Below, one piece after another: positions 1-64,000 of a stretch of 64,000 nt of DNA. This DNA is from Strongyloides papillosus (taxonomy: Eukaryota > Nematoda > Chromadorea > Rhabditida > Strongyloididae). Under the pieces are notes generated by a model. The model saw only the letters and a list, made by a program, of their open reading frames with translations. It was not told where the DNA came from and made no database searches. The DNA is taken from assembly GCA_005656395.1 (NCBI GenBank), contig SRSI01000050.1:1736001-1800000 (forward strand). The letters are read 5' to 3'. Positions within the stretch are counted from its first letter, which is position 1, and each line of letters opens with the position of its first letter. Both the position numbers and the translations under genes were made by a program.

Positions 1-856
1 ATGATGGTGTATAACTGGACATAATTCTTATCTTAAAATATTATAAAAATAAAAGCACTTTGTTATATTCCTGGAAAATAAAGAAAGAAAATATTAGTAA
101 AAAGTTTTCACCTATTTATGATGTGTCAAAATGTATGTTATTATTACTATATAAATATATTGTATAATAAAATAATAATGATAGATACAAGATAAATATA
201 AAAGAAAAATAATATTATCACTAAGATAGATCTCTTTTTGTATATATCAATCTCATTACGAAGAATTATCTTTTTAACTACATAATGTTTTAAAAAGTTA
301 ATCAATGTTTTAATTCATTTAACAGATATATAGTATTAATATTTTGTTTAGTGTTACAAAGATGATGTTCAAGATTTAATATCTATAAATACTGACTATA
401 ACAATAGGCCCCTACACTAATCGATTGAAGCATTTTGATCTAACACTAAGATATACATCTATACTTTTAATACAATATAATATAGGTCCACTTGCCATGA
501 ATAAATATGGCAAAGATTAGAATGTAAATATTAACTAATAGCCATACAATATTTATTTACCTATCAATAAGTACTATTTAATAACATTCATAAATATAAC
601 ACAAAATAAAGAAATATAAACATCATTACTAAGTTTCATGTCTATAATTTGATAAAAAAAATAAAAATTTGCTATCACTCTACTATTATATACATATCTT
701 CTCACACATAGACGCATATTACCAAAAATATTTATATTTTAATATGTGAATATTGTTCTAAGATTAACAAATATAAACTTTATTTACTTTAATAAATATT
801 TATATCGCTCTTCTAATGTTTCTTTTTTTTAAAGATAACTTTTTTTTATAAAAAAT
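1..856. other. AT-rich non-coding left edge
   Basis: No convincing coding exon, RNA gene or repeat is visible here. The stretch is very A+T rich with stops in all frames. It probably holds the promoter of the HAD gene that follows; a short T-rich tract lies just before its start codon at 857. Confidence 0.5.
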
Positions 857-1605
857 ATGTTAAAATCTATCAATAAATCATTCGTTAAGGTTATCTCATT
901 TGATGCTACTAATACGTTGTTTAAATTAAAAGTTTCACCAGGTTTTATATACTCGAGTGTTGGGAAGGATTTTGGTTTATCATTGAATGCCAAAGACATT
1001 GATTTAAGATTTAGGGATCATTTTAATGCGTTAGAAAAAGAGTTGCCATGTTATGGGTATAATAAATGTGGCCCAAAAAGATGGTGGAATGAAATTGTTT
1101 ATAGGTGTTGTAATCTTGAGATAAATGAAACATCAAAGGAATTTGCAGGTACATTGTATAATGAATTATCCACCTCCAAATATTACACTTTAATTAATGA
1201 CAAGGTAAAAGATATTATATATAAAATATTCTATTTTATCATTTTTTATAGACACCAGAGATATTAAAGTATTTGAAAGATAATGGTTATAAATTGGTTA
1301 TCGTTTCAAACTCCGACTCAAGACTTCGAAGTGTATTACCTCAACTACTGGGTGACAACTTCTTCGATGACTATTTTATTAGTAGCGAATTAGGAATCAG
1401 TAAACCAGATCATGGTGTTTTTTCAATGTTATGTCAAAGATTATCCTGTTCTCCAAGAGATATCCTTCACATTGGTGATAGTTTAGTTAAAGACTACCAA
1501 TGTATCATTGATTTCGGTGGACAGGGTCTTCTACTTAATAATAGTAATGATCAAATATCAATAAATTCATTAAACAACCTTTATTATATAAATAAATCAA
1601 AGTAA
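857..1605 (+). CDS. HAD-superfamily hydrolase, HDHD3/REG-2-like
   Basis: Two exons, 857-1204 and 1252-1605, joined in phase 0 across a 47-bp GT-AG intron, give about 233 residues, close to the usual size of HDHD3-like proteins. HAD motif I is FDATNTLF near residue 15; the second motif-I position is Thr instead of Asp, as is common in the REG-2-like subfamily. Motif II is VSNSDS, motif III is the Lys of GISKPDHG, and motif IV is HIGDSLVKDY. The start is the first Met of the open frame. The family are predicted small-molecule phosphohydrolases of unknown substrate, so the biochemical role is not established. It could be another subfamily IA HAD protein, but the motif order and the Trp-rich cap (RWWNEIV) fit HDHD3 well. 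Confidence 0.85.
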
Positions 1606-2196
1606 ATTTAAAAAATTTATTCAAAAAAACTATGATATTTAAAGTAAATCAATAAAGAACAAAAATTATACTTTTTTTTTGTTTATTTAATATTTTAAAA
1701 ATATACTAAAAAATTAAGTGTAACAAAAAGAAACTACCTCTTATAATAATATATTATCACAAAAATGATTCGAGGTAAAAAATAAAAAAAGAAAGATATT
1801 AATGAAGTAACACTACTAAAAATTTAAGTAAACGTTAAATGACTTTTTGACAATTAAAATAAAAAAAATTAATCTATCATTATCAATAAAAATAAATGAT
1901 TTTTGGGTCATTAATATTATAAAAATTATTTATTTATACAAAAGGAAATACAATAATAAGTGTGTAATTTGTTGTCATGTGGAGGATACAAAAAAAAATT
2001 AATTGGTAAAAATAATAATTTCTTTATCCGAATATTAATATTATGCAAGGTATAGTTTAGAGGGAGAATAAATTGTAAAGAGTAACGGTGAAGGGATTTA
2101 CAAGTTGAGGCACATATCGTATACATATAGGAGAACGTTAATATTGAAAAAAAAGAAAGGATTCCCTTTTTCTTTATCTTAATATATAACGATGCT
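1606..2196. other. Intergenic, convergent 3' ends
   Basis: Very A+T-rich spacer between the convergent 3' ends of the HAD gene and the small membrane-protein gene. An AATAAA-like sequence near 1650 may serve the HAD gene. No gene seen. Confidence 0.5.
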
Positions 2197-2535
2197 TTAA
2201 CCCATACAGAAGATGCATCTGAGGATGTTGAAGATGATTGCCAAAACAGTCAGGGCAGCCATAACAAGGAGGAGGACAATAACCCAGTCCTGGAGTCTAA
2301 AACAACATGAATCAAGAAGTTTTCCACAACATTTGAAGTAGTATAGGGCATTTGACTCTGGACAGACAGCTCCGACAACTGGGATTGGGCATCCTAATGC
2401 TGAATCTTTCAACTCCAATGGACTGAGAGATTTAACCTCGTCAACTAAACTTGAATCTGCATTTGTCTCTGTTGCAAGGAGGAAAATAGTGATTACTCCA
2501 AATAATAGGTATGGTGAAAAAGTGGTTAATCTCAT
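2197..2535 (-). CDS. Small Cys-rich single-pass membrane protein
   Basis: A single exon of 112 residues starting at ATG 2535. The open frame extends upstream, but a 3' splice-like site (TTTTTTATTGCAG on the minus strand, ending at 2557) lies 22 nt before this ATG and fits spliced-leader trans-splicing, so the downstream ATG is chosen. Residues 1-25 look like a signal peptide. An ectodomain with Cys clusters follows (GCPIPVVGAVCPE, then FKCCG and SCCF), then a hydrophobic helix at about 84-106 and a short Cys-containing tail (CIFCMG). The arrangement resembles uncharacterised nematode proteins with CP..C..KCCG..CCF patterns. That resemblance is from memory and not checked. Function unknown. 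Confidence 0.7.
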   Translation of the reverse strand: MRLTTFSPYLLFGVITIFLLATETNADSSLVDEVKSLSPLELKDSALGCPIPVVGAVCPESNALYYFKCCGKLLDSCCFRLQDWVIVLLLVMAALTVLAIIFNILRCIFCMG

Positions 2536-5500
2536 TGTAGTGTCAGTAAGTAAATCCTGCAATAAAAAAATTAAACTAACAAAAAAACATGAAAATTGTA
2601 GTTAAAAATTAAAGGTAATAAAAATAAGAGATTGAGTGATATAAAATAACTGTTGATAAAATTGAAATATAGTACAATCAAATTGGGGTGAAAAGAAGGA
2701 AAAGTTTAAATATAATTTTATTTGATATCTCCCAAACACTATATACCTTTCCCAACAAATAAGGTACATGATTGATATAAAATAAAATGTAAAAAGTTAC
2801 AATTACCTATATGTAGACCATACGCATAGAAATAGATAGAAGATACATCTATACATATATTTGTAGGTATAAAATTAATTATAAAATGATAATAGAAATA
2901 AAATCAAACTAAATAAGTGATAATAAATGAAATTTCAAAGTTGTAATTTTAAAAATATTATTACTACAAAGCAACATAATGATAAAAGACATATGATGTA
3001 TCAATATTTCAGTACCTATCATCTCTTTGGTTCTTTTTTTATGTGTTTATAATATAATGAAAACATATTAAATAATTAGTTTAAAAATAAATATGATAAT
3101 AAAAAGAGGTCATTGAGAAGATTTTCTCATTTTTTTGTCTATTGTAGAAGGCAAATGTAAATACATTTAAATGTATTTAGTGCTAGACAAAATGTTTGCG
3201 TTAAATGAAAATTGATAATTTGTCTTCTAAAATTTTTGAATACATTTATGTTTATTTTATACACTAATATGTTATTTAAATTGCCAATTAAATTAAAAAG
3301 ATGTATTAGAATTTAATAAAAGTTTCGATTTTACTTGATAAAGTATAGAATAGACAATTAGGAGGGGAAAAAGATGGGGGTGAATTTTTAAATTAAAAAA
3401 GGTTTTTATCATTACACTCCTAGTAAGTGTATTGATTTAATTATGCAAAAAAAATCTAAAATAATAGACTTTTTTAGATGTGTTAGGTGAATAAATAGAT
3501 ATTGTATCATACTTGATATTATATGTGGGCAACAACATTTTAAAAATTTTGTTTATGATGAAAAGGGGGAAAAAAGTAGACAAGGTTAACTTTTAGCGTA
3601 GAAAATGCGTATGTTTGTATGCGAGACGCCATGAATGAATTTCATCAATTAGTAACAATAGTTGAAATACAAGATAGTTTTAATAGATATATCTATCAAA
3701 CGTTAAACCGTTATAAAAAAGACGTTTTTGTTAAGACTTTTACAAAAGACCTAATACATAATTGATCGCTTTTGTGAACAATGTAAGTATTTATCCAACT
3801 GATCTCATGTAACATGTGAACATCTTTATAAAAGTATAAAAAAGTTTTTTTGGTATAATTTAGTTAAAAAGTAAAATAGATAAATATAAACAAAAATAAT
3901 ACTATCACATTGATAATTGTCCATTAAATGATAATAATCTTTATGATAATGTGACGTTAAAAATAATATTGTATTATTCATTTTTAACCATTCCTTTCAA
4001 AATATCATTAAGATATAAATAATTTTAAATGACATTATATGCAAAATATAAAGTTAAACTATATTGTAGGATGGATGTATGACTCCCTCAGTGTAACATC
4101 AACATCATCATCACATCACCATCCACATATTCTGATTCACAATCACCCCAATATAAAATTAATAAAAAGAAATGGAAAAGGAAATTTCCCTTCTAAAATT
4201 TCATGAAATTATGTGTGTCACTCCAAAACATAATACAACATTATAAAAATATAAAATAAAAGGAATCATAAAATTTTTACATACACTTTATTTATTAAAA
4301 TAATAAATAGATTGAAATTTTTGAGATGATTAGAAATTGTATTTTGTTGAGTCTTTTCAAAATCATACTTTATTTACCTAGACAATTCTTAAATATCGTC
4401 AAATCTTAAAAATATACTTTGAAGAATTTTTTACCCTATGTCAGAGTATTCTTAAACAAATTTTAATTAAACATTCACAACCTTTAAGTATGGGGGAAAG
4501 TTAAATATAAAATAAAAAAAAGAACTTTATTCGAAGTGAATAGATAGAAAGTTATTTTTTCCAGAAATATAATTATTACAACTTTCAATAAAATGTAATT
4601 GAAATTAGTTTTTATTAATAGATTCGATGGTGAATATAATGGTAGGGAGATAAGAGTGAATTATTTCTTTTGTTAAAAGGAAAAAAGCAAAAGATAGATA
4701 TAATAATATATTTAAAACAGAAGTTAGTAATAGAAGATCTGTAATGTGTTATTGTGGTGGTGGTACAATTTACTTAAATATGTAGAAAATTTGTCATTTC
4801 ATTGATGTGTAATGGCAATTTTATAATATATTACTTTCCATTGCAACTCTCTCTACAACACCCTGTGAATTGTGTTGTGATAGATATGTTTAGAGAAAGT
4901 ACATTATTAATGATAAAAAATGAATACTTAAAAATCTTTAAAATTTATAATCTTTTTGTCGTATGTTTATATAAAAAAATATGTCTTAGTATTAAAATTC
5001 TTAATTTACCAAAAAAGGAGTTAAAAGTATTTTGACCTTATTTTTATATTAAATCTACTGAATATAAATATATTTTATTGTTATTTTTAATCAATTGGTA
5101 TTCTTAACAGTTGCCATAGATGTTTTTTAAACAATATAATTTAATATACCATCACTTTGTTATCATGTAACATTAATATTGTTATCCCTCTCAAACAAAA
5201 GTATAACACATAATTTTATTATTTCCATGAAAATGAAACTTTTGATGAAAAAAGATGGCAGTATTTTCTTCTCCTCTTTTGTTGGATGGTGAAATATAAA
5301 TGAAAACTAAAAATGTGTATCTGAATTGAAATTTAAGATTTCATACTTAAATAAATTGGAGTATCTAAGAACAACATAATATCATAACTTTTATGACATT
5401 TTTAAGAAAAAAAAGAATTTTACAAGATTATTTTTTTCTTATTATTAATATTAAAATCTTACAGATTTGCAAATGACATTAAATTCTACTCATTCCTTCT

Positions 5501-8500
5501 TTAACTATTGTAACTTACTTGATACACAAATTTCCCTCCTCAAAAATAAAAACATGAATTTGGATTATATATAATTTTTTTCTCTAGAGTAAATAAAAGG
5601 AAAAATATATTATTATACATGAAAATTTAAATATATAAACACATTAAAAAAAATCGTTTACATAAAAATTAGTTAGTGCAACAAAAAAGTACATCATAAT
5701 ATAGCTTAATTTTCATTTAAACATATTTTTGTTTTTATTTTTTTATGAGATGGAAAATTTCTTATTAAAATATTAGAGTACAATTTATTGGCATTAAAAA
5801 TTGCCTGGATACATCAATTTATTGTATGGGATATTAAATTACACTTTATGATATGTTTTTTAAGTATAATAAAAAAATATATAAAAAATTTTAATATAAA
5901 AAAAACAAATAAACAAGGTAATAACAATAAAAATAAGATATATCTTCACAACCAAAGAAAGCAACCTAAAATATTGTTTATCAAAAAACAAAATTTTGGT
6001 ATCATAAAAATATAATAATAATCTTTAAGTATAAGAAATAAAATTATATTAATTATTTTGTTGGGAGAAAACAAACGAATTACAAGGATTTCTATATATC
6101 ATCACAAATAAAAAGAATAACAAATTAAAATTTTTTTATTTAGTTAGTAGAAATATACTCTAAATATAGAAATAATCGTTTTCTCCTTTTCATTTCATTC
6201 CGCCACGTTATTAACTTTTTTTTTCACTTCTATTAAGAAGTTTGTAAATACTTATAAATCTTAATTTTAATGAGAAATGTTAAGGAGAGGAATATAATGA
6301 ATTTTAGGAGGAGCATTCATTTGGTATTTGTTATTGGAGATTGTTTCTTTCAAGTTAAGATGGAGGGGAGAGGTGGTGGAGAATGTAAATGATATGGTAG
6401 TTGGAGATTAATTATTATGAAATATTATAGTAAGTAATAACAATAATTAAATGGTAAACCTTGTAAAATAAATTAATTCAAAGAAGTAATTTTTGTTCTA
6501 CTATTATATCTGTATTTCTTTTTTTTCGCTGTTTTGATTTTCCTGGACATGCTTGGTTTCTGAACTTATACTATAATGTTGGATTATGATAAAGTATTAA
6601 AAGATAATATACCTCTTTGTATTTCAAATCTCCCGAGTTGAGAAAACGGAAAAAACAATACTATTATAAATATTGGTACATGTATTCTTAATAAAAGTGA
6701 AACTTAAAACATAGTATGAGATGCCTCTTCACCTCTTAATAAAAAATTTTCTGAAACTTCGGATAATTGACTATAAAAAAATTAATAAAAAGGAAGTTAG
6801 ACTTAATTAGATTCATTAACTACTCTACCATCAAAAAAGACAAAAAGAATTTCATATAACTTTCAATGGTGCATCATTTAATAACTCTAAAACTACTAAT
6901 AAATTCAAACACCATTCCAAGAAATCAACATTTAACAAAATTTAATGGAGCATAACTTTAAAATAAGGATATTTTACATTTCCTTCTCGTTTTCACTGAA
7001 AATTACACATGTCTTCAAAAGATTTTTTCCCCATAAATACTTTAAAGAAAGAGGAAAAAAACTTTAATTTAATGAAGCATAAGATGAGAGTATTTTTTTT
7101 AAATTAGCTAAATGAATCCTTAAATAACAATTATTAAGAAAAATACTTGAAAAATAAAATTATTGTCATTATTATGTGGAGGGTTGTTAATTCAAATTAG
7201 CTATTACCTTGGATTTAAATATGAGATAATTAACTATTTAAATTTGGATGATTTTTATAATGAGAGGAAGAAGATAAATAGGAGTATATGGACACAGGAT
7301 GTATTAGTCAAAATGCAAGTATTTATCTTGTAACTTTTCATGAATTTCTCTATAAATATTAAAAATGATATTGATAAGTTTTATTTATTTATTTCTCTAC
7401 TTTAAATTTTTTTTTACAATTCTAAACTTGTTGTAAACAAAATACTCAATTTACATTAATACATATTTACCATAAACTTATCTTAATTTGATATAATATA
7501 TTTTGCATGAAAAAAAGTTATATCATTTTAAAATTCACATTCATTTCGCATTGAATATTCAACTAACCTCTACTATAGAAATTTTTTTAATAAAAACAAT
7601 AAAAAACACTCTCAAATATGAAAGTTTAACATACTTTTCACCACTAACCAAAAATTAAAATTATTTTTCACCTTTCTTAGAGCATTAGTTTTAAAACCAT
7701 ATTTTCTCACATTATTCTATTTTTGTTTTTTTATAACAAAAACTACTTAAAGACGTCAAAAATTTTCATACAATTCTGGCATTTAAAAAAATTATGTACT
7801 TATTCCAATATACATTACAAATTCAAAATGTACATGTACTTCTATAAATATTTATCTTTCATTTTCAATCTTATTACGTATTTTTTAACAATGTCCTTTA
7901 TATTTATTAGTTTTTTTTTGGTTTAATGGTAGAAAAAAAAATTAATTTTTAATGGGAAACTTTTTTTAGGAAAGGATAAAAAAATTTTTTACAACTTTTT
8001 GGCAGTTAGTTGTGAGAACATATATATATGTATAATTTTAATCTTTTTAGTTTCACTTATATTAGAGGCAAAATGTATTCTGTGCATTCTTTTCATTTTA
8101 AATTTTTTGTTATTCTTTTTTTGAGAAAATAAACTTTTTTTAAGATTTATTTCTTTTTTTAAACATTTTTTATTTATTATCTTTAATTTGTTATGCCTCC
8201 ATTTAAAGTGTGCTTATGTATTTGTTTGTTTACACACCTCTATAAAAATATAATATCTCCTCTAGTATCAATAGCCAAAACCATTTTCATAATATTTAAT
8301 AAAAATATTATTTTTTTAGAATATAATCCACCATATACATTATATTTTTTCTTATTAAATTACTCCTTCCTGTATGATGGTAAAGAGTAAAATGATAAGA
8401 TATACTTATATGTTGGAATTCTTTTATATATCTCATGAGAGATTACTTCTTTATCATGATAAATCTCTTTGTCTAAAAACTCTCCCTGATTGATATAATT

Positions 8501-9535
8501 TTTTTTAAATTTCTTTGACATAATTCATCAAATAAAATACTTTTTATTGCCTCAAAAGTACTTCAATATTTATATGTTTAAGTTTTATTGATATTTGGGA
8601 GATATAAAAAAAATCAAGATTATTAAAAGTTATTATGTAAATGGTTTAAAAAAAGGGAAAGAGACATAAATTATGAAATTTTAAGATACTTCAGTTTTCT
8701 GTATCAATATATATGTGCGGCTATTAAAACATTAGATAAAAAATGTTACATTTATATGGCTGTTTTAAAATTTTTAAAACATGAATTTAACATTATATTT
8801 AAAAAAAATTATGTTGTATTAGGCTTGTTTTAATAATTAATTATTGCCACTCCCAATAAAAAAGTGTATGCTTTTATTAATAAGAACAATCCTAGTAACG
8901 TGATTAAAATGATGTTTTTAAAAAAATTTTACTCTTAACTTTACTTTCTATTAATTTCATTCTTACACTTTAAAGAGTCACGAAATATTTTGTTTTATTT
9001 TATAATAATTACATCACACGTACTTGAGTTACTTTATTCATCTATCATAATATAAGGTAAATACAAATATATCTATTAAATCCTCAAGTCAAAATAATAG
9101 ACACATAGTTTTGACACTTTCAATATCAACAAAAACCTTACTCCAGATACATGTAACGTGAATATTATTATTCTCCCCAAAACAGATGTTATTGACTAAT
9201 TTAGAGGTACATCATTAAATTGTTAAAATGAAATATTAATTGTTCTGATATTATATGCCATGATAATTTTTAATAATCATCCTAGATATGTCTCATTGAG
9301 TTGCCTCCCAATACATAAGTATTATTAAAAATTTTACATTTATAAAATTAAAAGTGGTTTTATAGTTGTTAACCTCCTATTGATGAATCTTTTATCAAAT
9401 ACTTTTTAACACTTTAAAATATATCTTTTAAAATTATTAATTTAATTTAAATTTCTATTTTATAGTTATATATGTATATTCAATAAAATTACAAACCTTT
9501 TTTTACACTAACTAATTTTTATTAACATAAAAAAT
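2536..9535. other. 7-kb gene-poor AT-rich stretch
   Basis: No exon pairs with sensible splice sites, no tRNA-like cloverleaf and no GC-rich RNA patch were found. The open frames near 4.8, 5.8, 7.7 and 8.2 kb encode only low-complexity Lys/Asn/Ile/Phe-rich peptides expected by chance from A+T-rich DNA. Small simple-sequence patches occur, such as an ATC-rich run near 4105. The stretch separates the small membrane-protein gene from the phospholipase-B-like gene and may hold regulatory DNA. Confidence 0.5.
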
Positions 9536-11008
9536 ATGTTAACTAATATATTATTTATATTTTCACTTATATTAGTTATTTATTCTTTAAATAATGACTC
9601 TAATTATGATATACCATTGATAAATGAAAATTTTATTAATATTTACGTAAGTTTAAATAATAGGAAAATTATGTATAAAAAAATTCTATAGAAGTACCAT
9701 TACGAATTGGCGGAGGAGAGTAATGCATTGGATAAGAGAATGATATCACATTTTAATGAGTGTGAAAATGGTTATAATAACGAGATATTTCAATATTATA
9801 GAGATGTATCATATTTATCTCCAGGACAGATTCAAATTTACTCCGAAATTGGGTCTCTCTCAACTTATATCCCTCAAAAGTTGACTGAAAGTTTTTTTGA
9901 TATACCATTAGATAATTTGAATGAATTCCTTCAAACCACTGAAGATTCAAACTATCCAACTTTTAAGGATTTTATTGAAGGTTTCAAAAAGCATACCCTC
10001 TATGATGAGGAGTTTCATAAAGTTATAATCAATCATGTTGAATTAGGTAATAGTGATTTACTTGAATGGACCAAGAGAGTCGTTGAGAGAATAAAAGAAA
10101 TTCCTGGCCACGCTTATAAATGGAAATTTATTTTAATAACACCAACCATTGAAGATATCATTCCGAAGTATTATAAAATTCAAAAAAGAAACGACACTGC
10201 TGTTAGAACAAAAACCTTCTACAACAATATTGTTCCAACATTATATGATACACTTTACTACATAAAAAGTCAATTACCAACAAAAACTTTTGTTGTAGTC
10301 TTAAAAAACGAAAATATGAATATCTGGAAAGCTTACAGAGATTCATACAAATACTGTCAATTTTCAACAAAAAACTGGTTTGAAGACGATGAACAAAAAA
10401 GAAGTTGCACCAATTGTGATGAAACCAAGTTTAATTCAAAAACCTGGGAGATACTCCAAAAAAACATAACAAGATACTTCAACACCAAATACTTCAACAT
10501 CAACATAATTAACTTATTAGATAACTTCATCCCCCTAACAATAAAAACAAACAAAACAAAAGGTGAATGGATTGATTTAAGTTTACTCTCAATTGACTGT
10601 AAACACCTCTCGGATATCGGAATATCTACCCTCCATACAGCTATCTGGAATTGGATAATATCACCAACCTCATCAAAATATGAATCAAGGAGTTACTTCA
10701 AACCGATTGTTCATGTGTTGAAATGTCCTTTACCATCGTGTCCCTTCATGGCAACGGAGAATAATTATAATTTTTGTGAGTATAATGGTATTCAGTACCC
10801 ATCAAGATTAAGAAGTTATCTTTTTAATGAATCTGTTGGTGAAGAGATTATGGTATTGTTACTTATCTCATCAGCCATTACTCTTTACCTGATGATATGG
10901 AAATTTGTTGGAAGGTTAATGAGGAAGGAGGAAGAGTACATAGAAAGTTTAAGAACTAAGTGGTTTCAATTACCATCATTAGATAAGAAAGATTTATTAA
11001 ATATTTAA
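9536..11008 (+). CDS. Phospholipase B1-like membrane protein, probable pseudoenzyme
   Basis: Exon 1 is 9536-9646, with ATG and a signal peptide of about 17 residues. A 45-bp intron leads in phase 0 to exon 2, 9692-11008, for about 475 residues in total. The layout is that of one mammalian PLB1 (GDSL lipase) repeat. LSPGQIQIYSEIGSLST (about 80-95) matches block I. YPTFKDFIEGF matches the following helix. WKFILITPTIED (about 181-192) lies where PLB1 has its GGND/GGSD block. IDCKHLSDIG (about 338) matches the C-terminal Asp-x-x-His block, and CPLPSCPFMATENN matches the post-catalytic CP..PF..T..N strand. A transmembrane helix lies at about 423-444. The block I Gly-Asp-Ser nucleophile reads Gly-Ser-Leu and the Gly-Asn-Asp block is absent, so lipase activity is unlikely. 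The fold assignment is fairly secure; the role is unknown. Confidence 0.75.
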
Positions 11009-12409
11009 TGTTTTTTTAACATTGTTTTTAAGAGATAAGGAAAGAAAAAAATGAAATAGAAAGTAAATATACGATGAATTAATAATAATGTACATTAGTA
11101 GGATAAATGTAAATTTTTGGATAAAAAGATAAATAACTTTGACTCATCTTAACAGTTCAGACAATTAAACAATTATTTAAGTAATAATATTAATCATATG
11201 TTCAAATAAATTTAATTATTAATAACGATATAATAATATTGTTGAAGGAGTGTGTTAATCCATCTTCAATACCTTGTTAACTATATCCCCATTAACAGTA
11301 GGTGTTTAAGGAGGGGATGGAGAGAATTAACATCCCCACTATTGACCGTGACAAAATACTTAAAAGATAGTATTCTTTAAACATATACTAAATCTTGAGG
11401 AAGATACAATATTTACACAATCAGTGCCAATTATCTATCTTAAAGATACTATTTTAGGGAATATTAAGCTACCCTAAATACACAACTTACCTTAAATAAT
11501 ACTATACCTCAAATGTCTGTCACAATTACAAAGGAGGGAGTTGACGGTGGTAAAAAGTAAAATGATCCTAAATAAGTATCTATTAAAATATATTTGTTTG
11601 TATATATCTAATTCACAAAAGAGATTAACAAGTGTTAACAAGTACTTCAAAAAAGTGTTCCAATAACATAAAGAAATAACCACTGTGATGAGAATCAAGT
11701 TACTTAAAAAGAAGTTTTAATATTAGAAAATATAAAGTAGAAGGTATTATGTAGTGAGGTATGTTAAATGAACGTTGTAATGAATTTAATAAAATAATAA
11801 TGAGAAAATTTTGAGGAAAAAAAAAAGATTATGAAGAGTTATGTAAAGTTCTTTTTTTATTCTATGTGGTGTAGAATTACTGTAATTTTAAGAGGACCTT
11901 TAAAATAATTTCTCTCCCTTTACAATTTTTTTAAATTGGATTATGAATATAAAATACACTCAAAAATTCTCCCTCAAATTTTCATTAACTACTATCATCT
12001 AAAATTAAGTATTAAATGATAAAAGTAACAGTTAATAGTATATAATATAAATATTTCACAAAATGTTAAAGAGGAGGATATTATGTATATGTGTATTGTT
12101 GAGAGATCTTTTAAAATTATAATAATATATCAAATTACAGTTATTACAGTAATGAAGCATTTATTATGTATCTAAATTGGATAATTTTTAAACAATAACT
12201 AATATTTATGTTGTCTTAATAGAATTATATTTACATTGAGGAGATCTCACTCAAAGAGATATTATATATATAATATTATATCTTTGTCATAGGATTTTGT
12301 GTGTGTGGAATTGAATGTTTTGTAAAGATATTTTTTTATACTTCTTTTTTCGTACTAATAATATTTCTTCTTTTACTCCTTTATCTCTCTAACTACCTCT
12401 ACTACACCT
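11009..12409. other. Intergenic between PLB-like and ceh-2
   Basis: Non-coding spacer holding the 3' ends of two convergent genes. Around 11240-11350 there is a slightly GC-richer patch with repeated GTTAA and ATCCCC elements on both strands. No gene or RNA was recognised. Confidence 0.45.
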
Positions 12410-13219
12410 TCATTCCTCTTCCTCCTCTTCAATTTCATCAAGACAACAATCAACTGGACTACTTTCACCACTTTTGTATCCTTCTCCATGTTTATTTCTT
12501 TTATGTTTTGTTCTCCTATTTTGGAACCAAACTTTTACCTGAAATGGATATCCAATTAGACTCATTAGTTAAATAAATAAAATCTTACTTGTGTTTCTGT
12601 TAAGGATAACCGAGATGCCAGCTGCTTACGTTCATTACCGATAACATAATGATTTGATTCAAATGCCTTCTCGAGGTGGATTAGTTGTGATGGTGAGAAT
12701 GCTGTCCTGATACGTTTTGTTTTTTTGAGAGGCTGTAAAAATAGACCTGGAGCTATATCACCATTTTGGGGAGAGATTATTGAGTGTTGTAGGAGCTCTA
12801 ACCAATGTTGGTTCCATAGGCGTTGTTGGAGGTTCATTGAGGGTGTTGATGATATTTCATGACTATTATTATTGGTATTATTATTGTTGGTGTTGGTGGA
12901 TGATAAGAAAGGATTTGCACAGGCCATCTAAAAAAAGATAAAAAATGTTAAAAGGCTTTTTCCTTTTTATATAATGATGATTACATCTCATTAAGATGTA
13001 ATAAAAAAAAGGTATGTAATTAAAATTTACCTGTACATGTGGCATTAAAACATCAAAATATGATAATGTCTGTGGAATAGTGGTATTTTTACTCATTAAT
13101 GACGTAAATTTTGCCATTTGCTCCTTTATATTTTGTCTATTCTCATTTCCTGAATCATTGGTAACCTTTGATACAATAGATTCAATAGAAAAAGACTTCT
13201 GTCCAGTGGTAGAATTCAT
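12410..13219 (-). CDS. ceh-2: EMX/empty-spiracles homeobox transcription factor
   Basis: Three exons on the minus strand, 13031-13219, 12589-12927 and 12410-12538, all joined in phase 0, encode 218 residues. FSIESIV near the N-terminus (10-16) is an eh1-type Groucho-binding motif typical of EMX proteins. The homeodomain (about 131-190) contains RIRTAFSPSQL, NHYVIGNERKQLA and LSLTETQ, and continues across the last intron as VKVWFQNRRTKHKR. The intron position within the homeodomain is the common one just before helix 3. Ser/Thr/Asn-rich linkers surround the homeodomain, and the tail is acidic (EIEEEEEE). EMX factors pattern anterior tissues, and C. elegans ceh-2 acts in the pharynx; that role is inferred by orthology. 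Confidence 0.9.
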
Positions 13220-16200
13220 AATATAATAAAAAAATCAACAAAAAAATATAGCAATAAAATATTTGTCCCAAATTTTCTTATCAATTTTTTATGGTATTCT
13301 CCAGAATAATATAACTAAAATTAAGAGATAATTTAAAATAAAGTTATAACTGAAGGTAGCTATAAAATTATAGGTCCTCACATAGGCGGCCCTTCCACCT
13401 TCTGTGATTGGGGTTTTTGTTTACATAAAATAAAGTCATCTTTTGAAAACAATGAATATATATCTATGTTAACTGCTACTTTATACATTTGTACAATTAA
13501 GTGGTATTTTAAGGTTAAATTTAATTGAAATAAAAAGCATTTAAAACAATAATGATTTTAGATATTAGGAGTGAGAAACATTTAATCAAAATGTTGTACA
13601 AAATTAAGCTTATTGGTATATACTGAAAAAAGAGATGATTTTCATTTGTTTGAAGTAATATTATTATTACATATATTTAAAATATATATAAATAAAATGT
13701 GTATGTAAAGAAGAAAAAGGTAAATGAAAAATGCCAATGAAAAGCATGCTTTTTTAAATGGAAATTAAAAGTATATTTGTAATTGTAATATAGGTGGTTA
13801 ATTCACTATATTAAATTTCACATTCATCATAAACCCATATTGGATTTTTGAAACAACATTGTAAAATTATACACTAATCTAAGATTAATTGAATATTGTT
13901 TTAAATTGAAGGTAAATTAAAGTGTATAAGGTGAAATTAAGAGAAAATGATTGCATGATAAAATGTAATTATCAAAAAAAACAAATAAATAAAAGTTATT
14001 TTTTATCATTACAAGAGTATAATATAACACTATTAGAAAGTAAAAAAAATTGATGATATTAAGATTTCATACTCCTCCACCACCAATAAAATAAACATTT
14101 ATCATAAAAATAAGATATATAAAATATTTTAATAAAAGTGATAAGTAAAATATATTTTAAGTGATTACAGTATATATGATTAGATTTGATGAAAGTGTAT
14201 AATTTTGATTTGATTTATTAAAACAATACAGTGACACACATAACATTAACAATTTCTTTTATTTTTTTATTTTATATAATTTTAATTATAATGTTTTATT
14301 AATTCACATAGATATATTTGTATCAAAGTTAATAATTTGTAAGTGTCTACTATTCTTCTAACTAGATTAACAAGGTACTGTCAATTACTTTCATTTTAGC
14401 ATATCAGATTAACAATTATATTATAACAATATTTTTGTAAATATATATAAATTAGTATTAGATATATGTTGTTATTTGGAGGAGAGTTATAATAACTCTT
14501 TTTTTGCCTGTTTTCTTGAAAATTAAGAGATATACTTTATTTTTGTTGTTATCACACTTTAAAAGCATGAAATGTATGCACTTTAAAGAAGTTATCTTTT
14601 CATTGAATATTTTTTACTATAATACTAGCAGGTAAAATTCATTTTAAATTCGATATCCAATTACAATGTATGTTAATGTTATGTTGATTGGAGGATTAAG
14701 TTATGGTTATAAAAAACTTCTAATTAGTACATAGACAACAATGGAGTATTATGGTAAAAAGAATCCTTCTACTACTTCTATTATGTGATATTGGTAAATA
14801 AATAAACAAAAATTATATTATGATTTTTTCCCTTATTTTTTTTTCCGATAACAATTACATTTTAAAATGTAATGTCATTTATCTTAACATTTTATTATTA
14901 GCTCTCTTAACATTGTTAAAATGTTATTAGATTATTAGCAATGTCATTAAAATTAGTCATTAAAACTTTTTTATCATTTTTTATTTTACCTGACATATAA
15001 ATCATCTCTAAATAAAGTAACAAATAAATACATACATTAATTCTGGAGAAATAGGCCTATTCCGTAATTAGAGGAATATTAAATAAGTTAAAATTTATAG
15101 GTATACCAGAGTGACTATATCATGAAATAAATCATCACCTCAAAAGCAAATTATTTTTTCACCAATTCCTGTTTTAATAAAATTATCTATTTACTAGATA
15201 TTTAATTGAAAAAACTTTTCAAAAATACAAAAATATAATTAATCTGAAACAATTTAATATCAAATTTATTTTTAACAATAGAAAGATCTAATTCCTCAAA
15301 GATAATCATTCAAGGTTATTTATATTTAATAATTCTTAAGAATAACTTTATATTATATTTATCTACAAACTTTGTAATATCTTTATTTGTTGAGACTTGA
15401 AATATTAGATATACAATACGATAATTCTTTGGGATTAGAGTATTCTTCAATTGCCTCTGATCAAATGTATAGCTTGTTCGCACACTTTTTGTGGGTAGAA
15501 ACTTTTGATTGAAATAATTAAAGTTTAAAAAATTTAATCTAATTTTTCCGCGTTCTTTAATACCGTTGGAGGATTAATTTTTTAATTATGTAAAATATAG
15601 GAATATTAAAATTTAAAAAATTGTTTATTTCAAAGAATTATTAAAGTTTTAAAGAATTTTTTACGTTTAACATAAAATTTGATTGTATGTTTTTTGAACT
15701 TAATAAATTAAATGCCATAATGATAAAACCTTTTTTTTAAAAAATATTTTCCACTTGCCAACAATTAAAAATTGTACCTTTCATCTTTTGGTGCTTGGAA
15801 ACGAAAGTGTAAATGATAAAATGTACTATACTTTTGTTTTCCTCAAATAAAATGTCTTTAATAATTATGGAAAACATCATAAAGTTTTTGTGATAATATT
15901 ATTGAAAAATATCGTTAACATAGTCCTAAAGCTCCACATAACGAGGCAAACATCATGAAAAAGGAAGTTAAAAACACCATAAAAGCATACACTTTTCCAT
16001 GAGGAACCAATTTTCTTAATAATTTCCTACTGTTTAAGTGAATTATCCTTTGAACTTTTGATGAAGTTTTGAAAAAGAAGTCCATGATAAAAGATCAAAA
16101 ATGCTTTTAAATTAAATTACCAATAATTCATTATCTCCTTACACATAACATCCAAAACTAATACGATATTTTTGTAGATAAGTTTTATCAAAACAAACAA

Positions 16201-17278
16201 ACATCAAACTTTAAAGAAGTTTATCTCATTTTTACAATAACAGTTACATGATATTTCAATTCACTTACAACATACAAAATTAACCAAAAATAAATATTGA
16301 AAAAAATACAATTCATACAGTAGGGTAATTCAAAACAAAATTACAATAATATTTATCAAAAAAACTTTATTTTTAATGTGAGCAATATTTTGATAAATAA
16401 AATATGATACTTGTAAAAAAATTAATTTACTGTAATTTTATAAAAATCAAATACCACTTTATAGATAATATAAGCTTTCATATGATTTATTTAAAGGTGA
16501 AAAGAAGTTTTGATAAAGGTAAATTAAATTATAATTTATGTGTATGTGTAGTGGGATATTTAATTACAAATTTTTAATTTACTAAATAATCAACATTAGT
16601 ATACAACTTTTCATGAACCTGTTTTAGTTTTCCTGATAAAAGCATTCCTTTTTATTATATAGATAAGATTTCTCTCTTATAATAAAAAGAAAAGAGTGTT
16701 TAGTAAAGTTTAAAATTAATTTCTTAAATAAGTGTACTTTTAGTTTATCACTAAAAGTCTTATATCAATGTATTTGGAGATAAAATTTAAAAATGAATTT
16801 GATGAGAGAATAAAGAAAAAAATTGTTAGTGTTTCCTTTTGTTCTTTTAAAGGATGTATATTTATTTTTTTGATAATAAAATGACTGAAGAATATTCTTA
16901 AAAATTAACATTCCCTAATCAAGATATTGGAACATCAAACCACTATAAAAAAGTCACTTTCAATTTTATCCTTTATCCCAAACCAAAACAACATCCTATT
17001 AATCAAACCATCCCCTTAATTTTATCACAACATAAATTATCACCAATTATTGATTAATTACATCTAATAACTCTAATCTCCCTTCCTAATTACCATCTTT
17101 GGGGCGTGCAACAGGTATAATCACCACCAAACCAAACTTCTTCAAATAAACATCTCTCCACACAAAATATGATATTTTATAAAACGAAGACTGGAGAAGT
17201 AATATTATCATAAACAACTATTTAATATACCATTTTTTCACACCAAAACAACAACATCTATCTCTTATCACTTTTGGT
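13220..17278. other. 4-kb region between the ceh-2 and abtm-1 starts
   Basis: Divergent upstream region of a homeobox gene (minus strand) and abtm-1 (plus strand). No exon or RNA gene seen. A short GC-rich island at about 13378-13430, roughly 160 bp before the ceh-2 start, stands out from its surroundings and contains an inverted CCAAT and a TGTTTAC forkhead-like sequence. Near 17100, GGGGCGTG lies upstream of abtm-1. The long spacing, relative to the small gaps elsewhere, fits developmental regulatory DNA, but this is inference. Confidence 0.45.
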
Positions 17279-19662
17279 ATGTCTCAGATTTTGCGTAACA
17301 CTACCTGCCTAAGAAAATTATTGTACAAAAACCAGTCTTCTGTGTTTAGTGTATGTTTTTGTTTGTAGTATTGATTTAATTTTTATAAATTTTTTACATG
17401 TGATTTTTATTAATTGTTTTGTTCTTTATTGTTTTAGGTTAGGAATTTTTCAAGGAATGTTAGGATTTCTCCGATATTAAGGAATGTTGGGGGGTTGTTG
17501 AAGAAAAATGTATGGAAATGTGTATAATTTTTTGTTTTATTTTTTTAACGTTTTTTTGTAGAAGAATGCACTTTCGTTGATAACGAAAGCTAGTTTCCAT
17601 CCAGGAGCTAATAGTCTTGTACCGTTAGGAGTAAGTATTATTATCATTGTTAGTAAAATAAATGTAAACATTTTAAGAGTGTAGCGGGAGCGAAACCTCC
17701 AACAGGATGGGAGATTGTAAAACATTTACTGCGATATGTTTGGCCAAAAGGTAACTGGAATATAAAGGGGAGAGTTGTCGTGGCTATGTGTCTGTTGGTT
17801 GGAGCCAAACTACTCAACATTTATGTACCTTTCCTTTTGAGAGATATTATAAATAATTACAATGAAAAAGCTCCAGAAAATATGAAATTAAGTATAACTG
17901 AAGATGGTGTTAAAACTATCCTTACAACAGGAATTTGTTTAATTATTGCTTGTATGTTTTACCACATATTTTGTTTACATAAGAGAATATATATAAATAA
18001 TTACTAATATTTCTAGATGGTATTGCTAGATCTGGTAGTGGACTTTTCAACGAATTAAGAAATGCCGTATTTGCTCGTGTCTCCCAACACTCTGTTAGAA
18101 AGATAGCCCACAAAATATTCCTTCATCTCCATAACTTAGATTTACAATTCCATCTTAACAGACAAACTGGAGCTTTATCGAAGGCGATTGATCGTGGTAC
18201 TAGAGGAATGTCATTCGTTCTATCAGCATTGATTTTTAATGTCTTCCCAACAATAGTAGAAGTATCTTTAGTTTCAGCAATCCTGTACACCAAATGTGGT
18301 CCACAATTTGCCCAAATGACTTTAGCATGCCTCGGAACATATGCATTCACAACTTTAGCAATAACAAGATGGAGAACAAAATTCAGACACGAAATGAACC
18401 AAGCCGATAACGATGCTGGTAACAAAGCTGTAGATTCATTAATAAACTACGAAACAGTAAAATACTTTAACAACGAACAATTTGAAGCAAAAAGATACGA
18501 TCACTATTTAAAAAAATACCAGGACGCCTCACTAAAAACATCAACCTCCCTAGCTGCATTAAATTTCACCCAAAACGCCATATTCTCAACAGGTCTCGTT
18601 GGTGTTATGGTCCTTGCTGCCAGTCAAATCCAACAAGGAAACATGAATGTTGCCGATCTTGTCATGATTAATACTCTTTTCTTCCAACTTAGTGTACCAC
18701 TAAACTTTTTAGGTAGTGTTTACAGGGAAATTCGCCAGGGCCTCGTTGATATGAGTACCATGTTCTCACTTATGTCTTTGAAAGCAAATATTCAAGATTC
18801 TCCTAATGCCTTGCCTTTACAAATTGATAATAGTAATTCATCTGTTGTTATGAAGGATATTCACTTTGGTTACATACCTAATCAACCGATATTGAAGGGT
18901 TTGGATTTAGAGATTCCATCAGGGAAGAAGGTAGCTATTGTTGGTGGTAGTGGTTGTGGAAAATCAACAATTGTTAGGTTGTTGTATAGACTTTATGATT
19001 CTGATTCTGGAACGATAACATATAATGGACAATCAGGGAAGGATGTTACGATTAAAAGTTTGAGAGAAAGTATCTCGATAGTTCCACAGGATTGTGTGTT
19101 GTTCCATGATACAATATTTTATAATCTTAAATATGGTAATCCAAATGCTACTGATGAGGAGGTGTACGCCGCAGCAAGGATGGCTGATTTACATGATGCT
19201 GTCCTCCGTATGCCAAATGGATACCAAACAATGGTCGGTGAGAGGGGTCTTAAACTTTCCGGTGGTGAGAAACAACGTGTAGCTATAGCTAGAGCAATCC
19301 TTAAAAATTCAAATATTGTAGTTTATGATGAAGCAACAAGTAGTTTAGATGCCAAGACAGAAGAAAATATTATGAATAGTTTGAAGAAAGCCTTCAAAAA
19401 CAGGACATCATTATTCATTGCCCATCGCCTTGCGACAATCGTTGATGCTGATATAATATACGTACTTGAGGATGGTAAAGTCGTCGAGAAGGGTGATCAC
19501 CATACATTATTAAGTAACCCCAACTCGAAATACACTGAATTATGGAACTTCCAACATAAAAATCCAAATGCTTTACTGCCCAAGAAAAAGGTGGAGAATG
19601 ATGATTTGTTACTTGAATTGAATAATGATAAATGTTGTGGAAGTAGTAGTTGTAATAAGTAG
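17279..19662 (+). CDS. abtm-1: Mitochondrial ABC transporter ABCB7/Atm1 type
   Basis: Five exons: 17279-17350, 17438-17509 (or to 17521), 17562-17630, 17678-17951 and 18017-19662. They encode about 710-714 residues, close to ABCB7. The second exon has two possible donors in the same phase, 12 nt apart. The N-terminus is basic and Ser-rich, fitting a mitochondrial presequence. The half-transporter membrane domain includes [18 protein letters not shown] and ETVKYFNNE, both hallmark ABCB7/Atm1 segments. The nucleotide-binding domain has Walker [10 protein letters not shown] (about 472), Q-loop VPQD, signature LSGGEKQR (about 574), Walker B NIVVYDE and the switch His in FIAHRL. The protein ends with a Cys cluster ([10 protein letters not shown]). 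Family role: export from mitochondria of a glutathione/sulfur compound needed for cytosolic iron-sulfur cluster assembly, in the inner membrane. TMEM50 follows 232 bp downstream on the same strand. Confidence 0.95.
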
Positions 19663-19894
19663 AGATAGTTTTTTAGTTTTATAAAGTAATATTTTACAAA
19701 TGATTATTATAGATTATTTTTGTATTTACATATCTTTTATTCAATCAATGACATTATTTTTTGTTATACTTTTTGTTATTTATTAACATTTCAGTAGAGA
19801 GTTTTTTTTTAATTTATGGTGTTTTTGTCACTAATACAATATTTTGTTTAAACTACATTTTATAGGGTATTAATTTAGATACTTTTTCAGAAAA

Positions 19895-20453
19895 ATGGCT
19901 GGATGTTTAGATAATCTTCACTTCGATTTCAACCTCGATTTCGGAGAAAAAAGAAACACCGTAGCAAGTGTTATCTCAGGAGTCCTTTTCTTTACAGGAT
20001 GGTGGATTTACATAGATACAGCAGCCTACTATTCAAAAGAGGGTGCCTGGAGTCATTCATATATCATAATATCAATTGTAGCATCAGTTGCTATGTTTAT
20101 GTACGTTTACTGATGTGAGATGTTATTTTACATATGTCAATCAAATATCATAACAACTAATATATATTCTATTATTTTTTTATTTTAGGATAAATGCTAT
20201 ATCTAACCGTTATATAAGTGGTGAGGCATATGAGGAAGGAATTCTTGGAACTAAAGGTGCCCGTTTCTGGATATTTGTTGCTTTTGTCCTCTCATTTTCA
20301 TCTATAATTGCTTCGATATTGGTTATGTTTGGGGATTATGTACTTGTACAGGGTGATCATTCTGTATACCCGGGAGTTGCATTGTTTATGAATGTCTTCT
20401 TAATCTTTCTTGCATCTTTTGTATACAAATTTGGAAGATCTGAACCATATTAG
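19895..20453 (+). CDS. tmem50: TMEM50 family membrane protein
   Basis: Exon 1 is 19895-20100. An 88-bp intron (donor GTACGTTT, acceptor TATTTTAG) leads to exon 2, 20189-20453, with the Met codon split 2+1. The product is 156 residues, the usual TMEM50A/B length. It starts MAGCLDNLHFDF and has four hydrophobic segments. Family-typical pieces include FFTGWWIYIDTAA, MINAISNRYISG, GARFWIFVAF and VYKFGRSE near the C-terminus. A 3' splice-like site, ACTTTTTCAG, ends 4 nt before the ATG and suggests trans-splicing. TMEM50 proteins are small ER/Golgi membrane proteins of poorly defined function. Confidence 0.95.
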
Positions 20454-20821
20454 ATGGAGAATGTGTATAGATGAAGGAAATAAGTTTTTTTATTTTCATG
20501 CATAATTTTTTTTGTAAATTTTTTTTATTATTTAACACTTTTGTAATGTATAATGTAATTTTTATCATAAGAAAAGGATTCGAGACGTATAGAATAAAGT
20601 AATTTTTATGAGCACATATTTTTATTTTTAAAAAAGATGATATAAATTATAGGTAGATAAAATTTATCCATAAATTTCTTATTCTTCACTACAGTAAGAT
20701 GGCGTTAATAATTTTTTAACATTTACATATATAAATTTATCCTTCATTTCTGATTCACTTAATAATTTCTTTTTATCTTCAAAAAGATATTTGAAAAATT
20801 AATTAATTTTGTAAACAAATA
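20454..20821. other. Convergent 3' spacer, TMEM50 / lin-11
   Basis: A+T-rich spacer between the stop codons of two convergent genes. It should contain both 3' UTRs; no other feature is seen. Confidence 0.5.
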
Positions 20822-23800
20822 TTATTTATAAATTTGAATGTTACAATAGTCCACTGGGGAGATAAGAGATATGTACCCCATTGAATTTGATGGGGGTGTT
20901 AAAGGTTGTACGGATGGAACATCAACTTGTGATGACAATGTTGTCAATTGTGTCAATTGTGGCATGGATATGAGGTTCCCACTGACATGAGTAGATATCT
21001 CAGTCGGGTGTTGTTGGTTGACGTAATTATAATTGTTATGGAGCATAAGGTTATTTAGGTTGTTGTTAAAGACATTTCCAGATGCACATTCGAGGAGGGC
21101 TGGGTTGGGTAATATTGATGATTCTGATGCTCCTTGTGGGTAGACATCATTAAAGAATGGTGGTGTTGAGTGAGCAGAGGTTCCGTAGATAAATTGTTGA
21201 TTTGGGTGATGCTCTACATCACTCATCATGGATTCTGTAAGAAAAGAAAAAATTATTATTACTGTATATATCATTTTACAGGATGTTTATGTTTAAAAAA
21301 ATATTGTCAATTAAATATTACTCAATACAATTAATTATAAGTGTATACACTTGATACCTAAAATAATAAGAACTTTTTGACCATTAAAAACAGGTGAAAT
21401 CTTTTAATAGTCAAAAAGTCAAATCTTTTAATCGTCAAACGATTATCTGATAATAGTACAATTGAAAATAACTATCATCTTACGTAACACAACTACATTT
21501 GGCACCAATTGAAATGACATTATTATCCTTATTAAAGAAAATACTTAATTAAGGCAAAAATTAAGTATACTCATAAAATTACATATGGAAACAATCTTAC
21601 CGACTGGCATGAAGTCATGCGTAATGGTTGCATTATTTTCAGATGAATTAAAGGGCCTATTTCTTCTTGAATCTCTCCTTCCCCCAGTTAATCTCATCTG
21701 CTTTAATCTCCTTTCTTTAGATCTTCGATTTTGAAACCAAACCTAGAAAGATAAGAATAGAATTTTTTGTTTGTATTTGAGATTTATAGACTTTTTAAGA
21801 ACTTCCTTCCGTTGTAATTCAAGAATAAGTATATATTTTGATATATTATGATGTGTAGGTTTTTTTTATCAATTGATGACATTATATTTTATTAATTTAA
21901 TTACTCAAAAACTTCTTTATATAGTTCCCTATTAAAAGTTTAACATATTTATCAGATAATGAATGTATGCCTTTAAACTAATATAATTTCATGCATCATC
22001 ATCTTGAAATATCTTCAATACAAACTTCCTATTAATTTCCTATTGAAAATCTCTTAAATAAAGAAGTTTATCATCATCATATTACGGTAAATGATATGAA
22101 AAAGTAAAAGTTCGTCGTATAAAAATACTACTACTACTACATACTTGTCAACCATCTCTTCAAACTATCATCATCATTCTAATTCTCATCATCATCATCA
22201 TCTAATAAGTGAATCCCTTTTTGTGGTGAACATTATTATTATCATTATCATCTCTCATACCAATAACTAACTCTTTTTCTTTTTTATTCATTTTGGCTAG
22301 TATGAGGAGTCTGTTTAGGAAAGATAAAAGGGTGAAGCAATGGGGATGACAGAAAGAGATAATGAAATTGGCATCCTCTTCTGTATTCCCTGGAGAAGGC
22401 AGGTGAAGAGAAAACTATTCAAGTTGTTTATGGGGAAACTAATAAACAAACTAAAGACTTTTAAATCTAATCATCCCTCATTTAAATGGTTTGACTTAAC
22501 AGTTACATATTAAAGAATTTATGAAAGAGAAGATAAAATGTTTCTATCATACCGCTAATCTTGTTATTAAAATAATTGAATACTATACATGTAAACGTCT
22601 ATCTATATATTATATAATGACAGTAGTTATAATAGAAAATTACTACTCTTTATCATTATATAATACACATACTTAGAAGTTAAATTCATTCTCTCCTCAT
22701 AAATCCTCAAATACTTGGAGGTTCCTGTTGATTGAAGTGAAACTTAAATGGATCTACTTTTAATGGTCCTTCAAGATGATGTAAAGTATTTTTTTCAAAA
22801 AAAGATGTTTAAAGTTATATTATTGGTGCAGTAAATATTGGATTAAACTTTTTACCCAACAAAAGAGATCCTTCAAAATATAATTATATCATCATCCTCA
22901 TCATATAAACAAAATGAATTACCGTATGTCATTTTGATATAATAAGCACAAACTTATAAGTTTAACTTCAAAAAAAATTACCTGAATAACACGCATACTT
23001 AATCCAGTCTCTTGAGCTAGCTGTTCTCTGATATGTCTCGTCGGTTTTGGTGTTGCATTAAAAGCAGCCTTTAAAATTTCTAATTGTCTTGATTTTATTG
23101 TTGTCCTGGGACCTCTTCTCTTTGAAATTAAATCATTCTCATACTTAGAGTTGTCACCATCACCATTGGAACTTAAATGATCATTCTCGTTAACTTCATT
23201 AAAATTTGGTGTTCTCGATTCACCATCCTCCTCCATTATATAATCATCCTCCTCATCCTCAATTATTTCTTTCTCCTCACCTTCATGTCCTTCTGATCCA
23301 CTCTCAAATGTTTGCCCTTAAAAGAATATTAAAGTTAATAAAAATGTTATGTAGAAACACTATATATGCATATCTAACAAAATATTGATAATTTAACACA
23401 TTTTATTTTAAAAAAAGCTACCATCGTATAGGAACATTTGTCATGACATTTCAATAAAAAACTTTATGAATTACTTATTCTTTTCTTTTTTCATGTCCTA
23501 AAAATTTGTTTAGCTTCATTTTCTACAAATCTCAGTTTGACGGACAATTGACGGTAGTATAAATGTAGATGTATACATATATGCCAATAAAAGAAAGGAC
23601 ATCACTTGTTGTCAGGCATAGCATCTTTTCAAAACCATAAGATGGATTAGTTTCATGTTTAAGAAATTTTTTTTCCTCATGTTAAATAACTAAGAATTTT
23701 TATAAAGGACTATAACATATGTAGGAACGGTGCTTAGATTTTAAAAATGAAAATCAACTACTACAAAATGATGAATGAAGCTGTCAGAAGAATAAAAAAG

Positions 23801-24591
23801 TAAAAAGATTTTTTATTTGAAATCTTAGGATAATTTACTATTCCTATAAATTAAATGTTATGTTATAATGAATTAACAGTCCATTATACCATAAATTTAT
23901 TATATATCAAGATAATGCTATTTATTTTTTACAGAAAATATGTTTTAAAATGATAAAATATCTTATCGATATTGTTAGGAGAACATACCTTGTTGTATAA
24001 TTATATCTTTTTCACAAGCAAATGTCCCATCATCCAAACTACATATCTAAAAATAATTTAATAAAATTATTCGTTTGCCTTAGACATTAATTAATCAATC
24101 TAAAAATGATTAAATATTACTTTACCTTATCACCTGTATCGAAAAGTTTAAAACATTTGGAACATTTAAAACAACTGATATGAAATATTTTCCCTCTTAT
24201 CTTCCTTATCATCTCTGTTTTTTCAATTTGTTTTTTGCAATTACCACATTTATTACCTACTCTTCTTCAAAAAAAGAGAATTATGAAACAAAGGATGAAA
24301 GGATGCAAAAAAAAGCTTGGGTAAAAAAATTTTTATTACAAAATAAGCATCGAAGAGGATGGGATAATAAAAAGTTAAAACTTACTTGGAATAGTCTTTT
24401 TTACAAACTTGAACGCCATCAATTTTATAATACTTTTCTGTTAACTCCATCTTACAATCATGGCATTTTAAACATTTCTCATGCCAATAATAATTATCAC
24501 TCGTCAACATGTAGCGATCGTTTATTGGAGCTTTGCATGAGTAACATAAAGAACTTGAAGTTCCATTTATATTTTCAAGTAAGTGAGGCAT
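20822..24591 (-). CDS. lin-11: LIM-homeodomain transcription factor LIN-11 (LHX1/5)
   Basis: Six exons on the minus strand: 24386-24591, 24126-24264, 23989-24046, 22982-23316, 21601-21742 and 20822-21234. Phases are consistent and give about 430 residues. LIM1 spans about 16-66 ([18 protein letters not shown]). LIM2 spans about 75-129 ([18 protein letters not shown]). An acidic linker leads to the homeodomain at about 201-260, which begins [14 protein letters not shown] and contains [19 protein letters not shown] and [15 protein letters not shown]. This is the LIN-11/LHX1 type rather than MEC-3, judged by the [10 protein letters not shown] segment and the basic GGRRDSRR that follows. The C-terminal 136 residues are Asn/Ser/Pro-rich. 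C. elegans lin-11 controls vulval, uterine and neuronal fates; that role is inferred here. Introns 3 and 4 are unusually long. Confidence 0.95.
21743..23988 (-). other. Long lin-11 introns 3 (23317-23988) and 4 (21743-22981)
   Basis: Intron 4 is about 1.24 kb and intron 3 about 0.67 kb, against 40-120 bp for most introns in the window. Exon 4 (22982-23316) lies between them. Intron 4 holds a GC-richer island at about 22290-22430 and an ATC/CAT-rich run at about 22165-22205. No nested gene is visible. Intronic enhancers are plausible for a developmental regulator, but this is inference. Confidence 0.5.
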
Positions 24592-25270
24592 TTATGTAAA
24601 AATAAGTATATATATTTTACAATATATATAAATATATATAAAGAATTGTTTTTTATTAAAAATGTTTTAATGTAACGTTACCAAAGATATATATATAATA
24701 TATATTCATATATATAAAAATAGAAAGATGTAATGAAAATGTCTATTTTAAAAAATGATTAGAAATTTTAAATAATGGTATGTAAATTAACTTCAGGGAT
24801 GGCAGATAGCGGCGATCATCTGAAGGGTAGATATTTATGAGGGACTCAGGAAAACAGTTCTTTCTATACTAGCTTTACCACACAAAACTCCGCCTTTTTT
24901 CTCCTTTTATGCATATATATACATTTTACATGTAGATGCTTTTCATTTTTAAGGTTTGAGAAAAGGGAGATGAAAGAATAGTTTTTGAATGTTGAGAATT
25001 TAGAAAAATTTCATATATGATGGTGGAACTTTCATGTATCAACAAAATAATGAAAATTATTATATAAAAGTGTTTTGTATATAAAGATTAAATCATTTTT
25101 CAATATTTTACCGTTAACTCTCACAAACATCGTCACACACTATAAAAGAAAAAAACAAACTTAAACTACCTTATAGATTTTATTTTTATACATGTAAAAT
25201 AAATTTAAAAACATTATGTTAAAAATCTTTTTTATTTATATATCTTTTTTTAGATTTGTAACAGAGTTAA
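24592..25270. other. Upstream region of lin-11
   Basis: Spacer between the degenerin stop and the lin-11 start (both minus strand). A GC-richer block at about 24792-24900 contains an E-box (CATCTG) and stands out from its A+T-rich surroundings. TA-rich runs lie near 24610-24720. No gene seen; likely lin-11 promoter. Confidence 0.45.
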
Positions 25271-28200
25271 TTATTTGCATTTGTCTCCACATTTATCAGG
25301 ATTGACAAAAGAAATAGCATTCTTATGTCCATTATGATCATTAACAACCTTCGTATAAATATTAACTTTTTCTTCAGGATCATTCTTCTTCAAACACCTA
25401 CAAATATTCCCAAATAGCGTAACAAGAAGATCAACAATTAATATTCCAATCTCCATTATTGTTATAACACTACACCCCAGAAACAGTCCTAATTGACCTC
25501 CAAAGTCAGAGATAAGATTTGGTAGCTAAAACATACATCATTATTATATTATAAATTCTAATATTATACGATATTTTATTGGAGTACATGATTGTATAAA
25601 TTTTTTTTCTCCCAATTCTAATCTAAATGTAGATTGGTTTTTGTATTTATTATTGAGATATCATATAATTTTATAATCATTGTTTAGTATTTTTAATCAT
25701 TTTTAATGCATAATAAAAAGTTGTTAATTATCAAATGTATATGTTTTATTATTCAATGGAATAATTATGGAGTGGATTGTGGAATCGGTTTTAGGGAATT
25801 GTTTTTTTAGATGTTGGTATTGGGAGATGGTGTTTTTTAGAGGGAGTGTTAATTTTTGTTTAAATTTTTATTTTTGGTTCCAATTTTTTTATATATACTA
25901 TAATGCTATTGTAGTTTATAGGAGTACTGTTTTATATACAAAAAAGTGCCAAAAAAACCGTTCTCGGAAAAAAAAGTGCACGTTCTCAAGAACGCCATGA
26001 TAGCTCAGTTGGGAGGGTAGCACGTCAATCTTACAATGCGTTTTTTGCCAAAAATCACACAGTGATTTTTTACCATATTTCGTGTCAGGATTATGGTTAT
26101 AAAATATAAGATTAATGTAAATTTCTTCTATTATAAACAAAGAAAACATGTAATTTTTAATATTTTTCTGATGACTTAATGTATTACTTATATTATTGTT
26201 GTTTTATTGGTAAATTAAATTCATATTGTAACATTTGGAATATAAAAAAAATTTTATGTTATGTTGGTAATCTATGTATTCATTAATAATTAAGAAGTAA
26301 GTAAATTTTTGTTAATTATTAAGCAAATTGTTAATAAAATTCAATTGCTAAACATAATTACTTTAGATTTTACAAATCTGAAGTATAGATTTTTACTATG
26401 TCATGAATAACGTTAGCAAAATTATTTTAAACTAGAAAATATGGTATTAATTTAAAATAAAAACAATTTTTTACTTTGTAAGGTGATTATTATTCAATTT
26501 AAACATTACAACAAAATTAATCTAAATTTTTACTATTCTGAAAATATAAGATTTTTACTGCATCATAAATAATGTTAACAAAAGTAATGTCATAAATCTA
26601 AAAGATATTTTTTGATATTTTGCAAGATAGTTATTAATAAAATATAAATATCAAGTATATTTACTTTAGATTTTACCAATTTGAAGTACGGATTTTTTAC
26701 TACATCGTAATAATGATAACAAAATTATTATCCTTGTGAAATATATACTTTTTAAGACTGAAACACCAATTTTAAGGTTATAAAATTCTAAGAGCGATTT
26801 CTTTGTTAATATATGTACTGAATATGTTTGTACATTGGAAAAATAGAATACTCATATTAAATAAAAATATGTAACACTAATACAATTATTATTGTTAAAT
26901 ACAATTTGTGTTTAAAAAATTTTCCTTATACCAAATATGATCAAAATAAAGTATATTTTCATAAGTTATACAATTTATCACTTTATATTTTATTGAAAAA
27001 ATGTATATATTAATCATTATTAAATCATTTTCATTTTATTTAAAGTGACATAAAAATTATAAGTGAATGAAATGAAATAGGTGTGGGGTAGGTACTTTTA
27101 CTATGTCGTTGGTTTATAAAACCCAGTTTCGGTTTTAGTTACTGAGGCTGGGGCAATTTGGTATTTTGTATAATGGTAGTATATATTATGTATGTATATT
27201 ACTATTATATAAAATCCTAGATTGCATTTTTTGTCAAAAATCACACAATCGTCTAGATTGCGTTTTTTGGCAAAAATTTTTGAAAGATTGACGTGTACCC
27301 AGTTGGGAGAGCGTTAGACTGAAGATCTAAATGTCGCCGGTTCGATCCCGGCTCGTGGCATCTTTTTTTATTCATTATAAACATTTTCAATGTTTTGAAA
27401 AAGATAACAACTTACAGCATAAGCTTCACTTTCCTCCAAAGCTTCATAATTTAACTGCTCATAAAATACTTCAATCATAGCGCCTTGTTCTCTATAAAAA
27501 TTCAAACATTCCTGTGGTGTCAAACCTTCTTCACAGGATCTTTTAAAATTAGTACCAGATGGCCATCTACTTGAGGAGTATGTTACACTATATATTAACG
27601 ATAAACATGGCTGTTTACAATTACAACTTTCTTTAGATACAGACTTTTTTATTTCTCTCGTCAAACATTCTCCTTTAAAATGAATTATTATATAACGTTA
27701 GAAGTTACGTAAACATACTTGAAGAAAGATCATTAATATTACAATTAGAATTATTCATATATTGCGGAAATCTCGGATCACCACAACCACATGCTTTAAC
27801 TAAACTTTTCTGTAAACATGTCCTTATACAACCTTCTGTTGAATACTCTTTATCTTTATAAATAAAATCATCGTGTTTCTCCCCTTCATAACAGTCACCA
27901 TATGGAGCCGGGAGTCTTTTTACTTTTTTCTATAAAAGTATTAAAAGATATAAATTTTATTTAATTAAAATGTTTATCATGATACTTTTACTCTTATCAT
28001 AGTAAAAACATGTGTTATTAAAATTGGTAATAGATATTTACTTACGAGTTTAATGCCGAATGATGAAAGAAATCCAGTTGGTGCACTATACCCCTCCGTA
28101 TCGGGAAATGGTTGTTGTTCGGGGTTATGTACTGTTAATCTTATTCCGGCAGCCTCTGTTGTTGGGAGGTAATCCGACAGATTAACAAAAGCCTCAAACC

Positions 28201-30507
28201 GTAGACCATTAATATTACCAGCTTTGTCAATGTTTTGTCTTTCAGACTTATTGTAATTAAATGTAAAGCAATTTCCATATGTTGGGTCGACAAATATTAC
28301 GAAGTCGCTATAAAAAAATTACGTGTATAAAAATTAAGAATTTAATTTTGAGAAAAGAAACTGCTATAACTTACTTTTCAACAGAACATTGTCTTCCATT
28401 AAATGAGCACTTTTTAATGAATTCAGTGTGTGTATATCCTAAGGATAGCTTTTCAGTCTCTGAAAGATTACTAACAGCAAATATAAGATTTTCAGCAGAT
28501 TTAGCACGTATTGCAACGGGATCTGTAAACTCCTTCAACCCAAATGCCTTCTCTTTCTCAATCTCCTTCTCAATAACCTCTGGTGAAAATGTGGTTGTCC
28601 TGGCTATCTGCCAATACTTCGGTATCGAATCATCACCAATTAACTGATCCAAGTATTCCTCCTCCTCAGAGAGATCCAATGAATGATTACTCACAGACAT
28701 TATAGCCCCAGTCAAATTTGATGCAATTTTTTTAACATTATTAATATTCTTAGATGGTGCTGGTATCTCTACACAAAATCTTATAACATCGGCACATTTA
28801 CATGCAATTCTCCCTCTAGTAAAGGTTGAATTAGCATATTGACAACCACCATTTCCAAAACACCCAATACATTTCCTATCCCTCCAAACTTCCGGTTTAT
28901 AACATGGCCAGACAATGCCGTTTTTTTGATTATAAGCACATAAACATAATTCATTGTACTCCTCTATATTTGTATTTTCTTTTTGCCCTTCACATGAAAT
29001 GGATCCTTCACATTTACATCTAGCATAAATAACTAAGACATCCTTTCCAGGAGATAAATCTGGAGTTTGCTTATTTTTATGGTCTTTATTCCTGGGAATT
29101 CTTTTAGGTTGTTTATTAATAATTTCATTATTAATTCTTATAACATTATCTTTATAATTATCTAAATTGGTAGCTTGAATACCAAAACATTTTCCATCAT
29201 CATCACATAAACATTTATCTTGTGTCTGGAGTGCCCAACTTTTATGACATATATTATTCCAGTTACAATCTTTACATTTATGAATATACCATTCCTTTCT
29301 CTCTTTACAATAATAATTATCATTATTTTGTGGAGCAAAACATAAACAATCATTATCATTACTTTTTGAGGTAATTTGACAACTAGAGGAGGAGGTACTA
29401 TCTAAATTACATGAACATTTTCCTTCCCTTACTTTTAAAGGCCATTTCGGTGTGTAAGCATCAAAATTTAATAAAAAACACTCTTCATTGGTTGTTGAGA
29501 TGGAATTACAAATGCATGGAAAAGTGGAGTTGACAAAGTTTGATGGTGTTACATTTGTCAACATCCCGATAACCGTTGAATTGAGGGAGGATCGTAGACA
29601 GAATGAGGAATCTGATGGAGAACAATATTGACAGGTTGTCATGGCCCACTCTTCTGTTGGTGTACAGGCCCAGGGTGATTTTAATGGCCCCGTAATTATG
29701 CAGTAACAATATTCTTTACTCTCCGCAATTGGTACATAAATTTCCTCCAAAGATTTTGCACAAGGAGATTTGACAACTTTTGTCCATTCGAGTTTCTTTC
29801 TAGGTACCTCTCGACGTGACCTCTCTGATTTTTCATCTTTTTCTGTTGATGATATTGCAGTATCAAAAGCGTTTAACTGTTAATAGTAGTAAAAAAAATG
29901 AGATTAGAAAAATTAAACTAGATAATAATAACTTTTTTTTAAAATGAACTATTATTTATGTGTTTTGTTAAAAATAAAGACTAGAAAAAAATCTTTTTTA
30001 CCAACCATCATTTGTTTGTACTTTATGTCATACATTAAATATCAACATATATCTCTTGATACTTCAATAAGTACAAAATACTATTTTTATACACATCATT
30101 TTTTAGAAATTTCATTAATATATATTTATGACTTACTGTATCTTTTAAAGCACCCATAGTTCTGGCTAATGAATTTTTGTATGGATTTAAGTTACAAACA
30201 GTAACACTAGGAAATTCAAGTTTCTCAAATTTCAACTCAACAGAAACTATTTTATCGTTACGTAAAAATTTTGCCACCAAATAATATGCCTGACCAAAAA
30301 ATGCTCCAACGCATATTAGGAATAGGAGAAGCCACAGAGAACGGCGAAGGCCCTTGTTATTATAAGCTCTTGGTATCCCATGGGCACTGAAAAAATATGA
30401 AAAAAAGTTTAGATTAAAATGAAAGATAATGGATAGTTCTTTTTTTAGTAAACATACCTAGTGTTACTGGCGAAATCACTGAGATTAAGAATGATACTCC
30501 TATACAT
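25271..30507 (-). CDS. DEG/ENaC (degenerin) cation channel with large Cys-rich ectodomain
   Basis: Seven exons (minus strand) with matching phases: 30458-30507, 30137-30386, 28375-29876, 28046-28307, 27719-27929, 27416-27672 and 25271-25525. They encode about 928 residues, long for the family. The N-terminus carries the conserved His-Gly motif (SAHGIPRAYNN), then TM1 at about 35-55. The 1.5-kb third exon holds a Cys-rich region with three similar modules (about 157-233, 277-330 and 411-468; pattern CxC, W, CxxC, CxC). The canonical ectodomain follows: TYGNCFTFN, GIRLTVHNPEQQPFPDT, APTGF, RLPAPYGDC and CLTREI. The last exon has the pre-TM2/TM2 segment DFGGQLGLFLGCSVIT; GCS fits the G-x-S selectivity filter. 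These channels conduct Na+ in mechanosensation or ligand gating. The last intron (25526-27415, 1.9 kb) contains an interrupted tRNA gene on the opposite strand. Confidence 0.92.
26007..26015 (+). repeat. Target-site duplication, left copy in tRNA-Phe
   Basis: AGTTGGGAG at 26007-26015 is repeated exactly at 27301-27309, immediately outside the two element ends. It corresponds to tRNA nucleotides 14-22 (D loop and A-box). Confidence 0.9.
26037..26061 (+). repeat. Subterminal direct repeats of the element
   Basis: A 25-bp motif at 26037-26061 (consensus core TTTTTTGYCAAAAATCACAC) recurs in the same orientation near the right end at 27223-27247. A shorter third version sits at 27259-27279. The same motifs are present in copy 2. 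Subterminal repeats of this kind often bind transposase; here that is inference. Confidence 0.7.
26358..26730 (+). repeat. Three degenerate internal tandem units in the element
   Basis: Three related blocks begin near 26358, 26517 and 26661. Each runs CTTTAGATTTTAC-like, then a Gly-Ala-Ala-Gly-type GAAGTA segment, then GATTTTTACT, then CATMATAATG, and ends AACAAAATTATT or similar. Spacing is about 145-160 bp. They are diverged from each other but identical between the two element copies (47238-47610 in copy 2). Confidence 0.6.
27301..27309 (+). repeat. Target-site duplication, right copy in tRNA-Phe
   Basis: Second exact copy of AGTTGGGAG, directly after the element's right end and directly before the remaining tRNA sequence AGCGTTAGACTGAAGATC. 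Confidence 0.9.
27363..27369 (+). terminator. Pol III terminator of tRNA-Phe
   Basis: A run of seven T residues begins two bases after the tRNA discriminator base, as expected for a Pol III terminator. Confidence 0.8.
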
Positions 30508-31360
30508 AATAATATTTATCCTAAAAAATACTCTTATCACATATATTATCATAAGAAATATGAGGAAAAGCAAAATAATATTAAGTAGTAATTGTATAAC
30601 AGTTTTGGAAAAGGATAATGAAAGTTAATGAAAGTACAAATTTTCAGTTATTCTCAAACTCCCTAAACTATAAAGTGGAAACAGATATCTTTATGATTAA
30701 TAAATTCATAACAAATAACTATGTCTGCCCTCATTGTAAGTTAATGACATTTAAATTTCAATCACTCTTTAAGTAACTTTTAAATAATCTATGCGGATAT
30801 CAAAAAAAATATTATATTTTAAATGTTTCTTGAAAAAATGTTATATACTTTTAAATAATTACAAAATAACAGTAATAAATGTTAAGTATTATATGGATAT
30901 ATATATTTTTATGATATATAATATTGCAATTTTAAAAATACAAACTTCTCTAAGATAATATTTCTATTTTTAACATTTATCTCATTTTCTAGTATAAAGG
31001 CGTTCCATATATTATATTTTTTATATAAATCACCTAAAAAAAAGTTAGTAAGATATGGATAAAGGTTTTTTTTGGTTACAAAAGTTATGGAAGCGAAATT
31101 AATTTGAACTTAGGAAGGAAAGCATAAAATATTGATGATGATATAAAATCCCTATAGTATTGTAAAATCATGAAAAAGTAATCTTGGTTTAGAACTTTAA
31201 TATATTAGTTTTTGAAAGACGTCATAATAGATTAAATTTCAATCTTTAAAGTAATACCTTAATAGAAATTTAGATTTATTTATTTATTTGTTTACCAGTT
31301 AAAAAACAACAACCATAACAAATTAAATATTTAACAGTATAATAATTTTTTCATTTTTTC
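30508..31360. other. Degenerin upstream region / CDKAL1 3' spacer
   Basis: A+T-rich spacer between two minus-strand genes. It should contain the 3' UTR of the CDKAL1 gene and the promoter of the degenerin gene. Nothing else seen. Confidence 0.5.
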
Positions 31361-33106
31361 TCAAAACAATAACGTTAAAAACTTCAGTAGTATTGAAATA
31401 AATATAACAATAAATGAGTATAATGTTATTTTTTGTATTAAATTCTTGCTATTATCACTTTCCTTCTTTATAATAACTTTCTCTTTCACGTCCTCACCCT
31501 CACCAATTATTTTACTTTTCATATGAAATTTAGATACTCCTGTAATCTCTACTTCCACCCACTTTCCTAAAAGGCCATCTTTATATGGGACAAGAATGTG
31601 TTCGTAAGTTTTATTATGTCCAACAAGGTGAGACTTATCTGTGGCAACCTCACATACAAGAACTTTCTCAACTCCACCTATTCTGCTTTCATCATAACGT
31701 GAGTATGTGTTGAATAAATCAGTCATAAGTCCTGTCCTCCTCCTTGCTTCTTGGGTTGGGATTTTCTTCAATCTTGCTGCTGGTGTTCCAGATCGTGGGT
31801 AAAATTGATTAATATATAAACTTGGGAATTTATACTTTCTTACAAGTTCTAATGACTCTTCAAAATCATCTACTGTCTCTGTTGGGAATGCACAAATAAA
31901 GTCTGTTGCTATATATATCTCTGGTACACTATAAAAAAAATTAAATTTTAAAGATGAACTTTTGTTTTCCAGTTTTTTTAATTATAATAAATTGTTTTTT
32001 GGTGTTAAAAAGTATATTAGTAGTAGTTTAAAAATAAGTGTATTTTAAGAATATTAAAACTTACTGATCTTTCATATAGTCAACAATTTGACAGAAATGT
32101 TCCCTAGTGTATTCTCGTTTCATTTCCCCTAACACACTATCGGAACCAGCTTGAACAGGAATATGGAGGAATGAATAAACTCGAGGATGATTCAATATCT
32201 CTGCTATCTCCTCAAGGTGATCCAATATATATGGTGGATTTGTCATGCCAAGTCTCATCATGCAATCTTCAGGAATAACTTTAACAAGTTCCTTCAACAA
32301 ATCAGGTAATACAAGACCGATATCTCTGCCATAAGCTCCTAAATCTTCACTTGTTAACCATAATTCTTTACAACCATCAACTTCAAAGGCGTTTTTGGCT
32401 GTCTGTACCAACTCCTCCAAGGGGTAAGAAACTAAATCACCACGAGCAAGTTTAGTTTTACAATATGTACAATTATTAAGACATCCAGAATTTATAGCTA
32501 AAATTTCGATAAGCTCATTTTTCCTTATTTTCGGTGCTGATAATTGAACATCTTTTCTTTTTTGTGATAACAACCTAACTGTGTTTCCTTTTATTGTCTC
32601 CTCGACAACATTAACGACTTGATCAATTTGTTTTACACCAATAATAGAAATATCCTTTAAATATGGTTCATTTGGTGCAGCCTAAAAATAACAATTTGAA
32701 AAAAACAATATATTTTTCTGTAATTTAATATCATTACCTGTGAGACACACCCAGCAACAACAACATTTTTTCCTTTCCCTTTTGCTTCCTCGATTTGATT
32801 CATAAAAGTTGTCTCTGATGGTGTTTTAACAGTACAACTATTAAGAAGCCAAACATCGGCATCTTCCTTGTTTTTGACGACTGGAAAACCAGCCTTAGAT
32901 AGGAGACCACTCATATATTCGGAATCCGAGTTATTATGAGAACATCCCCAAGTCCTAACATAAACAGACTTCGTCCACGGAACGACACTATCTAATTTCC
33001 CAATTTCCTCTTTGTTTTTAATGTTTTTTGTCCTAACTTTCACCTGAATCTCATCATTTACCTTTTTATTAGAATTTACAATATCAAGGCAATCTTCAAT
33101 ATCCAT
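31361..33106 (-). CDS. cdkal-1: CDKAL1, tRNA ms2t6A methylthiotransferase
   Basis: Three exons on the minus strand, 32738-33106, 32065-32681 and 31361-31928, encode about 517 residues. The N-terminal methylthiotransferase domain has its three cluster-binding cysteines in [11 protein letters not shown] (C55), LLNSCTVKT (C91) and VAGCVSQ (C120). The radical-SAM CxxxCxxC motif is [10 protein letters not shown] (about 190-197). Later segments [33 protein letters not shown] and a TRAM region ([19 protein letters not shown]) match CDKAL1. A C-terminal hydrophobic helix would anchor it to the ER, as in animal CDKAL1. The family adds a methylthio group to t6A at position 37 of tRNA-Lys(UUU), using SAM and two 4Fe-4S clusters. 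Confidence 0.95.
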
Positions 33107-35684
33107 AATTTAGGAATATTATATTAAGAGAAATGTATAAAGCTATTTTCTAATATTTTATTATTTAAAATTGCTAATATACGCTATTATCAGAATTTCT
33201 CTCTAAGACAATTACAATTGATAAAAGTACTTCCCCATAGATGTAGGAATAAAATTTGTCTCATCTTCAAAAGATTATTACCAGTAACTTGTAATTATTA
33301 ATAACAGTGGAGAGTGTACAAAAACAACCAGGAGAGGAGATGTATCATAAAGGATGTAAGAAGTAATTTGGTAAATAAAAAAAAACAAAAAAAATCTTAC
33401 ATCATCACCCCATCAATATGTAATCACATCTATATACTAATATACATAATGACATTTCTAAAAATTTTTGTTTCGACGTGCAAGTGTAAAAATATATTAT
33501 ATATTTGTCTCTCTTCAGCGATCTTATTTCATTTCTCAAACATCTATATAATTCTTAAAAATATTATATCTTTTTGTAGGAGTAAAAAATTACCAAAATA
33601 AAAATTATTAAAATATTTATTTATTATTATAGTGGAAAATCATCTGTGTAAGTGATGGTGGGGGAGAGAGAGACAGGGGAGTGGGGAGAGAGAAGGAATA
33701 GAGAAAATAAGAAGTTAAGAAACAGGAGCAGACAAAATATCTCCTGTTGATTTTTCATTTTCAAAAACATTATTATAAAAAAAATATTTTTAATTCTGAC
33801 GACAGATTTTGAAAATTCTTTAAAATGTTTTGTATCTTTTATTTAAATTTAAATATTAAAATATTTTTAATATTTCAAATGATGTTTTCATACATATTTA
33901 TTCTATCTCTTAAACACTTAGATTGTTTTTTGTCTTTATAGAATAATATTAATATGTTAAGAGATCTTGTTTAATGATTTAACAACAATTTTCCCATTTT
34001 TATAACTTTATTGTGTATGTGTAAATATATCATTATAATAAAAAATAGTTAGCTGGCGTGATCGAAAAAGAAATCCTTTTAGTTGATAAAAGTTTTTAAA
34101 CAAAAGGTAGGTCTTTAAATATAGTGAAAAAAGAATGTATCATCAAATTTTTATTTATAAATTTCTAAGTCTATCTATTACAGTTCAAAACTTCTACTGT
34201 CCTTGTTTTAATCTCTTTCTTCATCCTTTTTATGGCTTCATCTTTATTTATGTCGATTTATGAAGTGTTGTATATACTTATTAGTTGATAAATTATCTAT
34301 ATTATTGGTGATTATTATTATATATGGATATGTATATATACAAGTGTACACTTTATACGTTTAACTAAATCTGATTATGCATGTATATTTGTATATCTAT
34401 TATTTATTTTTTATTAAATTTTTTTATGTGAAATACTTTTATACTTGATGTCTATATAATATCACTTTAATGAAATTGTTAGCGTTATGTCCTTCTATAT
34501 CTCAAACTTTTCGACCAACGTGTTCAGTTTTTTTTTTCATTTTACCCCACTTTGTTCATTACTTTAACTTTAATCAAAATGTTTATATTTTCATTTAATA
34601 TATCATCAATTATAAAATTAACGTTTTTTATTTCTCTTACATAACCATTACGTATTAATTAGTATAAACTTTTTAACATTATTAAAACAGTTTACAATGA
34701 GGAATGGAATGTGAGCATAAAATAAAGTAATAAATAACTTTATTTTTTCTACTAAAATATTCCATAAGAAATATTCTTCTCTTTTAAAAGTGTATTTTCT
34801 CATTGATAGGAAAGACTTCCTCCATCGTTAAATATTTTTAAAAGTTTGCTTTTCAAATTTTCTTCTAAGATAACGTACAAAATGCGAATAGAATAAGTAA
34901 AAATACTAGTGTTATATATATATTTAGCAGCCGTTGTATAATCCTGCTTTAGAATGACATACACTTCTATAAAAAAAATAAGTTTTTTCATTCTAAAATA
35001 AAAGTGCCATGGTTATGAAAGGATAAAGCGCATATATACATATACTTTTGCCTACGTGCCAATTGATAAGATAAATAAATTTTAACTAACATACTTATAT
35101 TTTAAAATAATTTTTTTTTAAAACTTTTATAGATTTTTTTCTTTTATTCTTAACTTAGAATATTTTAGCTTCTTCTATTTAATAAATAGTAAAAAAGTAA
35201 AAGTTTCAAAATATATTGACTGGAACTACATTCTACTTTATTTTTTATTTGTCTGTTACTATAGCCACATTCTTTATATTGTGGACATGTATATTGTTTG
35301 TTCAAATCTGAGCAAATTTTTAATGACTTAAAGTTTACATTTTATTTTTTTCCCTATCTTATCATACTAATTTCTTAACTATCTTACACATATTTTATAC
35401 TATTACTACACCAATAATATGTTTAATATATGATTTTTTGTTCATTTTCAGATACATTGATTGCTTCGTAAACCTACGGCAGCAATCGAAAAAAACTATT
35501 AATCACTAACAACAAATTACTATAACTTATTATACACCAACCACACCAGAAGAATCAAGGAAGTGAAAATTTTTCCAAGAAAAAATTATACTCCATCCAA
35601 TTGTGTTGTTAATTTTTTCCACGAGAACAAAATAAATTAGGAAGAATAATTAATTTATACCAAAAAAAAGTTCACTACTAACAA
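33107..35684. other. Divergent upstream region, CDKAL1 / hexokinase
   Basis: 2.6 kb of mostly A+T-rich DNA upstream of two divergent genes. A 3' splice-like site (TTCATTTTCAG ending at 35451) may begin the transcribed hexokinase leader. A long purine tract is listed separately. No other gene is supported; open frames at 33.3 and 34.8 kb are low complexity. Confidence 0.5.
33651..33731 (+). repeat. GA-rich purine tract
   Basis: About 80 bp that are nearly all purine on the plus strand, with GGGGGAGAGAGAGACAGGGG-like composition, followed by AGAAGG and AAGAAGTTAAG. It stands out sharply from the surrounding DNA. It could bind GAGA-type factors or form unusual helices; no function is shown. Confidence 0.6.
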
Positions 35685-38030
35685 ATGCATCCATTAAAAC
35701 ACTCAGTTATCAATAAACATGGATCAATTACAGTTGCCAAGTCAAGTTTCGACTCCTCCAAAAGAAGAGAAAGGTTAAAGAGAATGAGTTCAAGGAACTC
35801 CATTGATTTCTCTAAATTTGAAGAGGTTTGTTTAAAATAAAAAATTTCTTCCTCCTCCATGAGAGGATCCACAAATGACACAAGATAAACTTAAAAATTT
35901 TGATACCATTTTATGTCTGTTATAGTTTGTATGGTGTAAAGTCTAAATATTTCGATGACTTAAATTTCCCCTGTTTAGGGTATTGTTTATTTCTAATCCA
36001 AATTTAAAATAATTTGTAATATGATCCCTGGTGAGGTGAAGAATTTAGTATACTCCAGATTTTTATACACTTTTAAAATCAGTTTAGAAAAGAGGCGTAA
36101 TATAGTTTATTAAATTGGGAGTTTTTGTATAAAATAATTAAATTTCAAAATCTCACTTTTATCATTATTTAGAATATGGCATTTCAAGTTTTTATTATAG
36201 ATATGAGGAGTATAAATTATTTCCTTTTTTAGATTTATTTTATATGAGAGAAAGTTTTGTTTTTGTTAAGTTTAGATTTATCAGTAGATGTATGATTTTT
36301 TATTATAAATGTAATTTTTTTTGAATATACTTTTGATGTATTATTTTATTTAGACAGGCAAGCAAGAAAATGGTATTCTTTGTTGATTGTAAGAACTTCT
36401 ACAAAGTTCATTTTGAATGTAGTTCCATTGACATTACTGAAGGGTTAAAAGAAAAAATTATTTTCAAAAAGGTTTAAAATTATTTAATACTTTTAAAATG
36501 TTTATTAACTTTTTTGTATTTTCAGATTCAAGAGATTTGTAAACCACTTATCTTAACTGACGATATATGTAGAGAATTAATGAGAAGAATGGAACAAAGT
36601 TTCGAGGAAGGATTGTCTCCACAAACAGGTACGTTTAAAATTTTGCAAAAAAAAAAGTACAAGATATATAAACAAAAGTTTTCTACTTTTTTATATATAC
36701 AAAAATTATATTAATATCTAATTACAATACAAAGTATATAAAATGTTTAAATATTATATTTTAAGCTAAAACCGCTGCTATCAAGATGTTACCATCATAT
36801 GTAAGAGCTGTCTCAAATGGTACAGAAAGGGGTGAATTTCTGGCTCTCGACCTTGGTGGAACTAACTTCAGAGTTCTCCTAATTAGATTAAACGGAAAAG
36901 ACAATCCAATGTCATCAAAAATTTTCAGAGTACCAGAAGCTGTTATGAAAGGTACTGGTGAAGCATTATTTGATCACATTGCTAAGTGTTTGGCTGATTT
37001 TATGGATGAACATGATTTGAAGAATAAAGAAAAATTACCTCTAGGATTTACATTCTCTTTTCCATGTTCTCAGGAGGGTTTGACATGTGCCAGATTATGT
37101 AATTGGACGAAAGGTTTCAAGGCAACTAATGTTGAAGGTAATGATGTTGTACAACTTCTTAGAGAAGCTTGTATTAGAAGAGGTGATATTGATATTGATG
37201 TTGTTGCTGTACTTAATGATACTACTGGAACAATGATGGCTTGTGCATTTCAGGAACCTACTTGTAATATTGGTATCATCTGTGGTACGGGATCAAATGC
37301 ATGTTATATGGAAAAAATTAATAGAATTTATAAATTGAATGGAGAAATAAATCCTGAGGTTGATGGACAACCAGATGAGATGTGTGTTAATACAGAATGG
37401 GGTGGTTTTGGTGACGACGGCAAAATGGATATTGTTAGAACAAAATTTGATGAGATAGTAGATAAAGGAACAATAAATCCAGGAAAACAATTATTTGAAA
37501 AGATGATCTCTGGAATGTATATGGGAGAAATTGTTCGTGTTATCCTTGAACATCTAGCAAGGGAAGGAATTATTTTTGGTGGTGATTATTATGGTATCTC
37601 CCAACCAGGAGTATTTCCAACAAAATATGTTTCTGAGATTGAGGCTGATATAGCAAATGATCAAGATAGAACATTCCTTAAGACGCAATCAATTCTGGAG
37701 GATATTGGTGTTGACTGCCCAACACCAACAGATTGTTCTAATGTGGCATATGTTTGTTCAATGGTATCAACAAGGGCAGCACATTTATGTGCCATAGGTA
37801 TTGCTACACTTATTAATAGAATAAAAAAACCAATGGTGACAGTTGGAATTGATGGATCTGTATATAGATTTCATCCAACATTCCCTGAACTACTAGATCA
37901 GAAAGTTGAAGAGTTAATTGAACCAGGATTAGATTTTCAAATTATGCTTTCGCATGATGGTTCTGGACGTGGTGCTGCATTAGTAGCTGCTGTAGCAACT
38001 AGAATTAATAAAGAATCTGAAGGTAAATAG
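35685..38030 (+). CDS. hxk: Hexokinase
   Basis: Exons 35685-35825, 36526-36628 and 36766-38030 give about 502 residues, the usual single-domain hexokinase size. The first exon encodes a basic, Ser-rich N-terminus ending NSIDFSKFEE and joins in phase 0 to IQEICKPLILTDD. The phosphate-1 motif is LALDLGGTNFRVLLI. The sugar-binding segment includes FSFPC and NWTKGF. VLNDTTGTMMACA contains the catalytic Asp. CGTGSNACYME, NTEWGGFGDDG and GIDGSVYRFHP, and the C-terminal SHDGSGRGAAL, complete the ATP and sugar site. It phosphorylates glucose at the first step of glycolysis in the cytosol. An alternative first exon lies at 36354-36471. The first donor is GTTTGTTT, a weaker nematode donor. Confidence 0.96.
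36354..36471 (+). CDS. hxk: Alternative first exon of hexokinase
   Basis: A 3' splice-like site (TTATTTTATTTAG ending at 36353) is followed 16 nt later by ATG 36370 and 34 open codons, starting MVFFVDCKNFYKVHF and ending IIFKK. A donor GTTTAAAA follows at 36472. The phase (0) matches the acceptor of the shared exon at 36526, so a second isoform of about 489 residues with a different N-terminus is possible. The exon is inferred from splice signals, phase and an uninterrupted frame. Confidence 0.6.
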
Positions 38031-38284
38031 GAACATAGAATATAGTTAATTTGTATATTTTAAACCAAATTTTTATACGAAGGAAAGAGAAAAAAGATTT
38101 TTATTAAGTAGATGAAATTATTATAAAAAGCATAAATAGCTTTACTATGTTATTGTATGATTTTCTTTAAGAAATTCTTTTTTTGTTCTTATTATTATAT
38201 TATAAAATTATTTGCCTTAAAAAAGTAAAATGTTTGAAAATATTATAGTTTACTAATACTTACATTTTCAATAAAAACTTTTTT

Positions 38285-39479
38285 TTAAACTTTCAATGAT
38301 TGACTACTTTTTTTGGAATTGTTCTCAGATTCCCTAAAAACGCTTAATGTACTGAATTTACGTATCTCGTCAATCCATGGCATCAACCAATACTCAGGAG
38401 GACAAAATGCATTCCATTGCTCCACCGTGACATGTTTACCATTTCTTAAAGCAGATCTAAGAAAACCAAGAGCATCAAAACTCCTACCAAACGAATGCAA
38501 ATTCTGTATACAAGCAGAACCAACTAAATCAACTGTTAAAGTTGATAAAATAAGACCAACAAATATAAAAGCAATCCATCCATAATAATTTTCACCATTT
38601 GTCTCAATATTTAAATCACCATAACCAATGGTAACTAGAGTAATAAGGGTAAAATAAAAGGAATCTAGGAAATTCCATTCTTGAACGTGGGTAAAGACAT
38701 AAGCAGCCACAGCCATATAACCAAGAAGGAGGAGAAGAACAAAGATTTGGGCTGCTGCACTTGTTTCAATGGTAGCAGCCAAACTGTCGACGTCATCATC
38801 GTTCTCGATTAAACCATCCTTTTTAAAGTCTTTTCTCCTTACATTTCTCCAGTAACAATGGTTTATTAGGTCGGATAAGAATTTTGCTACATCAGCTATT
38901 GTTATCAATGTTAATGGGATTCCAAGGAATGAGTAGAAGATACAGAAAAACCTTCCGAAAAAGGATATTGGAACTAGATTACCATAACCAATTGTTGTGA
39001 CAACAGTTACAGCAAAAAAGACAGCCGTTGAGAATGTCCATTTGTTAGTTAGATTAGTTTCAATATTAAAATCTTCTATTGTTATACCTTCATCAAATGC
39101 CTGCATAGAAACATAAATAAGTTGGTCTATCAATTCTTCAGCACTCTCATTACCATACTTATGAATATCAAAATACTTTATTCTTTCCTAAAACATGATA
39201 TTTTTATAGTACAAAAAAAATTAAGACAAAAAAGAAAAGTAAACATACTTGTACTTCTCTAATATTATCAAGATGAAACTTCCTATGTTCCAATTCATAG
39301 GGAGCCTCAATAAGATAAAACAATTCAGCACCAATACATATATACACCAAAGTTGCAGTACACAACAAAACATGAGGTAAAATTAACCTAACCTTCTGAA
39401 TAAACCTTGAAGACATTTGTGGTTGTGTAAAAGATGAAAAGAATGATTTGTGCCATTTTTCATGCCTCCCACTTAACAT
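38285..39479 (-). CDS. Two-pore-domain (TWK/K2P) potassium channel
   Basis: Two exons (39249-39479 and 38285-39187), phase 0, encode about 377 residues. The first transmembrane helix is near 37-53 (VLLCTATLVYICIGAELFYL). Pore 1 carries TTIGYGNLVP (GYG at 144-146) and pore 2 VTIGYGDLN (GYG at 265-267). The helix between them contains FYSFLGIPLTLI, typical of K2P channels. A trans-splice-like acceptor (TCTTTAG) lies 15 nt before the ATG. K2P dimers carry background K+ leak current at the plasma membrane. The exact TWK member cannot be named from the sequence alone. Confidence 0.93.
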
Positions 39480-40458
39480 ATTCCTTTTTTTTCTAAAGAG
39501 AATATAATTATTATTTAATTGTCAGGAGTGTATATATTATTAAAAATTCAATGAATAGATTTAGGTGATAAACATAAAAATAAACCCCATACAAATATAA
39601 TTGGGAAAAGATTTTTCCTATAAATTATTAATAATAATAGTAAACATATACATATATTTATTTTAATAATATAAAATATTATATTTTTACCTATAAATAG
39701 GTTTAACCTTTTTAAATATTTTATATATACATTATCAATTGGTTAACCATAAGCCTTTTAACTGTGTATGTTTATTATACCCTAAAATTGACAAACTCTT
39801 ATAAACTTTTACCATATATATCCTTTAATTTTCATTTAAATGATAATTGATAAGAAATGAACCATACAAGTTGTATTTTTAGAAAGACACTATATCAACA
39901 ATATATCTTGTGGTTGTTATGAAAAAAAGGAGAAAAAAAAGAGAAATCTGGTATGTTATTGGCCCCTCCTGTCATCTTCTTTTTCATTCTAATATATTAT
40001 ATACTTTTTAATAGTTAAAAATTGCCAAAACTGATACACATTTTTGGGTGTAGTAAATGAAATTGATAAGATACCCAGAGGAGTTAAAAAAATTTGAAGT
40101 TAGTTAAAAGTATTTCTGGTGACAATTTTTGATTTAATAGTTTCTTTTAATAGATGCATTAAATGTTGTCTTTCAATTGGGAAATGAGAAAAGTCAAAAA
40201 AACTAGAAAAGTTGCTTTGTTCTAATTCGAGAGTAAGATGGTGTTGAAGCTTCTTTACAGAGCGTTTATGACTTTAATTTGTAGTATTGATGTTACCCTT
40301 GTAATCTAAAATAATGACAAAAGACGTTTATCAAAACAAAAAACCAATTTAACTAATATACTTCCTAGTTTTTATTACAACACATACTGTAATTTAGTCT
40401 CATCCATAACATAAAAATAAATTAAGTATAAATTTATTAGAAAAGGGTCAAAAATTAT
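39480..40458. other. Spacer upstream of the K2P gene
   Basis: A+T-rich spacer between two minus-strand genes; should contain the ORC5 3' UTR and K2P promoter. No other feature recognised. Confidence 0.5.
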
Positions 40459-41871
40459 TTACAAAGACGCAAAATCGTAAAGATAATCATTCAAAGTTAT
40501 ATCTATAGAATCTGCAATCTCCTCAACAAACTCCTTACTTAACATTGACCGGTATTTAGGAAATTCGAAATTAGTTTGTTTCATTGACCTTCCAAGCATA
40601 CCCATATTACATAGATTTCCGAGAACATCCAATGTCCCAACGTACAAAGGGTTAATAGCATTTTGTTTGGAGAGTAAGTATGAAAAAATCATTTTAAATC
40701 TGTCGAGAGGAAAATTTTTTGGACCCAGTTCGTGGAGAGAATTCTTGGGATCTCTTTTAACTTCGTGCATCGTCTTCCGCTGTTTTATGTGTTGTTTTAC
40801 AAAAAATCTTTTATCGGAGGATGGAGGGTTGAAGGAAGCACAATATGATGCAACTATTGCATATTTGGCTATAGTTGGTAGGTAGATTGTTTTTTTTGTC
40901 TTTTTATTACCACGTTTACCCTATAATTATGGAATGAAAATTATAGTTTAAAAAAGAAAGGCATACCATATAATAGTAGGATAAAATATCTGACATCAAT
41001 TGATTTACCTCAGCGAGGTTTTTAGCACTTTTTCCCGATATCTGAATGTTATCATCAATAATTTTGTCTAAACATTTTCTACTCAAAAATAGTAAATTAT
41101 TATAATCTGCACAATATGTATAGGTAACTCCTAGAAACAACTCAACAAATTTTTCCAGTTCATCTTTTTTAAAATGTTTACCATGGTCTTCTTCGAGTGT
41201 GTTAAATAGATTCTGCGCCATTTCAGCTGAAAGAAATATTTTAATAATAGGGGTAAAAAAGTAAAATAAACTCTTACCTCTATCTAGGGGAGTTAAACCA
41301 ATTTCCATGGCAAATGAGTTGAAACCCAACCTCGTGGAAATATTATGCCAAGGAAACTTTGAAACGGTAATAAATTTAAACAAAATACGAGTATGAAATG
41401 GAGTGTCGAAAAAAGTTTTAAGAAAAGAGGAACTAAATTCCGTCAGGTACTCAGCGTTCCTTAAGAGAATAACAATAATTTTACCGGTATGATCAGTGAC
41501 AAATTTTTTTGAATTTACAAAATCAATAAAATCACTTATGTTCTTAAGTTTTCCACCTTCAATTTCTTTAGAAAACATTGTTTCAAAGAGAAATTGTACT
41601 GATCCATCAACCATTATTAAGTTTATATCTTTTACAACCTATAAAAATAATGAATATATTTTGTTTAGGAACTTACATATTGAGTATCATCAAAAAAATC
41701 CTCACTATGCCCATTGAAATCCATAATGTATTCTAAAATATCTTCTTCCTTTGGTGAGACAGCTCCGGAGATGTGTAAATGATTAAGTACCTGAGATGTT
41801 TGGAGCAAAAAACTCGCAACATCCTCATGATCCTTTGATATAATCCTACTCCTACCATTTCTTCGTCCCAT
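40459..41871 (-). CDS. orc-5: Origin recognition complex subunit 5, with lost ATPase motifs
   Basis: Four exons: 41677-41871, 41278-41638, 40967-41226 and 40459-40920 (minus strand). They encode about 425 residues, matching ORC5 (about 435). Intron 2 (51 bp) is open in frame but has strong GTAAGAG and TTTCTTTCAG ends, so it is treated as an intron. The C-terminal winged-helix region is diagnostic: YLPTIAKYAIVASYCASFNP, SDKRFFVKQH and GPKNFPLDRF. The Walker A position reads GAVSPKEE (about 36-43) instead of Gly-x4-Gly-Lys-Thr, and the Walker B Asp position is Arg in VILLRNAEYL (about 123), so ATP binding looks lost. ORC loads MCM helicase at origins in the nucleus. The first ATG is used because the frame upstream has only a TTG. 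Confidence 0.9.
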
Positions 41872-42139
41872 ATTTTTAATTATCAAACAAAAATAGTAAC
41901 TAATTCAATGTCAATTTTCAACACAAAAAATGTTCACTTCTTCAATACGAAAAACATACAAAAAAATTCCCGGTATAAATAACAAAACATTTTACCAAGG
42001 AATATCTCTTAAAATGAATAAAACACTGTCAATGGACAACATTTCCTTTGCTGTCCACCGCACTTTTATCACCTATTACAAATAATATTAACACAAAAAA
42101 TTATAATTATCATTTATTTTTGTAGATTGAAAGAGAAAA
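41872..42139. promoter_or_regulatory. Divergent promoter of orc-5 and listerin
   Basis: Only 268 bp separate the two start codons, so the region must serve both genes. It contains an inverted repeat TGGACA (42033-42038) and TGTCCA (42052-42057) with a 13-nt spacer. A TTTTTGTAG acceptor-like site lies 15 nt before the listerin ATG. Confidence 0.6.
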
Positions 42140-45100
42140 ATGAAAAAAGGAACTGGTGGAGGTAAAATTAAGGTTAGGAAACATTTATGACTAATGAAAA
42201 TGATATTTAATTTTATAGACGGCTTCGAGTTTACGGGCAGCTGAAAATTTAATTTCAAAAGGTTTTAGTGGTGGATTTATTGGTTTTAATGCTGTTAGTG
42301 GGGGTAATGTTGATGTTCCGGTGGAGGAGGGTGAATTGATAATAGAGAATTTGGGGGATGAGTATTCTCATGAGTTGAAGGTGTTGTTGAAGAAGATTGA
42401 GAAGAAGGATAAGTTAACGAAGGAGAAGGGTATAAAAGAGGTGAAGGAGATTGTTATGAAGAATGATGTTAAGGAGAATAAAATTATTTATGATGCTTAT
42501 GCTTTGATGTTCCCAAAACTTTCTGGACATGCTTCGCCTACTATTAGGTCTTTGTCGGTTGATCTTTTGAAGATTCTTATATCGTCGTTAAAAAAGGATG
42601 CTTCTAAAAAGTTGAAATTAGTCATGCCTTATGTTTTATTTTTGACAAGTGACATGTCAAGTCAAGTTAAACGTCAAAGTGATTCATTAATAGAAGTATG
42701 CTTTCCAGGGAAGAGAAATCAAATATTTGTCACATTCAAAGAACAATTAGACGACTTGTGTATGGAAGTAATTAGTAAAAACCACAAATTAATGAAACCC
42801 CAAAAATTCGTTGAGGACGAAACCGATAAACAAAGAGAAAGCAGATTAATTGCCCAAAGTCTCGGGACCCTCCTAAAATTAATTGACACATCAAACGACC
42901 CTGAATACAACAAAAAACTAAGTGAAAAATTCTCCAACCCCGTAATAATAAATCACCTAACCTCATTGGGAAGCATTGTCAAAGCAACATACTTAGAACT
43001 AATCCTAAAACTATCAAAAGACAACGAAGACACATTCCTCGTAACAAAACTTCCATCAATTATATTGTCAAATCTGGATAATGATGACATCCCCCTCTGT
43101 AAGGCGGCATTTAGTTGTTTCCTGAAATTTGCCCAAAATGATAAATATTTTGAGAGAGTCGACATTAACAAAGCAATTATCCCAAAGATAATAAAAATTG
43201 TTAGGAGATGTTATATTAAATGGAGTTTTATCTCTGATAATTTGTTACCAGTTTTTGATATAATTTGTAGGAGGAATAAAGAGAAGAAGCAGTATTTTAC
43301 TGAATCCGTTCTTGATGGCCTCCTGGAAAGGGAGATAGAAAAGAAGACGGCTGACTCGTTTGTTCAATCAATAAATGAGATATATAAATATTCTATGTTT
43401 ACTTGTGGAGGTGATATGGATATGGTGGATTATTTGTTAGAGTATTTTAAGAAGTTATTAAATTATTGTTTTGAGGTTGATGATTGTGTTGTGACGAAGT
43501 GTGTGTTGGATTTAGGGATTTGGATATTTAAGAAAGGGAAAGATAAACAAATTATGGGGGATGATAAATTTGATATGCTAGTTGACTATATCGTTAAAGG
43601 TTTAGTTGAAAAGTTTCCAAAATTTGAGGATTTTGCAGTTAAATTTTATGAAGGGAGTGGGTGTGAGAAGTTTAAAAAAGAGCTGTTGAAGTCTCCACAA
43701 ATTTCAACTGAATTATATTTATCATTAACGGAAAAGAAATCAGGTGATAATCAAAATGTATCACTAGAACCATTATTTAAAAGATTTGAGGAGACGGAAG
43801 ATCAAACAATTAAAGTACAAATTCTTCAAAAATCTCTCAATGAAAGTGGCAAAGAGGAGTTGTGTGAATATTTTGAGAAACACCTTAATCTCGATGATCC
43901 ATTTACATGTCTAGCTGTGATACAAGCGATAGACGATAATAATATAAACAAAATAAATATAACAACAGTAAGAAATTGTATATTAGTTATATATAATGCT
44001 GTTGGAGCCAAACAAATATCAGGTCTTGTTTATGAATCTCTAAAACATTTGTATAAGTATTTTGATGATAATGTGTATGAGAGTGCCTTCACGTCATTAG
44101 TGAAAGTACCATCACCTGATGTGTATTTAGCTTTGCTAGATTTGCTTGCTGATGGGAATTATCATCCAGATATTGGGGAGAATTTGATTTGTTTTTTGTT
44201 TAAAATTTTAACGAAAATTAAGAAGACTGTTTCACAGGAATGTGGGGAGAAATTGAGAATAATTTACGATAAGTATAATGATGGATCATTTGATATTGAG
44301 GAGATTAATGAGATATATGAAAAGTTCTTGAGAGATAGAAAGACTTCACGCATACTAGAATTCTCTGAAAATGCAATTATTGTTAGCAATTGTAAGTTCA
44401 TGCCATTCTTGATTTGGGATGAGAAGTTTGAGGAGTATTCAGAATTTTTGTCAATGAACTTTTATTCATTGTTGTATGATGAGGTAAAAGAAATTGATTA
44501 TCAAGGATGTGTTGTTGATGATGATATAGAAGAAGTTATTATGTTGCTTTTAAAGAAATGCTTAGTAATTTCAAAAATTATTGAGAACAGTATGGGATAT
44601 GATGAAGAGAGTGGAAAAAAATCAACTTTATTCGTATTGGCTTTCAATAGAGTACTTCAATTGATTAAACAAAACAGTTATATGGATGATCCTGATATGG
44701 ATTATGTTTTTGATATTAAAAAATTTAGTTCAGATGAGTTGTTATTAATTTTACCTAGTAAATATAAGAACTTCCCTTGCTATTATCAATTACTTACCAA
44801 GAAAGAAGAGACAGAAGTCAAGGTTCCAACATCAAAAGAAATTAGAGGATTAATTGAGAGTGGTGAATTGAAAGATAAAATATATCTTGATGATGACTGG
44901 GAAGAATGGTTATTCTTATATACAGATGATGAAAAGAAATTAAAATCATTTAACTACATTTTAGAAATTTTCCTTCAAGATGCAAATATATTCAATATAA
45001 CCTCTCTCGAGAATGCCGATGATTTCAGGGTATGTGGGTTGGTTACTCTATTCAGTTATGCTGCAGAGAATATTGATAACTTATTATCTGATAAAAATAC

Positions 45101-46550
45101 AATACCACTACAATTATATAGAATCGCCATAAAACTAGGTTGTGATATAATTACAAAAAGAGAAAAAGCAGCAAAAGAAATTAGAGGTTACCATACAGTA
45201 GCAGAAAACTATGAAATCAAAGAATGGGTATTCGTTATCCAATCAGTTTTTCCAAATATTCTCAAAATCTTCCTTGACCTTAACAATATGTCCCCATCAT
45301 TTTACCTCTCAAATATTCATTTAATTAACAGTATATCCAAATGTATTATAACATTAATTGATCAAGTTAAGACTGATGAGATTGTTCAGGAGCCAAATAT
45401 GACGATAGAAGAATCAACTAAGAAGTATATTTATATTTTCACAGAGTTGATGCAAAATAAACTTTCAGCTCATGTTCAAATTGTTGCTGCTTCCCTCTTC
45501 CACTCAGTTTTACCGTTGTATTTCTACTATGAGAATAAAAAGTTAGTTGATGAAACTAAGAAGGAGTGTGAAAATATTACATCAGAAAAGTGTGTTCCTA
45601 TCTTACCTCCAGTCATAACGGCTTTATTGAAGAAAGTCAATTTAGAGGAATTGAAAGTAGAAAATGAAACTAATGGTCCTCCAACAACGTATATACCTTT
45701 TGAATTGTTACTATGGAATAGTTTGATTTACTTCTTCAAGACCCTCGAAGATGATGAGAAACTATTGTATATGGAAGCATTAGACAACGAATTAGTATCA
45801 ATTGGTCTAGGTATAGCAATGTTCTACCTCCCAGATGTACCATTTAGTCGTGAAAAATCAAGTAAAAAACATTTTAAAGAACTTCCTAAGTTTAGAAATT
45901 CCCCCGATGATCCATATTTTACCCTATCAAACTATGCTTGTTATGTTTTCTTCCAAACATTGAAAACAATCCCTGTCTTCATTAGGCAATGGTTAAATTT
46001 ACTACCAAATTCAACTAAAGCTCATATAAAAGAATATATTGTTAAATATTTCTCACCCTCCATTATTGAGGATGAACTTAATAACTCATCAACATGGAAA
46101 GAAAAATCTGGTTCAAGATTGTCAATCAAAGTCTACAAAGTCATCAAGACAATTGAGGCATATTACGAAATCGAACATGGTTCGGGTATGAATCTTCGTG
46201 TCATCCTCCAAGATGACTATCCTTTATCACTACCAGTTGTTGAAACTGACAAGTCTGTTGTTGCTAAGAAAATTAATAATAAATGGTTAATGCAAGTATC
46301 AACGTATATTTCACACCAAAATGGTTTGGTTATCTCTGGTCTCCAGCAGTGGAAGAGGAACTTTGATAAACATTTGGAAGGTGTTGAGAATTGTTCAATT
46401 TGTATTATGATAGTCAATTCTGTTAATAATCAACTTCCTCGTGTTAAATGTAAACAGTGTAAACATAAATTCCATGCTCAATGCCTTTATAAGTGGTTTG
46501 ATACTTCTAATAATGCAAGTTGCCCCTTGTGTAGAAGTGAATTTATATAA
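42140..46550 (+). CDS. ltn1: Listerin, RING E3 ubiquitin ligase of ribosome quality control
   Basis: Exon 1, 42140-42172, encodes the start MKKGTGGGKIK. A 46-bp intron leads in phase 0 to exon 2, 42219-46550, for about 1,454 residues. The N-terminus matches listerin (SLRAAENLISK, then GFIGFNA), the part that contacts the 60S-NEMF complex. The long middle is Leu-rich helical repeat (HEAT/ARM-like). The C-terminal RING at about 1403-1451 is CSICIM, CKQCKHKFHAQCLYKWF and CPLC, the listerin-type variant RING. Listerin ubiquitinates nascent chains stuck on split 60S subunits in the cytosol. It shares a short divergent promoter with orc-5. It is somewhat shorter than human LTN1, mainly in the repeat region. 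Confidence 0.94.
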
Positions 46551-46870
46551 GTTTATTGTTAAATTAAAGGATGATGTCATCTTAGAATTTTATTATAAAT
46601 TATTTATTTGTTAATAAAGTTTGTTCTTGAGTTTTTTGTTTTAAAATTTCATGCATTTTATATTGTAATTACATTTTAATAATCCAAAATTAATGAAAAT
46701 TTGATAAAAATACGTTAAAAAAGAGTGGAAAAGAATTATATTCAAATAATTGTTATACTGACATTCGAGATAATGCATTTACTATAATAGGCAAATCAAA
46801 ACTAACCCATTCGTTATAGTGTACTAAACTAAATATCAATCTCAAGATTGACATAGAATGCAGAGCACAC
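46551..46870. other. Listerin 3' flank and SRP RNA upstream region
   Basis: Contains the listerin 3' end (AATAAAG near 46612) and about 200 bp upstream of the SRP RNA gene. No other feature recognised. Confidence 0.5.
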
Positions 46871-46886
46871 GCCGGGAGCTGCGGTG

Positions 46887-46895
46887 GGCTCTTGT
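46887..46895 (+). repeat. Target-site duplication, left copy in SRP RNA gene
   Basis: GGCTCTTGT at 46887-46895 is repeated exactly at 48181-48189 just outside the element. It lies about nucleotides 17-25 of the SRP RNA. Confidence 0.88.
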
Positions 46896-48180
46896 GGTAG
46901 CACGTCAATCTTACAATGCGTTTTTTGCCAAAAATCACACAGTGATTTTTTACCATATTTCGTGTCAGGATTATGGTTATAAAATATAAGATTAATGTAA
47001 ATTTCTTCTATTATAAACAAAGAAAACATGTAATTTTTAATATTTTTCTGATGACTTAATGTATTACTTATATTATTGTTGTTTTATTGGTAAATTAAAT
47101 TCATATTGTAACATTTGGAATATAAAAAAAATTTTATGTTATGTTGGTAATCTATGTATTCATTAATAATTAAGAAGTAAGTAAATTTTTGTTAATTATT
47201 AAGCAAATTGTTAATAAAATTCAATTGCTAAACATAATTACTTTAGATTTTACAAATCTGAAGTATAGATTTTTACTATGTCATGAATAACGTTAGCAAA
47301 ATTATTTTAAACTAGAAAATATGGTATTAATTTAAAATAAAAACAATTTTTTACTTTGTAAGGTGATTATTATTCAATTTAAACATTACAACAAAATTAA
47401 TCTAAATTTTTACTATTCTGAAAATATAAGATTTTTACTGCATCATAAATAATGTTAACAAAAGTAATGTCATAAATCTAAAAGATATTTTTTGATATTT
47501 TGCAAGATAGTTATTAATAAAATATAAATATCAAGTATATTTACTTTAGATTTTACCAATTTGAAGTACGGATTTTTTACTACATCGTAATAATGATAAC
47601 AAAATTATTATCCTTGTGAAATATATACTTTTTAAGACTGAAACACCAATTTTAAGGTTATAAAATTCTAAGAGCGATTTCTTTGTTAATATATGTACTG
47701 AATATGTTTGTACATTGGAAAAATAGAATACTCATATTAAATAAAAATATGTAACACTAATACAATTATTATTGTTAAATACAATTTGTGTTTAAAAAAT
47801 TTTCCTTATACCAAATATGATCAAAATAAAGTATATTTTCATAAGTTATACAATTTATCACTTTATATTTTATTGAAAAAATGTATATATTAATCATTAT
47901 TAAATCATTTTCATTTTATTTAAAGTGACATAAAAATTATAAGTGAATGAAATGAAATAGGTGTGGGGTAGGTACTTTTACTATGTCGTTGGTTTATAAA
48001 ACCCAGTTTCGGTTTTAGTTACTGAGGCTGGGGCAATTTGGTATTTTGTATAATGGTAGTATATATTATGTATGTATATTACTATTATATAAAATCCTAG
48101 ATTGCATTTTTTGTCAAAAATCACACAATCGTCTAGATTGCGTTTTTTGACAAAAATTTTTGAAAGATTGACGTGTACCC
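46896..48180 (+). mobile_element. Non-autonomous terminal-inverted-repeat element, copy 2
   Basis: Same 1,285-bp element as at 26016-27300, in the same orientation relative to the host Pol III gene, with one base difference noticed (A at 48150). It has the same ends (GGTAGCAC at the left, GTGTACCC at the right) but a different 9-bp flanking duplication, which proves an independent insertion and fixes the element boundaries. Confidence 0.92.
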
Positions 48181-48189
48181 GGCTCTTGT
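48181..48189 (+). repeat. Target-site duplication, right copy in SRP RNA gene
   Basis: Second exact copy of GGCTCTTGT, followed directly by the rest of the SRP Alu domain (AAACCAACTTCTAGGTGGC). Confidence 0.88.
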
Positions 48190-48475
48190 AAACCAACTTC
48201 TAGGTGGCTTAGGATGGGGAAGGTCTGCCTGTCGGGTAAACATTTGTCTGCCTGTCGTCGTTGACCGAGTGTCCGTGCCAAGCGTAGCGTCGATAGACCA
48301 TCAGTGGGGGAGCCCGTTGGTGATCGGTCGTAGTCAGTTCACTGGCTTATAAAGAGAGATGGATGGCTCAGGCCCGTGAGGGAGCAGGCAAAAGTCTCCG
48401 CGCTATGACAGTGGCCGGATGGCACACGCGAGGCGTTGGGTTTCAGGTGCCGGCATTATATGGTCTCACTCATTC

Positions 48476-48488
48476 TTTTGCACTTTTT
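48476..48488 (+). terminator. Pol III terminator of SRP RNA
   Basis: T4 at 48476-48479 followed by T5 at 48484-48488, at the point where the GC-rich RNA sequence ends. Confidence 0.65.
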
Positions 48489-49105
48489 CGAAATTTATTT
48501 TTTCATAAGAATTATATAAAATGTTTATCATATTCATTTCCTTGGAAATAAGTAATATTACACCTGTCAGTTACTAATAAACTTTTTTTAAACGTAAGTA
48601 CACATTCAATGACAATCATTAACTCTATCTTCACGTTACCAAACTTTTCTGTATGTGAATCATTTACATATCATAAAATAATCAAAATTGACAATAAATT
48701 TTGTACTTCTCGCATAAACATTTTTTTGAATTTTAAAACACGTTCTGTTATCAATATAAATGCTAATGTTTTCTGAAATTTTTACTTTACAGATCGTTAT
48801 CTTTAATTTGATTATAAATATTCTTTTTTTCAATATAACTATTTTGTTTCATCTAGTTGTTCGTGACAAATGAAGTAAGTTCATTAATCTTATTTAATGA
48901 GGACACATATTCATAAAGGTGATCACAATACCATTCATCTGATAAGAGAAATTATAAATGAATTATTTTAGTGTATATTTTTAGAATTATTTTTGTAGTC
49001 ATTTTGTTATTTATCATTTTTTGATGGTTACATTATTTGTGCATGTTCTCTTTTTAATATAAGTTAAAATTTATTTTTAGATTTTCAAGCAGTCTTTTTA
49101 AAATA
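48489..49105. other. Spacer upstream of RIDA
   Basis: A+T-rich upstream region of the RIDA gene. A 3' splice-like site (TTATTTTTAG at about 49080) precedes its ATG by 25 nt and suggests trans-splicing. No other feature seen. Confidence 0.5.
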
Positions 49106-49531
49106 ATGAAAACTATCATTACTTCACCTAATGCTCCAGCTGCTCTTGGTCCATACAGGTAACTTTATATATTTAACCCTCTACATATTAATATCACATT
49201 TAGCCAAGCTGTTCGTGTTGGAAACACCATCTACCTTTCTGGATCTCTTGGTCTCGTACCATCAACTGGAAATTTCATTGGTGATGACGTTGAATCTCAA
49301 ACAAAACAAGCCATGGTAAACATCGGAGAAGTTTTAAAAGCTGCCGGATGTACTTACGATAACATCGTTAAGAGTACCGTCCTCCTTGCTGATATTAATG
49401 ACTTCCAAAAGATGAATGAAGTCTACAAAACCTTCTTCACTAAGGACTTCCCAGCTCGTTCTGCATTCCAGGTAGCTAATCTCCCAAAGGCTGCTCGTGT
49501 TGAAATTGAAGTTATTGCTCATGTTGAATAG
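49106..49531 (+). CDS. rida: RIDA (YjgF/UK114) reactive intermediate imine deaminase
   Basis: Exons 49106-49158 and 49204-49531, with a 45-bp intron splitting a Ser codon, encode 126 residues. The family normally has about 125-140. It starts [20 protein letters not shown], the typical substrate-side N-terminus. [13 protein letters not shown] follows, and the C-terminal signature is [20 protein letters not shown], with the conserved catalytic Arg. RIDA hydrolyses reactive enamine/imine intermediates from PLP enzymes and protects metabolism, as a homotrimer in the cytosol or mitochondria. Its codon use is richer in C-ending codons than that of its neighbours, consistent with high expression. 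Confidence 0.97.
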
Positions 49532-49949
49532 ATGTTAAAATAAATTTTTATTGGCAATGTGTGTTGTTGTTATTTGAAGTTAATGAGATTGATAAATAAA
49601 GTACATAAAGGTATTGCTCTTTGTAAATACTACTTCACGAATCTAATCTTATTATAACTAATTTGTTTATATACATAAACTACAGAACAAATTTAATATG
49701 CAGGCTGTCTTACTAATTTTTTACACTTTATAAACTTTAAATTTACTTTGATTCACTTAACAGATAATATTAGTTTGCATGAGTTGTCATTCTTCTAAAG
49801 CAAAACGATAATTTTGATATTTTAAATATTAAAAAAATTATCTATTTAAAATAAATTTGAATTTTCAATATCGTTAATATTCAAATTATGTTTCCATATA
49901 ATGATACCAACATTAAGAACATCAACATTTCTTGTAAGTGATTTCAAGA
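49532..49949. other. Spacer RIDA / Aurora-like kinase
   Basis: A+T-rich spacer between two plus-strand genes. Contains an AATAAA near 49594 likely used by RIDA. No other feature seen. Confidence 0.5.
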
Positions 49950-51182
49950 ATGGACGATGATTATAATGCATCAACTAGGAGGTTTGACGAAACTATAGAT
50001 GAAGAAAACAGTGGTGACAGCACAAATTATCCACCAGACATGACATCAATAAGCAATTATATTGATAGCAATATTTCCGCAATTGAATATGTTGATTCAG
50101 AAGATGAGAAAAGAACTATATTGATAGAAAACGAGTATGAAACAATGGAGACAGATGAAGAGGATGATGAAGAGATGGATACAGAAGTTTTGTGCCAAAG
50201 AATGGATAATATACATGTTCCTAGGAAACATCTGCAACAGAAAAAGAGAGAAACAAAGAATGAAGAAAAAAAATTGTAAGTTTTTGTATATAAGTTAATT
50301 TAAACTTTTTAGTATATCCTTATCAGATTTCATAATAGGTAAACCAATGGGAGCAGGACAATTTGGGAGAGTTTACCTAGCTAAGACAAGGGAAGAGCAT
50401 TTTATTTGTTGCTTAAAAGTAAGTCCATATCACCACATATTTAATATATTTTCATTTAGATGATAAGCATCAAAAAACTAAACAGTCATAAATACCACAA
50501 ACAACTTGAGATAGAAGTTACTCTTCAACAACGATTAAACCATCCCAATATCCTACAACTATACAACTGGTTTCAGGATAAAAATAACGTCGTCCTCATT
50601 TTGGAATGTGCTTTGCATGGGTCTATGTCTAACGATATGAGGAATGAGGAAAAAAAGTTCTATGACGACAAAAAAGCATGCAAATATACAGTTCAGGTGG
50701 CTGATGCTTTAATGTATTGTCATTCATTGAATATTATTCACAGAGACTTGAAGACTGAAAACATTTTGCTGGATCATTATAAAAATGCAAAGTTATGCGA
50801 TTTTGGGTGGAGTATCCAAACTGTTAAGAATAGGGCAACATTCTGTGGGACGGCCGAATATATCCCTCCAGAGATGTTAATTGAGAATGAGAAAGTTTCA
50901 TATGGCAAGGAGGTTGATATATGGGCGTTGGGAATTTTGATATTTGAAATGTTGTCTGGAGAGACACCTTTTTGTTGTACTAGCACAAAAGCTATCTTGG
51001 CTAGGGTTAGAGAAGGGAGATTTCATATGCCCTGTGATATTGATAGTGATGCAAAAGATTTGATAAGGAGACTGTTAAAAAGAAACCCAACAAGAAGACT
51101 GGAATTGAGGAATGTTCTAAAACACCCATGGATTATGAAACATTACTCGGGAAATACAACCATAGATGATGAATCAGTTTAG
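49950..51182 (+). CDS. Divergent Aurora-like Ser/Thr kinase
   Basis: Exons 49950-50275, 50313-50418 and 50460-51182, with consistent phases, encode about 384 residues. Residues 1-108 are strongly acidic (EEDDEEMDTE). The kinase domain has a Gly-rich loop GKPMGAGQFGRVYLAK (about 118), beta-3 Lys in CCLK (144), catalytic loop HRDLKTEN (Asp about 240), DFGWS (about 258) and activation segment TFCGTAEYIPPEM with the Aurora-type Thr (about 271). All catalytic residues are present. DFGW and the activation segment point to the Aurora family, but the loop reads KTEN instead of the usual KPEN and the acidic N-terminus is unusual. Auroras drive spindle assembly and chromosome segregation. It could be a lineage-specific paralogue of air-1/air-2; a related AGC/CaMK-like kinase is less likely. 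Confidence 0.85.
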
Positions 51183-51867
51183 CATAATGGGAAGAATAAA
51201 AATATCTACTGAGTAAAAATAAGAAATGTCTGCGAAGATTATTATAAAACCTACAAAAAATGAGGCACATTCTTGTAAATTGACTCAACTATAATCATGT
51301 TAAAAAATAATTTTTTATTTAATTTAATCAAAAAACTAACAATTTGTAATATAATAATACGATAAAACTTTTAATTTCATTCATAAGATTTTAAAATAAT
51401 AAAATAGAAATTCACATCCAATGTAGTATACATTTTTCATACATAACAAAGATTAAAAATGAAGAAATATCGTTGAAAGCATTCAATTGGAGGGATTAAA
51501 TTAGAGTGAAAAAGACTTCTAACATAACGTATGATAATGTCTCTTGAATAATAAAATCACATTTTACCAAAAAAACTTATTGCAATCTTTCAAAAATTCA
51601 TATTAATTTAGTCTCAATATCATAGTTGATGAAATCACGATACCTAAGAATAATTTCTCAATTAACGTATCAACACATTAATACCTAATCTTTTCAAAAT
51701 AAAAAAGAAAGTGATGACATACCATTGTCATCATATTAAATACTATATAAACTTGCGTGGTTCTGTCATTTACGATACCTTTATTGTTTTTTCTAGAAAA
51801 ATATCACTTACCCAATTTAATATCATTTTTATTTTTTTTAGATTGGTGAACATTTTATGAATCTAAA
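51183..51867. other. Spacer and upstream part of duplication unit 1
   Basis: A+T-rich upstream region. From about 51370 it resembles the region upstream of the second MATH-BTB gene (about 53680-53990), sharing stretches such as GATTAAAAATGAAGAAATA and AATAAAATCACATT. Confidence 0.6.
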
Positions 51868-53103
51868 ATGAGTACCATATTTAATTCTAGTTCGCTTTTC
51901 AACAAAATTAAAGAAATTTTAAAGAACGATACTTTGTTAACACCAGATATTAAATGCATGGGTAGTACTCAATGTAAACCCGGTCGTCTATCACACACTT
52001 GGACGGCGGGTTTTTTTACCAACTGAATTAAATTTCTATTTTCATATTTAGATAGATAATTTTCGTTCAGTATGTGGACTAAGCGAACACAAAGTACTCC
52101 TTCAAAGCGAGATATTTGCAAGTAATCTTGTCCCTGAACTCAAATGGAGAATGTGCATCCTCCCTCAAGGTGAAATTAAAGGAAGCCTTACATACGGATT
52201 CTTGTACATGGAAGTCATCTCACTATCTCGCAACGAAAAGTTTTTATTCAAAGCTAAGCACAAATATGTCATCAAAGATCGCCAATCTGGAAATGAGTTG
52301 ATTTCAGACACGTTCGTAAATACAATTTTCCCACGCCCAAACGATCGGATCCTCCGTAGTAGTATATTCTGTTTCCCACTCCACAGAACTGGTATTTACT
52401 CATCCGAAAATGGTTCATTAGACATACTTTGTGACATTGAAATCATATCAAGTGATAAGGGACTTCATTATAGTGAAGAATCTGTTAAACCTCCACTGGA
52501 TAATGTCTCCCACTACATGAATTATATATCAAAATTTAAGAAGATGTACGATTCATCAGATAAAACTGATTGTCAAATTATTTGCGAGGGAGAAGTTCTT
52601 AAAGTCCATAAATTTATGCTCATCTCGCATAGTTCTGTATTTTATGCTATGTTCGAGCACAAAGGAACAAAAGAAGCTAAAGAAAATACTATTAAAATTG
52701 TTGATACAGAACTTCCAACACTTAAAATGATGATTGACTACATATATACTGGCACAATCCCGGAGTTGCTTGATGACAATGAAACTATCAACCTACTTCA
52801 ATTAGCCGATAAGTACGACATTCAGCCATTAAATCGTTTGTGTCAGGATAGATTGATCTTCCATTTGACGGAGTCAAATGTTTGTGAATTGTTGAAGATA
52901 TCTGATGCCTGCAAAGCTCATTTTCTTAGGGATGTCTGTATTAGATTGGTAATTTTGATATTTCGTTATTTTTAATTGTAACTTTTTAGGTTGCTAGAAA
53001 TCTCAAGAAGATTGTAAACAGTAGAGAATGGTTAGAGATGGAAAATACTCATCCGCTATTGTTATACTACGTTATGAAGCAAGCTTTACAATATGGATCA
53101 TAA
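51868..53103 (+). CDS. MATH-BTB protein (SPOP/BATH-like), copy 1
   Basis: Exons 51868-52005, 52052-52948 and 52990-53103 encode about 382 residues, close to SPOP (374). The MATH domain begins RLSHTWT-IDNF and contains LKWRMCILPQG; the BTB domain is TDCQIICEGEVLKVHKFML, then FYAMFEHKG, MIDYIYTGTIPEL and LLQLADKYDI. These proteins bind substrates through MATH and CUL3 through BTB for ubiquitination. The first intron would start with GC (GCGGGTTTTT) where copy 2 has GTAAGTTTTT, so splicing may be weak or broken; without it the frame reaches a stop at 52024. The ORF beginning at 52151 could be a shorter alternative product. Confidence 0.8.
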
Positions 53104-53343
53104 AGTACATATCTGCTGTATGTATATAAGTATATATTTTATTAATTTTTTTATTTACATATTAAAAAGTAAGGGTAATAGATAATAAAATATGTTAATA
53201 AGTAATCAGTAGTAATATAAAGTTTATATAGTAAAAGTTAGTGATCAAAAAAGTCCATTATCAATAATAAAATATAATATATATAATATATCCAAAATAA
53301 AACGTATTTTTTATATACCTTCTATAGAAATTAATAACTTTTC

Positions 53344-53650
53344 CTAAGTCATAATATCAAAGTACTTTTTAACTTCAATATACTTCTTCTGTTTATTAGC
53401 ATACACCCCATTTGTCCTCGTATCAACAACTTCCTCAGCTAATGCTTTAGATATGTAAAGATTATTTAATTTTTTATCACTTCTAAGCATTTGTGGAAGT
53501 ATTGTGTGTGAATAAAGACTGTTATAAAGTTGTATTCCATCTGTTATATCATTTAAATAGATTTTAGGAGCAATAATTCGATCCATAAGACATCTAGAAT
53601 TGGCAAAAACAACCCTATTTAGGTGTTCAATATTTTTTTGGATGTTTCAT
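53344..53650 (-). pseudogene. Collapsed copy of the F-box-like gene
   Basis: Three segments of the neighbouring 602-residue protein are joined. The first matches about 186-249 (IQKNIEHLNRVVFANSR, NDITDGIQLYNSLYS), the second about 380-398 (ALAEEVVDTRTNGVYAN) and the third about 582-592 (QKKYIEVKKYFD). Two large internal pieces are missing, and the 5' half is gone. The remaining frame is open to a stop at 53344, so the deletions happen to be in frame. Best read as a decayed duplicate. Confidence 0.85.
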
Positions 53651-54029
53651 AATAATATGATAAAATGTTTAATTTTATTTTAAGATTTTAAAATAATAAA
53701 GTATGTTTTCACATCCGATATACTTTTTGCATACAATGAAAAGATTAAAAATGAAGAAATACCCTTCAAGAGACTACAAATGGCAAAAGAAAACTAGAAA
53801 AAGACTCCTAATATACCTTGTAATAAGGTATCTTGCATAATAAAATCACATTATACCAAAAAAAATATTGTAACCGTTTTAATTTCTATCAACTGAGTTA
53901 CAATATCATTAGTTTACGAAATCAAAGAACAACGACATTTGTACTTAATCCTTATACCAAAACGTCATCTGCCCAATTTAATTTCATTTTATTAGTTTGT
54001 TAGATCGCTGAACGTCTTTTAATTCTAAA
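53651..54029. other. Upstream region of MATH-BTB copy 2
   Basis: Diverged duplicate of the region upstream of copy 1 (about 51370-51860). It marks the junction between the two duplication units. No gene. Confidence 0.6.
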
Positions 54030-55267
54030 ATGAGTAACGTAACTAGATCTGAATTAGATTTAGTCATTAACAAGATTGGAAACGTTTCAATGGAAGATAA
54101 TTTTTCAATGCCAGCTTTCAGATCCACGAATCGTACTCAGTATGAACCTCTTCGCATATCACACAGTTGGACGGTAAGTTTTTTTCTAAATAAATTAAAA
54201 TTCTATTTTCATTCTTAGATAAAAGATTTTCCTTCAATAATAACATCAGGTGAACAACAATTGTGCCTTAGTAGCAGTACATTCGTAAGTGAGGTCGCCC
54301 CTGAAATATACTGGAGAATGTGCATGTTTCCTCGAGGAGGAAATTTAGGGGGCACTAGAAATGGATTCATATTCATGGAAGTTACCTCAACGTCTAAATA
54401 CAAAAAGTTGACAGTTAAAGCTAAGCACAAGTACATCATCAAAAGTCACGGATTTGGAGCTCATGATTGGAATTCAGACGTGTTCATAAACACAAATTCT
54501 TTACATCCAGATAATCCAATCGTCCATTGTAGTATATTCTGTATCCCACTCTCCAGAATTGATAATTACTTGTATGGAGATGGTTCATTGGACATATGTT
54601 GCGAGATGCAAATCATACCGAATGATAAGGGAATTTTTTGTAAAGAAGAACCCGTTAAACCTCCAATGGATGATGTCTCCCACTATATCAATCATGCTTC
54701 ACCATTAAAGAAAATGTACGACTCATCGGATGAAGCTGATTGTGAAATTATTTGCAATGGAGAAGTTTTAAAAGTACATAAATTCATGCTCATTGCCTAC
54801 AGTCCAGTATTTAGAGCTATGTTTGAGCACAAAGAAACAAAAGAAGCTGAAGAAAATACCATTAAAATTGTTGATGCAGAACTTCCAACGCTTCAAATGA
54901 TGATTGATTACATATATACTGGTACGATTCCGGAATTACTTAATGATGATCAAATTGTCGACTTACTTCAATTAGCCGACAAGTACGACATTCAGCCATT
55001 GAATCATTTGTGTCAGGATAGATTGATCTTCCATTTGACGGAGTTGAATGTTTGTGAATTGTTGCAGGTATCTGAAGCCTGCGAAGCTCAATCACTTATG
55101 GATGCCTGCGTCAGATTGGTAAGTTAATATTTTTTTATTATTAATTCTAACTTTTTTAGGTTGCTAGGAATCTCAAGCATATTGTAGAAAGTAAAGAATG
55201 GTTAGAGATGGAGAATACTCACCCACAATTAATAATTAATGTTATGAAGCAAATTATGAAACGTTGA
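54030..55267 (+). CDS. MATH-BTB protein (SPOP/BATH-like), copy 2
   Basis: Exons 54030-54173, 54219-55118 and 55160-55267 encode about 383 residues. The MATH domain runs from RISHSWT-IKDF and includes YWRMCMFPRGGNL and NGFIFMEV. The BTB domain includes ADCEIICNGEVLKVHKFML, FRAMFEHKE, MIDYIYTGTIPEL and LADKYDIQPLN. Introns sit at the same positions as in copy 1, here with canonical GTAAG donors, so the structure supports the copy 1 model. Expected role: CUL3 substrate adaptor. The N-terminal 48 residues differ more from copy 1 than the rest, suggesting relaxed or diversifying change there. Confidence 0.92.
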
Positions 55268-55462
55268 TCATAAATTAGCTATGCGTTCCTTTGTATAATT
55301 ATCATATTTGTAAATTTTTTTTCTCTTTTATTTAAATGATAAAGATAATAAATTATGTTAACAACTGATGAATAGTAATAGAAAGTTTATTGTAAAAATT
55401 AGTTATCAAAAAAGTTCATTATGAAAAGTAAAGTACAATATATCAAAAAATTAGAAATTTGT

Positions 55463-57271
55463 TTATAAATATCTTCTATAGAAATTGATAACTTTCCCAT
55501 AAGTCATATTATCTATATACATTTTTATTTCAGTATACTTCTTCTGTTCAAAAAGACTTCCTCGCTTCATGATTGTAACCTCAACTTCATTATACTCCTC
55601 ATGATGACTACTAGGGACATTATAAAAATGTTCATTATCATTACGTCTCCTTGGTGTCTTGATAATGAATCGTCCAGGACCGCGTGGAGTATTCATTTCT
55701 AACTCTCTAAAACCATTATTCAGTCCCTTGACATCACAAAGGAATTTACATGTAAAAATATCAAAAGATGGCCATTTCAGGACAAGTTTTTTATCACCAG
55801 TTTCAGTTATTTTTTCATCCGTAAGACTTCTAAGAACAATCGTTGATGCATACTTCTCGGCAACCGTAAAATCTACATACCTCAGCTTCTTGAAAATAAC
55901 TCCCAACTTATCTAAATCACATATATCACTATCCCTTAAATCATGGAGAATCAATGTCTCAATATGTGGAGAGGCCATAGCGATTAACTTTAACTCATCA
56001 AAAGATAAAATATCACAATGATCCAGATAGATAAGTGTCAAATTTGGTGGTATCTTACAACAAAATTCAATGAAAGTATTAGCATAAACCTCATTTGTCC
56101 TCGTATCAACAACCTCCTCAGTTAATGCTTCAGATATCTCAAATAAGTACAGTGTCATAGCAAATCTCCTCATATTATAACATTTCTTTAAAGCATCATG
56201 GAAAGCACTCGTAAATGGAACGGCAAACACCAAATCAGGAAATGAGGTAATATCTTTGTAGTAAATAATCCCGAAGTTTGTTAGAGTATCCATGCATTCT
56301 AAAACCATTGGATGGACGAAGATGAAAGATGTATCCATATATCCAGTGACAAACCAAGTTAATGAACGAACATTCTCAGCTTCCACAAAAAAATCAACCC
56401 ATGCCTGGAAATTCCGAAGACCGTATAAATATATATCTATGTGAACATTCTGAGATTTCGAGGTAAACTGTTCCAGCAAATCAAATTCATTAGCACTTTC
56501 AAGGCAATCAACTGCATTGTGTGTAAGGTACAGATTATCCAGTTTTTTATCACTTCTAAGCAATTGTGGAAGTCCTGTGTAAGAATAGAGACTGTTATAA
56601 AGTTGTATTCCATCTGTTATGTCATTTAAATACATTTTAGGAGCCAAATTCCTATCAATAAGACATCTTGAATTTGCAAAAACAAGCTTATCCAAGTATT
56701 CAATATTCTTTTGGATGTATTCTAAATATTTGTAATCAAAAGTTTGTTTTGTAATATAAAGAATTTTTACATGCTTAAAATCTTTCAGTGTAGATAAGTT
56801 TGTTATGTCAAAATTATCATTAATGACAAGATTCAACGACGTGTGCTTTGGTAAGTTTTCTTTTATAACATTATCTAAATATTTAATCTTTTCCATCCCC
56901 TCATCGTCGTTTTGATTACCTCTTCCATTACTATTAACCAGCTCATTGACTGTTACCGTTAAAAAAGTTTCATCATAGTAATTTCTACATTCAATACAAT
57001 AACGGAATTTACCAATGGTTGATAAAAAAAGACGCATGGAGACAACTAAACTATCTTCATATTCATAGTAATACCATAAGTTCTTGTATTTATAGTGGAT
57101 TTGACTTAATGTAGTGCGCAACTTTGTACAACTATTCCTTAGATTTCTTAAATCCTTATATGAATTAAGTTTCTCAATAATTTTCCTTAGCAACAAACTA
57201 TTTGAAAGTACAGCAAGGTAATCGAAATTATCAACTTCAGTTATATTTTCATTTATCTGATTATCTCCCAT
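55463..57271 (-). CDS. F-box-like protein, 602 residues
   Basis: A single exon starting at ATG 57271. Residues about 20-55 (NSLLLRKIIEKLNSYKDLRN and LRNSCTKLRTTL) fit an F-box: Leu/Ile-rich helices with a Cys-x-x-Leu pattern. The rest has Leu-rich segments such as LRYVDF and LTLIYLDHCDILSF that may be irregular LRRs, ending in a basic Arg-rich region. F-box proteins are SCF ubiquitin-ligase adaptors, so a role beside the CUL3-type MATH-BTB adaptor next door is possible, but no substrate is indicated. It runs tail to tail with MATH-BTB copy 2 (stop codons 195 bp apart). The domain call is moderate because the F-box is divergent. Confidence 0.75.
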   Translation of the reverse strand: MGDNQINENITEVDNFDYLAVLSNSLLLRKIIEKLNSYKDLRNLRNSCTKLRTTLSQIHYKYKNLWYYYEYEDSLVVSMRLFLSTIGKFRYCIECRNYYDETFLTVTVNELVNSNGRGNQNDDEGMEKIKYLDNVIKENLPKHTSLNLVINDNFDITNLSTLKDFKHVKILYITKQTFDYKYLEYIQKNIEYLDKLVFANSRCLIDRNLAPKMYLNDITDGIQLYNSLYSYTGLPQLLRSDKKLDNLYLTHNAVDCLESANEFDLLEQFTSKSQNVHIDIYLYGLRNFQAWVDFFVEAENVRSLTWFVTGYMDTSFIFVHPMVLECMDTLTNFGIIYYKDITSFPDLVFAVPFTSAFHDALKKCYNMRRFAMTLYLFEISEALTEEVVDTRTNEVYANTFIEFCCKIPPNLTLIYLDHCDILSFDELKLIAMASPHIETLILHDLRDSDICDLDKLGVIFKKLRYVDFTVAEKYASTIVLRSLTDEKITETGDKKLVLKWPSFDIFTCKFLCDVKGLNNGFRELEMNTPRGPGRFIIKTPRRRNDNEHFYNVPSSHHEEYNEVEVTIMKRGSLFEQKKYTEIKMYIDNMTYGKVINFYRRYL

Positions 57272-60200
57272 GTTAGTAAAGATATAGAATAGAAAATTTT
57301 GTTACCAATAGAATTATTAGTAATAATTAATATCATACAATAATTTTACTTGAAAACACATAGAAGTCACGAATAAAAAATGTATTGGAATAATGACATC
57401 TACATATAGGAATAAAGATATTTTTTAATGGTTAAAAAAATAATATATATACACAAAGTTGACGTAAGATGCAGCTTTAAGCCGTTCCACCTTTGTTGTC
57501 AAAGATTTATATCTCACCATTTTTTATATTTCTTTTTATCAGGTTGTAATAGTGCACTAGAATAATATGAAATTAAAAACCACAAAGCAGAGAAGAGACA
57601 ATTGATCAACTGTTGGAATAAAAACATCAAACTTCACATTTTTATCAATCTATCAAAACAGCTTTATAATAAACATGACATGAATATATTTTATACAATT
57701 ATTACATAATAGACGAGTAGAAAAAGTTTGATATGCAAAGTCAAAAGAATTAGTATGGTAGAAGAAGTTTCTAACTAGGGACTTAAAATAAAGAACATTA
57801 AAAGGTTGTAAAAAGAAGATAAAACTCTATTATCTTTATTTATAGTTTTTATAGTAAATATAGTTACTATAACTTTTTGTTGAAACAATTGTTACTCTAC
57901 CCAAGAATTGAAATTTTGATAATCTTTTTGATTATATTATTAAAAGATTCCAATTATTATTGTTACCCCCTCCCCACCCTGTTTTGTTGGAGAGAGAAGA
58001 GACAATAACTTAAGTTAGTTATAATATTAAGAACATTAAATATTAAAAATGATTTATTTTTCTATTTTCTTTTCTTAATAAAATAATAAAAAATTCTATA
58101 ACTACTCAGAAATTATATATCATTCTCTTATTTATCTCCTTTTACCATCGCTACGCTCTTATTTATATTGATAAAAAATAATCTCTTTAATTTTTTTGTT
58201 AAAAAAGTCTCACAAATTGATAAAATAAATACGAATTATATCGTCATAATTTTTTTTCACTCTTCCATCATCTACTCATTATTCCCTCTCTCCATAACCA
58301 TCATCTTATTAATGATTCCTCCTTCGATATTATTACCAAACAGAAGACACTTAAGAAAATAAATATGTGTTTACTCCTTATGTATATGATACATATTACT
58401 TTTTGATATACACATAAATTTAAAATATATAATCTCTTATTACATCTATGGTATAATAATACAATATCACCAAAACAATCTCATTCACAAAAATAATATT
58501 TAATTATTATTATCTTATGGTCCATTTCTCATGTATTTATATTTAGATTGAAAATTTACTAATGCTTGATATGAGGATGAGGGGAAGACAAAGGAAATTA
58601 AATTTATCAATGGTAGACTATTTTAGGACTATTACTATACTTTTAATCCAATCACAAACACATTATCATCATTCCAACTTTCAGAGTGTATTAACTCTAT
58701 TTCATTTTATTTAATTTCCCATGAAAAAAATTATGCACATGCCCTCGTTGTCATCGTTTTTTATCAATTATTAACATCAATTTTGAAAAATGCGCCAAAA
58801 ATCTTGACGCGAAGAGGTCACCTGTATTGTTTTCATTATCTCCGATCATATATCACTTTCAAACCACATTATCACTATTCCTCATTTTTTGATTGATGGT
58901 ACAATTATATGTTATTAGCTTTTTATGAGAGATATGTTAATAAGCCCTATTCATAATTTTTTAATCATTAACGTATTTAAAATTACTTTCCCATTACTAC
59001 ATATATCATTATCATTTTTTTATTAGAACACTTTGAATTGTATATTTATACTAAAGATAATATAGATATCTATTTATTTAGTTATTATTTAAAAAGTTAT
59101 CTTGAAATGATATATAAATGACCATGATATTATAGGTGAATCCTAGTGTTATTTGCACACTTTAATAATAGTTAATATAAAAATAATAACGCGGTTGGAT
59201 ATATTTAAAAATATCCAATAAAGAAGTAGATTTTTATAATTATTAGTGTACATTCTTTTGTCTTCAAAAACTTTATTATAAATAATTATAGGGAGAAGAT
59301 AAAACTCTCCACCATAAATTATATTTCAAACTTTTTCTGTTTTAATTTTAAACTTTTTGTCAGTGAAATATTGTCTCTTTAAAAAGTTTCTACATATGGT
59401 TAAAGATTAGTATTTAGGCATAAAAATATATATTTGTATGTGTATTTATCTGCCAATTGACAGTTTTTAGTGTTGGTCTTTTTAGCTACTTTGTGATAAT
59501 GAAGAAAGTCATGTCTAATTTCGACTTTGTTCTTATTAGTGTATTTATTATAAACTCTTAACTAAATAAAAATAATATATCTCCAGATGGAGGGTACGTA
59601 TATTGAGATGGATATTTATAGAGTGATGAAGAGGAACTTAACGCTTCTTGTAAGGCAAATTTAATAATATATGAGGTCATAACAACAAAAAGCCTGATGT
59701 TTATTAGATTTTGTTTTTTTATTTATTTAGGATTAAAAAAATATGGTATTAAATATCTTTGTCTATTATTTAATATGATTTATTTATCTATAAAATTAGT
59801 AAAACAATATTTATTTTATTAATGGGGTGATTTTATTATTTGTTTCACTGTTATGTTATATTTGAAGATTTCACCTTTCTCCTAGGTCTTTTGACATAAT
59901 ACAATCAACCATATAATGTTTTCTATAATTTTCTCTTTAATATTATGACATATACATATTACCGAAGTTCAGATTGTGTGTCTTCATTAGTCATTTTTAC
60001 AACTTTTGATTATACTTTTATTAGATATATTATCTTCTTCAAACTCTCTTGTATTTATGTATTTATTCAATTACAATAATTCTTAAGAAATAATATATTT
60101 AAAAATTCAATTATTATTTATTTATAAAATGAGTGTTTCTCTTAAATAACCTATAGAATTTAATTTTCCTTTATTTAATGTAACAAAGAAAATTAATTTA

Positions 60201-63200
60201 ACTTATAATATGGCTTATTAAAAGTTCTTTTTTTGTCTTTACCATAAATCATAAAACTTTAACCACAACTCTTTCACTTTTTATTAATATTAAATTCTCA
60301 ACTTTCTCCACCACTCACATATCTCAATCATTTTTTTTTGCACTTTTTGTTTTACCGACCAAAAAGGTTTTTCGATCCAAGTTTCGGATTATATCAAAGA
60401 ATGTATATATTTAAGTGTAAATTTCATACACACATTTATATTTATGTTACTAAAAAAAACCACCACTCGATCATTTAACATATCATTTTTGCCTTACTCA
60501 TTCATTTACATTCCTCTTCATACCAAACATATTTACATTTCTCTCCTTTTAAATAACATTTAATTTTATGGTACTAACAATGCAAATTATTAAAATGTAC
60601 ATTATTATGCTTATATTATTTCTGTGTAACACTTAATATATGACTTTGAAACAATATAAAAATTTGTATAGTCTTTTTTTCACTCAGACTTGACTAAAGT
60701 ATTTATTAATATTGTATAAAAATTTATTTGTTATTGTTTTATTTTTTATAGAAAACAAGAAGCTTATCCTAACTAATGAATGTTCCATCTATTTATATTT
60801 GCTTTTTTTTCAGTACAAATACAACTTCTTTGGCACGTAAAATGTTTTTATGTGTCATAATTTTACTTATTTCTATAAATACAATCTACAGTGTTAAGAT
60901 GTCCATCCATGACGGTTATATTGCCTTCAAATACCTATTACTCATGTTCTACACTTTTAAATATGTATTATATATAAGTTTATCTTTTTATTGTTATAAA
61001 AACCTTCTCATAATTAAAAGAAGAGGGGAGAAATACTCAGTTACTTTATATAGGAGGAGGGTGCAGGTGGACCATCTAAAAGGTATTGTTTCTTTTATCT
61101 TAATACTTTAAAATCATGCCATCTTAAGAATATACTTACATATATGCCTTTTTATGCTATTTATTGCGCGCATAATTTACGTGTACTTTTAAAGTAATTT
61201 AAACTTCTTAGTGCTTGATCTTAAAATGATAATGTACACTTAGTATTTATGTTATCATTAAAGTGGTTTTCACAAAAAATTTCCCTTTTTTATTTTTAGT
61301 TCTTGTGACAGTAACACTTCTTACTTTCTTCCTCAATATATGAATAGGCTCTTTTATAGATAGAATAGAGTCATGATACTATTAATAATAACAGGTTGTT
61401 CGAGGTGTATACAATAATAAATTTGTCATATCCTATTTACTAACCATTATTTTATTTCCCACTTTTTTTTTTATTTTATATGAAACTATTTCTTTATTAA
61501 ATTTTTCTTGAAAATCCAATAGTTAGATATGTCAAAAAGTTATTTAAAAAGTCGTATACATGAATTATTACAAGTTCGTATTAAATTTCTATAAAAATTT
61601 GTCATAAATATCTCTATTCAATCTTTGTAACATTGTACTTTTTATTATAAGCCTTTTTCATTTACTTTTCACTCTTTAAATATTATCAAAATATGTATAG
61701 ATATATCAACTGTACTGTAATAAATTTTTTAAAAATGGAACATATTTTATCCTTTATACTCCATCCCATATATGGTACTTGAATGGATGAAATATTAATA
61801 CATCTTAAACCTTTAAGATAACACCACTTTTAAGGGTATAAGATTCAAATTTCTTTACTTCTCCAATACTTTTGTTACAAATTTTGTATTTCCTTATAAA
61901 TTATATAATACTCTCACTCTAACAAATTCAAATACGTCCTTTTGATTTTTATTATACATTTATATTTATATTAAGGAGTATTATATATATAATAAAAAAA
62001 GATGAAGGGGAAATGAAGGCAAATTGTCAAGTTATTTATATGTGCTCCCATATATATTTATAAATTATTCCCATAAATATATAGATAAATAACTTCACCC
62101 TTCATGCCTCCTATATTATATGTATTAAATGACTTTTGTCAAATTTAGTCTTTTTAATTCATAAAATTTTATTGTGATTACATATCAGTTCCTGAAGTAA
62201 TTTTTATTCACATATCTCTACATATCTATTCCCCCTTAATTTATCCTTTTATAAACAAATAGACTCTTTTTTAATTTCTAAACATAAATTTATATCAAAA
62301 TGATAAGTAAGATTATTTAAACTTTATATACAATTATTTTCAAAGAATAGGCTTAATGGGTCATCTTTAAAATTCTCTCAAATTCTTATACAGCCTCAAA
62401 ACTTTTTATAACACAAGGATCTTCTCATCATTTTCAAATTTAAACCAACTTCATTACAAAAGCATTACAATTATTTCTTTCTAACATTTTAATGATGATA
62501 AAATTTGAATGATGATTGCGTTTAGATTAGTTAAAAAAGGCGAGAAATTGTGTTTCAAATTTTTTGTTAATATGTGTCTCAAGTTATACTTTTACTAAAA
62601 TAATGGTATAAATTATGAAATGATTTATTATACAGCATTATGTGAGTAATAAAAATTCTATTCTATTTTACGAATCAAAATAAATATACTAATAAAGTGT
62701 ATTTTTATTGCTTTTTCAGTTAAATGGGAATTATCACCTTTTTTGTTAAAATATTTCTGTTTCCGTATTTAATTTCTTTTTTAATTATTTGGAATTTTTT
62801 TAGAATTGATGTTATTATTAATTTCAATTGTGGCATTTATAAGGTATAGAACACTAATAGATAAGTGCAAAGTCATTATACCACATCCATTCTTCTCCCC
62901 ACTTTATAATATATCGTTTTTTTTCCAACCTTTATTCTTAATAGCATAATTAATTCTAACTCATAAAATTTTCTATGAATTTTTTTGTTCCTCCACTTAA
63001 TCCTATATATTTTATTTTTTTATTATTTATTTTCTTTCATCTAACACTGAATTCATTTTATATTACTTTAAAATTTCTTATTCAACTATACAACTTTTAT
63101 ATTAAGGACTAAGTACGTCATCTAAAAGTTAGAAGATTTATATATATAATTTTTACAACTCCTATTTGTGTTTTGTTGTGAAATTTTATATAAAAAAATT

Positions 63201-63690
63201 AAATATGTTTTTTTTTTCTCTTTGAGTAAAACTTTTTCAAGAAGGAAGAATTATGACAACTTTGTTATTTCGAAAATTTCATTTTATTATGACCATTATT
63301 ATTACGAGAGTAACATTTTGTCTTTTGTTAACATGACACTTTACAGATATATACAATATTCGTTGTTTTATTATTAGAAGAATATGAGCTTTACACTCTC
63401 TCTCTCTCATTAGTAATTGACTTTACCTATAAATAAAGATCCGATATATGTCAAATGCAAGGTGTTTTTTTTTGTTTTACTCGATTTAAACTTATTATTG
63501 ATTTTAATTATATCTATTTATAGCACTCGTAAATTAATATTCCTCCTAATTTCAGATTCAAAATCAAATAAATCCTGTATATAAGAAATATAATTTGTAT
63601 AACTTCTTTTAAGATACTAAAAAAGTGAATAGCATGTGGATCCATCTCCTATGCTTATAAAAACAACTAATAAATATATAGATAGAAGAA
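57272..63690. other. 6.4-kb gene-poor region upstream of the cadherin
   Basis: Mostly featureless A+T-rich DNA. Exceptions are a weak candidate small gene at 60842-61343 (listed) and a short GC-richer spot at about 58796-58822 with GCGCCAAAAA and GACGCGAAGAGG. A CT repeat lies at about 63400. Probably cadherin upstream DNA. Confidence 0.45.
60842..61343 (+). CDS. Possible small membrane or secreted protein
   Basis: A strong acceptor-like site (GCTTTTTTTTCAG ending at 60813) precedes an ATG by 28 nt. Exon 1, 60842-61082, opens with a signal-peptide-like MFLCVIILLISINTIYS and includes a dibasic-rich stretch (KRRGEKYSVTLYRRR). A donor GTATTGTTT and a distant acceptor TTATTTTTAG (61299) would add exon 2, 61300-61343, in matching phase (VLVTVTLLTFFLNI), for about 94 residues. 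No homologue is recognised. It may be chance; the region is low complexity. Confidence 0.22.
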
Positions 63691-64000
63691 ATGAAACGTC
63701 AAAAAATATTTCTCATTCTAGGAAAATGGATATTTTTATATTTTACCGGTGCTTTATTAATATTATTATGCTATGGATCTCCATATCTACCAACAGTTGG
63801 TGGGACACATCATAGAAAAGTTAGAAGATCATCTAGTAATACTATGTTTCAATTTACTGCCCAATCTTATAATATGTCGATTGAGGAGAATACAAGGGGG
63901 AAGGTTGTTGCTAGGATTGATGAGAAAAAACGTGTTGGAATTCAATTCACACCCTGCCTTGGATGTAAGATTAGGTTCAAGATTGTTAGAGGTGATCCGG
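63691..64000 (+). CDS. Cadherin family protein, N-terminal part (cut by window end)
   Basis: An open frame from ATG 63691 to the window edge, about 103 codons. An N-terminal hydrophobic stretch (WIFLYFTGALLILLC) acts as signal or anchor, then RKVRRSS, a possible furin site. FQFTAQSYNMSIEENTRGKV matches the start of a cadherin repeat (aromatic, x, V/M, x, I, x, E, N), followed by CLGCKIRFKIVRGDP, similar to the I-x-Y-x-I-x-x-G-D/N-P segment. An acceptor-like TATATAG lies 9 nt before the ATG. Large nematode cadherins (CDH family) mediate adhesion; which one cannot be decided. Confidence 0.7.
   Translation, partial: MKRQKIFLILGKWIFLYFTGALLILLCYGSPYLPTVGGTHHRKVRRSSSNTMFQFTAQSYNMSIEENTRGKVVARIDEKKRVGIQFTPCLGCKIRFKIVRGDP

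What the first reader, a model, noticed from the sequence alone, without database searches (positions are those of the whole stretch)
26016..48180. A near-identical transposon-like element inserted in two different Pol III genes
Two 1,285-bp copies (26016-27300 and 46896-48180) differ at one base that I can see. They have different exact 9-bp flanking duplications and interrupt a tRNA-Phe gene and an SRP RNA gene. Pol III genes are a tiny fraction of this window, so two hits out of two point strongly to target choice. Dada transposons are known to target multicopy RNA genes but make 6-7-bp duplications. A 9-bp duplication is more like Mutator-type elements, for which Pol III-gene targeting would be new to me.
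Basis: partly seen in the sequence, partly recalled or inferred. Interest (0 to 1): 0.92.

Follow-up and report, generated by a model that had tools for sequence, protein, structure and literature searches.

The report
DNA transposon that invades tRNA genes
In this worm-like genome a small cut-and-paste transposon family inserts almost only inside the genes for tRNAs (and one SRP RNA gene), hitting many different tRNAs at different places, which suggests that it looks for the gene class rather than for one fixed sequence.

Summary
Two 1,285-bp copies (26016-27300, 46896-48180) differ at one base, have exact 9-bp duplications, and interrupt a tRNA-Phe gene and an SRP RNA gene. I tabulated 62 copies of the family in the window's own 58.2-Mb genome. 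41 have a 9-bp duplication (38 exact, 3 with one mismatch). With flanks rejoined, 37 of these 41 are tRNA genes of 16 isotypes and one is the SRP gene; three are unassigned. Sites spread over the 5' two thirds of the tRNA gene (median nucleotide 20); the SRP site lies at nucleotides 17-25. Local sequence preference is weak. This differs from Dada transposons (no terminal inverted repeats, 6-7-bp duplications, mostly one site per family). Best explanation: a non-autonomous DNA transposon whose transposase finds Pol III genes as a class, probably through the transcription machinery (inferred). The transposase was not found. Mutator membership is plausible (9-bp duplications; one Mutator-type element sits at a tRNA start here) but unproven. 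Extra finding: the subfamilies carry an SL RNA gene fragment, in which a site-specific LINE inserts.

The parts
25994..26015 (+). 5' part of the interrupted tRNA-Phe(GAA) gene (ends with the duplication)
   Evidence: ARAGORN on rejoined flanks
26007..26015 (+). left 9-bp duplication AGTTGGGAG (tRNA nt 14-22)
26016..27300 (+). transposon copy a, 1,285 bp, ends GGTAGCACGTCAATC...GATTGACGTGTACCC
27008..27123 (+). SL RNA gene-derived block in copy a (upstream region plus SL exon); 82% identical to the 5' region of a host gene read as an SL RNA gene
27111..27130 (+). SL-exon-like 20-mer GGTTTATAAAACCCAGTTTC in copy a; splice donor not kept
27301..27309 (+). right 9-bp duplication AGTTGGGAG
27301..27360 (+). 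3' part of the tRNA-Phe gene
46871..46895 (+). 5' part of the interrupted SRP RNA gene
   Evidence: by eye; located
46887..46895 (+). left 9-bp duplication GGCTCTTGT (SRP nt 17-25)
46896..48180 (+). transposon copy b, one base different from copy a (48150 A)
47888..48003 (+). SL RNA gene-derived block in copy b (same sequence as in copy a)
47991..48010 (+). SL-exon-like 20-mer in copy b
48181..48189 (+). right 9-bp duplication GGCTCTTGT
48181..48479 (+). rest of the SRP RNA gene (1 of 7 SRP matches in the genome; the other 6 also match the whole model)

Best explanation
A non-autonomous cut-and-paste DNA transposon family (subfamilies of about 700 to 1,290 bp, ends GGT(A/G)(A/G)CACGT...ACGTG(C/T)ACCC) that is moved by a transposase encoded elsewhere and inserts into the transcribed 5' part of Pol III genes, making 9-bp duplications. 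Shown: structure, duplications, and target class (tRNA genes of 16 isotypes plus one SRP RNA gene). Inferred: the transposase is guided to Pol III genes as a class, most likely by contact with the Pol III machinery (TFIIIC/TFIIIB/Pol III) or the nucleosome-free transcribed region, with only a weak local sequence preference. Inferred: the transposase is of the Mutator type (MULE). My estimates: targeting of Pol III genes 0.97; guidance by machinery rather than a fixed DNA word 0.55; MULE-type transposase 0.55 (lowered from 0.6 on rechecking, because the duplication around the tRNA-side MULE is exact for 8 bp only).
For: Flank table: 62 copies, 57 with both flanks; 41 with a 9-bp duplication; 37 of 41 are tRNA genes of 16 isotypes by ARAGORN on rejoined flanks, plus the SRP gene. 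Position: of the 35 copies mapped, duplication midpoints run from nt 4 to 53, median 20; 1 of 35 lies beyond nt 47 where 13.2 are expected for uniform placement. The SRP hit is at nt 17-25. tRNA-Asp genes are hit at 5 different places in both orientations. Maximum information in any column around the site is 0.36 bit. Recent movement: the window copies differ at 1 of 1,285 bases. MULE hint: 9-bp duplications; a MULE with a C-terminal Ulp1-type domain in L056 sits directly at the start of a tRNA-Asn gene, flanked by CATAGTGA on both sides (8 bp exact, or 9 bp with one mismatch), with an empty counterpart in L061.
Against: No transposase with matching ends was found: the 62 left-end hits pair with short elements or with copies holding nested inserts, are unlikely to be elements (C4), or were not followed. 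Some sequence preference exists: summed information 3.3 bits over 25 columns against 1.8 +/- 0.3 in shifted controls from the same genes, strongest at the first base of the duplication. Three of 41 intact-duplication copies (C17b, C8big1, L081) could not be assigned to a Pol III gene. 16 of 57 two-flank copies lack a matching 9-bp duplication; five of these have no tRNA piece by a computed match above threshold (C57, C10d, L078, L082, L085). A second MULE (L049, 9-bp duplication with one mismatch) is not in a tRNA gene. Contact with any Pol III factor is not testable here.
Confidence: 0.6

Rival explanations
1. A Dada-like, sequence-recognising transposon: the transposase reads degenerate A-box/D-arm DNA (such as RGYNGGTTAG), and other sites are relaxed hits.
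For: Many sites overlap the 3' half of the A box (duplications at nt 13-23); weak but significant column information. Some Dada families also hit more than one tRNA type.
Against: Sites at the tRNA start, anticodon arm and variable region, in both orientations, and in SRP RNA; no column above 0.36 bit. Duplications are 9 bp and terminal inverted repeats are present, unlike Dada.
Confidence: 0.25
2. General preference for open chromatin or gene 5' ends (as maize Mu, recalled), with tRNA genes merely the most open sites.
For: Pol III genes are nucleosome-poor (established knowledge); insertions favour the 5' part of the gene.
Against: Pol II promoters are open too and far more abundant, yet 38 of 41 intact-duplication copies lie in Pol III genes.
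Confidence: 0.08
3. Random insertion followed by selection or by duplication of tRNA genes carrying the element.
For: Two tRNA-Thr copies (C3b, C58) share site and have similar flanks, and two tRNA-Ile copies (C42a, L070) share the site.
Against: The 35 copies mapped include 32 or 33 different gene/position/orientation combinations (counted by hand; two tRNA-Asn sites numbered 13 and 14 may be the same position). Selection would remove tRNA-breaking insertions, not enrich them.
Confidence: 0.02
4. Recognition of secondary structure (cruciform or R-loop) in structured RNA genes.
For: All assigned targets are structured RNA genes.
Against: Sites crowd in the 5' part and nearly avoid the equally structured T arm.
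Confidence: 0.07

Closest known systems
Dada superfamily (Kojima and Jurka 2013, PMC3706591; Kojima 2022, PMC8869645)
   Same: DNA transposons inserted inside tRNA, 5S, U1 or U6 genes, several at the A box; internally deleted derivatives; some families hit more than one tRNA type
   Different: Dada: 6-7-bp duplications, no terminal inverted repeats, each family mainly one gene type at one site by DNA sequence. Here: 9-bp duplications, inverted ends, 16 tRNA isotypes plus SRP at many positions
Mutator-like elements (MULEs), for example Hop and Mutyl (passages of PMC5014426)
   Same: 9-bp duplications, inverted ends; MULE genes present in this genome and one sits at a tRNA start
   Different: No MULE with these ends found; the listings and passages seen report no MULE targeting of Pol III genes
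Pol III-gene-targeting retrotransposons Ty1, Ty3, TRE5, DGLT-A (review PMC5911963, passages)
   Same: Pol III genes as a class are the target; integrase contacts with Pol III or TFIIIB known for Ty1 and Ty3
   Different: Those insert next to the gene, copied through RNA; here a DNA element lies inside the gene

Membership tests
Dada | 6-7-bp target duplications | tested here: not met
   9 bp in 41 of 57 two-flank copies, 38 of them exact
Dada | no terminal inverted repeats (sub-terminal ones only) | tested here: not met
   left end GGTRRCACGT, right end read inwards GGGTRCACGT, with single-base variants in the older 2.2-kb copies and a few others
Dada | one family, one main target gene and site | tested here: not met
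   16 isotypes plus SRP, midpoints nt 4 to 53
Dada | Dada transposase in the autonomous element | not tested
   no autonomous partner found; no Dada protein model was searched for
MULE / Mutator | 8-11-bp, usually 9-bp, duplications (recalled; 9 bp for Hop and Mutyl) | tested here: met
MULE / Mutator | inverted ends beginning with G (recalled) | tested here: met
   short, imperfect (one-base indel) ends; a weak criterion
MULE / Mutator | MULE transposase (PF10551) in an element with the same ends | tested here: inconclusive
   25 MULE domain matches; 7 loci read, none with these ends; 18 not opened, though no left-end hit or 78 was seen to pair around one
Merlin / IS1595 | 8-9-bp duplications (recalled) and IS1595-type transposase with the same ends | tested here: inconclusive
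   11 domain matches; 4 loci read, ends such as GGTACTCTTCC differ
P and hAT superfamilies | 8-bp duplications (recalled) | tested here: not met
   9 bp

The most novel reading that the evidence does not exclude
The first DNA transposon family that recognises Pol III genes as a class through the transcription machinery and inserts inside the gene body, as Ty1 and Ty3 do beside the gene; it belongs to a set of transposon families in one genome (including a MULE at a tRNA start) that use tRNA genes as homes.
Probability: 0.45. Interest if true: 0.86.

Novelty: new variant of a known kind. Interest (0 to 1): 0.74.

Why it matters
Target-specific DNA transposons known so far (Dada) mostly read a fixed sequence, while class-wide Pol III targeting is known from retrotransposons that land beside the gene. 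A DNA transposon with inverted ends that lands inside many different tRNA genes and an SRP RNA gene would be a third mode, would show that this safe-haven strategy evolved again, and offers a natural experiment for how a transposase can be tethered to Pol III genes. The element also carries a piece of the SL RNA gene, in which a second, site-specific retrotransposon lands.

Tried and rejected
Longer copies as autonomous partners: C52 (L021) and C22 (L050) are long because the same LINE is nested in them; L073 holds a piece of it and L052 diverged reverse-transcriptase pieces at the same spot; C3 (L029/L030) holds a Gypsy-type and a LINE-type coding stretch; C7 (L019) and C10 (L051) hold inserts without long ORFs; the 2.2-kb C8 copies (L035/L036, near-identical duplicates of each other) show no ORF of 100 aa in L035. 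A repeat with ends GGGTGCACGTATAT (L053-L055) matched the right-end pattern with one mismatch but no tRNA gene was found in those loci and it shares only the end; dropped. C4:1354999 (three mismatches) shows no other sign of an element in 4 kb. Covariation test of the region after the SL exon: 2 of 32 predicted pairs with changes on both sides; inconclusive. Literature: searches (listings; 15 of 17 and 12 of 249 papers listed in 83 and 84) showed no report of this family or of MULE targeting of Pol III genes; only open-access PMC papers are held.

Weak points of the counts: the tRNA library used includes the rejoined sites themselves, so the independent evidence is ARAGORN on rejoined flanks. 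Of the 16 two-flank copies without a matching duplication, 10 have a tRNA piece on at least one side and L083 has one by Rfam; C57 and L078 look like tRNA pieces by eye (L078 has a tRNA match below the gathering score); C10d, L082 and L085 have none. Of the 5 one-flank copies, C5b and C32 have a tRNA piece, C10e looks like one by eye, C17c and C8big2 have none. The 62-copy table and the 62 left-end hits are different sets that happen to have the same size; neither is claimed to be complete. The 100-bp miniature L085 lacks the SL piece.

Full report
OBSERVATION. Ends are GGTAGCACGTCAATC and GATTGACGTGTACCC. The flanking duplications AGTTGGGAG and GGCTCTTGT are exact. The first insertion splits a tRNA-Phe(GAA) gene at nt 14-22. 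The second splits an SRP RNA gene at nt 17-25 (the SRP start was recognised by eye). No frame of 100 aa lies inside either copy.

GENOME-WIDE FLANKS. The window lies in a 58.2-Mb, 79-contig genome, G000, contig C1. DNA and end-pattern searches gave several subfamilies: about 1,285 bp (the window's), about 1,148 bp, about 965 bp, about 715 bp and about 706 bp, an older 2.2-kb form and a 100-bp miniature. The 32-nt left-end pattern with up to 3 mismatches hits 62 places, with 0 in the reversed control. I fetched and tabulated 62 copies. Both flanks were available for 57. 41 of these 57 have a 9-bp duplication (38 exact, 3 with one mismatch). When flanks are rejoined, ARAGORN finds a tRNA gene in 37 of 41, of 16 isotypes: Ala, Arg, Asn, Asp, Cys, Gly, Ile, Lys, Met, Phe, Pro, Ser, Thr, Trp, Tyr, Val. 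One more is the SRP gene. Not assigned: C17b, C8big1, L081. Of the 16 two-flank copies without a matching duplication, 10 have a tRNA piece on at least one side by BLAST (its library includes rejoined sites), one more by Rfam (L083), and five have none by a computed match above threshold (C57, C10d, L078, L082, L085). In L068 and L069 two different tRNA halves meet at one element, and both share the right half seen intact in L064, which looks like recombination between copies. L072 and L074 look as if one side had been deleted (by eye).

TARGET RULE. 35 copies were mapped on tRNA coordinates: midpoints of the duplication run from nt 4 to 53, median 20; 1 of 35 lies beyond nt 47, against 13.2 expected for uniform placement. 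24 have the direction of the tRNA and 11 the opposite (two-sided binomial 0.04). Column information around the site is at most 0.36 bit, summed 3.3 bits over 25 columns against 1.8 +/- 0.3 for windows shifted within the same genes. So there is a weak sequence preference, but no fixed word. Three readings fit less well than class-wide recognition: Dada-like sequence reading, plain openness of chromatin, and structure recognition (see rivals). Even if every one of 3,467 first-look tRNA candidates (of which only 63 were scored) were a gene, tRNA genes would fill about 0.45% of the genome. There are 7 SRP matches, one of them the interrupted gene.

MECHANISM. Shown: a DNA element with inverted ends, 9-bp duplications, no long frame in the short copies, near-identical copies. 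Inferred: a transposase made elsewhere cuts and pastes it; it is brought to the transcribed 5' part of Pol III genes by the Pol III machinery. I put the machinery step at 0.55. The transposase was not found. MULE domains match at 25 places (7 loci read) and IS1595/Merlin domains at 11 (4 loci read). One MULE (L056: 673-aa frame with PF10551 and a Ulp1-type PF02902 domain) has ends GAGGCATACCTACTTCTCCAC / GGGGCGTCCTACTTCTCCAC and lies directly at the start of a tRNA-Asn gene between two copies of CATAGTGA: 8 bp exact (-8 to -1), or 9 bp with one mismatch if the right end is read one base shorter; the empty counterpart is in L061. Related ends lie 6-7 bp upstream of tRNA-Arg, tRNA-Thr and tRNA-Glu genes in L017, L061 and L069 (by eye); a simple motif for them was found upstream of 5 of 27 intact tRNA predictions, in loci that were chosen for other reasons. 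Against a general rule, the MULE in L049 has a 9-bp duplication with one mismatch but is not in a tRNA gene. Another family, about 939 bp with ends GGTGGCAAG, also abuts tRNA starts; its left end resembles one end of the window element (local score 17, 0 of 2,000 plain shuffles as high; the other four end pairs tested gave 0.0015 to 0.04). So tRNA genes are homes for several transposon families in this genome, and a MULE origin of the window family is plausible (0.55, lowered from 0.6 on rechecking the L056 duplication). It is not shown.

THE SL PIECE AND ITS LINE. Representatives of six subfamilies share a block around the 20-mer GGTTTATAAAACCCAGTTTC. Over 80-97 bp the block is 87-91% identical to the window copy in the 965-, 715-, 706-bp and 2.2-kb forms (40 of 99 candidates scored, no 1,148-bp copy among them, and its block is visibly less alike), where the whole right-hand 250-310 bp of the 706- and 715-bp forms is about 72-74% identical. 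The block is 82% identical to the 5' region of a host gene whose exon reads GGTTTATAAAACCCAGTTTGAG followed by GT. I read this as the spliced-leader RNA gene: the 24-mer with the donor occurs in 15 exact copies, 8 of them at about 5.5-kb spacing on contig C24. The Rfam SL1 match is far below threshold (21.4 bits, E 1.2), so the name rests on the exon and the donor. The transposon keeps the first 19-20 nt of that exon (columns 1-20 nearly invariant in 22 aligned copies) but not the donor. A LINE with a 1,343-aa reverse-transcriptase frame (PF00078) is inserted at GGTTTATAAAACC/CAGTTT in copies C52 and C22, as a 3' piece in L073, and in two SL RNA genes on C14; a diverged relative lies at the same spot in L052. 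These are the five strongest places plus L052; the weaker matches on C9 and C10 (75-82%) were not checked. It thus behaves like the spliced-leader-specific NeSL elements of nematodes (passages of PMC4640811); its clade was not tested. The DNA transposon has in effect spread extra landing sites for it.

HOST. No name is given for G000. The SL RNA genes, MATH-BTB-like frames recognised by eye and window G+C of 27% suggest a nematode; this is inference.

KNOWN KINDS. Dada papers: PMC3706591 (abstract and two of four parts of the main section read), PMC8869645 (abstract, section 3.1, discussion read). Dada has 6-7-bp duplications, no terminal inverted repeats and mostly one target per family. Ty1, Ty3, TRE5 and relatives insert beside Pol III genes (passages of PMC5911963). 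The listings of searches show no report of a DNA transposon family of this behaviour; subscription papers and Repbase could not be searched.

VERDICT. A real, recently active-looking, Pol III-gene-targeting DNA transposon family; a new variant of a known kind.

Noticed in passing
window 27008-27123 and 47888-48003; representatives of six subfamilies: The transposon carries a piece of a host gene read as the SL RNA gene (upstream region plus 19-20 nt of the exon); in most subfamilies it is better conserved than the surroundings. Function unknown.
   Followed up: partly
L021, L050, L073 and C14:142383-147106, C14:166286-171009 (L086-L089); diverged relative in L052: A LINE is inserted at one and the same site, GGTTTATAAAACC/CAGTTT, in SL RNA genes and in the SL piece inside this transposon; weaker matches on C9 and C10 were not checked.
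   Followed up: partly
L056 (C10:1627900-1633200): A MULE with a Ulp1-type protease domain sits directly at the start of a tRNA-Asn gene between two copies of CATAGTGA; elements with similar ends lie 6-7 bp upstream of other tRNA genes (L017, L061, L069).
   Followed up: partly
L049 3881-4819; also ends in L026, L032, L033, L070, L071, L090: A second family of about 939 bp (ends GGTGGCAAG, duplication of 8 or 9 bp) abuts tRNA starts and has ends similar to the window family.
   Followed up: partly
L049 4829-5773; L061 1840-1926; L012 right flank: CACT-ended elements (CACTCAAAGTCAA..., CACTCAGAAAGAAAGC...) lie in tRNA genes near nt 8-13 (by eye), a possible third tRNA-targeting group.
   Followed up: no
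L041 194-240, L043 1164-1210: Histone 3' stem-loops (RF00032) lie close to two IS1595/Merlin-type transposase genes.
   Followed up: no
L064, L068, L069: Copies whose two sides come from different tRNA genes while sharing one half, as expected from recombination between copies.
   Followed up: no
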